A stretch of 64,000 bases of DNA, from positions 930,001 through 994,000 of the forward strand of contig CP021226.1 in assembly GCA_003999685.1 (NCBI GenBank), read 5' to 3'. The position numbers were made by a program, and so were the translations under genes. This document shows, in pieces, positions 1 to 64,000 of this stretch (position 1 is the stretch's first letter; every line of letters begins with the position of its first letter). The notes beneath the pieces are model-generated. The model did not search any database. It saw only the letters and a program-made list of their open reading frames with translations, and was not told the origin of the DNA. The DNA comes from Taiwanofungus camphoratus (lineage: Eukaryota; Basidiomycota; Agaricomycetes; Polyporales; Taiwanofungaceae).

Positions 1-710
1 AGGAGGGCGCGACGCCGCGGACGAGCATGGACGTCCTCGGGCGCACGTACCTGTCTGCCCCACCCGAGCTGCACCAGCCGCACCACCAGCTCAGCAGGCC
101 CAGCGCCGGGTCCGTGCGCCCGCCGCAAGTCAGCCTCGACGCACGGCAGCTGCGCGCGCCGGCGGGCTTCGAGCTCGATCGCGCCGCGCCGATCAGGGCG
201 CTGCGCGAGCGATCGGCGCCGCCGGAGCCGTCGGGGAGCAGAGACGTGATCGCCGACGACGACGACGCCAGGCGGCGGGAGTGGGAGAAGACGATGCAGG
301 AGAAGCTGCTGGATCCGGTGGCGGAGGAGGAGGAGCGGCACGGCGCCGGGGCGGGGAGGGAGGGGGGTCGGCGTGGACAGGAGAGAGTGGGAGAAGGAGG
401 AGAGGCAGCGGAGGGGCAAGCTGGCGCCGCCCGCGAGGGACCGGTGTGGGGTGAGCCCTTCAAGGTGCAGTGGATCCGGACGGACCGCCTGCCGTTCCAC
501 CGCACGCGGCACCTGCGCAACCCCTGGAACCACGATCGAGAGGTCAAGGTGTCTCGAGACGGGACCGAGCTCGAGCCGTCCGTCGGCCAGGCGCTGCTCG
601 ACGAGTGGGACAAGCCCGCGCCCGCGCCGCCGACGTCACCGAGCGGGGAACGACGCTCGGGCTCGAAAGGGGCTGCCGGAGAAGCGTCGGGATCGATGGA
701 GGGAGGATAA
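1..710 (+). CDS. YTH-domain RNA-binding protein, C-terminal part (5' end outside window)
   Basis: This is the end of a protein predicted to bind N6-methyladenosine in RNA. The reading frame is open from the left edge to a TAA at 708-710. Residues coded at roughly 460-620 carry the second half of a YTH domain: FKVQWIRTDRLPF, then RHLRNPWNHDREVKVSRDG, then EPSVGQALLDEWD. The stretch before it is proline, arginine and glutamate rich (motifs FELDRAAPIRAL and RREWEKTMQEKLL), like the long linker that interrupts the YTH fold in agaricomycete homologues. The first half of the domain, with the N-terminal part of the aromatic cage, must lie upstream. The tail after the domain is short and disordered. 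GC content is high compared with the mobile-element region. No intron is needed in this exon. An internal ATG at 27 is not the true start, because the homology pattern requires upstream sequence. The YTH call is by recognition of the SRDGTELEP block. Confidence 0.85.
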   Translation, partial: EGATPRTSMDVLGRTYLSAPPELHQPHHQLSRPSAGSVRPPQVSLDARQLRAPAGFELDRAAPIRALRERSAPPEPSGSRDVIADDDDARRREWEKTMQEKLLDPVAEEEERHGAGAGREGGRRGQERVGEGGEAAEGQAGAAREGPVWGEPFKVQWIRTDRLPFHRTRHLRNPWNHDREVKVSRDGTELEPSVGQALLDEWDKPAPAPPTSPSGERRSGSKGAAGEASGSMEGG

Positions 711-2188
711 GGATCGGGAACACAAGCTACAACCTAAACGGCCCAACACACCCACACACACATCACGAAACGACTTGCTCAAGCAAAAATCACGGCAATC
801 GCACGCACGCACGCAAAAACACACGAACGCATCGCACGTACCTGCATATTTAAATTACTTGCTACTCTACAATCTGCCGCGCCGCCCGTCATTCACGACA
901 CGGGCGGCGCGGTCTTTTTTTTTTTTCGTATTTGGGGTCAACTGCTGCATTTATCCTTCTTTTCGTCGTACGCGCTCTTTCGCTCACAGCATTGCTCGCT
1001 CTATCGCTCAACGCTAATATTTACCCAAGAGATTTTGTAGCAATAGGTAGAACTTCACATCCGCACTGTAATACCTCGCATCATGGCATTATACACGACG
1101 CGCCGGTGTGCGCTGGTTTGGATCGATTTACTGTCCGTGAAAAAGTGAAGAAAAAAGGGCATTCAACGCCGTATGTGTTTTTTTTTCTTTTTCGAATTGC
1201 CTTGGGACCGCACGGCGTTCATGAAAAATGACGATCTCGGCACGATCGTGTTGCACGGAAAGAAATTTATGTAGCTCTATTCCGCACTTCATCCATATGG
1301 CTCGTGAGCCTGAAACATGACAACACTCCTGGATGCCGGCCAATCTGGAACATCTGTGAGTATGTACGTTGGCCAAGATCCGGCGATTATCATGCAGTCG
1401 CCAGGCGTTGCGGGGAAAAATGGACGAGTCTCGCCCGTCGATGGGGCGATTGGATCGCCAGATCAACGCGTCTTTGGTTTTTTTTTCGACAATGAAACAC
1501 CTCGGCTCTTATCGCGTGTGTCCGAGCCGCTCTGGCAACGGAGAATGCAGGCTGCTCGCACTCAGTAGCACGCGGGCTCTGGGCAAGATCTTCACACGTT
1601 GTGAAGCACGATCCGGACATCGGATTCGGAGCCGGCAGTCCAATCAATAAGCGTAATCTAGCAGCGGGGCATCGTAAAGTACAGTGTGAAATCCGATCGA
1701 GGACGAACGAGCAATATAGTAAACAAGAACAGTAGTGAACACTGAAAAAACAGCAAGTATACGTCTCCCGTCCGTCGCGAGCACACGAGTCCGGGTATAC
1801 ACAGCATCGCAGTGCAGAAGCAGCACACTTCAAGAACAAGAGATCGGAGGGGGACGGAGGTATGTATGTAAGCAGGGACAGATATGCAAGCACGACGTCG
1901 TTCCGGTCTCGGAGGGTCCGAGCCGAAGCAGCGCCCGACGCGCGGTCGGACGGCCGACTCCGAAACAGGAAAGAGTACGTGAAGAGCTTTAGAGATGGGG
2001 AAGGGGGCAAGACCGGGGAATCATGAGTGCGTCGTGATGAGGGAACGAGGTATGAACAATGTCCACGGAACGTCTACAGAGACAATGCGATAGCGACAGA
2101 ATTGAGGAACAGCACCGCCAGCGCGGGCAGCGAGAGAATTGTCCATGACGGCGCCGGCCATGATATCCGCGCATCACTGTCGTGGTGG
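711..2188. other. Convergent intergenic region, no gene recognised
   Basis: This stretch separates the convergent YTH and secreted-protein genes. It holds the hairpin at 877-926 and short T runs near 1180 and 1480. Long open frames on the minus strand between 1390 and 2010 have no recognisable motif and look like chance openings in CG-rich DNA. I see no tRNA or repeat. Confidence 0.5.
877..926 (+). terminator. Perfect 13-bp GC-rich hairpin followed by a T run, in the YTH gene 3' region
   Basis: Bases 877-889 (ccgcgccgcccgt) are exactly complementary to 900-912 (acgggcggcgcgg), leaving a 10-base loop. Two bases later, T occupies 915-926. It lies about 170 bp after the YTH stop codon. It looks like an intrinsic terminator but sits in a fungal genome, so it is more likely a 3' UTR structure or a chance palindrome. 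Confidence 0.5.
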
Positions 2189-3485
2189 TCATAGATCGAC
2201 ACCGCAGTTGGTGATAACAGACACGTGAGATCGTGACGACAGGAAGAAGCTGAGTAGGACGCACGAGCTTGCTGGCTTCGCTACCACCTTGACTGTGAGC
2301 ACTGCAACCAGCCCATCCACTGCTTCCGTCACGCTGTTGCCCACCGTCAGATTGTGGTTGATGCCGTAACTCGTATTGGGTAGGTATCCTGAGTCGTACA
2401 CCACCGTCGTGTGGTAAGTGTATCCGTCAAACGACGTCTGACCCGAGTACGTCGAGGCATTGGTGACATTCGCAGTCGGGATGATGGAGGTCTGATTTGT
2501 CACATTGCCGACGAACCAGTCCCTGTGGATGAGGGTTTATGGTGAGGCTTATATGTGAAGTCAGTTGTTGCGCACCTTCCCAGATTGTAGCTATATCGTC
2601 GTGGCCATCAAAAAAATGGAATTTTCACTGGTAAGGAGGGGACGTACCCATTGAATATGATATCGTGGTTGTCTTCACGAAGGATTAGTGAAATTACAAT
2701 GCATTACGGTCGGGTCAACATACCTGCCTCTGGTAGCTCATATGATACTGCCATAAATACTGCGCCACTATTGGTCACACCATTGTAAGCATCGCACAGA
2801 GTAGTCGATCAGTCTAACGTACCTATCTGCCTGCTTCCCATTTTGTATCCAGTAACGGAAGTGAGCGCCTCCTTGAATCGTCTCCTCACATGTGCCAAGC
2901 TCGGGATTGCTAAAGTCCCATCGAATCTCAGCGGTCTGGTTGACTACCCGAATGTTACAACCTAAGAAACAATATCTTGATGGAGTAACGTACTATATCC
3001 GTTCCCGTCCCCTAGATTGGCAGCTTGCGCATCTCCCATATGTTGGCCCAGGCATTCACCTGAATACCCGAACGACCTACGGTAATCCCCAGGCCATTGA
3101 GAGATGTGAGCTAGAGTAACCCCTATCTACTCACAGGAAGTAATTCAGTAGCCCGCCATCTGTCTCTTGATCTACAAGGACCATGGAATCGGAATAGGCA
3201 GATATGACAGCGTTGAGCGGTTCGCCCTGGCCAGGAGGGAAGGTATCGTCTACAGCCTGTCTGAACGTTTAACACTCGTCAAAGAAAAGCTTCAGAGGAG
3301 CTCACAGTCAACCATCTCCCGCCATTACTCGAAGGGTTATAGAAACCTGCTGCGGGCGTATTTCCCCTCCGCCAGAGAGGGTTGGGCGGCGACGCGCGGG
3401 CGTAAGGCATTTTGTAGGCATAAGATAACGACGGTGCACACAGCATGAGAAAGAACCATGTCATTGAGGCCATGTTGGCTAGCAA
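2189..3485 (-). CDS. Secreted, N-glycosylated fungal protein of unknown function, 8 exons
   Basis: Exons on the minus strand, 5' to 3': 3485-3306, 3256-3135, 3076-2994, 2943-2823, 2767-2724, 2672-2648, 2590-2576, 2522-2189. All seven introns are 49-58 bp, begin GT and end AG, and keep one frame; the sum is 924 bp, 307 residues. The N-terminus is a signal peptide (hydrophobic core TWFFLMLCAPSLSYA). Blocks such as NGGRWLT, GEPLNAVISAYSD, LSFGYSGECLGQHMG, GTCEETIQGGAHFRYW, SGAVFMAVSYELP and NHDIIFNGYNLGRDW match a family of secreted agaricomycete proteins that I recognise but cannot name. At least five N-glycosylation sequons lie in the last exon (NVT, NQT, NAS, NTS, NLT), and the C-terminus is hydrophobic. 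Two exons are only 25 and 15 bp. The protein probably acts in the wall or outside the cell; no catalytic motif is visible. Confidence 0.8.
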
Positions 3486-5332
3486 GACACGGCGGGAGGA
3501 AGGAAGGGGAAAGGAGTGTTATTCTACTCTACAGCGGGCGTATCGCGGTGGTCAAACACTGGCAGACGGAACGAATTGGGCAGCCCCAAATCGGGACACC
3601 ACTGCCGCCGCTTACAGCACCACTGCACAATGCGACTGTGCTCAATTCATCTGTCCCTCTCTGGCTTTATCCCCTCTCCTGCCATGCTTTCTGCTCTTCG
3701 GTTCCCACTCTCGCTCACAGCATTTCCTCGGTGTCCCCGTATGTACCATTTTCTCGTACATGATGGCCTATGCCCTGTCGCATAACTTGCAGTAACTGCG
3801 GCCCCTGTCCGTGCGGAATCCGATGAATCAACGAGCTCCACCGCCTGTGTCTTTACAAAACCTTTCGGCGATGGACGCTACCCGACCGCCGCCGTCTTGC
3901 ACCGCTGTCTTTCCACCACACTTATTTTTTGGCGAGTCCAGAATTCATAGTTTTAGCGCCTTCGCCGCAGCTGCTTGGTGCAGATCCTGCACATAGCAAC
4001 GCTATCGGCTTGTCGGCTTGTACATACCATTCTGCAAACTTTCTTATTTTAAGGCTGCTCTCTGTTCTGTGAGGCTCAGCGGGCTTCACGTAATTTCTGA
4101 CATGGTCATTTGACTCTTGCAAGGTAGAAAGTTAGCGTGCGATACCATCTTGATTCAAAAAGCCAGTCTCGAGGATTAAGCTCCAGCACTGCGAAAGTGT
4201 CTCCTCCAAAGCAGTCACATCAGACGTGTCCCTCGAGATAAGCGCCGCCTTACTCATGCAATCAACTTTTCCAGTGTCTCGTGTTCTTGACAGTGCTCAG
4301 GACTTCGTGGCAAGTTACTGCTTTCAGGCAAAGGTGCACAAGGACGGCGTCTATTGCTGTTAACACCGAGCGAGGTTTCAATCCTTCTTTTGCCCATCTT
4401 AGCCTCTCGTTTCCTTGGATCCTTGGCTTGAAGTGACATCGCGCATATGAACTTGAGGCTTGACGTCCCCCTTTACGAACTCGCAGCTAACACTGTCAGC
4501 TTTGCATTATTGTGAGTGCGCTTTCCTCATCGCTGGCATCGGAACTCACCTTCGACGATTTGCATACCCTATGTAACCTGTTTTCTTCACTTTCCTGTCC
4601 CAGTGAACCTTTCTTGTAGGGCTTCGCTTCGTAGGAATAAAAATCAGTCTCTCTAATAGACCGGGATTTCTATGGGATTCGCTACTCTAATGCTCCCTTT
4701 TGACTAGTGCTCCATTGAGTACTGCTGCTTTCAGTGACGTTGTCATCGACGAATGCTCAGGTTTGATAGTTTTCTTAATCATCGGAAGTAAGGTTGTTGA
4801 GAGTGGATTCTGATCTCCAGTTAGATACTTACACCAGGTGCAGATGCAACCAGTTCCGGAAACGGCGGTGCTGCAAGAATCTTATTGAGTCAGAAGATGA
4901 GAGCCACCGGTCTTTGGCGTCGAATGTCAAGCTCAAAGGGTCGATTGAGCCCCGTTGTGGGTTCAAGACTTGCGGGATGTAGCTGTCTAGTGCCCGCACT
5001 GGATGTTTAATCGTCATTCACGTTTCAAAGGCAGTCGTCCGGTTCAGGTTCAGATAATGTGGAGTACATTCAACGCAAGGCGGAGTTGCTGATGTATTAT
5101 CTAGAGAGGAGGAATAGACTTTAATGTTCAAAGCAGACCAACTTGAAGTGCTCAGACTTTGACAGCAATCTCAGTATCGGCGGACCGTTCCCAAAAAGTA
5201 GATCCGATGTGTCACAGTGCACACGGCTGCCCATCAGAGGACCCGACCACTTTCAAGGTTGCTTGACCCATAAGCACTTGGAATCGATGAGCACCATGGT
5301 CGAGGCTTTGTAGTTCATGGTTCCTTCGTTCC
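3486..5332. other. Intergenic, no gene recognised
   Basis: The region upstream of the secreted-protein gene probably holds its promoter next to 3486. Only short unconvincing open frames occur on both strands. No repeat from elsewhere in the window was seen here. Confidence 0.4.
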
Positions 5333-5346
5333 CAACCCAGCATCTT

Positions 5347-5531
5347 TTTTTTTTTTTTTTTTTGGTATGGGCTAGAACAAGGCAAGCCTTAGTTCTGAAA
5401 AATACATTTACGTACAACCGCAGTGTTACCTGCGAGTGAGGGACTCTCCCCTCAGGGAACTACCCTCTAAAAACCCATTTACACCTCACACAGCAAAATG
5501 CTGGGGTGCGCTCCGCTGAGCACTACTGGAT
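5347..5531 (-). mobile_element. Short poly(A)-tailed retroposon (SINE or 5'-truncated LINE), minus orientation
   Basis: A run of T (5345-5363) is the reverse-strand poly(A) tail. The insert of about 185 bp is flanked by a 14-bp direct repeat, caacccagcatctt, at 5333-5346 and 5532-5545. Tail plus target-site duplication is the signature of target-primed reverse transcription. The body codes for nothing recognisable and no clear Pol III boxes were seen, so SINE and truncated LINE cannot be separated. Confidence 0.75.
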
Positions 5532-5560
5532 CAACCCAGCATCTTCAAGTGTGCTCTGAT

Positions 5561-6481
5561 CAGACCTTCTTGACCTTGAACCACCACCATCTCCTTGGGC
5601 GCTTGTTGCTCACTGAGGCTTTACTCTACCATCCCTCTCTTAATACCACTCATTCTCATGTCAAGATCATTCAACTTGACCCCCACATTCTTTTTCTGAG
5701 CATCGATTAACTCGATCATAGAATTGTTGCTGTCTCACACTGTCTACAGTGACATTCTTCTCTTCCTTATCTGCCACCTGTCACTCGGAAGCGACAGCCT
5801 CCAAATCCTCCTGACCTATATGTGGTCAGCCTCAAACTTAACCAATTGTTGATGAACACGGTCTCTTGTAGAAGGGGAGGGGAGCAATTGCTTCCTGACA
5901 CTACTCAACACCCATGCAAGATGTGCCGAAAAGAGGGCCTCCGTGTGTGGTTCATCATTATGGGAGTTAGGGCATGTTGCCAGGGGAACAGGGTCAAAGG
6001 GGTGGGCCGATATACTGTGCCCTGTCGGTATGAGGATTTCTGAGCCAGGTTGGGAGGGGAGGGGGGGAACTTCAGTCAGTCGTTGGGTAAGCAGGCCTCC
6101 TTCAATGGGCTGCACGGAACACGGGGAGGAATCGTCGTGGGAAGTTTATTTGGGTGTCTGTGACCATCCCTAATTTGGTCACCCATGAGGTGGGGAGGAT
6201 AGCGGCACCGAGTGTCTGCGATGACCCTTCCCGCCCACTTGATGACTGAGGCCCGAAACCAGTAGGGCTACACTCAGTCCCTTACGGGTGCTGACGGTAC
6301 GGACAACCGAGCCGGGCAACCTTTCTGAGCGTGTGGATTTCCTGCCCACGCCACGTAACGAGGGCACCGATCGTTAACGGTGCACCGCTCATGGGGGCGC
6401 GGAGCCTACTTCCTATCCCAAACTCTGCATGTACCTACGTTGTACGGAGTATAAACCCGGTGAATCCAAAAAAAAAAAAAA
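5561..6481 (+). mobile_element. Poly(A)-tailed retroposon of about 920 bp, plus orientation
   Basis: The right end is a run of A (6468-6483). The insert is flanked by the 14-bp direct repeat aagtgtgctctgat at 5547-5560 and 6482-6495. Its target site starts one base after the end of the target site of the neighbouring retroposon, so the two landed almost at the same point. A minus-strand frame at 5816-6115 is open but matches nothing I know; no reverse transcriptase or endonuclease motif is visible. It is best read as a 5'-truncated non-LTR retrotransposon or a retroposed transcript. Confidence 0.7.
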
Positions 6482-6551
6482 AAGTGTGCTCTGATGTGAG
6501 AACGACCTATCGAAAGTGAAGTGGCCGCGAATTTGGCTATTTAAGTCCCCG

Positions 6552-6734
6552 TCGGTGCACGTGACCGTGACTCGTCGCGAGCCACCAACCAAGCACTTCC
6601 CATTGTTGCAATCTCAACCGTAGTCCGTGGCTGGAAGCAAAGCAAAATATTACGAGGCCACCGAGGAACGCGTGTGTGGCCATACGAAAAGTATTAAAAG
6701 TGGCATTTTACGAACCAGGTAAGCACTTATCGCT
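6552..6734 (+). promoter_or_regulatory. Conserved upstream region of FunK1 copy 1
   Basis: From about 6552 the sequence matches the region upstream of copy 2 (from about 54082) with few differences. The match ends abruptly on the left, which marks the boundary of the duplicated block. A GT donor-like site at 6720 leaves open an untranslated or alternative first exon. Confidence 0.45.
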
Positions 6735-9331
6735 ATGGACTCATCCGTACCATCTGTTCTTACAAGCTCGCCACTCAAGAGAAAGGCAGCAGGTACCGCT
6801 AGATTTAGTGCTACCACGAAACCACGCATCGAAGAAGTGCGCAGACAACTTAGAGAAGACATGATTGGTAAATTCCTCAAGATATCACACATCGACTTCA
6901 TGGCAAACTTCTTGCCACCTCCTTCTGAGAACGTTCCGGACTTCAGCACGGCTTTCGAAGGAGTGGAGGAACTGGAAAACCCCCAACTTGAAAGAGATTT
7001 ATACCAACCGTTTGTACGTGTCAAATTGCCCGGTACAATAGGCTTGCAAGTTGACAATTCTGTTTAGGTTGATTGTGTGGCAAGAGCAAATATGTGCCCT
7101 GGATTTCAATTTGTTCTGACACCTGACAGGGCTGACGAAGGAGACGAGTCAATGCAAAAGGTGGATGCAGGTTTTTACGCTGACGCAGATGCTCCCCACG
7201 ATGGCAGACCGCACTGGGCTAGCCAGAGAATGTGGGTCGAGTGGAAGCGAGAGAAGGAAACGCATGACCCATTCGATGACAACCGAAGCGAATTCGAGGC
7301 TATATCGCAGCAGCGCCAAAGGGTTCGTGGACAAATCATATCCTATGCCGCAAAAGTGTTCGCGCACCAACACAGGAAGTTCCTTTTTACAATCATAATC
7401 CTCCGCGATTGCGCTCGCATTCTGTTCTGGGATAGATCTGGAGCTGCTGTTACGGAGAAGTTCAACTACAGGCAACAGCCAGAGAAACTTGGAGAATTCT
7501 TATGGCGGTTCTCTCGCCTTTCCCCCGAACAGCAAGGATATGACCCGACAGCTTCGATGGTTGTGGACGGGACCGAAGATTACGAATTGATGAACCGTAT
7601 GGCCAGCAACACGTTGGAATCCTCAGATTACATCAGAGAGTATTTTCAGAACTCGCTTGACGGCGAATGGACACGGTGGAAGCTATCAATCGAGGAGGAA
7701 ATCCCTTATTCTGAGGCATCCACATCGACTGCGACTGTGAAGCGATGTCGCTATTTTTTGGTGGGCAAGCCTCACTTCCTGGCATCGGGAGTGGCAGGTC
7801 GCGGAACGCGTGGATATGTTGCCATTGATATCGAGACGAAGAAATTCGTATACCTCAAAGATGCATGGCGAGTTGATCTTCCAGGGATTCAGAAAGAGGG
7901 TGACGTCGTGAGACTTCTGAACGAGAAGGAAGTCGAACATGTTCCAACCTTGGTCTGCCATGGAGATATTGGCGGTCAGTGTACAGTTGTGCAGGACATG
8001 TGGGAGCCTGCCACTGCCGCACCAGGTCTGGTATCGGATCAGGCCAGTGTCACAAATGATGCTGATTCGCACGAATGGAACCCACTGAAGATGCACACGC
8101 ACTACCGCCTCGTTGAAGCTGAGGTCGGTCGTCCACTGAGCGACTTCCGACTGGGCCGTGAACTAGTCAAGCTTATCTGTGACTGTATAAAAGGTGATCC
8201 AGTTTCCCAATCTTTGTTCCATGTATTGACGACAATTTTGTAGCCCATCAGCAAGCTGTGGAGAAAGCAAACATCCTACACAGGGATATAAGCGCTGGAA
8301 ATATATTGATATTGCAACATGAAAGAAGGGACTCTAACGGTACAAGGATCGTGTACAGAGGGTTTCTGAATGACTGGGAGCTTTCAAAGCCGTTCAACGT
8401 TGAAGAAGGACAACGACAGCCGGATCGTACAGTAAGCATGATCTCCTCTTAATTCATCTTTCCGTGATGTTGACAATTTTGGCCGCAGGGAACATGGCAA
8501 TTTACGTCCGTAAGGCTGCTCAACCAACCATACGAGAGCACTCAAATCGAAGACGAATTGGAGTCATTCTTGCACGTCCTGCTCTACCATGGCGTCAGAC
8601 ACTTGCGGCATAACTGCACGAATGTAGGCGCATTTATGCATGAGTTTTTTGATGCAGCGCTGCTTCACGATGGCGAGTATATATGTGGAAGAAGGAAATG
8701 GGCAACCATCCGGCTGGGAGAAATTGATACAGGAAATCAGCTGAATCTTCTGCGATTCCAAGACGATTCTGATGGCAAGAAACATCCCCTCAATACTATC
8801 CTGGATGAACTCCTGTCGTGGTTCAAAGCGTACTATAATATTCTTCGATCAGAAGGCAAATTCGATTTCCCATCGTTCGACCCAAGCCAGGAGCAAGATT
8901 TCTGTCAGGAGAAATCGACCAAGAAGCAGGCCACAGCAAGAGCAGCCCAGCAGCCCGTAGACTTCGAATTTGACCCCGGATATCAACCGAAGCGGAAGGG
9001 CAAGCATTCTGACGGTGCCAAGGTGACCGAAGACAAAGCCAGAATCGATCTCGATAATGATCGCAGCAAAGCAGCCTCTCTGAATTCACACGGCCCTATG
9101 TATGATGAGTTGATGGCCTATGTCATAAATGACGACTGGCCGCAGTGCGACAAGGTGTCTGATCAACTACCTCCAGGCTACAACTACACAAAGGTTCAAG
9201 ATCGGGGAATGAGTGCGAAACGCGACAGCAATGTTTTGGAAGATGTTGAACTTCCTCAGAATAAACGTTCTAGGTCCACCGCAAATTCTGCATCTAAACT
9301 GGCAAGTAGATCGAGCAGGCATCGACGTTAA
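6735..9331 (+). CDS. FunK1-type fungal protein kinase, copy 1
   Basis: This is a member of the fungal-specific FunK1 kinase family (Pfam Pkinase_fungal), a group much expanded in mushroom-forming fungi. Exons: 6735-7013, 7068-8193, 8244-8431, 8489-9331. The introns of 54, 50 and 57 bp are GT-AG and the joined frame gives 811 residues. The catalytic loop HRDISAGNIL falls in exon 3, followed by a short activation segment and GTWQFTS at the start of exon 4, which is the family signature. The N-terminal part carries the FunK1 FHA-like front region (motif RILFWDRSGAAVTEKFNY). The C-terminal tail is basic and serine rich and probably disordered. Sequence homologous to copy 2 begins upstream near 6552. 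The start is the first ATG after a conserved leader. The frame looks intact. Targets of such kinases are unknown. Confidence 0.85.
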
Positions 9332-10278
9332 CAAATGTCTGGGGCACCGAAGAGAGTGGTAGAAAAAACCGGGAACAATAGAAAATAGGATTTTTCCATC
9401 GCTAATATGGTAAACGGAGGTGTGCATAACTTATTTTCCTGCTTGCTTGGCGTTGTTATATGCTCTAGATCTGCGTTGGCTTTGTTACGATATACACAAC
9501 TTTTTTGCACTGGTACTTCCTGGGTACACTGCCAAGGTCTGCGGCATGGAAACCGGGCCTCAGAGCGAGATTCTCGTAACGGCCCGTAGCTGTCATGATT
9601 ATTACCCTTTTCGTCCTATAATTTTACGGTACTTTTGTAAATCCCTTACATAGTGCTTGAAATTATGGTTGATGTAACATGTAAACAGGTTGGTTAGTTC
9701 CCATATGCAGCCCTGTTTTGAGGCAGGCAGGCATAAGGCTTCAACTTATAATTTATATACTTTTTGAAGGACTAAACATAAAGTATATCATGTATATACA
9801 GTATATATATAGTATTTAAATTGAAACATTGCCTTGTCTTATTGAACAGTCTATCTATCACATATGCTTGCTTACACACCAGCCTGCTTACACCTTCCCC
9901 TTTATGATAACATTGCTAATTCAGCCCACTGACTTCCCCTTTTTTATGTCATACTCCAGTGCACCTTATCTTTCTGACCAACCTGCCCTAGAGTAGCCCT
10001 TGATCTGTGTGCACACTGATAGTTGTATATATATCCCTGTATTTGATATGGTTGAACCTGATACAAATTGGTATCCTATATTCTATTGCCTCATATGTGA
10101 GGGTCTGACTCTGTCAAAGGGGAGTGAGAACTTATGGATGATGTGTTGTCTGAGTGTCATGAAGTCTGAGCCAAATGCTCATCAAGCCTTATATCACCCA
10201 GGTGTAAGGGGGGAGGATACAAGATACAAATCTAATGGTAAGTAGATCAAACTTAGGGTTTGACCTAATACAGGGCTA
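9332..10278. other. Downstream of FunK1 copy 1, AT-rich, no gene recognised
   Basis: Homology with the 3' flank of copy 2 fades near 9510. A strongly AT-rich tract with TATA repeats lies near 9750-9830. The remainder up to the Tc1 end has no recognisable coding content; it may hold degraded mobile-element sequence. Confidence 0.4.
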
Positions 10279-10280
10279 TA

Positions 10281-10639
10281 CAGTGACTCACAAAACTGTT
10301 GTGATGTTTGTCACTTTCTGACTGTTTGGTCTATATCTCAGTCATCAGATATGCAATAGCTTCAAATGTTGGACCGTTAGAAAGCCCTGCATCATGGCTT
10401 TCCAACATGGTATCTATCATAAAAAATGGACAAGTATATGAGAAGTTATCTATCATTCTTTCAGAAAGTTCATTGCAACAGTTTTGTTGCTAGCATAATA
10501 TGAAATAGAAAATACAAATGATTAGTACTTAGTATATCCTCCTTTTGCCTTTATCACAGCCTCTACCCTTCTAGGCATACTTTCTATCAAATTTTGACAC
10601 ACAGGAGCATCAATTGCATCCCATTCCTTCTCCACACGC
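10281..10639 (-). mobile_element. Tc1/mariner transposon, left half (transposase C-terminus and terminal inverted repeat)
   Basis: The terminal repeat CAGTGACTCACAAAACTGTT starts at 10281, next to a TA dinucleotide (10279-10280). Its inverted counterpart ends at 46053, also next to TA (46054-46055). Bases 10639-10522 code, on the minus strand, for the last 38 or so residues of a Tc1 transposase (VCQNLIESMPRRVEAVIKAK, then GGYTKY and a stop). The frame carries on from the residues coded at 44795 in the right half, so the two pieces are one element split by about 34 kb. Together they make about 1.6 kb, normal for Tc1. Confidence 0.85.
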
Positions 10640-11613
10640 TGATAGGTGCCAGGCCCTTCTAGGCCCCGCGGAGCGCCCTCACTCGACCCTAGGACCTTAG
10701 TCATGGCTTTGACGCCACTTGACGCGTCCGATACAGCCCAAAAAGCCACCGCGGGACTCTCCGATAGCCTCAAATTATGCCACCACCACTCCACCAGTTC
10801 TGGTCCGATGTTCCGGTGTATCGTTCCCTCTATGCATAATACGCCACATGCAGTTGCCACTCAATGTCCTCGTATGTGACCGGACACGCCACTCTGATAT
10901 CGCTCGATCTGCTACGACACGCCACTCAATATACTTGATAACGCTACGGCCCCAGGTCTTGTCTTAGTATATTTCATGCCACTCCATAGTCTGTAGTATG
11001 CAAGTAGTTAGGATGCCACTCGTACTATGTCGCTCTCGATGAGCCTTACATTATAGTACAGTAGTATAAACGTGATGTATGGTGTCTCGGAACAACAGAG
11101 AAGTTTACCCCCATCCTGCAGAAGCTCAAGAAGAGCACCTTCAATTCAGTCTCCTTCTGCGTTCTACTGCGTCCTTCCATCTTCAATTATGTCTGAAGAG
11201 TTGCGTCTACCATCCGCCTTCTACAGTATTTTGAAGGGTTGCGTCTCGTCCGTCTTCAACATCCGTCGAAGGGTTGCGTTCAGTCTTACATCCGCCTTTG
11301 AGCCACATTGAAGGGTTGCGCTAGCGTCTCATCTCTAACACAAGTCCGCCTTCTACAGCAATTGAAGGGCTGCGTATCAGCTAAGTCCACACGTCTTGCC
11401 TCTCCTTAGTACAGCATAATAGCACATCGAAGCTACGTCAAGCAGTCACGACACACGTCGTAGGTCATTGAAGGCCTTCGTAGACATCTCTCGACCCATT
11501 TGAGACCGGGAACCCTTTGCTGCTGACTCTCCCCTCAACACTAACTAGTTCTATAGCCTTCCAGCTTCTCTAGGTCGTACCCAGTAGGGGTTGGAGTGTT
11601 ATAGAGCGCATCA
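10640..11613 (+). repeat. LTR of family A, complete copy (A1)
   Basis: The 974-bp unit begins TGATAGGTGCC and ends GCGCATCA, so it has TGAT...ATCA inverted ends like a retrotransposon LTR. A second complete copy lies inverted at 35188-36166, and the last 117 bp or so recur at 44674-44790. The left neighbour is Tc1 and the right neighbour is KDZ transposase, so the two flanks do not belong to one site. It contains about six degenerate GCCACTC motifs (10796-11030) and about five copies of a GAAGGGTTGCG-like motif (11200-11370). No coding region of this family is present in the window. Confidence 0.75.
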
Positions 11614-13184
11614 CCGTATTGCTTTCCCCTTGAATATCCATGGTCCAGAACCATGGAAGGGATGTCCTCCTCTCTCCTCTTTTATTGGGATCCACCACTG
11701 CGGTGCTCTCTGTGCAGAACCTGATACTTGGCCAGAAGGCCGGCTGGGGCCTCAAGAAGCACCAGGGCCTTCCGGGCCTTGCTGTACACCCTGGCATGAT
11801 GCTGCAGGGTTTTGTCTATGGTGTTGACATTCTGCCATGCCCTGGTCTTCCTCTGCTGGGACTTGGCATGGCGCACTTTGGTGCAGAACAAGAATGACTT
11901 TTGCCCGATGGCGATCTGGATCTGATGAAGGGCATCATTGGCCTGACCTTCCCTGAGATCCATCTCCTGCTGCAGAAGCACTTGAAGGCCTGCCTGGCAG
12001 CACCTGTCCACTCCGGTGGTGGATGGAAGGGAGAGGGATGAGTATTCAGCCTCCACCTCAGGGTTGACCCCTTGCGAACTGGGCACCTCAAAGGGATTGT
12101 CCATCTCAGTGACATCCCACTCCTCACCCAGATCCTGGTCTGGTGGTAAAACCTAATCTTCCCACTCCTCCCCATTGTCATCCATCAGGCCGGCCATGTA
12201 CCTTGATCTTTGAGACTCAAAGCTGTCGATCCTCATTTGCAGCTTCCTCCTTTTTTCCACCAACTGGATCTTCTGCTGTGTGGTCAAATTCTGGCCCATG
12301 GATCTGACCTCGGCGGCCAAGGAGATTCTGCGCCCATCATGAGAGGATGAAGATGTTATGATACATGGTGCCACTCACTGTGTCTCCTGCACCTTCAGGC
12401 CCTGAGTCAACCATCCAACAGCCCCTCAGGACAAACCCAGGTGGGGCTCCTTCTCGGCCAGCCTCAGTTGGATGTTGGCCTGGCTTAGTGCTGAAGAATG
12501 AAGGCCGATGTTGAAAAGGAATGGTTTCAGCTGCATGCCGATGCACTTGCCTTTCCTGAGCTCCACATCAAAGACATCCATGGCTTTTTCACCCTTCAGC
12601 CTGTGTTGTTGAGCCTTTCCCATCTGCTGTTTCCACTGAACCAGCAAAGTGGGATCAATGCTGGCCTCCATGGCCTGATATGACCTTTTGGTGTCTGTCA
12701 GTATGGGCTTGATGTTCTTGTACTTCCTCTGCAAGGAAGACACTGTGTGGGATGCCCTGGGTCAGCCGAATCCACTTATCGCTGGGATGGGACTGTCATA
12801 CTGGTGTTGATGATCTTCTTCCAGTTGGAGTCATTCATGTGCTGGTTGAGAACCTCCTTCCGGTGAGAGGTGGCCATGCCTCTGGTGCTGCTGGACACCT
12901 TGTTCAGAGAAGACCAAAGAGTCTCGAGGATCTCCCCATCCACCAGGCCGGCATCGGGGATGAAGCTGGGTGAGTATCGAATGAAGCAGGCATCCTGGTG
13001 CCCATGCACATGGAACAAGCCGATGCCCTTGACAATTTTGAGACCTTCAGGCATCTGAAGATAGGGATTTGCTGGAACTGCTTCAGCAGATACTGACCAT
13101 ACTGACAGTTGATGTCATAAAGCAGGAGCATCCTGCCAATGTCCTTTGTGTTGTACCCAATGGCATTGGACAGGGAGTAGTCCA
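11614..13184 (-). pseudogene. KDZ transposase, C-terminal segment
   Basis: This is the last part of a KDZ (Kyakuja-Dileera-Zisupton) transposase in several minus-strand exons. Recognisable blocks, in protein order, are MDYSLSNAIGY, LLLYDINCQYGQYLLKQF, a GHQDACFIRYSPSFIP-like block, VDGEILETLWSSLN, LREGQANDALHQIQIAIGQK, and near the end VDPNKRGERRTSLPWFW. The RNase H-like catalytic fold of this family spans this region. The protein is cut off at 11614 by LTR A1, so the extreme C-terminus and the left transposon end are missing. The segment resumes on the other side of the chromovirus at 20142. Frames are not continuous between some blocks, partly because of introns and partly from decay. Confidence 0.85.
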
Positions 13185-13683
13185 TGATACAATTTCTTTT
13201 ATCGCATATCCTATCGGTCGGACCTCGGATCGGTCCCATGACCTTTCGCTTCTAGGACGGGCCTCGGATAGGCCCAGCTTCTTCGCGCAGCATCTTGACT
13301 CGTTGCTGCTTACGGTACGGGCCCCGGTTACTCATAGACACTGACTCATATCGGGCCCCGCTTACACATTCCGCCTTACTTACGCTTACTCATGCTGATT
13401 CTTAGACCACGTGCCATGGTCCGTGCACAGGGTAGAATACATATATAAGGCCCTGTACTTTGTAGGTCGGACCTTAAGTTCGATCTGGTTATCAAGTAGC
13501 TAGTTACCACTAGCAATCTTATACTCGTATCTTGCGACCTCTCGCTTCGTACTTGAGTACTCGCTCGACTCTATCGACTTCGCCCAGGAGGACATACACA
13601 GTGTCCGTAAAGCCTCACTACTATCTCTAGTAGCCAGGTCCTCACGTTCGAGGCTTCCCGATCGTTGATACCAGTTTGTATCA
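13185..13683 (+). repeat. Chromovirus 5' LTR
   Basis: The 499-bp repeat matches 19643-20141. A TATA-like sequence (catatataaggccc) near 13440 is a plausible promoter for the element, and a CACGTG core lies just upstream near 13410. Confidence 0.9.
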
Positions 13684-13784
13684 AAAGATCGAACTTACGC
13701 TAAGTCGCCCCTAGTCTTATCTAGTAGGGCTAACCGTTAGACACCACGTCTACCATCGAGACAGTCGACCCCACCGCTTGGGGA

Positions 13785-15107
13785 TTGCCGACTCAAGTAA
13801 ACAACACGCCGCTTCTGTACGATCGTTTTCGTTGGACTTTCGTTGGCCAGAACCTCGATCCGATCTATCTGAACTCCCCACTCGCGTGGGCAGGGACAAT
13901 TTCGGCTCGACGAGCACAGGAGAAATTAGCCTCCTATTTCAGACGTAACCCTCCGCCAGATGGAAGAGACCCAGCTGGTTTCTTTCCCGTGTCGATACCT
14001 TCGACACCGTTGATAGCCACCCCAACTACTCCCACGTTCCCATCACTTCCTTCCACACCCGTAACACCTACCACTCCTACCACGATGGCTACTATCGCAA
14101 CAATGACCAGGGCGGAGCTCGAGGCGCTTATAGCGCACCTTTCGGCGCAACAACATCAGGGGAGTCAACCCCTTAAGCTCGACATTCCTGCACCGGAGCC
14201 GTTCACCGGGCAAGGAGAAGATCTGGAGCGTTTCCTCCAGCGGGTGGAGCACTACCTCACTGCCACCAACAATCAAGGGTTAAGCGATGATGCAAAGATT
14301 GCTTACACAGTCGCTCTCATGAAAGGAGGGCAGGACGCACATATCTGGTGCGATACGTTTTACGAACGGGCCGCGGGAGGGCATGCTCCCTACGCTAGCT
14401 GGGACGTATTCAAGGCGAGCTTGCGACTCGTGTTCCCTGAGCACGAAGGAGTCCAGCGGGCTCACCAGGTGCTAATGGAGTTGCCGGCCAAGCAGCTAAA
14501 CAAGAAAACCAGGGTCAGTACAAAGATGTACGTGGAGAGGTTCCGACTCCTGGCAGAGAAGGCCAAGTTAAAGGACACCATTGTGGGCCTCCAAGGCCAA
14601 CACACCAAGAACGATTACCCCACGTTAAGGGCGATCTTCATCAAAGGTCTGGACCGCCAGATCTACACGACACTCGCGGGCCGCACCAATACAGAACGAC
14701 CCAACTCCATGGAGAAATGGTACGCTGACGTTCTCCACCTCGATGCCGTCTACAGAGGGATCGACCAAACCCTCTCGGCCACCGCCGACGTCGATTACGG
14801 CGAACCCATGGAAGTGGACGCACTCGTTACCCCGCGTCCCACACCGTTCACTAAGAAGTGGGAAGACGGATGCAGCCTCAGCGAGAAGGAAAGGAAGTAC
14901 CACATGGACAATCGTCTATGTTTCTACTGTCACAAGAGAGGACACACAGTGTGCAGGTGTCCAAAGAAGACGGCCAAGACAGGCCAAAGGAACACCTCGA
15001 AGGAACCCGAGGCACGATCCCCCATGGATTTCCGCTCGTACATCAAGACGCTCTCATCGGATGAGAAGAGGGCGATGTTTGAGGAGTTAGGAACGGAGGA
15101 TTTTTAA
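13785..15107 (+). CDS. gag: Chromovirus gag
   Basis: The 440-residue Gag would form the particle shell. The N-terminal part is proline/threonine rich, the middle has the capsid-like block around PEPFTGQGEDLERFLQRVEHY, and the C-terminus carries one canonical zinc knuckle (CFYCHKRGHTVCRC, spacing CX2CX4HX4C). It lies 101 bp upstream of the pol frame. Fossil element; described only by parts. Confidence 0.9.
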   Translation: MPTQVNNTPLLYDRFRWTFVGQNLDPIYLNSPLAWAGTISARRAQEKLASYFRRNPPPDGRDPAGFFPVSIPSTPLIATPTTPTFPSLPSTPVTPTTPTTMATIATMTRAELEALIAHLSAQQHQGSQPLKLDIPAPEPFTGQGEDLERFLQRVEHYLTATNNQGLSDDAKIAYTVALMKGGQDAHIWCDTFYERAAGGHAPYASWDVFKASLRLVFPEHEGVQRAHQVLMELPAKQLNKKTRVSTKMYVERFRLLAEKAKLKDTIVGLQGQHTKNDYPTLRAIFIKGLDRQIYTTLAGRTNTERPNSMEKWYADVLHLDAVYRGIDQTLSATADVDYGEPMEVDALVTPRPTPFTKKWEDGCSLSEKERKYHMDNRLCFYCHKRGHTVCRCPKKTAKTGQRNTSKEPEARSPMDFRSYIKTLSSDEKRAMFEELGTEDF

Positions 15108-15208
15108 AGGGGCAGGGTGAGCCGACGCAACCACTGCCCATATCCATTTCACTGTCCCGTGTTGTACTTGTAGTCCGGAATGATAGAGCTCTTCACATTC
15201 TGATTACT

Positions 15209-18200
15209 GTGGGACAAAAAGCCGTCGAAGCCCGCGCCTTTATCGATAGTGGCGCATCAGGAATATTCGTGCATCCACGATTTGTTAAGGAACACAAGTT
15301 ACGGACTGAGGCGTTACCACGCCCAATACCAGTGTTCAACGTGGACGGCACTGCTAACAAGCAAGCGCTCATCAACAAACGAGCCTTACTGTCGTACAAA
15401 ATCGGGAACGAGCCCCGGTTTGTCAAGGCATACGTAGCCAGTATAGGGAACGAAGACGTCATCTTCGGACATACTTGGCTCAAACTCGAGAACCCCAGTA
15501 TCAACTGGAAGGGAGGTCGTGTGGAACTGAAGCACCGCATAACCTTACAGGAATCTCGAGAGTGGAAGAAGGGGATCATCACGCAACGAGTAGCGCGACT
15601 GGAGCTGAAGAAACTAGCTGAACAGGAACAGGAAGAAGCCCTGGATCCCGTGCTAGACTATGAGGTAGACTGGTCAGCACCCCCTTGTCCACAGGTAGCG
15701 GCATTCCTCGCCGAACGAGACAAACGCCTCAAGCAACAATGGCAGCCCACCATTGAGGAGGTAGAGGACGAAGGAGACTTCGAGGTGATCGACACCATGT
15801 CTCCTGTTTTACCGACGACAGACATGTCTAGGCAGACGGCACGCCACGACATCTCAATCGCATCCCTGGTAGAAGAATCGGTCAACGGTATCACCCTGGA
15901 TCAAGCGATGGAAACGATCGACGACGATGAACTGGTCATAGCGTTCATCGAAGGAGATGATCGGATCACAACGTATGGACGGGACTCATACCCAGCGTAT
16001 CGAGACGCACCTCTTACGGAGGAGAAGTACCCTCTTGATGGAAACTATTGTCGTCTCGAAAATGGTCTTATCTGGCAGGTCACGCACGACATCGGTCAAC
16101 TCACCACGTCCACGGAACTCGCTATCAAGGAACACGCCAAGAAAGAGGAGAAACCAGTCACGGAACTTGTCCTCGAGTACCTCCATGATCTCCTCCCAGT
16201 GTTTGACAAAGCCAAGGCAGCGAGACTTCCCCGACATTCGGAGTTTGACCACGAGATAAATCTCAAGCCAGATTTTAAGGACTTCAAGCAGTCGACGTAT
16301 TCTCTTAACAGGGATCAACAAGCGGAACTGGATAAATTCCTCGAAGAGAATATAAAAAAGGGGTACATCCGACCGTCCAAATCGCCACTCGCAAGTCCGT
16401 TCTTCTTCGTGGATAAGAAGGACGGCAGATACCGACCATGCCAGGACTATAGGGAACTCAACGAGGGAATGATCAAAGACAGATACCCTCTTCCCCTCAT
16501 AACAGAGCTTCTGGAACGCCTCAACAACGCTACGATCTTCACGAAGATGGACCTTCGTCAGGGATACAACAACCTTCGCATCAAGGAAAATGACAAATGG
16601 AAAGCGGCTTTCGGCGTTCCAGCGGCAGGAGAAGGACCTCCCTCGTTCTACGAACCCCTGGTAATGTTCTTCGGGATGTGCAACTCACCGGCAACGTTCC
16701 AACGAATGATGAACACGGTCTTCGCAGACATGCTCAAGGAAGGATGGTTGGCAATCTACATGGACGACATCCTTATCTACTCGACAGACCCCGAGGAGCA
16801 TAAGAAGCGAACACGGCAGGTTATCGAACGACTTCGAGATACTGATCTGTATCTCAAGCCAGAGAAATGCAAATTCGACGTGCAAGAAGTCGAATTCTTA
16901 GGCATGATCATCCGACCCGGACAACTCGCCATGGACCCAGTCAAGGTAGCCGGCATCAAGGATTGGCCGATACCTAAGAACCTCAGGGAGGTTAGGTCGT
17001 TCATCGGATTTGGGAACTTCTACTGTTGGTTCATACACCGCTTCTCGCATCTGGCCCAGCCTCTGGTCTCGCTTATGTGAAAGGACGTCAAATGGCACTG
17101 GGACGATGAACAGCAGGAAGCTTTCGAGGCACTGAAGAAAGCTTTCCTGGAACAACCGGTTTTGCAGATGCCTGACCCAGAGAAGCCGTTCGCTTTGGAA
17201 ACGGATGCATCGAAGTTCGCCACGGGCACCGTCCTCAGGCAAAAGGACGACAACGGCGATTGGCATCCATGCGGTTATATTTCCCAGAGCATGACGCCAG
17301 CGGAACGAAATTACGACGTCTATGACCGAGAACTCATGGGCGTCATGAGGGGACTCAATGAATGGAGTCACCTTCTCATCGGTAGCCCGTATCCAGTCAC
17401 GATCTATAGCGACCACAAGAATCTGACGTACTGGAAAACGGCACGGAATCTGAATCGAAGGCAAGCGCGATGGGCTCTTCGCTTGTTCGAATTCGATTAC
17501 AGGTTAATTCATGTCCCGGGCACGCAAATGGTGCAAAGCGACGTGCTCTCCCGACGCCCCGACCACGATGACGGTTCATCAGACAACCAGGATGTAACCG
17601 TCCTACCAGACAAGGTATGGGCAGCAGCAATCAACACGAGTCTCCGGGCTTCCATCGCGGAAGCATGCGTAAATGACTCGATGTATACGGAAGGGATGCG
17701 CAATGCACGAAACGGCTCAAACGACCACTGGACAATTCGAGACGGAGACCTCCTCTACGATAATTGGGTGTATATTCCCCTGGATGAGGATCTACGACGA
17801 CAAACGGTCTCGAATTATCACGACCTCCCCTCCGCCGGCCACCCTGGAATTCAGAAAACCCTCTTGTCTATTCGACGAGACTACTGGTGGCCTGGAATGG
17901 CTGACTTCGTCACACGATACGTCAAAGGTTGCGGCACTTGCCAGCAAATGAAAGTTAACACGCACCCCATCTGACCAGCCCTACTCCCGATCAAGTCCGC
18001 GCAGCACGCCACTCCGTTCAGCACGTTCTGCTGCGATTTCATTACAGATTTGCCGACTTCAGAGGGCTACGATTCAATTTTGGTCGTTGTGGACCACAAC
18101 CTTACGAAGGGGGTAATTTTCATTCCATGCAACAAAACGATTGACGCATCAGGAACAGCCGAGGCATTATATCGCGAGGTATACAAGTGGTTTGGTCTTC

Positions 18201-19075
18201 CGGACAAGATCATTAGCGATCGAGGACCACAGTTCGCATCAAAGGTATTCCAGGAGCTCTGCCGTATGACCGGAGTCAAGTCGGCCATGAGCACAGTGTT
18301 CCACCCTCAAACGGACGGAGAAACGGAATGAGTCAACCAGGAACTGGAGATCTACCTGCGATGTTTCACGAGCAACAACCCGGACAATTGGTCGTCGCTG
18401 CTGGGCTCAGCACAGTTCGCTCACAACTCGCGTGAGCATTCTACAATCAAGGCATCACCCTTCAAGGTCATGATGGGCTATGAACCTCGAGGGATTCCCG
18501 TCGTACACCCCAGATCCGACACGCCGGGCGCTGCTTATCAACTACGGAACTTGCAGAAGATTCGGGAAGACGCACACTCAGCAATGGAGCTAGCACAGGC
18601 GGTGTTAGCAAGACGCGTGAAACCCAAAGGAACGGGTTTCCACAAAGGACAAAAGGTATGGCTAGACTCACAGAATCTAAAGCTGCCATACCCGACGAGG
18701 AAGTTGGCTCCCAAGCGCGAGGGACCCTTCGAAATCACGGACGTTCTAGGACCAGTGTCTTACAAGTTGAAACTCCCGACGACATGGTGAGTGCACACCG
18801 TTTTCCACGCCGCGCTTCTCTCGCCATACACCGAGATGGACACCCATGGTCCCAACTACACGGAACCACCACCGGAGCTTATCAGTGGCGAAGACAACTA
18901 TGAAGTCGAAGCTCTGGTCGGACATCGTGAGAACCGCCGAAGGAATCGCCGAGAATATCGAGTCAGGTGGAAAGGTTACTCATCCGCCGATGACTCATGG
19001 GAACCGGAAGAGAACTTAGCCGGTACTGCGGACGAGCTGCTAAACGCATATAAGCAGCACAAGAACTTACGATGA
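15209..19075 (+). pseudogene. pol: Chromovirus pol (protease, RT, RNase H, integrase, chromodomain), broken
   Basis: Domains in order: aspartic protease (FIDSGASGIFVHP) near 15240; reverse transcriptase with AIYMDDILIYS near 16755; RNase H (LETDASKFATG) near 17200; integrase zinc-binding region (SAGHPGIQKTLLSIRRDYWWPGM in pieces) near 17830; integrase core near 18050-18330; chromodomain (YEVEALVGHR, then YRVRWKGYSSADDSWEP) near 18900-19020. The chromodomain is the mark of the chromovirus lineage and is thought to steer integration to particular chromatin. The gene has about four breaks. Confidence 0.92.
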
Positions 19076-19368
19076 GTACAATAAGTCGCATTTTCACCCC
19101 ACTCATCGCTCGCATGTCTCAGTCAAACAGTCCTTCATCCTCGTTCACTCGCTACGGTCCGTGCTACCTCTGTGGTAGCACTCGTCACTCGCACAGGACG
19201 TGCCCCGACTACAAATGTCTCCGCTGTAGTCGCCCATCGCCTGGGCACCTTACGCGCGAATGCACCGCCGTCAACTACGCATTCACCTACGACCTGGTAC
19301 CGCCATATCATCCAGAGTGGTTCCTGCATGTCGTTAAACTGCGAGGGAACGACCGTGCACATCGTTAA
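19072..19368 (+). CDS. Extra small ORF of the chromovirus with two zinc knuckles
   Basis: The 98-residue frame starts at an ATG that overlaps the pol stop codon as ATGA. It holds a canonical knuckle CYLCGSTRHSHRTC (CX2CX4HX4C) and a second, longer one, CLRCSRPSPGHLTREC (CX2CX6HX4C). The rest is serine rich at the front and has a DLVPPYHPEWF block after the knuckles. Such knuckles usually bind nucleic acid. Standard chromovirus maps end with pol, so this is an unusual third ORF. It could be a captured nucleocapsid-like fragment. Confidence 0.6.
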   Translation: MSTISRIFTPLIARMSQSNSPSSSFTRYGPCYLCGSTRHSHRTCPDYKCLRCSRPSPGHLTRECTAVNYAFTYDLVPPYHPEWFLHVVKLRGNDRAHR

Positions 19369-19642
19369 ACTACAACGAACGACCGACATGTCGTAAAACT
19401 GTAAAGTTTGAGCTGAAAGGATGCTCACGGTTGGAGGGGTCATCCCCTATGGGTTCAAGGGTCATCCCTTATCGGTCACGGTGAAACACCCGCTCGTCAC
19501 TTCCAGGAAAGTTTTTCAAGTTCATCCTCGGAAGTTCGTCAAGTTCGTCGACGGTCGTCAAAGTTCGGCTCGGAGAGACTCGACACGTCCCCATTAGAGT
19601 TTAGTTGATTGACCAGGCGTTCAATCATAAGTAGGGGGGTAA

Positions 19643-20141
19643 TGATACAATTTCTTTTATCGCATATCCTATCGGTCGGACCTCGGATCGGTCCCATGAC
19701 CTTTCGCTTCTAGGACGGGCCTCGGATAGGCCCAGCTTCTTCGCGCAGCATCTTGACTCGTTGCTGCTTACGGTACGGGCCCCGGTTACTCATAGACACT
19801 GACTCATATCGGGCCCCGCTTACACATTCCGCCTTACTTATGCTTACTCATGCTGATTCTTAGACCACGTGCCATGGTCCGTGCGCAGGGTAGAATACAT
19901 ATATAAGGCCCTGTACTTTGTAGGTCGGACCTTAAGTTCGATCTGGTTACCAAGTAGCTAGTTACCACTAGCAATCTTATACTCATATCTTGCGACCTCT
20001 CGCTTCGTACTTGAGTACTCGCTCGACTCTATCGACTTCGCCCAGGAGGACATACACAGTGTCCGTAAAGCCTCACTACTATCTCTAGTAGCCAGGTCCT
20101 CACGTTTGAGGCTTCCCGGTCGTTGATACCAGTTTGTATCA
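19643..20141 (+). repeat. Chromovirus 3' LTR
   Basis: This 499-bp repeat is preceded by a purine-rich stretch (gtaggggggtaa) that fits the polypurine tract and is followed by the target duplication gtcca. Confidence 0.9.
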
Positions 20142-21482
20142 GTCCATGTTCATCTGTCTCTCCCCCTTTGAAAGTCCATGACAGAGTGTGGAACAAAGCA
20201 GCCATGCCGAGGACAGGCAGTGGCTCTGATCCCGGTGGACTCCAGCTTGTGCCAGTCAGCATTGGCCAGGTTGATGGCCTTGTGGTTGTGACAGGTGCCC
20301 GGCTGTGCAATGGGAAGAAAGACACATGAGATCATGGGCATGGGGATCAGTGGGATGGGAACCTACCCCCTTGAGCTCCTTGGCCACCTGGAGATGGGCC
20401 TTGTACCTGCCATTGGCCACAAAGAAGCCAGTGCCGTTGGTGATCTCCACATCGTTCCTGGGCCTTCTCATCTTGAGATGTTCTGCAGAGAAGTTGCCAT
20501 CCATCATGAACCCTCGAGTGTACACCGATCTGGACATAGTCAGACCAAGCACAGCCAGACCGGGGTCAGATTGCTTACTAGTCAGAATGTTCCTTTCAAT
20601 CTAGGTCCAGATTGACTCCAGGTTGTGGGCAGACAGCGCAGAAAAAGGCAAGGTCACCTTCTCCAGGCTGCTGTCTGGATGGGTATCCAAACTCATGTTG
20701 TATGAGGTCCTTGAGATGAGACCACTGTCTGGTGACCCTGAGGAATTGCTGATACCAGTCCTTGACGGTGGGGTACCCCATGAGCATTGGCAATCTCCTG
20801 ATGGGTGGCGGTGGGAGCACTCACCGGCACGGCTTGGGGGAAAACGGGATTGGTCACCCTCCTGAGCTGGCTGTAGAAGTTGAGGGCAGAGGTCTTGCAT
20901 TTGAGGTTCTCCAGCAGGAAGTCATTGAGGACCTTGAAAGTGAAACATGTTTTGATGTGCCTGTGGCTGGCCAGGTAGAGGCCCATGTCCAGCAGCTGGT
21001 CTTCATGATGAGGGGCATTCACACACCCGCACCAGTGAATGGGAAGTTGGTGAATGCCAGAGGTATTGACCACGACCATCATTTAATGGTTGCTTCTGAT
21101 GTCAAATGCCACAAAGGCATGATTCCTGTCAATGTACTCTGAAGGCGATCCCAATGTTGCATGAGGTATGCCCTGTGTCTCACTAATGGCACCGCTATCT
21201 TCACCGGCAGCACCAAGATCATCGCCGATGGTGCTGCACTCATCACCAACGGCACCCCACCCATCACCGATGGCACTGCAACCATCGCTGACAGCGCCGC
21301 CACCATCGCTGCTGGTGCCATGACCATCGCCGATGGTGCTGTGACTATTTTGGACGGTACTGTGTTCATTCCTAACAGTGCCATTGGTATCATTGTGTGG
21401 TAATTCCCAATTATCTAGTTTTTGAATGAGCACACACAAGATGCTGTTCTTGAGCACACCTCTGAGGGCACCACTCACTCGG
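20142..21482 (-). pseudogene. KDZ transposase, middle segment
   Basis: This is the middle of the KDZ transposase, minus strand, between the two gypsy insertions. It contains the end of the CxC2-type cysteine-cluster region (HQLPIHWCGCVNAPHHEDQLL), the adjoining block FTFKVLNDFLLENLKCKTSA, a CPQPGVNL block, DGNFSAEHLKMRRP, GTGFFVANGRY, and ATACPRHGCFVPHSVMDFQRG, which leads into the catalytic part beyond the chromovirus. Near 21160-21400 there is a run of degenerate 8-residue repeats (type IGDGCSAV), a 24-bp minisatellite inside the gene. The gene cannot be functional as it stands, because gypsy elements split it on both sides. Confidence 0.85.
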
Positions 21483-23234
21483 TGATGAGTCCCGTAGCCT
21501 CCTGGCCCCCGAATCGCGATTTTAGAAGCTTTCTAATCCCCCAACCGACCACTCTAAGACTCTCCTACAGCCTACGACAGGAGGGATAGGTTCCTATAAT
21601 ATTCCTAACGCCCCCTCTCCTTCCTAAACCCTCCTAACACCCTACGAAGTCTTGCGAAGTCACACGAGGTGCTACGAGATTTCGAATGCTAGACGCGAAG
21701 TCCCTAACTCCTGCTAAGTCCACTATCGGACACTGCCGGCCCTCCCATACTGTTCCATTGGATCTAGGTCCTATCTACTACGTCACTCATCCCGGGCTTA
21801 GCTAAGAAGTCTTAGCTAAGTCTCTCCTAGCTCTTGTGATTGCAGCTACCTCCGATAGGCTCCGAAACGGTCCGAAGTTCCGGAAGTTGGACTTAGGAAG
21901 CCTTGTGCACCCCCATGGGTCTCGATCCTATGCCATAAGGTCATCCTAGGACGTACCCATATGACCCTCCACCCATTTAGGACACCTCCTGCCCCGATTA
22001 GGCCAAGTCCCGCTGCTAAGGACTTCGTGCGCTCTTAGCCCACTAAGATAGGTGATCACGGCGCATGGCTGCTCTCAGATAGTCATCCCGCCCTCGTGAA
22101 TGAACTTGGTCACCTTTCTACCGTACGTAGTTCCCCTGTTTCAGTTCCTAATTAGTTCCTATCCTCCTCGTGTTCACTTCGGAGTCCATGCGCTTTAGTA
22201 CACATTTCGGACTCGTAAGGATCGCTTCGCGCAAGATTAGTTCACCTCACGTTCCCCTATTTAGTCAGAGGTAGTTTACTATGTACAAGAGAGACCCCTC
22301 AGTGCATGCTTCTCTCTTTGGAATACCAGTTCCCCGGTAGCTCCGATCTCAGAAAAGCACCGCGAGTACAACCTTAGGAACGGTCCTAAGCCCTTAAGTC
22401 TCCACCCCAGCTCCGTCTCAGTACCTTTGAACTACGTCTACGCTTGTGATATATCTACGAACCACATCTACGCTTTCCGAACTACACACTACGATCCACG
22501 AAGTCACGGTGACTTCGTGCCCTTCAGCACCTATCCGGTGGGCCTCCGTCTTAGTTATACCCTTAGGCTCACGTTGCGTCATCCCTACGTTCTACGAATA
22601 ACCCTACGACTCCCCCATAGCCTTCATTACAGGCTATAGTACATCTCTCTACGCCCTCGAACTCTCCGACCCACACCTCGACGTCATCAGACACTTCAGA
22701 TCTTCCAGCAACCTCGTTCCCTCATTCCTATTCCAAGTATTAGCTCTCCGAACCATCTGACCTCTCCTACAAGTCTCCTACGCCAGCCAAACCTCGCCCA
22801 CCTCGCTCTAACAAACCTCTAAGCCTTACACCCTTTAGCTAACTCTAGCTAAAAGGACTTCGCAGCAGTCTCGTACCCTCTGCCGCTTAGTAGAAATTAT
22901 AGTCCATTGGCTTATTGCTCCCTAACTCTATACAGCCTACGAAGTCAGCTCGCGCGATTTAGCTAAAACTTCGAAGGACTTCGCAGAATCTCGAAGGACT
23001 TCGCGTACTTCGGAGGGCCTCGCAAGGCCTTAGGGATAGTATAACACTTAGGAACAAGATCCTGTTGTGCAGGACCCTTGACCCCTTACTCCCCTATTTA
23101 CAAAAACAAGACATACAGGTTTCCCGGTATCATACAGGTTGTAGCTCCTACCCTCACACCACCACAGTTATCACACTACCCCCAGCCACGTTGCGGAGCA
23201 CTCCCTAGGTACCAGGGTCCCCTAGGTCGTATCA
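21483..23234 (+). repeat. Family B 5' LTR (1752 bp)
   Basis: It is nearly identical to 32096-33847. It is unusually long for a fungal gypsy LTR and rich in short motifs of the type ACGAAGTC and CGAAGGACTTCGC (for example 22930-23030). A frame of 70 residues (22427-22639) is open in both LTRs but has no coding signature. Confidence 0.92.
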
Positions 23235-23274
23235 TTTCTGGAGCCCACCGCGAGGGGGAGCAGTCAAGATTTCA

Positions 23275-26208
23275 TTGCCTTCAGATCATCCTACGTCTAA
23301 CCAGTCCTCTCCGAGAAACAGCGATCAGTTACTATCCGAGTTCTTTCAGGTTGGCTATCGTTACTATACTCAAGCAGGCCTTCCACGAAGCACCTCTTTG
23401 CGAACACCTACGACTATCCCCTCCGATATCATTTCTACACTCGAATCTTCCGAATTGACCCCCGACTTTGAGGCTCTTTTCGAAGGGTCTCTAGACACGC
23501 TTACCACGTCCGAAGACTCACCAATTGAGGACTTCGAACCTCAGTCCACGTCCCCTGAGCTTCCTAACACCTCCGAAGGAAGCGGTCCTTCTTCAGCGTC
23601 TGACCCTATCTTAGTCCATTTACCGGCATCCCCTCAGCTATCCTCTACGCTCCCATCAGCTTCGCGTTCCCCTCCGATTCCTTCTATTACACTTTCCGAC
23701 GCTTCTACGACCCAATCTTCTTCGGCTAGCATCAACTCAGCTTCGAACCCATCTCTGACCGCACCCATTTTAGCTAATCCCCTAAATCCTATTTCTGTGT
23801 CAACCATGAACGCACCTCCACTCATGCCACCTTGAGGAGATCGTACATCCCCCACCTTCGATCCTGACCAGCCTAGGACCATCCGAAGGTATTTCCAGGA
23901 CTTAGAGTCACTTTTTGTCCGCTGCCAGATAGCGGATGAGGCGACGAAGAAACACTGGACTACTCGCTACCCTCCTATCGATGTTTCGGACCTATGGGAG
24001 TCCCTCCCTGAGTGTTCCGATGTCACGAAGACCTACGAAGACTTCAAGAAGGAGATTAGAAGCCTCTACCCAGGCACAGAGGACGATAGAATGTGGTCTA
24101 TGTCCGACTTGGATCAGTTGATAGGAGAACGTGCTAGAATTGGAATCAACAATGCGGCAGACTTAGGAAGCTTCTATCGTGAGTTTTATGCCATCACGAA
24201 GTATCTAATCTCGAAAAATAGGTTGTCTACTATCGAGCAAAGCCGTGCTTTCGCGAGGGCCTTCCAGCCTTCGCTATGGGCTCGCGTGTCTACTAGGTTA
24301 CAGCTAAAGTTCCCTGATCACTTACCCGATGATCCCTACACCTTGGACCAGCTACATAGCGCAGCGAAGTTCGTACTCCTTGGTACTTCTACAACTCTTA
24401 CCTCTGCTACGACTGTAACTGCTTCGACCACTGCCGTGCCCGTGGGGGGCTCATCGCTAAAGATAGAGGATCTACAGACGTTCGCAGAGATCCTCACGAA
24501 GTCCGTAACCAGTGCGCTAGCTCCTGTTCTTGCGAACCAGCGACCCCCTCGATTGGACAGCTCGCGCGGCGAGCACACTCATGTAGAAGGCCAGTACTGT
24601 CACTATTGCGGGGACTTGGACTGCTGCACTAGGTGTTGCAAGCACATCGAGCAAGACATCAAGGATGGCAAGTGCAAGCGCAACCCAGATGGAAAGATAG
24701 TGCTGCCAAATGGAAATTTCGTACCCAGAACGATCCCAGGACGTACGATTCGCGATAGGCTTTACGAATATCATCGACGAAATGGCACGAATTCCTCCCC
24801 CCAGCTCCTATTCGAAATCGACAATCGCCTGAATGTGCCCGCATTCTCACTATCCGCCGAGGATCGTATAGCCGCTTTAGAACACGAGATTTACCAACTT
24901 CGGAGACGTCGCGAAGTCTTCGATGGTGTGGAAGTACCCCAGCGCAGAAGGCAGGGTGCTCCTAACGCGCAGTCTGATCCTAGAAACCCACCCATAGCCA
25001 ACGCACCTCCGATAGGACACGATCGGCATCCAGTAGTGGATCCCCCTGCTAACCAAGATGCCCCAGCGGCGGAGGTGCAGAACCAGACCCCTCCTACCAT
25101 TCTAAAGCGACCCAATTATCCTTCTAATTCAGCGCCTTTGCCTCCGAAGCCTGTGAATGTGTCCGATCCACCCCCGAACTCATCGGAGCATGCCGCGTCT
25201 ACATCTAACGTACCAGCCCAACCAGCATCACAGGCAGCCATTCCACCGCCCACTCCACCAGTACATCCTTTCGCTAACGCTCGAGATGCTACTTACGCAC
25301 CTCCGAATCTTCGAAATTTCGCAGCAGCTCCGAAGCCTACAGCAGACAAGGGCAAGGACGTGGCCTATAAGACGACCACACCGGTTCATCAGGAGAAACT
25401 TACAGAGGAAATATTCGCGCGATCTATGAGAACACCCGTGGTTACACTAACGCCCGAGGAGCTACTATCTATATCCCCGGATGTTCGTGCGCGATATCGC
25501 GAAGCTATCACCCCTAAACGTGTGCCTATGGATCCTAAGGCTACTCATATGGCTCAAATTACGGAACTCTCAGACGATCTCGCTTCTAAAACGACGCTAG
25601 CAACCTCCGAACTATCGTGCCATGGTGAACCCCTTGTCCCTGGTTCGACCATCATTCCAGACCCCTACGAAACGTACTTACGACACGTACCCGGAAAGGA
25701 AGAACCCTCCGAAATCATAGTAGCCCGCGACTCGAACTCTATCCGTTCTATCGAAGCTCTAATCGACAACAAAGAGCGAATCGAATGCATCGTGGACCCT
25801 GGGTCACAAGTGGTTGCGATGTCAGAGCAAGTCTGTCATGCCTTAGGGCTAATTTACGACCCTTCCGTGCAGCTAAATATGCAGTCTGCTAATGGCAGTA
25901 TTGACCGTTCTTTAGGACTGGTTCGAAATGTCTCGTTCCAAGTAGGCGACATCGTGTTGTACCTACAGATACACGTCATACGCAATCCCTCCTACGATAT
26001 CCTTCTAGGCCGACCCTTCGATGTGGTAACCGAGAGTGTGGTTAAGAACTTCGGAAACGAGGAGCAGACCATCACGATCGTATGCCCGAACACGAGCGAA
26101 GTCGCGACCATCCCTACGATGCCTCGAGGACGTCAAAAGTTCTTACCAGCCCATCATCATAGTTGCCCCCACGCGAACTCTTCGAATCATTTGCGATCGG
26201 GTTTTTAG
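23275..26208 (+). pseudogene. gag: Family B gag and protease region
   Basis: The N-terminal part is serine/proline rich. A capsid-like block lies around YFQDLESLFVRCQIAD and WRSLPECSD-like sequence. A cysteine-rich stretch near 24590-24660 (CHYCGDLDCCTRCCKH) stands where a nucleocapsid knuckle would be. A coiled-coil-prone block (DRIAALEHEIYQLRRR) precedes a long proline-rich linker. The protease region is near 25780-25830 (IECIVDPGSQVVAMS). The end overlaps the start of pol by about 46 bp in a different frame, consistent with the programmed frameshift that gypsy elements use. About one break. Confidence 0.8.
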
Positions 26209-29200
26209 ATTTCGAGGATTTGAGAAATCAAGGAGAGGTTGCCCTGGTCATTGAGTATGAATCCGATACCCCTAAAATCGTGTCTTTCGCTGCTGTAAAT
26301 GCAGCAGATAACAATTCTGTTCCTGCGCTCTATCTATCAGTCTCTAACTCTGTGTCTAGCTATCTGCAGTCTCTCTATTTTAGCGAAACTTCGAAAGTCT
26401 CGGAAGGTCCGGCTGATCATACTAGGTGGCTATCTGGCTTTCTAGCAGCAGCAACACCGCACGAGGCTCCCTTCCTTTCACACGATAATCCGAATTCTCT
26501 CCCTATGCTTTCGCTTTCCGCCTCTAAAGACATATCCTCTATCCCCATTCCAGGTCCCAGGAACGCTACGAAGGTCACGAAGTCAGCCCGAAGACCCTCC
26601 CTTGCTCCTAATCCGATGGTATCCCTTCCTAAGTTGTCAGATTCTTCCCCTATTCCTACATTTGCAGCATCGAAAAAGAAGTACAAGCCTGTAGCGCTGA
26701 AGACTCGCCCTATTCTGGGAGCTTTGGACGAACGATTCCGAATCATTCGCGAAATTAAAGGCGACCCTTTAGCGACGATGCCTACCCTATCACCGACTCC
26801 ACCACCTTTCGAACCTACTTCGCGATATACGCAAGAACGGCACGATCTCACGGACAAGCTACACAGTGGAGACTTCCTACAACCAGCAGAGAGGGACCTA
26901 CTACATCATTTTATGACCCTACACGCTGATGCGTTCGCTTGGAATGACTCCGAAAGGGGGTGCTTCAAGCCGGAGTACTTCCCTCCTATTGACTTTCCGG
27001 TAGTACCGCACACGCCATGGGTACAAAAGAACATTCCTATCCCACCCGGAATCTACAATGAAGTGTGCGCAATCATCAAAAAGAAGATCGCAGCTGGGGT
27101 CTACGAACCTTCGAATTCTTCCTATCGTTCACGATGGTTTTGTGTGGTGAAGAAAGACGGAAAGTCCCTACGTCTCGTACATAGTCTGGAACCCCTAAAC
27201 GCTGTCACGATTCAACACTCAGGCGTTCCCCCGACTCCCGAACACCTCGCAGAACAGTTCGGAGGACGACCTTGTGGTGCCATGTTGGATCTATATGTAG
27301 GCTATGATGAACGCTTGATAGCGGAGACTTCGCGCGATCTTACGACATTTCAAACACCTTTCGGAGCTATGAGATTGGTCACTCTACCTATGGGATGGAC
27401 CAACTCGGTCCCTATCTTCCACGATGATGTTACGCACATCCTACAGCCCGAAATTCCTCACCTAACGGTTCCCTATATCGACGATGTTCCGGTCAAAGGC
27501 CCTGAAAGTTCGTACGATCTCGTACCTATTTCGGAGAACCCAGGCATTCGAAAGTTTGTTTGGGAACATTTTACGAACCTCAATAGGATAGTCACACGCA
27601 TGCGCTACGCAGGAGGTACCTTTTCTGGAGTTAAAAGCATTCTAATTGCCCGCGAAATCACCGTTGTAGGGCATCGGTGTACTCCAGAAGGTCGCCTACC
27701 GGACGAGTCTCGTGTTGCAGCCATACGCAACTGGGGACCTTGTGCGACCCTATCTGACGTTCGAGCCTTTTTAGGAACCATTGGAGTGGTCCGTATCTTC
27801 ATCCGAAACTTCGCGCATCGTGCAGATGCCTTAGTACGCCTAACGCGAAAGGCGGTACCCTTCGAATTTGGTCCAGCGCAAATCGCAGCGCAAGAGGACC
27901 TTAAGGATGCTTTGCTGTCCTCTCCAGCTCTCCGATCCATTAACTATTCATCAGGTGCGCCCGTGATCTTAGCGGTTGACACCTCCTATATTGCAGTTGG
28001 CTATCACCTTTGCCAATGCGATGAGGGCAACCCTAAAGTCCGATTCTACAATCGTTTCGGATCCATCACCCTAAATGATCGCGAGCGGAGGTTCTCGCAA
28101 CCGAAGTTAGAGATCTACGGATTGTTTCGAGCACTTCGCGTACTACGAATCTACCTAATCGGAGTTAGGAACCTTATAGTGGAAGTGGACGCACGCTATA
28201 TCAAAGGGATGTTGCAAAATCCGGACATCGCACCCAGCGCGAGTATAAATCGCTGGATCGTATCGATTCTAACATTCCATTTCACCCTAGTACATGTACC
28301 AGGTACGATGCATGGACCAGATGGACTATCAAGACGAACCCCCCAGCCAGGAGATCAAGAAGAGAGCAGCGAAGAAGACTTCGAAGACTGGATAGACAAA
28401 ATGCACTCGTTTCTACATCACATCCAAGCCCCCCCTTCCCATCCTATACCATCGATTTCTACCCTATTCCCTTACGAATTCGCCTCTAACATTCCTATCA
28501 CAACCCCCACACCTCCGATAGCTCCAACCTTCGCCTCCGAGTTGGCTGAGGACAGCCAAGGTTTCAATAGGGAGGAGGAGAGCTACGATAGCGTCCCAAG
28601 ATCCGAAATGGCCAAGGAAGCTGACACAAGACTTGACTTAGTAGCAAAATTCCTACGAAGCCTCGCGAGACCTGCCAACCTATCGGATGCAGAATACGAA
28701 GGTTTCGTAAAATACTGTCTTCTATTCTTCCTCGATGAGGACATACTATGGCGCAAAGATCCACAAGGAGCTCACAAACTAGTTGTAAAGCAGGCAGATC
28801 GTCTACGAATCCTCCGAGAATGTCACGATGCAGTCGCGCATCGAGGAATACACGCTACGAAGGTGCTGATTTCGGAACGGTTTTGGTGGCCCTACCATCA
28901 TATCGACATTGCCTGGTATGTTCGAAGCTGCCACCTATGCCAGATTCGCCAAGTGCGGCAGATCCTAATCCCGCCTACGGTCGCTACGCCCGCTCCGATC
29001 TTCGCAAAGGTTCACATAGATACCATGCATATGCCCCCTTCTAACGGATTTAGGTACTTGGTGCAAGGCCGGTGTTCTCTAACCCAGTACCCCGAATTTC
29101 GGATGCTTCGCAAGGAAACGGCTAAAGCTTTGGCAGAATGGCTCTTCGAAGACTTTGTTTGTAGGTGGGGCGCGCTATCGGAGATAGTCACGGACAACGG

Positions 29201-30017
29201 TGCTCCCTTCGTAAAAGCTACGAACTACATAGCGAAGAAGTACCAGCTACGACATATCCGAATTAGCGGATACAATTCGCGTGCCAACGGACTGGTGGAG
29301 AGGCCTCACTTCGACGTTAGGCAGGCGCTATTCAAGGCCGTGGATGGCGAAGAGTCTAAATGGTCTCAGGCAACGTACTCAGTCTTCTGGTCCGAAAGGA
29401 TCACGACTCGAAAGCGCATGGGATGTTCGCCCTATTTCGCGGTCACTGGCACCCACCCTGTTATCCCTTTGGACGTCGTAGAGGCCACCTATATCCTTCC
29501 TCCTCCGTCCTCCATGCTATCCACGACCGATCTTATCGCACGTCGAGCTATCGCATTGCAAAAGCGGGTGACTCAGGTAGCGGAACTACATTCGAAGGTC
29601 TACGAAGCGCGAAGACAAGCTGCTCTGCGATTCGAAGAGAAGCATAAGCACACCATCCACGATTTCAACTTCGAAAAGGGCGATTTAGTACTAATTCGCA
29701 ACACACAGATAGAAAAGTCCCTAAATCGAAAGATGCGACCTCGCTACCTCGGCCCAGTACTCGTGGTATCTAGGAACAAAGGTGGTGCTTATATCCTATG
29801 CGAATTGGATGGTTCGGTACTCGACAGGCCTACGGCAGCCTTCCGAGTCATCCCCTACTTAGCGCGAAAAGCCCTCGAACTTCCTACCGAACTCCTGGAC
29901 GTGTCGACGGAGCGACTTCGCGAACTAGAGCTGACTACCACCCAAGGCGATGACGAAGAACTAGGATCGTATCCCTACTCTCCTAAGTCCGGCTCTAGTC
30001 CATCCGAAGCTCACTAA
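26163..30017 (+). CDS. pol: Family B pol (RT, RNase H, integrase), whole frame
   Basis: The 1284-residue frame has a reverse transcriptase with the variant active-site block VPYIDDVPVKGP in place of YMDDIL, an RNase H region (LAVDTSYIAVGYHLCQCD, then GPDGLSRR), an integrase zinc-binding region (HRGIHATKVLISERFWWP, CHLCQIRQ) and an integrase core (VTDNGAPF and NGLVERPH). No chromodomain follows. This is a distinct basidiomycete gypsy lineage with long LTRs. A diverged minus-strand relative lies at 46056-49476. Confidence 0.92.
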   Translation: MPPRELFESFAIGFLDFEDLRNQGEVALVIEYESDTPKIVSFAAVNAADNNSVPALYLSVSNSVSSYLQSLYFSETSKVSEGPADHTRWLSGFLAAATPHEAPFLSHDNPNSLPMLSLSASKDISSIPIPGPRNATKVTKSARRPSLAPNPMVSLPKLSDSSPIPTFAASKKKYKPVALKTRPILGALDERFRIIREIKGDPLATMPTLSPTPPPFEPTSRYTQERHDLTDKLHSGDFLQPAERDLLHHFMTLHADAFAWNDSERGCFKPEYFPPIDFPVVPHTPWVQKNIPIPPGIYNEVCAIIKKKIAAGVYEPSNSSYRSRWFCVVKKDGKSLRLVHSLEPLNAVTIQHSGVPPTPEHLAEQFGGRPCGAMLDLYVGYDERLIAETSRDLTTFQTPFGAMRLVTLPMGWTNSVPIFHDDVTHILQPEIPHLTVPYIDDVPVKGPESSYDLVPISENPGIRKFVWEHFTNLNRIVTRMRYAGGTFSGVKSILIAREITVVGHRCTPEGRLPDESRVAAIRNWGPCATLSDVRAFLGTIGVVRIFIRNFAHRADALVRLTRKAVPFEFGPAQIAAQEDLKDALLSSPALRSINYSSGAPVILAVDTSYIAVGYHLCQCDEGNPKVRFYNRFGSITLNDRERRFSQPKLEIYGLFRALRVLRIYLIGVRNLIVEVDARYIKGMLQNPDIAPSASINRWIVSILTFHFTLVHVPGTMHGPDGLSRRTPQPGDQEESSEEDFEDWIDKMHSFLHHIQAPPSHPIPSISTLFPYEFASNIPITTPTPPIAPTFASELAEDSQGFNREEESYDSVPRSEMAKEADTRLDLVAKFLRSLARPANLSDAEYEGFVKYCLLFFLDEDILWRKDPQGAHKLVVKQADRLRILRECHDAVAHRGIHATKVLISERFWWPYHHIDIAWYVRSCHLCQIRQVRQILIPPTVATPAPIFAKVHIDTMHMPPSNGFRYLVQGRCSLTQYPEFRMLRKETAKALAEWLFEDFVCRWGALSEIVTDNGAPFVKATNYIAKKYQLRHIRISGYNSRANGLVERPHFDVRQALFKAVDGEESKWSQATYSVFWSERITTRKRMGCSPYFAVTGTHPVIPLDVVEATYILPPPSSMLSTTDLIARRAIALQKRVTQVAELHSKVYEARRQAALRFEEKHKHTIHDFNFEKGDLVLIRNTQIEKSLNRKMRPRYLGPVLVVSRNKGGAYILCELDGSVLDRPTAAFRVIPYLARKALELPTELLDVSTERLRELELTTTQGDDEELGSYPYSPKSGSSPSEAH
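28546..28578 (+). promoter_or_regulatory. Second polypurine tract inside family B pol
   Basis: The 33 bases match 30 of 33 bases immediately before the 3' LTR (32063-32095); both end TTTCAATAGGGAGGAGG. The downstream copy is in the position of the 3' polypurine tract, so the internal copy may serve as a central polypurine tract. The older relative keeps a purine run in the corresponding place near 46070. Confidence 0.55.
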
Positions 30018-30549
30018 AGAATCAGAGGAGCAATCGACGATACCCCGACTTTAGCTAAGATTACGCTACGTCCATTTTACTTTTCGCTTACCTTTTGGTC
30101 ATGTTTTACTTTCCCCAACAAGCCCCCACTCAGTTTGACAGCTACGAAGTTCCGAATGTCTACGAATTTTTACTTACAACATCTCCTACTTTTTACTATA
30201 GTGATTCAACTCACGAAGTCGCGATATCGTTCTAAAAAGCTCCTAAAACGCCGAGCGGAGCGAAGATTGCGCGAGGGGCCTTAAGCCCTTCAAGGCCATG
30301 ATGATTTACTGAGCCTAAATGAGCGCATTTTATCCCCCTAAGTCTTCTAATTCTTCGCTGTGTTGTTTGGTTACTTCACACACTTAGGAACCTTTTCACA
30401 AGGACGACGTTTGCGTCCGCTTTATTCAGACTACTGTACACATATTGGAAAAGGTCCCTAGCAAAGGGACGCGCAACGAGAGAGAATACAGCACGTTGGT
30501 GCGACAGATACGGAACGGGCGAGATGACGAACTACGAACCCCCCACCTT

Positions 30550-31927
30550 CTAAACCTCGGCCTCGGCATCTTCCTCATCCTGCTCGGACTCACCAGAGGG
30601 ACCAGGATCAGTAGAGGAGGCGGTGACGCGACGGCGAGGAAGGGGGAGAGAGCTCAAGTCGAGCGGCGCAGGCGTACGACCGGTTAGGGCGGTTTCGGCA
30701 CGATAGAGCCCCGAAATGTAGTCTTCGAGACGCATCGCGCGACTCTCGGCCATCGCGCGGTCATACCAGAGGCCTTCGACAACGGCTTGATGCGCAGGGG
30801 TGAGGCCGTCCAAGTATTCAGCGCCGTTAAGGGCCAGCGAGGCCTCGAGCGACATCGTAGGCGCAGGGGTCGACTTCGCCTTCTTGGACTCGCGGGCGCG
30901 AGGCGGGGACACCTGAGGAGGTTGGCCCGCAGCTAGGGAACGTCTTAACATCAGCAATGTCGCGATAACGAGGGCACGAGAAGCCCTACCACGCTTCGAA
31001 ACGCGCACGCCGCGCTCCTTACCGTCTACGGAGAATCCCCCCCAATAACACCCCTGCGACTCTCGCAGGCACTTACCACACTTCACGGCGCCCGCGGGGA
31101 GTTCGCACTCGAAGTCTGCGGTGTAGGTGCTGCAGCGATCGCACTAGGTAGCAATCATAAGCCGCGAACGGTCACGAAAAGGACGTGCACTCACCTTCGC
31201 ATGAGTTCGCCTATGCTCCGCCGCCTTCGCCATGTTAGCCAGGGCTTCGGGCGTCGGAGGAGCCTTCGCCTTCGCAGTGTCCTTCCCCTGAGCAGGAGGG
31301 ACCCCTACGAAGACACCCGAACTCGTGGACGAGGCGAGCTCGCCAACTTGGCCGCTAGAAACGGAGGCCATGATCGAGCTGGCCTGGGAAGCCGCGCGAG
31401 TAGAAGCCGCTGCCTTGGCCCGAGCTGAGGGACGACGAGTACGCGAGGAGGTACGACTAGGAGCCGGCGAAGGAGCAGAAGACGAAGCCGCAAGTTGGGC
31501 AGCACGTTCAAGCGCAGCGCGCTCGACCGCCTCCACACGAAGTCGTTCGGTCGCACGGGCGAGTTCGCGCTGTGCGTCTCGCTCTTGAAGCATAGCAGCG
31601 AACTGAGGAAAGCCGGTGCGAGCCCACGAGATCCACGACGAGTCCGCGAGAGGGAGGATCGCCGTCAAACCTTCGACGATGGCGGCCTCTAAGGTAGGAT
31701 CGGCGGGAGCGTTCGAAGCCTGGGACAGGACCCGCCAGTTACCCTATAACGCAGTAAAGACGATGTAACGGGCGACCGAGGAGGGTACGTACCACACGAC
31801 GTCCTAAGTTCCTCGCCCACCGCAAGTAATCTTCGGCCTCCGCTACGCCCTCCGGACGAGAATCGAGGAGCGCCAGGACATCGCTGTGAGCCAGGCCAAC
31901 ACCATCAGAGTCCATATCGTCGAACAT
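30550..31927 (-). CDS. Antisense cargo gene of family B: Zn-cluster protein, 3 or 4 exons
   Basis: The gene runs opposite to pol, between pol and the 3' LTR. Exons 5' to 3': 31927-31793, 31743-31195, 31143-30550, with GT-AG introns of 49 and 51 bp that keep the frame. A further 57-bp in-frame intron near 30940-31000 is possible. The protein of about 410-425 residues begins MFDDMDSDG and has an N-terminal block (EAEDYLRWARNLGRRV), an alanine/serine/arginine-rich middle with coiled-coil character (QRELARATERLRVEAVERAALE), then a cysteine cluster CDRC-X8-C-X8-CGKC-X6-C followed by YWGG, then helices around SGLYRAETAL and an acidic tail. The cluster resembles a Zn2Cys6 DNA-binding module with odd spacing. 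It could regulate the element or be captured host DNA. It is clearly gene-like because splicing joins three frames without stops. Confidence 0.65.
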
Positions 31928-32095
31928 GATGGGGAAGGGAAAGGCAAAAGGGGAGAAAGGAGAAAAAGATAAGAGGCACCCACAATTAGCTTCTATCAGG
32001 ATATCGCCCGCTTCGCAGATCGGACGCGATAGGCTACAAGTTCCCACGGTCGCGCACACTGACTGAGGACAGTCAGGATTTCAATAGGGAGGAGG

Positions 32096-33847
32096 TGATG
32101 AGTCCCGTAGCCTCCTGGCCCCCGAATCGCGATTTTAGGAGCTTTCTAATCCCCCAACCGACCACTCTAAGACTCTCCTACAGCCTACGACAGGAGGGAT
32201 AGGTTCCTATAATATTCCTAACGCCCCCTCTCCTTCCTAAACCCTCCTAACACCCTACGAAGTCTTGCGAAGTCACACGAGGTGCTACGAGATTTCGAAT
32301 GCTAGACGCGAAGTCCCTAACTCCTGCTAAGTCCACTATCGGACACTGCCGGCCCTCCCATACTGTTCCATTGGATCTAGGTCCTATCTACTACGTCACT
32401 CATCCCGGGCTTAGCTAAGAAGTCTTAGCTAAGTCTCTCCTAGCTCTTGTGATTGCAGCTACCTCCGATAGGCTCCGAAACGGTCCGAAGTTCCGGAAGT
32501 TGGACTTAGGAAGCCTTGTGCACCCCCATGGGTCTCGATCCTATGCCATAAGGTCATCCTAGAACGTACCCATATGACCCTCCACCCATTTAGGACACCT
32601 CCTGCCCCGATTAGGCCAAGTCCCGCTGCTAAGGACTTCGTGCGCTCTTAGCCCACTAAGATAGGTGATCACGGCGCATGGCTGCTCTCAGATAGTCATC
32701 CCGCCCTCGTGAATGAACTTGGTCACCTTTCTACCGTACGTAGTTCCCCTGTTTCAGTTCCTAATTAGTTCCTATCCTCCTCGTGTTCACTTCGGAGTCC
32801 ATGCGCTTTAGTACACATTTCGGACTCGTAAGGATCGCTTCGCGCAAGATTAGTTCACCTCACGTTCCCCTATTTAGTCAGAGGTAGTTTACTATGTACA
32901 AGAGAGACCCCTCAGTGCATGCTTCTCTCTTTGGAATACCAGTTCCCCGGTAGCTCCGATCTCAGAAAAGCACCGCGAGTACAACCTTAGGAACGGTCCT
33001 AAGCCCTTAAGTCTCCACCCCAGCTCCGTCTCAGTACCTTTGAACTACGTCTACGCTTGTGATATATCTACGAACCACATCTACGCTTTCCGAACTACAC
33101 ACTACGATCCACGAAGTCACGGTGACTTCGTGCCCTTCAGCACCTATCCGGTGGGCCTCCGTCTTAGTTATACCCTTAGGCTCACGTTGCGTCATCCCTA
33201 CGTTCTACGAATAACCCTACGACTCCCCCATAGCCTTCATTACAGGCTATAGTACATCTCTCTACGCCCTCGAACTCTCCGACCCACACCTCGACGTCAT
33301 CAGACACTTCAGATCTTCCAGCAACCTCGTTCCCTCATTCCTATTCCAAGTATTAGCTCTCCGAACCATCTGACCTCTCCTACAAGTCTCCTACGCCAGC
33401 CAAACCTCGCCCACCTCGCTCTAACAAACCTCTAAGCCTTACACCCTTTAGCTAACTCTAGCTAAAAGGACTTCGCAGCAGTCTCGTACCCTCTGCCGCT
33501 TAGTAGAAATTATAGTCCATTGGCTTATTGCTCCCTAACTCTATACAGCCTACGAAGTCAGCTCGCGCGATTTAGCTAAAACTTCGAAGGACTTCGCAGA
33601 ATCTCGAAGGACTTCGCGTACTTCGGAGGGCCTCGCAAGGCCTTAGGGATAGTATAACACTTAGGAACAAGATCCTGTTGTGCAGGACCCTTGACCCCTT
33701 ACTCCCCTATTTACAAAAACAAGACATACAGGTTTCCCGGTATCATACAGGTTGTAGCTCCTACCCTCACACCACCACAGTTATCACACTACCCCCAGCC
33801 ACGTTGCGGAGCACTCCCTAGGTACCAGGGTCCCCTAGGTCGTATCA
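32096..33847 (+). repeat. Family B 3' LTR (1752 bp)
   Basis: Partner of 21483-23234, directly preceded by the polypurine tract and followed by the target duplication tcgg and KDZ sequence. Confidence 0.92.
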
Positions 33848-34667
33848 TCGGCACATCATCTGGCCCTGGGTTTGTGAAGACCAGAATGTCATCCGGCACC
33901 TCTCCCCCCTCCTCTTCCAACACCCAGTCATCCTTGGCCTCTTCCTCGTCAGAGGACATCCCATCCTGTCCGTCCAGGGTCATGGGGCAGGCACTCCCCT
34001 CATGGCCAAGCTGGATACATGCTCCCACATCTTGCAACCAAGCCGGGGCAAAGAAGGTGTTATAGGTCCATTTCTGGATCCTGTGGAATGGTAGCCTTGC
34101 ATGTTCCAGTTTGCAGCACTCCATACAAAATATGGGTTTGGCCAGGCAGTCCAGACAGCGCCAGAGTGCCCCCTTCATGCTGCACCGGGTGCAAGAATGA
34201 CTGGAAGAAGGGTGTGATCATGGAGAGGGTTCTGTGTGGTGGGGGGCACCCTCATGCATGTACAGTCTATTTAAATAATGCTCTTTGCTCCCCAGCCACT
34301 CCCTCATAAGATCAGGTTGAGACTGTGAGAAGAATGTGAGCTGTGATGCCATTCCAGTCCCATTGGCTCAGACGATGCCCACCTGAGTGGATGGAAACAC
34401 AGGCTGAGAAATATGATCCTCATAGACAGGTGGATCATATCCTGCATTGGCATGCCTGCTTGTTCTTGGAGTTTGGAGAGGGGTGCTCCTGGTAGGAGTG
34501 CTGGGCAAGGACAAGCCAGGCTTATCTTTGATCTGCACCAACTGAGAAATCACGCCTCTGGAAGTCTTTTTCTGCTTCCATTTGACCTCTTGGATAATGG
34601 GGGAGCTCAATCTTCTTTTTCTTTTTCCCATCAGGTTCATCTGTTTTGTGGTGAAGAGCGGAAACAC
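33848..34667 (-). pseudogene. KDZ transposase, N-terminal segment with CxC cluster
   Basis: This is the start of the KDZ transposase gene. The first exon (from 34667 or an inner ATG at 34631) codes MGKRKRRLSSP and a basic serine/threonine-rich leader typical of these proteins. The next exon (about 34178 to 33852) has the cysteine cluster RCLDCLAKPIFCMECC, then HARLPFHRIQKW and LGHEGSACP, the CxC2-type zinc-binding domain found next to KDZ transposases in mushrooms. An acidic spacer (MSSDEEEAKDD) follows. The family B gypsy element cuts the gene here and the protein resumes at 21482. The gene is divergent from companion gene 1, about 180-220 bp apart before LTR D landed. Confidence 0.85.
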
Positions 34668-34675
34668 AGGGAATG

Positions 34676-36230
34676 TGTTACGGGGGAGTCTATGCTCGTA
34701 GGTGACTACCGTGATGGGGAGTCGTTGAGTAGTCAGGTGTGAAGTGTAAATGAGGAGTCAGCCTGGCTGATGATGAGTACACGTCTAAGTCTTCAACCGC
34801 TAGCCCAACGGTCTTGAGAGAGTTGTGGGCTAAGTCACAGCCTAAGTCCTAGTGTAGTCACAAGGATATAGACGGTCTAAGGCGACCCGTTGAATAGACA
34901 AAGGTATAGGGGCCTAAGCCCAGTCGTAAAGTACAAATGGTAACAACGGCACCAAAGTACACAGTGTAACTAAGGAGGACAAGATTGGGGTGCTTCGCAG
35001 TGAGCCAACCCCTTAAGTACTATGGTGGGTTTAGGGCAAGCCAGCCCTCACTCCCACAGGTACCAGCACCTAAGCGTCCATAAGTCAGAGGCCCGAGTGG
35101 TCCCTTCTGAGAAACAGTCCATAACTAAGCGGGTGACGGTCAGCCCGTCAGGAATAATGGTGATAATTGTAAGTGTACATGACCCGCTGATGCGCACTAT
35201 AACACTCCAACCCCAACTGGGTATGACCTAGAGAAGCTGGAAGGCTATAGAACTAGTTAGTGTGGAGGGAGAGTCAGCAGCAAAGGGTTCCTGATCTCAA
35301 ATGGGTCGAGAGACGTCTACAAAGGTCTTCGACGACCCTCTACGTGTGTCGCGACTGCTCGACGTAGCTTCGATGCGCTACTATGCTGTACTATACTAGG
35401 GAGAGACTTAAACGTGAGAACTTAGCTGATACGCAATCCTTCGAAATACTGTAGAAGGCGGACTTGGGTTAGAGAGAGATGCTAGCGCAACCCTTCGATG
35501 TGGCTCGAAGGTGGACGTAAGAATGAACGCAACTTCTTCGACGGATGTCGAAGACGGACAAGATGCAACCCTTCAAGATACTGTAGAAGGCGGATAGTAG
35601 ACGCAACTCTTCGAACGTAATCAAAGACGGAAGGACGCAGTAGAACGCAGTAGGTGACTAAATCGAAGGTGCTCTTCTTGAGCTCTGCAGGATAGGGGAA
35701 AACTTCTCTGTTGTTCCGAGACACCATACCTCGCGTTTATACTACTGTACTATAATGTAAGGCGCATCGGGAGTGGCATAGTATGAGTGGCATCCTAACT
35801 TCTTGCATACTACGAACTACGGAGTGGCATGAAATATACTAAGCCAAGACCTGGGGCCGTAGCGTTATCGAGTACATCGAGTGGCACGTCGTAGCAGATC
35901 GAGCGATATCGGAGTGGCGAGACCGGTCACGTGCGAGGACATTGAGTGGCAACTGCATGTGGCGTATTGTGCGTAGAGGGACCGGTACACTGGAACATCG
36001 GACCGGAACTGGTGGAGTGACAGTGGCGTGATTCGAGGCTATCGGAGAGTCCCACGGTGGCTTTTCGGGCTGTATCAGACACGTCGAGTGGCGTCAAAGC
36101 CATGACTAAGGTCCTAGGGTCGAGTGAGGGCGCTCCGCGGGGCCTAGAAGTGCCTGGCACCTATCACCGCTAGTCCGGTATAGTGAAGAGAAATGAAAAT
36201 GTATGTTCGCACCATTACCACCTTGTAGCA
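34676..36230 (+). repeat. Solo LTR of family D, interrupted by a solo LTR of family A
   Basis: The unit begins TGTTACGGGGGAG and ends CCTTGTAGCA, with a 5-bp target duplication gaatg on both sides (34671-34675 and 36231-36235). Removing the nested LTR A and its duplication leaves about 570 bp. The last 60 or so bases recur at 52990-53053, where they end in TGTAACA, giving TGTTAC...GTAACA ends. No internal coding region is present, so it is a solo LTR. Confidence 0.8.
35188..36166 (-). repeat. Solo LTR of family A (A2), inverted
   Basis: This 979-bp inverted copy of 10640-11613 has a 4-bp target duplication ccgc (35184-35187 and 36167-36170). It lies wholly within LTR D and is therefore younger than it. 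The internal repeats of GAAGGGTTGCG type are conserved with A1. Confidence 0.85.
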
Positions 36231-36409
36231 GAATGCACTCAAATATGTGTATTGAAGCTTGAGTGCAGATGCATGTGAGTGCACATTTGCGTGACAACAG
36301 GTGTGACCCATTGGATTGGAGTGACTTTAGCAAAAGTGCGCAACAGCTGAAGCGCGTCAAACTAGGGATCTGTCTTGCCTCACTGCTCTGCTGCTCACTC
36401 ACTTAAGCC
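36231..36409. promoter_or_regulatory. Remnant of the shared promoter between KDZ transposase and companion gene 1
   Basis: Before LTR D inserted, about 182 bp separated the two divergent start codons. The surviving 174 bp contains two close inverted CCAAT elements (cccattggattgg near 36308), a usual mark of fungal promoters. Confidence 0.45.
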
Positions 36410-39086
36410 ATGCCTAGGAACTCCATCCCTCAGACTCACAAGGATGCCATTGATGCTTTGTTCCCTGAGTGGAACCAGGCAGACAGAGCAGCCCAAGCGC
36501 AGTTCCTTTAGGATGTGTACGAGGATCTGGAGGAATTGGAGAACAGGAAGCTGACAGATGAGGAGAAAGAGGTGAGAGGTGCTGCTCTACATGACAGAGG
36601 ACGTGCTCATGATCATCTTGATGCAGGCATTAAAGAAGTACACCAGGAACAAGCAGGAGAAAAAGGCAGAGAGGAAAGAGTTTGATCTGAAATCATCATA
36701 CACCTGGAGGAGTGTGGTGGTGACCCATGGCAAGGAGGAACTGATGCGCAGGATGGCCATTCTGACTGGGGGTGTCAAATCAGGCAGCCCTCAGTGGATC
36801 ACCCATTACCAGACCGTGAAAGCACAGTTGTGTGCTGCTGTGTCAGAAGAGCAGAAGGCTGCCTATGTGAGGGAAGCTGAGATATGGAACACAGAGGGAG
36901 CTCCTGCAGATGTCCAGATGGCCAGGGTGGAGAAGCATGGGGAAAAGGCAGTCAAGGAGTTTGCCCAGTACGTCTTCAAGATGATGGGCATGAGGGTGTA
37001 CATGCTGGGCACGTACAGGGGAAAGAATGCCAAGATCTACACCACAGAGTGAGCGTGCAGTCCTCAATTGTCCTCTCCTCTCTCACCTCCAAGCCCCAGT
37101 TTTGGGTTCAATGACCAGTTGGGCGGTGGGGACAAGGTGGAGGACAAGGTGGTGGACTGGAACTCAGAGGAGTATCTGAGGTTGTTCAAGAGATATGCAA
37201 ACACCCAGTTCAGTGAGTGTCAGAGCCCATGTTGTCCACCATCCTGGTAGCCATTGACACCGGGACAGCACCGGAGCAGGAGGTTGATGGGGAGGAGGAG
37301 CCAAAGAAGAGGAAGAGGAATACGGAGCCGGCACTGGAGCTGGACACCACAGAGGATGGGGAGCCCCTTCTTCCATCTCAGGAGGTCATCTCAGTGGCGA
37401 GCCTGAATCAGAAAAAGCAGTTGATAGCACAGTTTGTGTGCATGCATTATGGTATGTCCCCCATCCCTGTGGCTGAGCTGCTGGGCTGACTGGCAGATTG
37501 TCTGGGATGTCCCATAGTCAAGTGCTGTGGGATGCCGGAGGCGAAGGTGCCTTGGGGGGTGTTGCAGTCTGAGCAGGACAAATACATCTCAGTGGTGTAT
37601 ATGCCAGAGGACATCACTCTGAAGGACTGCACCAAGATGATCCAGGCAGATGTGGACCGGCTTCTGAACTTCTGGTCTGACCGGCAGGATGACCCAGAGG
37701 TGGACTACACCTTCAAATTCAAGGCATGGAAGGGCAGGGACAAGGAACCTCAGCTGCCAGTGAAGAGGGTCCCATCTCGGCCTAATCATCTCAAGTGGGC
37801 AGGCCATAAGAACAAAGGCAAGGAAAAGGCGGTGACGCCACCTCACCCTGAAGGTGAGGAAAACACCACCGAATCAGACAAAGACAGTAGCCATCATGAT
37901 GAGTCAAGTGACATAGAGAATGAGAATGAGCCGGGGCCTAGTGAACCACATCGGTCAGGTCACACACAAAGACCCAGAGTGGCGGGCAGAGGTAGAGCAC
38001 CACTCACAGGAGATGTGGCAGTGGCAGGGCCAACGAGTGTACGCACGGCGCCGGCGGGTGCAAGTGCGGTGCCGGCGGCGATGAGTGCGACACTGGCGGG
38101 TGCAAGTGCAGCGCCGGCAGCGACAGGTGCGGCGCTGATGGGTGCAAGTTCGGTGCCGGCAGGCAGAGGTCGGCCCACTGGTAACCCTTTATCTCAACAT
38201 ACCCAATCACCATCACTGGCACATGCTGGAGGACAGCCAGTGGCCGGTCATGTGGAGGATGAAGGAAGTGTGTCAAGGACTCTTGTGCCAGCTGTACCCA
38301 GGACCAAGTTCAAGTCACCGGCAACGGTCCAAGACAGTCCTGAGGCAAGACAGAGGTATCTGCTTAGTCTGTCCTGACAGATGCCGTATCGCAACTTCAT
38401 CAAGGCCATCCCCAAACTGGTGTGTGGTTGTGCTTTTCATATTCATCATGACAGCCTCAACATCCCTTGCCCAGGCTCACATTATTGTTTCTGGCAATCA
38501 GTCTCATCAATGGGCCTGGGGGGAATGGAAGTACACCTCCCCCCACTGTACTAGAGCTGTCCACAGCAATATGGCCACAGGCTCCAAGTTCACCCAGTGG
38601 CTGTCCTCAAAGCCCTATTACACCAGCAGGGGGGACAACTTTAAGCTGGACATGGTGAAGACCCAGAACATGGCGCTGGTGATTGGGCTGATGCTCAGGG
38701 ACTTGGAGGAGGCCCAGGTGGCCAATGAAGTGGAGGGTGAGCCCACCGACTTGCCTGACTATGTTCTCAACTCAGTGCTCAGTGAGAACATGGTGGAGAA
38801 TGTCCTGCTGCCTGCATGCGATGAGATGAGGGTAGGCATAGAGGTGGTATCAGAAGACACTGAGGTGATGGGGGACAGCTCCAGACTGACCAGATCGGCT
38901 TCAAGGCATCCCCAGGCACAGCCCGGTAAGTCTGGTGGACCTGATGTGCTACCTGTGCCAAAGAAGAATGGTGCCAGTCCAAAGGAGGGGAGCCAGAAGA
39001 GGAAAAAAAATGAGTTGGAGCCTGTGGAGGAGGAGAATGAGGTGGAATCATCATCTAGGAAGAAGGGGAAGGGGGTGCCTGGATGA
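36410..39086 (+). pseudogene. KDZ-element companion gene 1, unknown function, 6 exons, decayed
   Basis: Exons: 36410-36571, 36627-37048, 37100-37212, 37269-37451, 37497-38419, 38475-39086. Introns of 45-56 bp are GT-AG and all phases agree. Two in-frame stops interrupt it, TAG at codon 34 (36509-36511) and TGA near 38376, so this copy is probably dead. Visible parts are a charged N-terminus, a block EFAQYVFKMMGMRVYMLGTY, a basic patch (PKKRKRN, a possible nuclear signal), a cysteine pair region (CLGCPIVKCCGMPEAKVPW), a low-complexity middle with alanine/glycine repeats coded by a minisatellite (38037-38170), and a C-terminal globular block (HIIVSGNQSHQWAWGEW, YTSRGDNFKLDMVKTQNMAL). It ends basic (RKKGKGVPG). 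I recognise no enzyme. It lies head to head with the transposase and tail to tail with companion gene 2, so it is likely part of the transposon. Confidence 0.6.
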
Positions 39087-39394
39087 CTCAAACCCAGGCT
39101 GGCCAACAGGGGTGGGAGGAGGACTGCGGCTTAGGGTGCATTCAGAGGAGGAAGACCAGGGTTCCAGCACCGGCAGCGATGGATGCGGCGCTGGCAGCGA
39201 TGGGTGCAGTGCTGAACCTGAGTGTTGTGGCACCAGTGGTGTTTCTGCCTTATTATGTTCTGTTTTATGTTCACCCTGAGATAGCCTAGATGGAAATATA
39301 TACACATAAAATTACTTGAAAACTACTATGTAGAGTGCTTGTACATGCAATGGTACCCTACTATTCAATATCCATGACATCATCCTCATCCTCC

Positions 39395-41736
39395 TCATCC
39401 CCATATCCACTCAACATTGCACTGACACCCCATCACCTGTGACTGAGGCTGGGCACAAGCAGAGATGACAGCAGGAGTTTCACCTGGTCCTTGTACCTCA
39501 GGATATATCACTGGCACCCTATTGCCGCTGACCGGCGCCGGATAGTAGATGACCGGCGCCGCAAGTGGGTGGACCGGTGCTGGATCCTGCAACAGCGATG
39601 CCGGGGCATCAGGAAGGGAGACCGGTGAGACAGGGGATGGTGTGGGTGACACAGAGGGTGCTGGATTGATGACAGGAGGTGAGTAAACCCTGCTTACCCT
39701 TCTCTCCATGTTTGGCAGGGAGAACCAGACTACCGGCTCCTGTTCCCGGTCGCACAGACCAGTATTCAGGTGAACCATTGCTGGATCACTTGCATCCGGC
39801 GCTGTGATGTACAGAGCCGGAGCCGGGTTCTCCTGAGACGGAGCCGGGTCATCCTGAGGCAAAGCCGGGTCATCCTGGGGTGGAGCCAGGTCGTCCTGTG
39901 GAGGTGCCGGGTCACCTCCACTCATCTTCCAGTCCATCAGACCAGAATTGTGGTCCATTGGCACCTCTTCCTGAGGCCCGGTAGATGGCCCTGATCAAGG
40001 TCAGCCAGGGTGTGAATGAAGGAACAGGGACCTATCTGGCAGGTTCAAGATGCCTGGTCCCACCAAGCCCTCCACTGCTGCCCTCAATGTCTCCACCATG
40101 AGCTCCGTCATGGCCAGTCGGCGGCGCAGGGTCAGGTTCTCGTACTCGAGCAGCTCCACCTGCCCTCCCAGATCCTCTGCAGGCATGTTCCGCAGTCACA
40201 CAAGGGTGTCACCGAGCCATGGCACATGAAGTGTCCGTGCCGGCAGGACCACAATGTCTATGTATGCCATATCTGGCCATCAATGAGGAAGGATCTAAAG
40301 CAAGAAACAAAAAACTTATTACGCTGCTTTGGTGGCATAGATGCCACCATCCCCTCTCCACCCGACCCGAACAGCTCATCAGTAGGAGGAGAAGGTGATC
40401 TCCTCCTTGAGACCACCGTCTTCCCCAGCTTCGGCACCGGAGTGCATGGCCCCGCCAGCTCCACGGCCTGTGCCCTCCCAGTCTTCTTGCCTGTTGAGGG
40501 CCGGCTGGAGGAGGCAGTGGCATTGGCCACTTTGGCGGTGGCTTGGCAGCGGCGTGTGGTGGGAGGTGGCTGGATGCATTTTGCCTTTGCAAAATGGCAC
40601 CTGTCGCAGGCCGTGACCTTGCCTGTAGGCGGCCGGTCAGGGTGGGTGGAGATGATGCACTCACCCGGCTCGCACCAGGTGCAAGGGGGGTCCTATACAA
40701 ATGTAAGTGTGAATTGGAGCAAAGAGAGAGCAACGACTCACCATTGGCCGCACCCATTCATCTGAGCGCATCGCCCCCAGCTTTCGGGACGGCCTCCCCT
40801 GCTCGCTCAGCGCCACAGACACCGACCGCGACTGCGATCATGCCCAGCTGCTCCTCCTCAGCGGCCGCCCCCACTCATCCTCTGATGGAACCAGTGTTGT
40901 TGGCTTCAGGATCCCCTTCGGCTTGTGGGGCGTCCTGGGCAATGGGCATGGCGGTGGGGAGGCGGTTGCTGGTCGCTGGGCTGGCTTCTTCTCCTCATGG
41001 CGCCGCCCTCTCTCAACCAGATTCATCCCCTCCATCTTGACGTCTTCCTCAACCATCCCCTCCTCCCAGCTCGCACCATCCACCTCCACCCTCTGTGGCA
41101 CCTCCCCGGTTCTGCAGGACTTGCATGGTCCCGCAACCTCCGGTCCCATCCTCACCTTCTTCCTTCTCTGGGTCTCCTCCTCCACCTCAACCTCCACTGA
41201 TGTCTCCCGGGTCCTCTTGGCACCTGCAACAGCTGGAGAATAAAAAAAAGTCAGTGTAAGTCATGTAATCATCATGCAGCTACTCACCATCTGCCTGCCA
41301 CCAAGTGTCCTCCATACTCTCCTCCCCCACCTCTGACACAGCACCCTCCGGTGGCTCCGAGTACCAGGGGTTGGCCTTGACTTCCGGATCGTCGGCTGAT
41401 ATGACCTCCAATTGCGCCGGCACGCCGTGCTGAGCGGCATGCGCAAACTCGCCCGCACCGCTTAGGATGATGGCGGGCACATATGGCCGCTCACCGGCAG
41501 TGGAGGCCATGATGAGGAGGTTCTGAAGGGGACACTAAAATGAATGTGTATGTAGTTAGCATGTAATGAGATAGTGGAAAACTTACCAGCTCCTGCTCCA
41601 ACCTCTCCTCAAACCAGGTCCGGCGTGAATGGTTGGGGCCAGGCAAGTGAGAGAGGGCCAGACGCACCCGGTTTGCCATCAGATAGAGGCTTTCTTGCAT
41701 GGACAGAGTAGAGGACATATTTAAAGCAGGTTTCAA
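39395..41736 (-). pseudogene. KDZ-element companion gene 2: Zn2Cys6-like and coiled-coil protein, possibly decayed
   Basis: Exons that can be joined by eye are 41736-41587, 41534-41288 and from 41232 down. A further exon starts at 40692, and later exons reach a stop at 39395. One in-frame TGA occurs near 40838 (GCA TGA TCG). Parts in order: N-terminal helix block (ESLYLMANRVRLALSHL), acidic region, CKSC pair, then a cluster CTWCEPGEC and, 16 residues on, CDRCHFAKAKC (CX2CX4C and CX2CX6C), then a basic linker (SRRRSPSPP), a leucine-heptad stretch near 40186-40060 (LLEYENLTLRRRLAMTELM), and a proline-rich tail with DDPAPPQ-type repeats. Zn cluster, linker, coiled coil and disordered tail follow the Gal4-type plan, so a DNA-binding role is a reasonable inference. 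It shares a 232-bp upstream region with companion gene 3. Confidence 0.55.
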
Positions 41737-41968
41737 TAATGAAAAGCAGCTAGATACACGTGGAAGAGGAGTGTCACAATGGCGGTGTCAACGACCGATG
41801 GACGAACGACGGCAAAAAAGATTGTGGGATGATCACATGATCGGTGCGTTCAGACACATCACGTGACCAAAACTTACTGATGCCTGCCTGATTCCTCATG
41901 TTCAATCCCAGCTTTTTTTCCATGCTGATCTTGAGCTTCAAATTCATCATTTCTGTGACCCATATACA
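41737..41968. promoter_or_regulatory. Divergent promoter between companion genes 2 and 3
   Basis: The 232 bp between the two start codons contains a CACGTG E-box (41860-41865) and a near-palindromic gatcacatgatc (41831-41842). Its size is close to that of the other divergent promoter of the element. Confidence 0.45.
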
Positions 41969-43787
41969 ATGTCCGGCACATCCAAGAGTGAGTGCTTTCA
42001 ATATTCCTCTATTTGTGATACCAATGGCCCTGTTACAGACACTCAATCCAAGGGAAAGGGCACTACCAGGCCTTCTCAGCCTTTGCAGGCACCCACCATC
42101 TCCCCCTCCTCATCTGATCAGCCCAGTGAGCACCAGGGGACAGGGCAGGATTCCTCCATGTGGAATTTGCCTCCACCACCCCCCAGAAGGGTGGCCTCAG
42201 AGATGGCCAGAGAAGGGACAGAAGGAGGGAAAGGCCAGGGAGGAAGGGAAGGGAGTAGGAGGGGCCCCTCACAGTCAGTCAATCTCAGTCCTGTTTCCTC
42301 CAGACAGTCTCCTGGGACCTCATCTCAACCTCCAGAGTGGACTGTGCTTCCCCCTCCCCCTCCATCACCAGTCACCTGGCATCCATCCCAGGACACATCT
42401 GGACTGCTGGACTGGACACAGCTTCCTCCCCCACCTCTCCCATCAGCAGGCCACTCATCGATGGCACAGGCAGGGCCCTCACCCTCAACATCAGCTGGCC
42501 GGTCAGCCCGGCTGCCATCTCAACCATCTGACTGGACGATGCTGCCACCACCGCCGGCGTCCTCTGCAGGTAGATCCCGGCCTCCTCCATTTGAACAGCC
42601 AGGGTGGACAACTCTACCACTGTCACCCCCATCCCAGTCAGGCCCATTGGCCCGGGCTGCATCACAAGTGCTGGAGTGGACCCAGCTGCCTCTCCCCCCT
42701 CTGGCATTGGCCAGACTGCCACAGGGTGCGGCGCTGGTGGGTCATGCACTGGCACCATCGGGAAGCACAAGAGGAGTGGCACCATTCTCCGGTGTCGCAG
42801 GGCTGTCGGGAGCAGGTGGACCAGCATCAGGGCATGCAACGATGCCGCTGGGCTCAAGCATGGCGCCATCGGGTTGTGGTTCAGCGCCATCGGGTCCTAG
42901 CACAGCGCCGTCAGATCGTGGTTTGGCACCGTCGGGTCCTAGCATGGCACTGTCGGGTCGTGGTTTGGTGCCGTCGGGTCCTACTATGGCGCCATCAGGT
43001 TCTACTACGGCATCGTCGGGTTCTACTATGGCACCATCGGGTCCTAGCACGGCGCCATCGGGTCATGGTTCGGCACCGTTGGGTTCTACTACGGTGCCGT
43101 CAGGTCCTAGCACGGCACTGTCAGGTCATGGTTCGGCGCCATCAGGTCCTAGCACAGCACCGTTGGGTCGTGGCTCGGTGCCGTTGGGTCGTGGTGCAGC
43201 ACCGTCGGGTCCCAGCACGGCACCGTCAGGTCTTCCAGTGGTGCCTTCGGGGGCAGGCGCGGCACCGGCGGCCACAAGCACATCTGCAGCAGGGAGTGGG
43301 ACAACCCCGGTGCCGAAGAAGAAGGGCAAGAAAACCCACCTTCTGTCCACTGTCCCCCTCCCCCCCTTCATGTATGACGATGACGTGGAGGTCGTCTCTC
43401 TCACAGAAAATGTGAAAAAGTATCGTGAGTCCCACCCCATTCCTTCTGGGTGCTTGGTGTCCACCATCTATGGCACCATCATTGACATCAAAAGGCCCAC
43501 CAAGCCCCACCCCGACCTCACCCCCTTTGAGAAGCGGAGGCACGACCTTTTCGGCCCCAGACATCCCACCATGACCTCCACAGGCTACAGAGAGATGATG
43601 GCCATCAGGTGTCGAGAGTTCTTTGTGGATGAGGAGTTTGTGACAGTGGGATTGAGCCCCAGCCAGAGGAGATTGCCTCTCCCTCCTCCTTCATCCTCCT
43701 CTTCTGGTAGTGGCTCTTCTGGGGATGGATCTGGCAGTGAGGGACAGAGCTCTGGAGGGGGGTTGCAGTATGAGACAGATAGTGATG

Positions 43788-43827
<40 letters not shown>

Positions 43828-44395
43828 GGAGGAGGAGGAGGAGGAGGAGGAGGAGGAGGAGGAGGAGGAGGAGGAGGAGGAGGAGGAGGAGGAGGAGGAG
43901 GAGGAGGAGGAGGAGGAAGATGAGGAGGGGCAGGGGCAGGGGGATGTTATAGAGCTCAGCTCTGATGCTGGGCAGCATGCAGATCAGATGGAGGTGGATG
44001 AGGGCCAGGCTCAGGTAGGTAAGTTCTTTTTCCCCTTTTTCATGGTTCTAATAGTACATGGGCATGCACAGGCACAATTTTCAGCAGGGGGACAAGCTCA
44101 AGGGCCAGACCCCAGTGATAATGGTGAGTTCTCAATCATGGTTCTCTTATTCAACTCCTGCCTTTGCGTTCACTCATGGTTTATGTAGAATCTGTTTTTT
44201 TCAGCAGACTTGTTGAGATGGGCTGATGAGCACACTGAGACCCAAGCTGCTGCTCAGTTGGTATATGCTTATCAGCATCTCAGGGTGGAGCAGGTCAAAT
44301 CTGCTGATTCTTTGCAAAGGCTGACTGACATAAGGGACTTCAATGCCTTGGGGGTGGATTCTGTAGCACATGTACTAGAAAGGTACAAAATGTAA
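41969..44395 (+). CDS. KDZ-element companion gene 3: low-complexity nuclear-type protein, 4 exons
   Basis: Exons: 41969-41987, 42039-44014, 44072-44123, 44205-44395; introns of 51, 57 and 81 bp are GT-AG, and the frame gives 745 residues without a stop. The first 280 residues are proline/serine rich with repeated WTQLPPPP-type units. A long run of APSG-type repeats (about 42840-43230) follows, then the only globular part (PPFMYDDDVEVVSLTENVKKY, GCLVSTIYGTIIDIKRP, FGPRHPTMTSTGYREMM, FFVDEEFVTVG). Next come a serine stretch and an acidic run of Asp then Glu of about 50 residues (43784-43924). The C-terminus is helical (DLLRWADEH, AYQHLRVEQVKSADSLQRL). No known domain is recognised. Its position at the right end of the KDZ element and the intact frame suggest a real element protein. 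Confidence 0.65.
42840..43230 (+). repeat. Minisatellite coding APSG-type repeats
   Basis: Degenerate units built on gcaccgtcgggtcctagc code Ala/Pro-Pro-Ser-Gly plus two or three variable residues. The run lies inside companion gene 3 and keeps its frame. Confidence 0.8.
43784..43924 (+). repeat. Microsatellite (gat)n then (gag)n coding an Asp/Glu tract
   Basis: About ten GAT units are followed by more than thirty GAG/GAA units. They code an acidic tract in companion gene 3. The other five frames of this run give poly-Met, poly-Arg or poly-Leu and should not be annotated. Confidence 0.9.
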
Positions 44396-44673
44396 CCATA
44401 TCTACATTCCTGTTCTTGGGACTTCATGTATATCTGAACATGGCTGTGATTTATCAAAGCTTTACCCAACAGTGAGGCCTTCATTTAGGCATCAGACTTG
44501 ACCTGGCTGCTGCAAGGGCCAGGGGGCATCCCTGGAAATGAGGAATGGCTGGCCGACCCGTTGCAATGGGATGGGTCCATCGCCGAACCAACGTCAGACG
44601 GCCCATTCACAACGGGCCAAACTCAGCGTTTATTGGCCTGTTGCAACGGGGTTTTTCACCAGATGGGCTCACT
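44396..44673. other. Probable right terminus of the KDZ element
   Basis: After the last companion gene a stretch with inverted copies of acccgttgcaa (44556-44566) and ttgcaacgggg (about 44641-44651) leads up to the LTR A fragment. Such palindromic sequence is plausible as the transposon end. The matching left end is missing, so the terminal inverted repeat cannot be checked here. Confidence 0.4.
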
Positions 44674-44790
44674 CATTTGAGACCGGGAACCCTTTGCTGC
44701 TGACTCTTCCCTCAACACTAACTAGTTCTATAGCCTTCCAGCTTCTCTAGGTTGTACCCAGTTGGGGTTGGAGCGTTATAGTGCGCATCA
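44674..44790 (+). repeat. 3' fragment of LTR family A (A3)
   Basis: About 117 bp match the last part of 10640-11613 and end in GCGCATCA. The next bases, acac (44791-44794), match acgc before LTR A1 (10636-10639) at three of four positions. That fits a 4-bp target duplication in the Tc1 element. Confidence 0.75.
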
Positions 44791-45714
44791 ACACTCCCAA
44801 AGTTCCAAAATCCCACTTGAAGGCTTTTCATACCCTGCAAGCCTTGTTTTCAAGTGTTGCCAAAGGTGCTCAATAGGATTGAGGTCAGGAGACTGAGCTG
44901 GCCATACCATGACATGAAAATCATGGTCCTGAAACCACCTTTTAGCCTTTTTGCTAGTGTGCTTGAGGTCATTGTCTTGCTGAAAAATGACATCTTGAGG
45001 GGTTAGACCATAGTAATCAAGTGATCCTTGAAGTTCATCCTTCAAGATGCTGACATAAAGGTCTGCATCCATCCTTCCATCAATCTTGCATGCCAATCCA
45101 ACTCCTTCCCAAGACATACAGCCCCATACCATGACACTCCCTTCACCAAACTTGACTGTTCCCTCCACCAGTCTGGCACTAAGACCCTCTCCTGGCTTTT
45201 TCCATGCCCATTTCCTTTCATCTGACCCCAGGCAATTGATTTTGGTCTCATCAGACCATATAACCTTCTTCCAATCATCCACAGTCCAGTGCTGATGACT
45301 CACAGCAAAGTCCAACCTCTCCTTCTGATGACACTTTGATAGTAGTGGTCGTTTCTTCTTCACCACAGCCTTCATACCTGTTTTTCTCAAAGAATGATGA
45401 ATGGTCTGTGGGGATATGAGTGTGTTCTTAATATCCTGAAGTGTTTTAGACACTTGAACAGCACTTTCAGCCTTTCCAGTGCTAATTAAGCGAATAGCAT
45501 GACAAATATCAGTGGAGGAAAGCTTGGCTGGGCAGCCACCAGAGGACTTGAGAAGGGTAGGATGAAGTCTAGAGCGTATCCTGGTGATAGTACTATAATG
45601 TACACCAGTAGAGCTGGATATTTGACGAGCAGATTGACCTAAATCAAGCAGAGAAAGCATTTGATTGGTAATGTCTGTAGAGAGGGATTTCATGATGATG
45701 AAAGTGTGGTTCAA
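44791..45714 (-). pseudogene. Tc1/mariner transposase, split by insertion
   Basis: The frame starts at 45714, or better at an inner ATG at 45693 (MKSLSTDITNQMLSLL). It has an N-terminal helix-turn-helix (GQSARQISSSTGVHYSTITRI in part) and the DDE catalytic core: WSDETKIN, then FQQDNDLKHTSK, then DLNPIEHLW, which is the DD34E pattern of Tc1. The frame stays open up to ILELWE at the junction with LTR A, and the missing last 38 residues are coded at 10639-10522. No other damage is visible, so the catalytic part looks recently active. The enzyme would cut and paste the element at TA sites. Confidence 0.88.
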
Positions 45715-46053
45715 TTTGATATTATTGCTTGTTTGTGCTATGTTGAACTTCTCTTAAGGTCACATGACTTGCACAAAAAGATTCAAGCCCAGCAAGCATG
45801 ATGTTCTGCCACTGTCTACCAATATTTGATTTGCAAAATGTCAGCAACAAAACTGTTGCAATAAATCTTCTGAAAGAATGATAGATAACTTCACATATAC
45901 ATGTCCATTTTTTATGATAGATACCACATTGGAAAGCCATGATGCAGGGCTTTTTAATGGTTCAATATTTGAAGCTATCGCATATCTGGTGACTGAGATA
46001 TAGACCAAACAGTCAGAAAGTGACAAACATTGCAACAGTTTTGTGAGTCACTG
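44791..46053 (-). mobile_element. Tc1/mariner transposon, right half
   Basis: The half runs from the LTR A junction to the terminal inverted repeat ending at 46053, next to TA (46054-46055). The subterminal 200 bp match the left half near 10281-10490 with minor differences. It holds the transposase N-terminus and catalytic domain. Removing the 34-kb interior restores a Tc1 of about 1.6 kb. Confidence 0.9.
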
Positions 46054-46055
46054 TA

Positions 46056-49000
46056 TTTCATAGCTATCCTCCTCCTTTTTGAAATCAGAGCCATCCTCGG
46101 CTTCTGCATTGGTTAGAATGGGCATCATGGGGGTAGGAGGGGGAGGTAATATCTGATGGATGAAGGAGTGCATGTGATCAATCCAGTCATTGAAGTCTTC
46201 ATCAGATTCTTCTATGACAGCGTCATCGGGCTGTGGTGTTCATCGTGAGAGGCCGTTGGGGCCATGCATGGTACCAGGAACATGTACTATCGTGAAATGA
46301 AATGTGAGGATGGCTACTATCCAGCGATTGATACTTGCGCTGGGGGCAATATCTGAGTTCTTGAGCATGCCTTTGATGTAGCGAGTGTTGACTTCTACGA
46401 TGAGGTTTCAGATGCCGATAAGATAGAGTCGAAGGGATCGAAGGGCGCGAAATAGACTGTAGATCTCGAGCTTAGGTTGAGAGAACCTTCGTTTGCGATC
46501 ATTGAGTGTGATAGAGCCAAAACGATTGTAGTAGCGGACTTGAGTGTTGGCTTCGTCGCACTGACAAAGGTGGTACCCGACCGCAATGAATGAAGTGTCG
46601 ACTGTGAGAATTACGGGGGATGGGGAATTGTAGTTGATAGCACGAAGTGTGGGGGATGAGAGTAGAGAGTCTTTGAGGTCTTCTTGTGCTGCGATTTGCT
46701 CAGGACCAAATTCGAACTCTATGTCCTTCCTTGTAAGGCGTATGAGGGCATCGGCACAATGTGCGAAGTTGTGTATAAATATTTGAACGACTCTGATGGT
46801 TCCTAGGAACACTTAAATGTCAGAGAGCGTAGCACGGGGGCCCCAGTTGTGTATTGCTGAGACTTGAGAGTCGTCGGGCAACCGTCCTTCAGGAGTACAC
46901 CGGTGTCCTATGACCATAATCTCGCGCAAGATTAGAACACTCTTCACGCCAGAGAAGGTTCCTCCTGCATAGCACATTCGAGTAACGATGTGATTCAAGT
47001 TTTCGAAGTGTTCCCACACGAATCTTCAAATTTCAGTGTTTGAGGGTAACCGCTCGTCGTTGTAGTCTGATGCGGGACCTTTGACTGGAACGTCGTCGAT
47101 GTAGGGCACTGTCGAGTGTGGGATTTTGGGTTGTAGAATGTACATGACGTCGTCATGGAATATAGGAACAGAGTTCATCCAACCCATTGACAGGGTGACG
47201 AGGCGCATGGCGCCATAGGGAGTTTGGAATGTTGTAAGGTCTCTCGAAGACTCTGCGATGAGTCGTTTGTCGTAGCCTACATAGAGGTCAAGCATGCCAC
47301 CACATGGTCTTCCTCCAAACTGTTCTGTGAGATATTCTGGTGTAGGTGGTATGCCGGAGTGCTGTATCATAACTGCGTTAAGGGGTTCGAGGGAGTGTAC
47401 GAGTTGCACAGATTTCCCGTCTTTCTTTACTATGCAGAACCAACGTGATCGATACGATGAGTTTGAGGGCTTGTAGATGCCTGCATCGATCTTTCGCTTG
47501 ATCACTGCACAGACTTGATTGTAGATTCTGGGTGGAATTGGAATATTCTTCTGTACCCAGGGCATATGTGGTACGATGGGGAAATCTACTAGAGGAAAGT
47601 ACTCTGGCTTGAAGCATCCTCTTTTTTTGTCGGTCCATGCGAAGGCTTTGTTGTGCAAGCACATGAAGTGATAGAGGACTTGATGCTCGTCGGGGAGCAG
47701 GAAGGTGTCATTGTGAAGCTTCTCCATAATTTTGAAGTGTTCACGTGTATAGCGGCCAGTAGGTTCGAAGGGCAGGGGATTAGTTGAGAGTTCTGGCATA
47801 ATGGATAGGGGGTCATCCTTGATGTCTCAAACTATTCGAAACTGCTTGGGGACTGCTCCTAGGATGGGATGAGTCTTGAGCATGACTGGTTTGTACTTCT
47901 TTTTGGTAGCCACGTAGGTTTCGTGAGTCAACATAGAAGATGTTGTAAGGATGGAATTAGTAAGCTGCGAGGTCACAGCACGAGTCGAAGAATTCAGAGA
48001 GGATGAACTAGGAAGCAAAGTAAAGGGAGCTGAAAATAGAAGTGTCGAAGCCCATGTCGAAGCGTTCGACGTGGCTTTACTGGTGTCTGTGACATAAAGA
48101 GACTGTAAATGTTCAGGGACTGAAAAACAAGCAGAGAGGTAGAGAGACCAGACTGCATCAGGGATCGAAGAATTAATCAGAGCAATGAAGGAAATACTAG
48201 GTTTTGCCCCATCGTGGTCAATGACTAGGGCTGCTTCTCCTTGACGATGGGGTATCAAATCCTCGAAGTGTGAAAACCCACATGCGGGCAGCTTCTATAG
48301 TGCTGTGGTTGAAAGTGCGGTTTTCTGTGTGGGTACGTAGGAATTGTGATGGTTTCACCGGAGTTGGGGCATACTATCATGATAGTTTGTTCTTCGTTCG
48401 CAAAGTTCTTTACGACACTTTGTGTAAGCACATCGAAGGGCCGTCTGAGAAGGATGTTGTATGCTGCGTTTCAGATAACATGAGCCTGAAGATATAATAC
48501 TACTTCACCAATCTGGAAGGGTATGTTGCGTACAAGTCCTAGAGATCGGTCTACTTCGCCGTTAGCGGACTGCATGTTTAACTGTATCGTAGGGTCGAAG
48601 AGGAGCTTCAGGCCTAAACAAATTTCCTCCAACATTGCTACGATTTGTGAACCTGGGTCTACAATGCATTCAATCTGCTCTTTATTGTCGACTAGAGCGA
48701 AGATCAAGTGGATAGCGTTCAAGTCTTGAGCAACTGTGAGATCGGTGGGATGCTCGCCATGTGGGATGTGCTTGAGGTAGGTTTTGTAAGGGTTGGGTAC
48801 GACCGTAGCTCCTGGCTGTAGCGCTGCACCTGAACAAGATAATTGGTGCATCTCTTTTACCTCGTCTTCGTCAGTGAGCTCTACGATGTGCACCAAAGCG
48901 ACGGGATCCATAGAGACTCACTTTAGTGTAACTGCTTCCTAGTACTTGTTGCGTACATTAGGCGAGATCAAAAGGAGTTCTTCCAGCGTTAACGTGACAA

Positions 49001-49476
49001 GAGGGGACCTCATTGATCATGCAAAGATTTTGTTGGCTATCTTAGGTTGATGTATGGGAACTATAGTTTTGTACGCAGGGTCCTTGCCCTTATCGTTCGA
49101 GGACTTGGGCGGAGTAGCGAAGTTTCAAAGGTTCAGTGGGGCGTAAGTCACGTCTTGAGTGCTTGTGAAGGGATGAACTGGGGGTGCTGATGGAGTAGAC
49201 GCAGTGGCGGGCTGTGTCGAAGGTATGTTTGATGAAGCAGGTGGGGGAACTATAGCTGCGGGAATTGTTGGAGGTGCAGAGGTACTTGCCAAAGGTTTGA
49301 CTGGGGTCGCTGGGACCGGGACTGTGGTAGGAGCAGCTGACTTGGCTGTGTCAGGCACTGGGTTGTTGGTACTGCATGAGACGAGGGTCATATCAGAGAC
49401 TTCTGTGGTCTGTGGTGCTGTCGTAGTGGGTTTCTTGCGCTGTATGATTTTGATGCCGTCAAAGACCTCCCTACAC
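46056..49476 (-). mobile_element. Relic of a family B-like Ty3/gypsy element, minus strand
   Basis: This is a diverged relative of the 12.4-kb element, reading leftward. Protease-side sequence (IECIVDPGSQIVAML) lies near 48650, reverse transcriptase (VPYIDDVPVKGP) near 47090, and RNase H (LTVDTSFIAVGYHLCQCD) near 46600. It stops near 46056 at the Tc1, and the sequence left of Tc1 does not continue it. It is older than the full copy and has many breaks. Confidence 0.88.
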
Positions 49477-51084
49477 TGATACGACCTAGGGGACCCTGGT
49501 ACCTAGGGAGTGCTCCGCGACGTGGCTGTGGGGTAGTGTGATAACTGTGAGGGTGTGAGGGTAGGAGCTACAACCTGTATGATACCGGGAAACCTGTATG
49601 TCTTGTTTTTTGTAAGTAGGGGAGTAAGGGGTCAAGGGTCCTGCACAACAGGATCTTGTTCCTAAGTGCTATACTATCCCTAAGGCCTTGCGAGGCCCTC
49701 TGAAGTACGCGAAGTTCTTCGAGATTTTGCGAAGTCCTTCGAAGTTTTAGCTAAATCGCACGAGCTGACTTCGTAGATGCTGCGAAGTCCTTTTAGCTAG
49801 AGTTAGCTAAAGGGCGTAAGACTTAGAGGTTTGATAGAGCGAGGTGGGCGAGGTTTGGCTAGCGTAGGAGACCTGTAGGAGAGGTCGGAGAGCTCGAGGG
49901 CGTAGGGAGATGTACTATAGCCTGAAACTAAGGCTATGGGAGAGTCGTAGGGCTATTCGTAGGACGTAGGGATAACGCAACGTGAGCCTAAGGGTATAAC
50001 TAAGGCGGAGGCCCACCGGGTAGATGCTATATGAGGTGCCGAAAGGTGCAAAGTCACGGCGACTTCGTGGATCGTAGTGCGTAGTTCGGGAAGCGTAGAC
50101 GTGGTTCGTAGATATATCGCGAGCGTAGACGTATTTCAAAGGTACTGAAACGAAGCTGGGGTGGAGACTTAGGGACCTTAGGACCGTTCCTAAGGTTGTA
50201 CTCGTGGCGCTTTCCTGAGATCGGAGCTACAGGGGAACTGGTATTCCAAGGAGAGAAGCGTGCACTGAGGGGTCTCTTTCTTACATAGTAAACTACCTCT
50301 GACTAAATAGGGGAACGTGAGGTGAACTAATCTTGCGCGAAGCGATCCTTACGAGTCCGAAATGTGTACTAAAGCGCATGGACTCCGAAGTGAACACGAG
50401 GAGGATAGGAACTAATTAGGAACTGAAACAGGGGAACTACGTATGGTAGAAAGGTGACCAAGTTCATTCACGAGGGCGGGATGACTATCCGAGAGCAGCC
50501 ATGCGCCGTGATCACCTATCTTAGTGGGCTAAGAGCGCACGAAGTTCTTAGCAGCGGGACTTGGCCTAATCGGGGCAGGAGGTGTCCTAACTGGGTGGAG
50601 GGTCATATGGGTACACCCTAGGATGACCTTATGGCATAGGATCGAGACCCATGGGGGTGCACAAGGCTTCCTAAGTCCAACTTCCGGAACTTCGGACCGT
50701 TTCGGAGCCTATCGGAGGTAGCTGCAATCACAAGAGCTAGGAGAGACTTAGCTAAGACTTCTTAGCTAAGCCCGGGATGAGTGACGTAGTAGATAGGACC
50801 TAGATCCAATGGAACAGTATGGGAGGACCGGCAGTGTCCGATAGTGGACTTAGCAGGAGTTAGGGACTTCGCGTCTAGCATTCGAAACCTCGTAGCACCT
50901 CGTGTGACTTCGCAAGACTTCGTAGGGTGTTAGGAGGGTTTAGGAAGGAGAGGGGGCGTTAGGAATATTATAGGGACCTATCCCTCCTGTCGTAGGCTGT
51001 AGGAGAGTCTTAGAGTGGTCGGTTGGGGGATTAGAAAGCTCCTAAAATCGCGATTCGGGGCCCAGGAGGCTACGGGACTCATCA
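49477..51084 (-). repeat. Solo LTR of family B inside relic gag (C1)
   Basis: This 1608-bp inverted LTR begins TGATACGACC and ends ACTCATCA. It sits exactly in the gag sequence of the relic: the block LQLRKR is coded just right of it and REVFDG just left. Flanking bases acac and acgc match at three of four positions, as in a 4-bp target duplication. It is about 140 bp shorter than the full 1752-bp LTR. Confidence 0.8.
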
Positions 51085-51235
51085 ACGCTTTCGAAGCTGC
51101 AGGAGCTCCCTTTCAAGCGCTTCAATCCTGCCTTCTGTGTTGAGCGTGAAGGTCTGAACGCTGGCTTGGTCATTGATCCCATAGAGCAGGCTAGGTGCTG
51201 CTGACGTGTTGTGACGGATCCACTCATAGAGGCGG
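51085..51235 (-). mobile_element. Gag fragment of the family B-like relic
   Basis: The 151 bp codes RLYEWIRHN, then RIEALERELLQLRKR, matching DRLYEYHRRN and RIAALEHEIYQLRRR of the full element's gag. It is isolated between two LTRs. Confidence 0.75.
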
Positions 51236-52989
51236 TGATACGACCTAGAGGACCCTGGCACCTAGGAAGTGCTCCGCCATGTGACTGGGAGGTAGTGTGT
51301 GAACTGTGAGAATGTGAGGGGAGGAGCTACAACCTGTATGATACCGGGAAACCTGTATGTCTTGTTTTTGTAAGTGGGGGAGTAAGGGGTCAAGGGTCCT
51401 ACACAACAGGATCTTGTTCCTAAGTGCTATACAATCCCTAAGGCCTTGCGAGGCCCTCCGAAGTGCGCAAAGTCCTTCGAGGTTCTGTGAAGTTCTTTGA
51501 AGTTTTAGCTAAATCGCATGAGCTGACTTCGTAGGCTGTATGGAGTTAGGGAGCAATAAGCCAATAAACTATAGTTTCAACTAAGCGGCAGAGGGTACGA
51601 GACTGCTGCGAAGTCTTTTAGCTAGAGTTAGCTAAAGGGCGTAAGGCTTAGAGGTTTGTTAGAACGAGGTGGGCGAGGTTTGGCTAGCGTAGGAGACCTG
51701 TAGGAGAGGTCAGATGGTTCGGAGAGCTAATACTTGGAATAGGAATGGGAGAACGAGGTTGCTGGAAGCTCCGAAGTGTCTGATGACTTCGAGGTGTAGA
51801 TCGGAGAGTTCGAGGGCATAGGGAGATGTACTATAGCCTGAAATGAAGGCTATGGGAGAGTCGTAGGGCTATTTGTAGGACGTGGGGATGACACAACATG
51901 AGCCTAAGGGTATAACTAAGGCGGAGGCCCACCGGATAGGTGCTATAGGAGGTGCTGAAGGGTACAAAGTCACGGCGACTTCGTGGATTGTAGTGCGTAG
52001 TTCAGGAAGTGTAGACATGATATCACGAGTGTAGACGTAGTTCAAAGATACTGAAACAGAGCTGGGGTGGAGACTTAGGGACTTAGGACCGTTCCTAAGG
52101 TTGTACTCGTGGCACTTTCCTGAGATCGGAGCTACAGGGGAACTGGTATTCCAAAGGGAGAAGTGTGCACTGAGGGGTCTCTCTCGTACATAGTAAACTA
52201 CCTCTGACTAAATAGGGGAGCGCGAGGTAAACTATTCTTGTGCGAAGTGATCCTTACAAGTCCGAAATGTGTACTACAGCGCATGGGCTTCGAAGTGAAC
52301 ATGAGGAGGATAGGAACTAAATAGGAACTGAAACAGGGGAACTACGTACGGTAGAAAGGTGACCAAGTTCATTTACGAGGGCGGGATGACTATCCGAGAG
52401 CAGCCATGCGCCGTGATCAACTATCTTAGTGGGCTAGGAGCATACAAAGTTTTCTAGCAGTGGAACTTGGCCTAATCGGGGTAGGAGGTGTCCTAACTGG
52501 GTGGAGGATCATATGGATGCACCATAGGAGGACCTTATGGCATAGGATCGAGACCCATGGGGTGCGCAAGGCTTCCTAAGTCCAGCCTCCAGAACTTCGG
52601 ACCGTTTTGGAGCCTATCGGAGGTAGCTGCAATCACAAAAGCTAGGAAAGACTTAGCTAAGACTTCTTAGCTAAGCCCGGGATGAGTGACATAGTAGCTA
52701 GGACCTAGATCCAATAGAACAGTATAAGAGGGTCGGCAGTGTCCGATAGTGGACTTAGCAGGAGTTAGGGACTTTGTGGCTAGCGTTTGAAACCTCGTAA
52801 CACCTTGTGTGACTTCGCAGGACTTCGTAGGGTGTTAGAAGGGTTTAGGAAGGAAAGGAGGCGTTAGGAATATTATAGGAACCTATCCCACCTGTCGTAG
52901 GCTGTAGAAGAGTCTTAGGATGGTTGGTTGGGGGATTAGAAAGCTCCTAAAATCATGATTCGGGGCCCAGGAGGCTACGGGACTCATCA
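51236..52989 (-). repeat. Family B LTR, inverted and diverged (C2)
   Basis: The 1754-bp LTR has the same ends (TGATACGACC...ACTCATCA) and many substitutions relative to 21483-23234. The flanks (gcgg and ccac) show no duplication. Gag sequence lies on the left and the tail of an LTR D on the right, so it has been rearranged or is the old 5' LTR of the relic with a deletion. Confidence 0.8.
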
Positions 52990-53053
52990 CCACTAGTCCA
53001 GTATAGTGAAGAGAAATGAAAATGTATGTTTGCACCATTACCGCCTTGTAACA
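52990..53053 (+). repeat. 3' tail of an LTR D copy
   Basis: About 60 bp closely match 36167-36230 and end in TTGTAACA. The rest of this LTR is missing; LTR C2 lies directly on its left. Confidence 0.7.
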
Positions 53054-53093
53054 ACAGCCATCAACCACCCCTCTGTTTTCTGATAGCTTTGGT

Positions 53094-53399
53094 GTGGCCA
53101 TGACATGGGCTGGCTTTTTATCTTGCCTCAAGGTTCTTGTTGGGAGCATTGGCCTCAGTGACTCCAAGTTCTCTGGGCATAGCTTTCACTGTGGGGCTGC
53201 AACTTCTGCTACTGCTGTTGACTACTCTGACTATAAAATTCAGCAGCTTGGATGTTGGCACAGTGATGCCTATTGTCTCTACATTAATGTCCCTTATGAC
53301 CATATGCTCCATCTTTCCTCTCAACTCCACTGGGCTGGTCCTCACACTCAGCCTTTTATGCCTCTGGCCCTTTCCTTTGTTCCCATTATAGCTTAAGCT
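53094..53399 (+). mobile_element. Tyrosine-recombinase fragment (DIRS- or Crypton-type element)
   Basis: About 100 residues carry the C-terminal recombinase pattern: SKFSGHSFHCGAAT, then DYKIQQLGCWHSDAYCLYI, then HMLHLSSQLHW. These correspond to the box II region of YR elements common in mushroom genomes. It is an isolated, broken remnant; no reverse transcriptase is near it, so the two element types cannot be told apart. Confidence 0.65.
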
Positions 53400-54080
53400 T
53401 GACCCAGTGGCCCCATTCTAGGGTGCCCATCACACCCCCAGAATGGTCCTGGGTTGTGCAAGAGAGTGGTGGCAACACAAAATATCATTTCATTAGCCCA
53501 TTCATAAAGGAGGATCATAGAATCTGAGTCTGCACACCTGATATGGAAGCTGCAAAATGAGAGGGTCATTGATAACCCAACAAACCATGTGGCAACTCCT
53601 GAAGAGATCCAGCACAAATGGTTTACTACAATAAATGACTGATTAAAGCTTGATTGTGAAATGATGAACATGAACAAACATGGTAAAAAGGCACTTAGCA
53701 TGAGAATGGTGAAAAACACTTGGAGGAACACCCTCAAAAATGAACAAAACCTATCACCAGACTGGATGTACAGGAAAGTTGAGGTCTTAGTGGGTATCAA
53801 GCCACCATAACCGTGCAAGGGGGGAGACACACCAGAGATAGTTGGTGCAATGATAGTGTGTACACATAGCCTAGCATAAGTAAAGAGTCCCACACCTAGT
53901 GCATAATGGCATTTTCTCAATGGTGGCAAGACAACTATCACTACTTTCAACTAACAGGGTTTTAAGCCCCTGGACTACTAGCGGGTAACCTGAGGTCGAC
54001 TTGTCGGCTGTCAGGCCCAGCATCCCTGAGGTGCAACATTTCACCAAAAAAAAAGTGAGTGGCACGAATTACTTAACTGG
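53400..54080. other. No gene recognised between recombinase fragment and FunK1 copy 2
   Basis: The sequence has no convincing frame. It may be the tail of the recombinase element. The block homologous to the first kinase begins near 54082. Confidence 0.4.
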
Positions 54081-54262
54081 CGGTGCACGTGACCGTGACT
54101 CGTCGCGAGCCACCAACCAAGCACTTCCCATTGTTGCAATCTCAACCGTAGTCCGTGGCTGGAAGCAAAGCAAAATATTACGAGGCCACCGAGGAACGCG
54201 TGTGTGGCCATACCCAAAGTATTTAAAGTGACATTTTGCGAACCAGGTAAGCACTTATCGCT

Positions 54263-56883
54263 ATGGACTCATCCGTACCATCTGTTCTTACAAGCTCGCC
54301 ACTCAAGAGAAAGGCAGCAGGTACCGCTAGATTTAGTGCTACCACGAAACCACGCATCGAAGAAGTGCGCAGACAACTTAGAGAAGACATGATTGGTAAA
54401 TTCCTCAAGATATCACACATCGACTTCATGGCAAACTTCTTGCCGCCTCCTTCTGAGAATGTTCCGGACTTCAGCACGGCTTTCGAAGGAGTGGAGGAAC
54501 TGGAAAACCCCCAACTTGAAAGAGATCTATACCAACCGTTTGTGCGTGCTAACTCGCCCCGTACAATAGGCTTGCAAGTTGACAATTCCGTTTAGGTTGA
54601 TTGTGTGGCAAGAGCAAATATGTGCCCAGGATTTCAATTTGTTCTGACACCTGACAGGGCTGACGAAGGAGACGAGTCAATGCAAAAGGTGGACGCAGGT
54701 CTTTACGCTGACGCAGATGCTCCCCACGATGGCAGACCGCACTGGGCTAGCCAGAGAATGTGGGTCGAGTGGAAGCGAGAGAAGGAAACGCATGACCCAT
54801 TCGATGACAACCGAAGCGAATTCGAGGCTATATCGCAGCAGCGCCAAAGGGTTCGTGGACAAATCATATCCTATGCCGCAAAAGTGTTCGCGCACCAACA
54901 CAGGAAGTTCCTTTTTACAATCATAATCCTCCGCGATTGCGCTCGCATTCTGTTCTGGGATAGATCTGGAGCTGCTGTTACGGAGAAGTTCAACTACAGG
55001 CAACAGCCAGAGAAACTTGGAGAATTCTTATGGCGGTTCTCTCGCCTTTCCCCCGAACAGCAAGGATATGACCCGACAGCTTCGATGGTTGTGGACGGGA
55101 CCGAAGATTACGAATTGATGAACCGTATGGCCAGCAACACGTTGGAATCCTCAGATTACATCAGAGAGTATTTTCAGAACTCGCTTGACGGCGAATGGAC
55201 ACGGTGGAAGCTATCAATCGAGGAGGAAATCCCTTATTCTGAGGCATCCACATCGACTGCGACTGTGAAGCGATGTCGCTATTTTTTGGTGGGCAAGCCT
55301 CACTTCCTAGCATTGGGAGTGGCAGGTCGCGGGGCGCGTGGATATGTTGCCATTGATGTCGAGACGAAAAAATTTGTATTCCTCAAAGATGCATGGAGAA
55401 TTGATCTTCCAGGAATTCAGAGAGAGGGTGATCTCGTGAGAACTCTGAACGAGAAGGAAGTCGAACACGTTCCAACCTTGGTCTGCCACGGAGATATTGG
55501 CGGTCAGTGTACAGTTGTACAAGATTTGTGGGAGCCCGCCAATGTGTCTGCCGCACCAGGTCTGGTATCGGATCAGGCCAGTGTCACAACTGATGCTGCT
55601 TCGCACAAGCGGAACCCACTGAAGATGCACACACACTACCGCCTCGTTGAAGCTGAGGTCGGTCGTCCACTAAGCGACTTCCGATTGGGCCGTGAACTAG
55701 TCAAGCTTATCTGCGACTATATAAAAGGTGATTCACTTTCCCACTTTTGGTTCAAGTATTGACAAGGATTTTGTAGCTCATCAACAAGCTGTGGAGAAAG
55801 CGAACATCCTACACAGGGATATAAGTGCTCAAAATATATTGATATTGCAGCATGAAAGAAGGACTTCCGATGGTCTAAAGTTCGCGTATGAAGGGCTTCT
55901 GAATGACTGGGAGCTTTCAAAGCCGTTCAACATTGAAGAAGGACAACGACAGCCCGGTCGTACAGTGAGCATGATCTTCTATTTTAAGTCATATTTTTCG
56001 CCGATGACCACAATTTTGGCCTCAGGGAACATGGCAATTCATGTCCGTAAGGCTGCTCAACCAACCATACGAGAGCACTCAAATCGAAGACGAATTGGAG
56101 TCATTCTTGCACGTCCTGCTCTATCACGGCGTCAGACACTTGCGGCATAACTGCACGGATGTGAGCGCGTTTATGCATGAGTTTTTTGATGCGGCACTGC
56201 TTCACAATGGCGAGTACATGTGTGGAAGAATGAAGTGGGCAGCCATCCGGCTGGGAGAAATTGATATAGGAAATCAGCTGAATCTTCTACGATTTCGAGA
56301 TGATTCCGGTGGCCAACAACATCCCCTCAACGATATCCTGGATGTACTGCTGTCGTGGTTCAAAGCGTACTATAATATACTTCGATCAGAAGGCAAATTC
56401 GAACTCCCATCACTCGATCCAAGCCAGGAGCAAGATCTCTGTCAGGAGAAATCGACCAAGAAGCAGGCCACAGCAAGAACAGCCCAGGAGCCCTTAAACA
56501 TGGAATTTGACTTCGAACTCGAGCCGGAGGAGGGGGGAATACATTTTGATGCTACTAGTACCAAGGTGATCGAAGACAATGCTCAGGAGGCCAAAATAAA
56601 TCTCGATAAGGATCGCAGCAAAGCAGCCCGTCTGAGCTCACATGGCCCTATGTATGATCGATTGATGACCTGTGTCGTGAACGACAACTGGCCGAAGCGC
56701 GATAGGACGCCTGATCAACTGCCTAAAGGTTACAACTACACAAAGGTTCAAGATCGGGGAATGAGTTTGAAACGAGACAGCAATGTTTTGGAAGATGTCG
56801 AGCTTCCTCAGAGCAAACGTTCTAAGTCCACCGCAAATTCTGCATCCAAGCTGGCAAGTGGATCAAGTAGACATCGACGTTGA
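54263..56883 (+). CDS. FunK1-type fungal protein kinase, copy 2
   Basis: Exons: 54263-54541, 54596-55727, 55777-55964, 56026-56883; introns of 54, 49 and 61 bp; 818 residues. The gene structure is the same as in copy 1. The catalytic loop reads HRDISAQNIL and GTWQFMS follows at the start of exon 4. The first part of the gene is almost identical to copy 1: no difference was found by eye between 7174-7781 and 54702-55309. Downstream the two drift to roughly one difference in ten, with small insertions (EPANVSAAPGL against EPATAAPGL) and a longer acidic stretch near 56510-56600. The frame is intact. Both copies point the same way, 47.5 kb apart, on either side of the transposon nest. Confidence 0.85.
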
Positions 56884-57758
56884 CAAACGTCTGGGGCGCC
56901 GAGGAGAGTGGGAGAAAAAGCCGGGAACAATAGGATTTTCCATCGCTAGTCACAGGGCGAACGGAGATGGACAAGGATGTGCATAACTTATTTTTTTTTG
57001 CTTGCTTGGTGTTATTATATGCTCTAGATCTGATATTTTTACGATACATACAATTTTCCTGCACTTCGTGGTCATCATCCACACTGTCGCAATTGTAGAG
57101 GGTAATTGCACTCAAGGGATAAGTCTGCGGATCTTTCTCTTGTGAATTGAGGACTAAAACCAGTCTCCGAAGAATGGTATCTGGTGGCTTCTGTGCCATT
57201 TATGACTCACAAGTACTAACAGCTACGAACCACCGGCAACCTGCAACTGCCACAGGGGTGGCCGGGGGAGCTGTGGATCTACCCTTTGGGATGGAAACCT
57301 GGCGGGAAGGAGCTGTAAGCGCAGTGAGGAGTTCAGTGACGATGGCGAATGTGTATGTAGAGTCGTATGCCGCGATGATACGCGCCGACGTACTAGGGCC
57401 TCCATGCCATGCCATGAGTTTCCCACTGGAACACGTCTCATGTGAATATCCCTAGAAGAGTCTCTTTGGCAGAAGTCACTTTCACATCGACATCGACATC
57501 GCCAGCACACAAGTTTTCATGCCGGCTCATAGTATACTATTATACAACCCGCCCATGCGGATATCGGGCTTCGAGGACAGCATTTTCTTCCGTCATATTC
57601 AATGCCGCAGAGACCCCGGGCGAAGTCCAACCCACGGGCCCCATTTCGTAGGTTGCGGCTCACACATGCTGAAATGGTTCCAATTCCTGTTTTGGGTGGT
57701 TCAACAACTGAAAGCCCGCAAAGCTCAAGCTAGTACTGGGTCCCAGTCTCCCGCGGCG
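56884..57758. other. 3' flank of FunK1 copy 2 and intergenic, no gene recognised
   Basis: The first 180 bp still resemble the 3' flank of copy 1. The remainder has short frames on both strands, without motifs. Confidence 0.4.
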
Positions 57759-57884
57759 CATCAGGAAAAATCAGGGTAGCTCCCGACGCTACGGCATCTA
57801 CAACCAAATCTGTAGCACTATATAGTGCTATAGATTGGGGATGTAGCACATCCAGCTGCATAGTTACCTGCATTTTTCCTGATG
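57759..57884 (+). mobile_element. MITE, copy 1 (126 bp)
   Basis: The ends are inverted (CATCAGGAAAAATCAGGGT against ACCTGCATTTTTCCTGATG), with an internal palindrome around tagcactatatagtgcta. A possible 2-bp duplication cg lies on each side. It matches 58802-58927 in reverse orientation at the same length. Confidence 0.8.
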
Positions 57885-58009
57885 CGCAGCCCAAACAGGA
57901 TCATCGATCCAATCCTGACATCCCCGCACGGAAATTTGATAGCAAGAGCTAGATCTGCACCGCCTGCCATTCACACTGAACGTATTCTCCTCGCTTCGCG
58001 CGACACCCT

Positions 58010-59577
58010 TCGTTACCCACCTTCCCGACGGAGGTCTTCAAAAACATAATTGACTCCTTGGATCCATTTCTGCAGGAAGATCGACAGGCGCTGTTGGCAT
58101 GTTGTCTTACAAACCGTCTGTGTCTTCCTAGGAGTCGCCGTAGACTCTTCTACAGCATCCGGCTTCGCAGCTCAGAGCAGCTGCATCTCTTCCTGAAATT
58201 GAATGCAACAGATTCTTTTCTCGGTGATTGCGTCCGGCAGTTACATGTCATCTTCGACAAAGAGACTTTCTCTCCGCATTAAAGGTTAATACGTCGTTCC
58301 CATTCGTGCTCGCTGGAAAGCTCACGGAGGTGCAATGCCTCTCCATTCGGGCAGGCGGAAGCTGCCCACCACCAGTTCTCAAGACCTTTCCCTCTATGCT
58401 GTCCGAGTTCTCCTCGATATCTCGGCTTCAACTTGACAAAGTCGAATTCCCAACCTTAACCTAATTCGGCTACTTCGTTTGTGCCCTTCGTGACCTCTCT
58501 GAACTCATATGTTTAACGGTGACGTGGAAGAAGGGTGGTTTCGACCCATTCTCCTTCAAACGAAGTAAGCCCCGTCTATCTCTCACGCAACTTCATATAA
58601 GTTATGGGAGCTGTTCAGATGGCATCGTCAATCTGCTACTTACCGCGATATCCGTGGAAAAGCTCCAATCGATCAGCATTCCGTTTATTAAGCCCCCAGA
58701 GATGACGCACATTAGTAAGCTGTTGGAAGGTGTTGGCGAATCACTTCAACACCTTCATATTGGCCGGACGAGTGAAGAGGATGACAAGGAAAGCAACCCT
58801 CCATCAGGAAAAACGCAGGTAACTATGTAGCCGGATGTGCTACATCCCCAATCTATAGCACTGTATAGTGCTACAGATTTGGTTGTAGTTGCCGTAGTAT
58901 CGGGGGCTACCCTGATTTTTCCTGATGTCTTTCAGAGGAGGAAATTGGTTGGCTCGTCGATCATTATATTATATCCTAAGGCTGACACCATACAAAGGGA
59001 AATCACTCATACTTGTTGTAATTTAGCTGGGATCACACAACAGAGGGAGAATAGACCATGTTTGACCTGGTCTCCGAATCAGGTACGTATGAACAGGTAA
59101 AGTACTACGTTAGGTCATGTGATCTGTATGTACCGAGCATAGAAACTGGAATATCCAACAATATTTACTTCCCATTCTAAGCTCAGGTCTATCCACTTGT
59201 ACACGCTGGATGGCGGAGACTGGGCGAATGGATTGCTTTCTCAAGTCACATCTTCGAAAGTTTCCCTAGTAGTCATGGATGCATCGTATGGCATACAGCC
59301 ACCGGACCTTGATAAGCTCGGTTGTGATCGTATGGACGAAATTCTATCGATATCGCGTCCACGTTTTTCCAACGCCCGGCTTGTACTTGAATACGACTCT
59401 AATCTGGCCTTCGACCCTGATTGGCTCAACGGTCTGCGTTCAGACGTCGTGAAGCGGTTTCCACGCTCTCACACGCGGGGTAGAGTAAAAGTTCAACATC
59501 GTACGTGTCACCATCAATTCCTCGTCCGACGAGCTCATAGTCCATTGATAGGTAATCTCGCGTGGTACTATAGGTAG
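58010..59577 (+). pseudogene. F-box protein gene, decayed
   Basis: The F-box block FPTEVFKNIIDSLD then DRQALLACCLTNR is coded from 58022, followed by the usual variable region (RRLFYSIRL, LRQLHVIFD-like), leucine-rich blocks (LTEVQCLSI, LSLTQLHISYGSCSDGIVNLLL) and a C-terminal part (LLSQVTSSKVSLVVMDASYG, ARLVLEYDSN) that matches the many F-box/LRR-like proteins of polypores. These proteins recruit substrates to SCF ubiquitin ligases. The copy is dead: there is a frameshift near 58275, a TAA near 58461 and a 126-bp MITE at 58802-58927 in the coding region. No start codon is obvious upstream. Confidence 0.6.
58802..58927 (-). mobile_element. MITE, copy 2 (126 bp), inside the F-box pseudogene
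   Basis: This is the reverse-oriented relative of 57759-57884, with a possible 2-bp duplication tc. It interrupts the F-box frame after the block HIGRTSEEDDKESN. Confidence 0.8.
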
Positions 59578-61476
59578 CTTTTTGTCACAGGTCTCCGTAT
59601 GCATATTGAAACTTCACGGAGTATATCTGTCCTCTGGTTCATCTCTTTCTGACGTCATTCCGCTACTCATCATCTACTGGACTGGTATATCATGCCTTGG
59701 TGAACGACTCTTCATAGCGGATCGATCAGTACTCAGACCTTCATATTGATGGCCTCTTACGGAGCCCAGCACTCTGTTGGGCGGCTCGAAGTTTGGACCG
59801 CTTACGTCCAGGTCATCCCGTCTAGATCATTCCCACCGGATATTACATACGCTTGTTCATTTCCATGACCGGCAGAGCAGAGTTGGCCAACCTTTCAAGT
59901 GGGAAACCATCTGACCCCAAGCCGCTAATGGCTCTTCGTTGTTATATCGGTAAGACCATCCGAATCATATCTCCTACCCCAAGATTCGTCTTCCCTGTTC
60001 TACGTCCTTCACATCTACCTCCGCCTATCAATAGCTCTATTACTAAGTTAGGACTTTCTGATATTATTGTTCCTGTGTTGCGTGCACGTCAACGACTACA
60101 AGTTTACATGTCTACTATCACCATTCCATCCATACCCTGTACTGTCAAACGACTTCTTTACGATTGCCGCATACCATCAACACGCTTGGAGACGGCATTC
60201 ACCATTATAGGCTTTCGAGAGAACATGGGATCTTCATGGGTAGCCTGGGTTTATAAAGCGCTCAAAAATTGTTTTCATATTTATGATTAAATGTACAATA
60301 ACAATCGCACGTCAAGACGAGATGCAGCTGTTCCTTCCGTCAGTGGACGCACCAATCGCTGAACGCGAACCCAGAAGAACAATACGATCACACACACACG
60401 ATGATTAGACGAAGGAGTGTGCACCTCCGCAGGGAAATGAAATGCACTCCATCCACCGCCTACGTACTTGGCAAGATAGTGTGAGCGGATTGAATTCACT
60501 CTGGCCCCGTTTACGGGACGGAAGGCTTGATGCTACTATGAGAGCTATGCTTGTGCCGTACGTCTTCCTTGCAGACATCAAACAATACGCAACCTGCTAC
60601 ATATCTTCGCAGTTGATATTGACGAGGGGATTAATTACGGTGGTTGGAATTCAGGTGTATATCAATCATAAACATTGATGAATGAAATATTTACTGTGAG
60701 GAAGCACCATCTGTTCTTGATGGATAAGCTTCGCCATCAACGCTTTTTCCAGGTCGCTTTTAAGAAGTTTGGATGACTGTGAATGGCGGCACAGGCAATC
60801 TAAATAGGCAAACTTGACCGATGATTAACTGACATAGAGACAAATGCATGTTCGACAAGCATACCGACAGCGTCAATTATCATGACACTTGTCTTTGAAC
60901 AAGCAAGCCTAAACCAGGCCCGACGCTCAACAAAAGCGGAGAACTCACCTTCTGTAGGACATGCAGACTCATTCGTGGTAGACTCTCAAACGTCACCCAT
61001 GGTTAGGATCAATTAAGCCTGGTCGTAAGTCGCTGTCTCGGCCAATTTACGGGTACGTGCCAGAAACTACCTATGATGGCCCAAGAGAATGCGACGTTCC
61101 AGATCGGACGTAGCACAGCGCTTTGGCCAGGAAACAACAAGTGGAGCGCCAATTGCCAAGTGGGTATAATTACCTCGAGCGAAAGAGGCACGTTGTGCTT
61201 TCTGAGAGGCGCTAGCCAGCTATAAGACTGTAGTGCTGCAGACCAGCCCGAGCCAGAGGCTGCGGCGGCGAAAGCGCGGGAGGGGAGCGCTGCGAATTCG
61301 AACAGTCGCGCCTTGGAAACGAGGCGACCCAACGTGCAGCCGTGACGCCCGTGTCCATTCATCTCTCTCCGTTCCCTCTTCGTTCCGGCTGTCCTCGCCG
61401 TCGAAGACGACAGCGACGTCGTCTTCATTTTAATTCTTCTTTTCTTGATGAATTTCTGGCCGCGCGTTCTCGTCCA
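59578..61476. other. Intergenic, no gene recognised
   Basis: One plus-strand frame of 145 residues (59853-60290) is open but matches nothing I know and may be a further remnant of the F-box cluster. The part before 61477 is the presumed promoter and 5' UTR of the next gene. Confidence 0.4.
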
Positions 61477-64000
61477 ATGACCCGCCGCTCAGCACTGGCA
61501 CCAAGGTCCCGTCCTTTGTCGGCAATATTCATAGGGTCTACACCAAATCCCTCTCCCCCTGCCATTCCTGATCTACCTGAACCACCCAGCCCCTCGTCTT
61601 CAGTCGACTCTGGGCTCCCGTCTCCTCCGGCAACAAACTCGACTGGTAGTGGCAGCGTTGACGACAGTAGCACGAACGCCGGCAGTCTCCGCCAGCGGTC
61701 GGCGTCTCTCTCAAACTCATCTGCAGATATGTCCAACGGTATTCATGACAAGTCCTACGGCAACAGCAGAAACCGACTGCTGCATACGGACGATGAGGAT
61801 GATCAGGATGACCATGAAAATGACGAGGATGATACAGCTAGGCTCTCCGATGGACGAAGACCAACCTCCAAGGCGGGCCCCAGCGACGACAATATGTCTG
61901 CCCTACAACGTGTCAAAAACTTGACGCAGCGGAACCGCATGGTGAGCATCGTGCTCTTATGCACCTTTCGAAATGCTCATGGCAGGTCGCGTTTGTGATT
62001 GGGAATTTTACATCTCATGCTACTGATCTCACCGATATGCTGGGTTCTTGCGCTACGATCCGTTCAATTCACTTTCTCTGCGGCTTATTTATATTTCACT
62101 CTTTCTTCCCCTGGTGGACATATGCTCGCTTTCGTGAACACTGCCTGCCCCTATCTCGTCGCCGTCCCGTTGCCTCGCATATATTGGGCATGATGCGCAT
62201 ATATTCGTATCCTGCCTTCTTTTATGACTTTTGTGACTATCTTCTGGACTTGTGCGCCACATTGCTTTTCTGTATCGTAGGTACTCGACAAGCTTTCTTC
62301 CATATCTCGATTAAGTTCTCCCGCGCCTTCGACCAATTCTCGTTCTCCCTTTTCACCACCGACTGCCAGTTCCTCTTCTTCTTCGTCTCGTCTCTCTTCT
62401 ACAAATAATCGCCCTCAGTCTGCATCCAATCCTCTCTCGAACGGTCGTCGGCTTGAACCTTCACAGTCTGGCTCAGAAACGGAACGAGAAAGTCAGAATG
62501 TCTCCAGTCACTCATATCCATCCTCAGACGATCTCTCTGCTACACCGCCCTCTGCATATCCTCAAACCTGCGCACCTCATCCCACCCGCGAAAGGCGGAT
62601 ATCTGCCCCCGCCTCTCCAGGGAAGGTCGGTCGGCCTCCGCGCGATAGGGACAGGGGTCCTTCGCCAGGCCCATCGCGCACGCCGCGGAAAAGAATTTCG
62701 ATGGCGATGTCTGTAGATGAGGGTTACAGGAATGTTCAGCGGGAAGATGAGGAAGACGTGACGGCTGCAGCGCTGGCAGCCGTTGCCTCTTCTCGGAGGA
62801 GTCCAACGAGTAGTGGTGGTAAGAAGACTAGACAACCTTTACCCAGAGAGTTCCGAGAGCGGGATAGAAGGGGTTCGGATGGCAAGGTAAGACAATATGC
62901 TGTCTCTGGCGCTTACGTTTAGGTTGATCTTTGACAGCAGCCAAACGGAGAACCATCGACCCCCCATCGGCACCGTGATCGCAGTCTCGTTGGTCGTGCT
63001 TCACCCTCTCCCAAAAAAGGCACGGGATCCACATATTCTGACCCTAGTGTACACACATCACCTCGCCGACCAGGGGCATCTAGGTTCTCAACTGTGCGAG
63101 AACTAACGAGAAAGCATCAAACCAGATGGCTATCGGAGGACCTCTCTGCATCGGCAGATGGCGAAGACGACGCTGCCGTGCAGTACTCCAGTGGGAGTGG
63201 CGGCAGCGGTAGGCGCCAAGGACATAGAAACGGAAGCTCTGACGGTCTACTGATTCCTAGCGGAGGGAGGAGTCTGGTGGGCGAGGGATTACGTGCAGCA
63301 GGCATCACGAAGAGGAAGGATACCGGTGATGATCCGTTCGTAAGTGGAAGCAACGGAACCAGGTCGCCAAGGCGAACAAAGTCGACCGGCAATTCCTCTG
63401 TCGCTAATGGCGAGTGGGATACATCGATGGAGCAGAGTGAGGGTGCAAGATCAAGCACGCATCTCGGTGAGGGTGTGGGACTTTCGCGTCGACTTGATCC
63501 ACGTACACCGGCGGCCATGTCGCACAAACCAAACGATCGAGGCAACTACGCTGCTGGTATTCTGTCCCGTCCTGGAACGTCTATGGCTGCTCTCCATCAC
63601 GAAAGCATAGACAATCCACCGCCACGTACGGCACCACCTGCACTACGCTCCTACAAATCAACGTATCTTCAAGATCGCGATCGTGGCAAAAACGCATCCC
63701 CACAGGTTCAGCAGGAGCCTGTTCAGCAGCGATCATCGGACCGTGCCTACTCCTCTCCCTTTACTACCTTCAGATCTTCGACCGCCCCACTCACAGGTCT
63801 AGGGCGCGATAGCAATGCTGAACACCGCCGTCTGATGCTCGACTCGCTTGGGATGTTTGAGTCACACCTTTCCCGTCTCCCGCCCATGGGCCAGATCACA
63901 ACAAATACGATCCCCGAGCTCTTCCAGAGCGCACAGCACCTCGTACACACGCTCGACCGACTGAATAGCATGCTGAAGACAGGCACTAACAAAGCACTGG
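61477..64000 (+). CDS. Large serine/proline-rich protein of unknown function, 5' part (runs off window)
   Basis: Exons: 61477-61941, 62281-62886, then 62941 to beyond the right edge. Introns of 339 and 54 bp are GT-AG and keep the frame (NRM joins VLDKLSSISRL; GSDGK joins PNGEPSTP). An alternative upstream ATG at 61342 is in frame, but the inner ATG gives the more usual N-terminus MTRRSALAPRSRPLSAIF. The protein is highly serine, proline and arginine rich, with an acidic patch (DDEDDQDDHENDEDD). Towards the window edge it becomes helical and well-ordered (RRLMLDSLGMFESHLSRLP, FQSAQHLVHTLDRLNSML), which suggests a coiled-coil region further on. I do not recognise the family; a cytoskeletal or spindle-pole role would be a guess. 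Codon use and GC are host-like. Confidence 0.65.

What the first reader, a model, noticed from the sequence alone, without database searches (positions are those of the whole stretch)
11614..44673. A four-gene KDZ transposon of about 12 kb with two divergent gene pairs
After subtracting the two gypsy elements and solo LTR D (with nested LTR A), about 12.2 kb remains: KDZ transposase, companion gene 1, companion gene 2 and companion gene 3, arranged as two head-to-head pairs with short shared promoters (about 180-220 bp and 232 bp). All have short introns, and transposase, gene 1 and gene 3 all have in-gene minisatellites. KDZ elements are known to travel with accessory genes (TET/JBP is the published case), but these three companions are not TET/JBP and I know no function for them. 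This is the best candidate for an undescribed system in the window.
Basis: partly seen in the sequence, partly recalled or inferred. Interest (0 to 1): 0.82.

Follow-up and report, generated by a model that had tools for sequence, protein, structure and literature searches.

The report
Worn TET-carrying KDZ transposon copy
This is a worn-out, insertion-riddled copy of a large jumping gene of a medicinal fungus whose fuller copies carry a transposase, a TET-type DNA-demethylation enzyme and four further genes of unknown function that travel with it, which makes it a useful case for studying how transposons may escape silencing.

Summary
The four genes are there: a KDZ transposase and three companions (g1-g3) in two head-to-head pairs, 12,178 bp once two gypsy elements and a solo LTR are subtracted. 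But the element is neither four-gene nor TET-free. At 8 of the 13 places a TET/JBP dioxygenase gene and a further gene (g0) lie to the left. The window copy lacks both: its left edge (11614) is an LTR boundary inside the transposase gene. The right end is real (...GGGCT at 44669; 19 genomic hits, 0 in the control). No matching inverted repeat was found; left end and target-site duplication were not reached. The element is strongly CpG-depleted and its genes show dN/dS below 1. g1 and g2 found relatives only in T. camphoratus; g0 and g3 were not searched. Verdict: a new variant of the known TET+ KDZ transposons; companion functions are inferred.

The parts
11614..13184 (-). KDZ transposase, 3' piece as left in this copy; PF18758 match at 12824-13051; left edge cut by LTR A
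20143..21482 (-). KDZ transposase, middle piece between gypsy1 and gypsy2, with 21-bp repeats at 21220-21286; the matching stretch of the C11 copy carries CxC2 (PF18803)
33848..34675 (-). KDZ transposase, 5' piece and start codon (34631), and 44 bp of the KDZ-g1 gap
36410..39086 (+). companion 1 (g1), 6 exons, 810 codons, stops at codons 34 and 593 in this copy; annotated relative P0001 (AcV5_003765)
39361..41718 (-). companion 2 (g2), about 6 exons, cysteine cluster and predicted long helix, stop at codon 258 in this copy; annotated relatives P0003-P0006
41969..44188 (+). companion 3 (g3), Pro/Ser-rich with 21-bp repeats and acidic stretch; conserved domain at about 43310-43699; 3' exons not resolved
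44545..44669 (+). right terminal region of the element, ending GGGCT
10640..11613 (.). LTR A, joins Tc1 sequence (left) to the transposase gene (right); inferred scar of an LTR x LTR recombination that removed the element's left part
44670..44790 (.). tail of an LTR A into which the right end of the element is inserted
13185..20142 (+). gypsy1, inserted in the transposase gene (TSD GTCCA; LTRs 493 of 500 identical)
21483..33847 (+). gypsy2, inserted in the transposase gene (TSD TCGG; LTRs 1750 of 1752 identical)
34676..36230 (.). solo LTR D (TSD GAATG) with nested LTR A (35188-36166, TSD CCGC) in the KDZ-g1 gap

Best explanation
The region is one decayed copy of a KDZ-superfamily DNA transposon of at least about 16.4 kb with six genes: TET/JBP(+), g0(+), KDZ transposase(-), g1(+), g2(-), g3(+). 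Shown: gene set, order, recurrence, the right end, and the absence of TET and g0 from this copy. Inferred mechanism: the transposase, with its CxC2 cluster, recognises the element ends (GTTGCAACGGG-type subterminal repeats) and moves the element; the host's cytosine methylation silences copies; the TET enzyme oxidises 5-methylcytosine so that the promoters, two of them shared by head-to-head pairs, stay active. g2 is most likely a DNA-binding protein (cysteine cluster plus helical stretch); g1 and g3 are most likely partners in the transposition or anti-silencing complex. Inferred history of this copy: it inserted into an LTR A lying in a Tc1-type element, lost about a quarter of its length on the left, probably by LTR A x LTR A recombination, and was hit by two gypsy elements and a solo LTR.
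For: Order and orientation: 11 of 11 KDZ places with at least two genes keep the order, with one orientation exception (g0 in C13); all four window genes at 8 of 13 KDZ places, of which two are a duplicate pair. TET: 11 PF12851 rows over cut-off, 8 of them left of a KDZ place; the TET exon matches CcTet structures 7vpn and 8jkk at 3e-14 with HRD and distal His aligned. CxC2 at 1.9e-23 and KDZ at 1.1e-37 in the C11 copy. Right end: 19 hits against 0 in the control; flanks part behind GGGCT in the full-length ends read. dN/dS in coding frame against shifted frames: KDZ 0.26 vs 0.59 and 1.38, g1 0.37 vs 0.74 and 0.72, g2 0.50 vs 0.79 and 0.61, g3 domain 0.39 vs 0.81 and 0.72. CpG observed/expected 0.18-0.39 in the element against 0.89-1.13 in the gypsy elements. 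Host cytosine methyltransferase domains: 5 rows over cut-off.
Against: The left end and the TSD were not reached, so enclosure of all six genes between two ends is not shown. No inverted repeat matching the right end lies left of the TET copies. No copy read here was shown to be whole: the C9c copy with clean g1 and g2 exons has a stop in its KDZ stretch and no TET row. Three g1 places and three g2 places lack a PF18758 row, and C8 and C4 have KDZ alone. g2 shows only weak constraint (0.50 against 0.61 in one shifted frame). CpG loss may reflect age as well as methylation. Roles of g0-g3 rest on no domain match over cut-off and both structure models failed (mean pLDDT 33.5 and 32.4).
Confidence: 0.75

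Rival explanations
1. Two elements side by side: a TET+ KDZ transposon (TET, g0, KDZ) and a separate element with g1, g2 and g3, which became joined once and then spread together.
For: The left end was not found; some places hold g2-g3 with the right end but no PF18758 row (C4:1448119; C7:735013).
Against: The KDZ-g1 gap aligns without a break in other copies (for example C12:1039109-1044548 and C13:235445-241750 run from KDZ into g1), no end sequence was seen between KDZ and g1, and the two sides share a start region of about 220 bp.
Confidence: 0.12
2. The gene set is ordinary cargo of TET+ Kyakuja elements, already present in published consensus sequences (Repbase, Kojima 2025 supplement), and nothing here is new beyond the host species.
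For: Kojima reports TET+ Kyakuja in Polyporales and AG-type TET, and a third protein in TET+ Harbinger families.
Against: The parts of the text that I read name no companions for Kyakuja, the reported Kyakuja termini are CA..TG while this right end is GGGCT, and g1 and g2 found no relatives outside T. camphoratus. The supplement was not open to me.
Confidence: 0.25
3. The companions are host genes that happen to lie beside a KDZ element in this window.
For: No known domain in them.
Against: Recurrence in fixed order at 11 of 13 KDZ places on several contigs, and a shared right end beyond g3.
Confidence: 0.01

Closest known systems
TET+ Kyakuja DNA transposons of Agaricomycetes (Kojima 2025, PMC12730594: text parts 1-3 of 7, figure legends and passages read; Iyer et al. 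2014 recalled, not held)
   Same: KDZ transposase together with an AG-type-like TET/JBP gene in an agaricomycete of the order Polyporales; no inverted repeat found
   Different: Four further genes (g0-g3) beside transposase and TET; right end GGGCT, not TG; TSD unknown
KDZ1-KDZ3 of Cryptococcus neoformans (PMC12810828, passages read)
   Same: Large KDZ elements of 9-11 kb with a cysteine cluster in the transposase
   Different: They have 139-241 bp inverted repeats, 4-8 bp TSDs and CxC1 instead of CxC2; no TET is mentioned in the passages seen
Plant VANDAL/MuDR elements with a protein against their own silencing (as cited in Kojima 2025)
   Same: A DNA transposon carrying extra genes thought to counter epigenetic silencing (analogy of working, not of descent)
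   Different: Unrelated transposase; the helper named there is not a TET enzyme

Membership tests
KDZ transposon superfamily | Transposase domain PF18758 over cut-off | tested here: met
   15 rows, all over cut-off, window row E 6e-19; C11 copy 1.1e-37
KDZ transposon superfamily | KDZ-associated cysteine cluster (CxC family) | tested here: met
   CxC2 PF18803 E 1.9e-23 in the C11 copy
TET+ KDZ transposons | TET/JBP dioxygenase gene inside the element | tested here: met
   8 of 13 KDZ places have a PF12851 row on the left; PDB match CcTet 3e-14. Not in the window copy; enclosure by a left end not shown
Kyakuja (sublineage) | CA..TG termini | tested here: not met
   Right end is GGGCT in the copies read; left end not read. 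Definition
Kyakuja (sublineage) | 7-bp target-site duplication | tested here: inconclusive
   Left end not reached; first bases of the right flank of one copy were sought in 400 bases on its left without a match of 6 or more
Kyakuja (sublineage) | No terminal inverted repeats | tested here: inconclusive
   No inverted match to the right end within 5 kb left of the 11 TET rows at up to 3 of 18 mismatches, but the left end itself was not read
Kyakuja (sublineage) | Position in a transposase tree of Kyakuja, Dileera and Zisupton | not tested
   No reference transposases were collected
AG-type TET | HxD and distal His, similarity to CcTet | tested here: met
   Alignment; activity not testable here
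Zn2Cys6 regulator (g2) | PF00172 over cut-off | tested here: not met
   13.6 bits against a cut-off of 21

The most novel reading that the evidence does not exclude
g0, g1, g2 and g3 are a set of co-mobile proteins restricted to one fungal lineage that work with the element's TET enzyme: g2 brings TET and the transposase to the subterminal repeats, and g1 and g3 act on chromatin, giving a self-contained, sequence-guided DNA demethylation module carried by a transposon.
Probability: 0.2. Interest if true: 0.75.

Novelty: new variant of a known kind. Interest (0 to 1): 0.5.

Why it matters
TET+ KDZ transposons are known, but how a transposon would direct a demethylase to itself is open. A family with six co-conserved genes, strong CpG depletion and a culturable fungal host gives a defined set of candidate partner proteins to test. 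It also shows how a four-gene reading of a single degraded copy missed the best-understood gene of the family.

Tried and rejected
Rejected: an element end at 11614. Rejected: a long inverted repeat; the 30-bp right terminus gave 19 hits and a looser 18-bp scan 35 hits (12 in the control), and none of the 35 lies within 5 kb left of the 11 over-cut-off TET rows; one (C5:1777029) lies 10 kb left of a TET row that has no KDZ, and it is the right end of another copy. Rejected: a host-gene origin of the companions.

Led nowhere: AlphaFold models of g1 (P0001 with P0002, mean pLDDT 33.5) and of g2 (P0003 with three relatives, mean pLDDT 32.4); both too poor for a fold search, so none was made. A home-made exon finder gave poor models and was replaced by exons set by hand. 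The query (40209-40757 minus) proved to be a non-coding frame of g2, so its 'stops inside' column means nothing and the call serves as a locator only. A first genome patchwork had wrong orientations for some loci and was redone. In the dN/dS sets, C9b (duplicate of C9a) and C5b (interrupted) were left out for g1, and C12b (misaligned) for g2; only exons 1-3 of g2 were used. g0 and TET were not tested for constraint. Copies are related to each other, so pair counts are not independent.
Full report
What is in the window. Subtracting gypsy1 (13185-20142), gypsy2 (21483-33847) and solo LTR D with its nested LTR A (34676-36230) leaves 12,178 bp of one element between 11614 and 44669. It carries the KDZ transposase on the minus strand (start codon 34631) and three companions: g1 plus (36410-39086), g2 minus (about 39361-41718) and g3 plus (from about 41969). 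The head-to-head gaps are about 220 and 250 bp. Repeats of 21-bp period lie in KDZ, g1, g2 and g3. The copy is dead: g1 has stops at codons 34 and 593, g2 has one at codon 258, and the transposase is cut twice and truncated.

Host. The g1 and g2 searches returned only proteins of Taiwanofungus camphoratus, and a g2 relative, AcW1_010180, lies on a contig of 1,741,554 bases, the length of contig C9 of the window's genome. I take the window to come from the W1 assembly of this polypore (lineage). The genome paper PMC8865532 (passages) gives 33,373,109 bases for W1, against 33,194,378 held here, so the held copy is not the whole of it or is another version. A listing counts 0 occurrences of 'KDZ' in that paper.

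Recurrence. PF18758 gives 15 rows, which I group into 13 places. g1 gives 17 rows at 14 places, g2 12 rows at 12 places, and DNA from g1's end to the right end gives 96 rows, with 40 of 62 candidates scored. Of the 13 KDZ places 11 have g1 and 8 have all four window genes; two of the eight are a duplicate pair on C9. Against the rule: C8 and C4 have KDZ alone; three g1 places (C7:723989, C5:2589560, C14:566713) and three g2 places (C4:1448119, C14:589003, C7:735013) have no PF18758 row, although C7:723989 is preceded by the 5' part of KDZ in DNA.

The missing left part. Other copies continue past the window's left edge, and in 5 of 5 copies checked an open frame of the transposase gene crosses that point. 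In the C11 copy follow an open stretch on the minus strand (856048-856388 or so) that I read as the transposase tail, by recollection of such tails and without a Pfam match, and a further gene g0 on the plus strand (start about 854497). g0 DNA has 17 rows in the genome, at 8 of the 13 KDZ places and twice beside TET alone on C9; in C13 it is inverted. Left of g0, in two other copies, an exon reads as a TET/JBP dioxygenase: Tet_JBP at 4.2e-14, and CcTet structures 8jkk and 7vpn at 3e-14 with the HRD motif and the distal His aligned. PF12851 has 12 rows, 11 over cut-off: 8 left of a KDZ place, two beside g0 without KDZ, one alone (the control rang in E. coli below cut-off). From a plausible TET start (C12:1034572) to the right end the element measures about 16.4 kb without inserts (3.9 kb in C12 plus 12.5 kb in C11).

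Ends. The right end ...GTTGCAACGGGGTTTTTCACTGGATGGGCT has 19 hits at up to 3 mismatches and none for the reversed control. Of nine right-hand borders printed, six end in GGGCT or GAGCT with differing flanks, two (a C5 pair) differ in the last bases, and one is cut by an LTR before the end. On C5 one such end lies inside another copy's transposase gene, and in the window it lies in an LTR A (44670-44790). The left end was not reached, and no inverted match to the right end lies within 5 kb left of the 11 TET rows. In the window an LTR A joins Tc1 sequence on its left to the transposase gene on its right, while the right end of the element lies in the tail of an LTR A followed by Tc1; the flanking tetramers are ACGC and ACAC. 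The simplest history, which is inference: LTR A into Tc1, KDZ element into LTR A, a second LTR A into the element, then recombination between the two LTR A copies, removing TET, g0 and the transposase end.

Constraint and decay. Median dN/dS in the coding frame (the two shifted frames in brackets): KDZ stretch 0.26 (0.59, 1.38; 6 copies), g1 0.37 (0.74, 0.72; 10 copies), g2 exons 1-3 0.50 (0.79, 0.61; 6 copies), g3 domain 0.39 (0.81, 0.72; 8 sequences), g3 N-half 0.55 (0.88, 0.65; 11 sequences). The C9c copy has no stop in the compared exons of g1, g2 and the g3 N-half, but its KDZ row has one and it has no TET row. CpG observed/expected is 0.18-0.39 in the element pieces and 0.09 in Tc1, but 0.89-1.13 in the gypsy pieces and 0.94 at the kinase locus. 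Over 45 pairs of g1 regions there are 6481 transitions and 1300 transversions; 1593 transitions are between CpG and TpG or CpA. The host has cytosine methyltransferase domains (5 rows over cut-off). This fits a long-methylated element; age may account for part of it.

The companions. No Pfam match over cut-off was found for the pieces of g0-g3 scanned. g1 found 2 proteins and g2 found 4, all of T. camphoratus; in the full-length searches only the best-sharing 7,997 and 7,996 candidates were scored, in the g1 N-terminal search 3,682. The search sees only relatives sharing short exact words, so absence elsewhere is not proved; g3 and g0 were not searched. g2 has a cysteine cluster (CTWC...C, CDRC...C) and a stretch predicted helical in a poor model, which I read as a DNA-binding protein; the Zn_clus score is below cut-off. 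The roles of g1 and g3 are guesses from composition.

Known or new. Kojima 2025 (PMC12730594; text parts 1-3 of 7, figure legends and passages read, supplement not opened) describes TET+ Kyakuja in Agaricomycetes, Polyporales included, with 7-bp TSDs, CA..TG termini and no TIRs. This element shares KDZ and a CcTet-like TET but ends GGGCT, so I do not file it as Kyakuja. My six paper searches listed no paper that by title or abstract treats KDZ elements of this host or such companion genes; Iyer et al. 2014 is not held. I therefore call it a new variant of a known kind.

Noticed in passing
window 6553-9337 and 54081-56889: A fungal protein kinase gene (PF17667, ORF 7068-8243) and its surroundings occur twice, 47.5 kb apart, 85-98% identical, on either side of the transposon nest.
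   Followed up: no
window 30550-31743 minus: Young gypsy2 carries two adjoining antisense open frames before its 3' LTR, with paired cysteines and no Pfam match over cut-off.
   Followed up: partly
window 11613/11614 and L068 near 2152 (C11:858153): Two unrelated LTRs sit at the same CCGT site of the transposase gene in two different copies, perhaps a preferred target.
   Followed up: no
G000 C9:1184-1206k and C9:1268-1289k: A segmental duplication about 83 kb apart carries two near-identical copies of the element.
   Followed up: no
G000 C13:232716-233894: g0 is inverted relative to its neighbours in this one copy.
   Followed up: no
window 10280-10639 and 44791-46053: A Tc1-type element with long inverted ends encloses the whole nest and has the lowest CpG ratio measured (0.09).
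   Followed up: partly
window 21220-21286, 38046-38160, 39814-39914, 42890-43232; L070 3740-3970: 21-bp-period GC-rich repeats recur in KDZ, g1, g2 and g3 and behind g0, and some match each other across genes.
   Followed up: no
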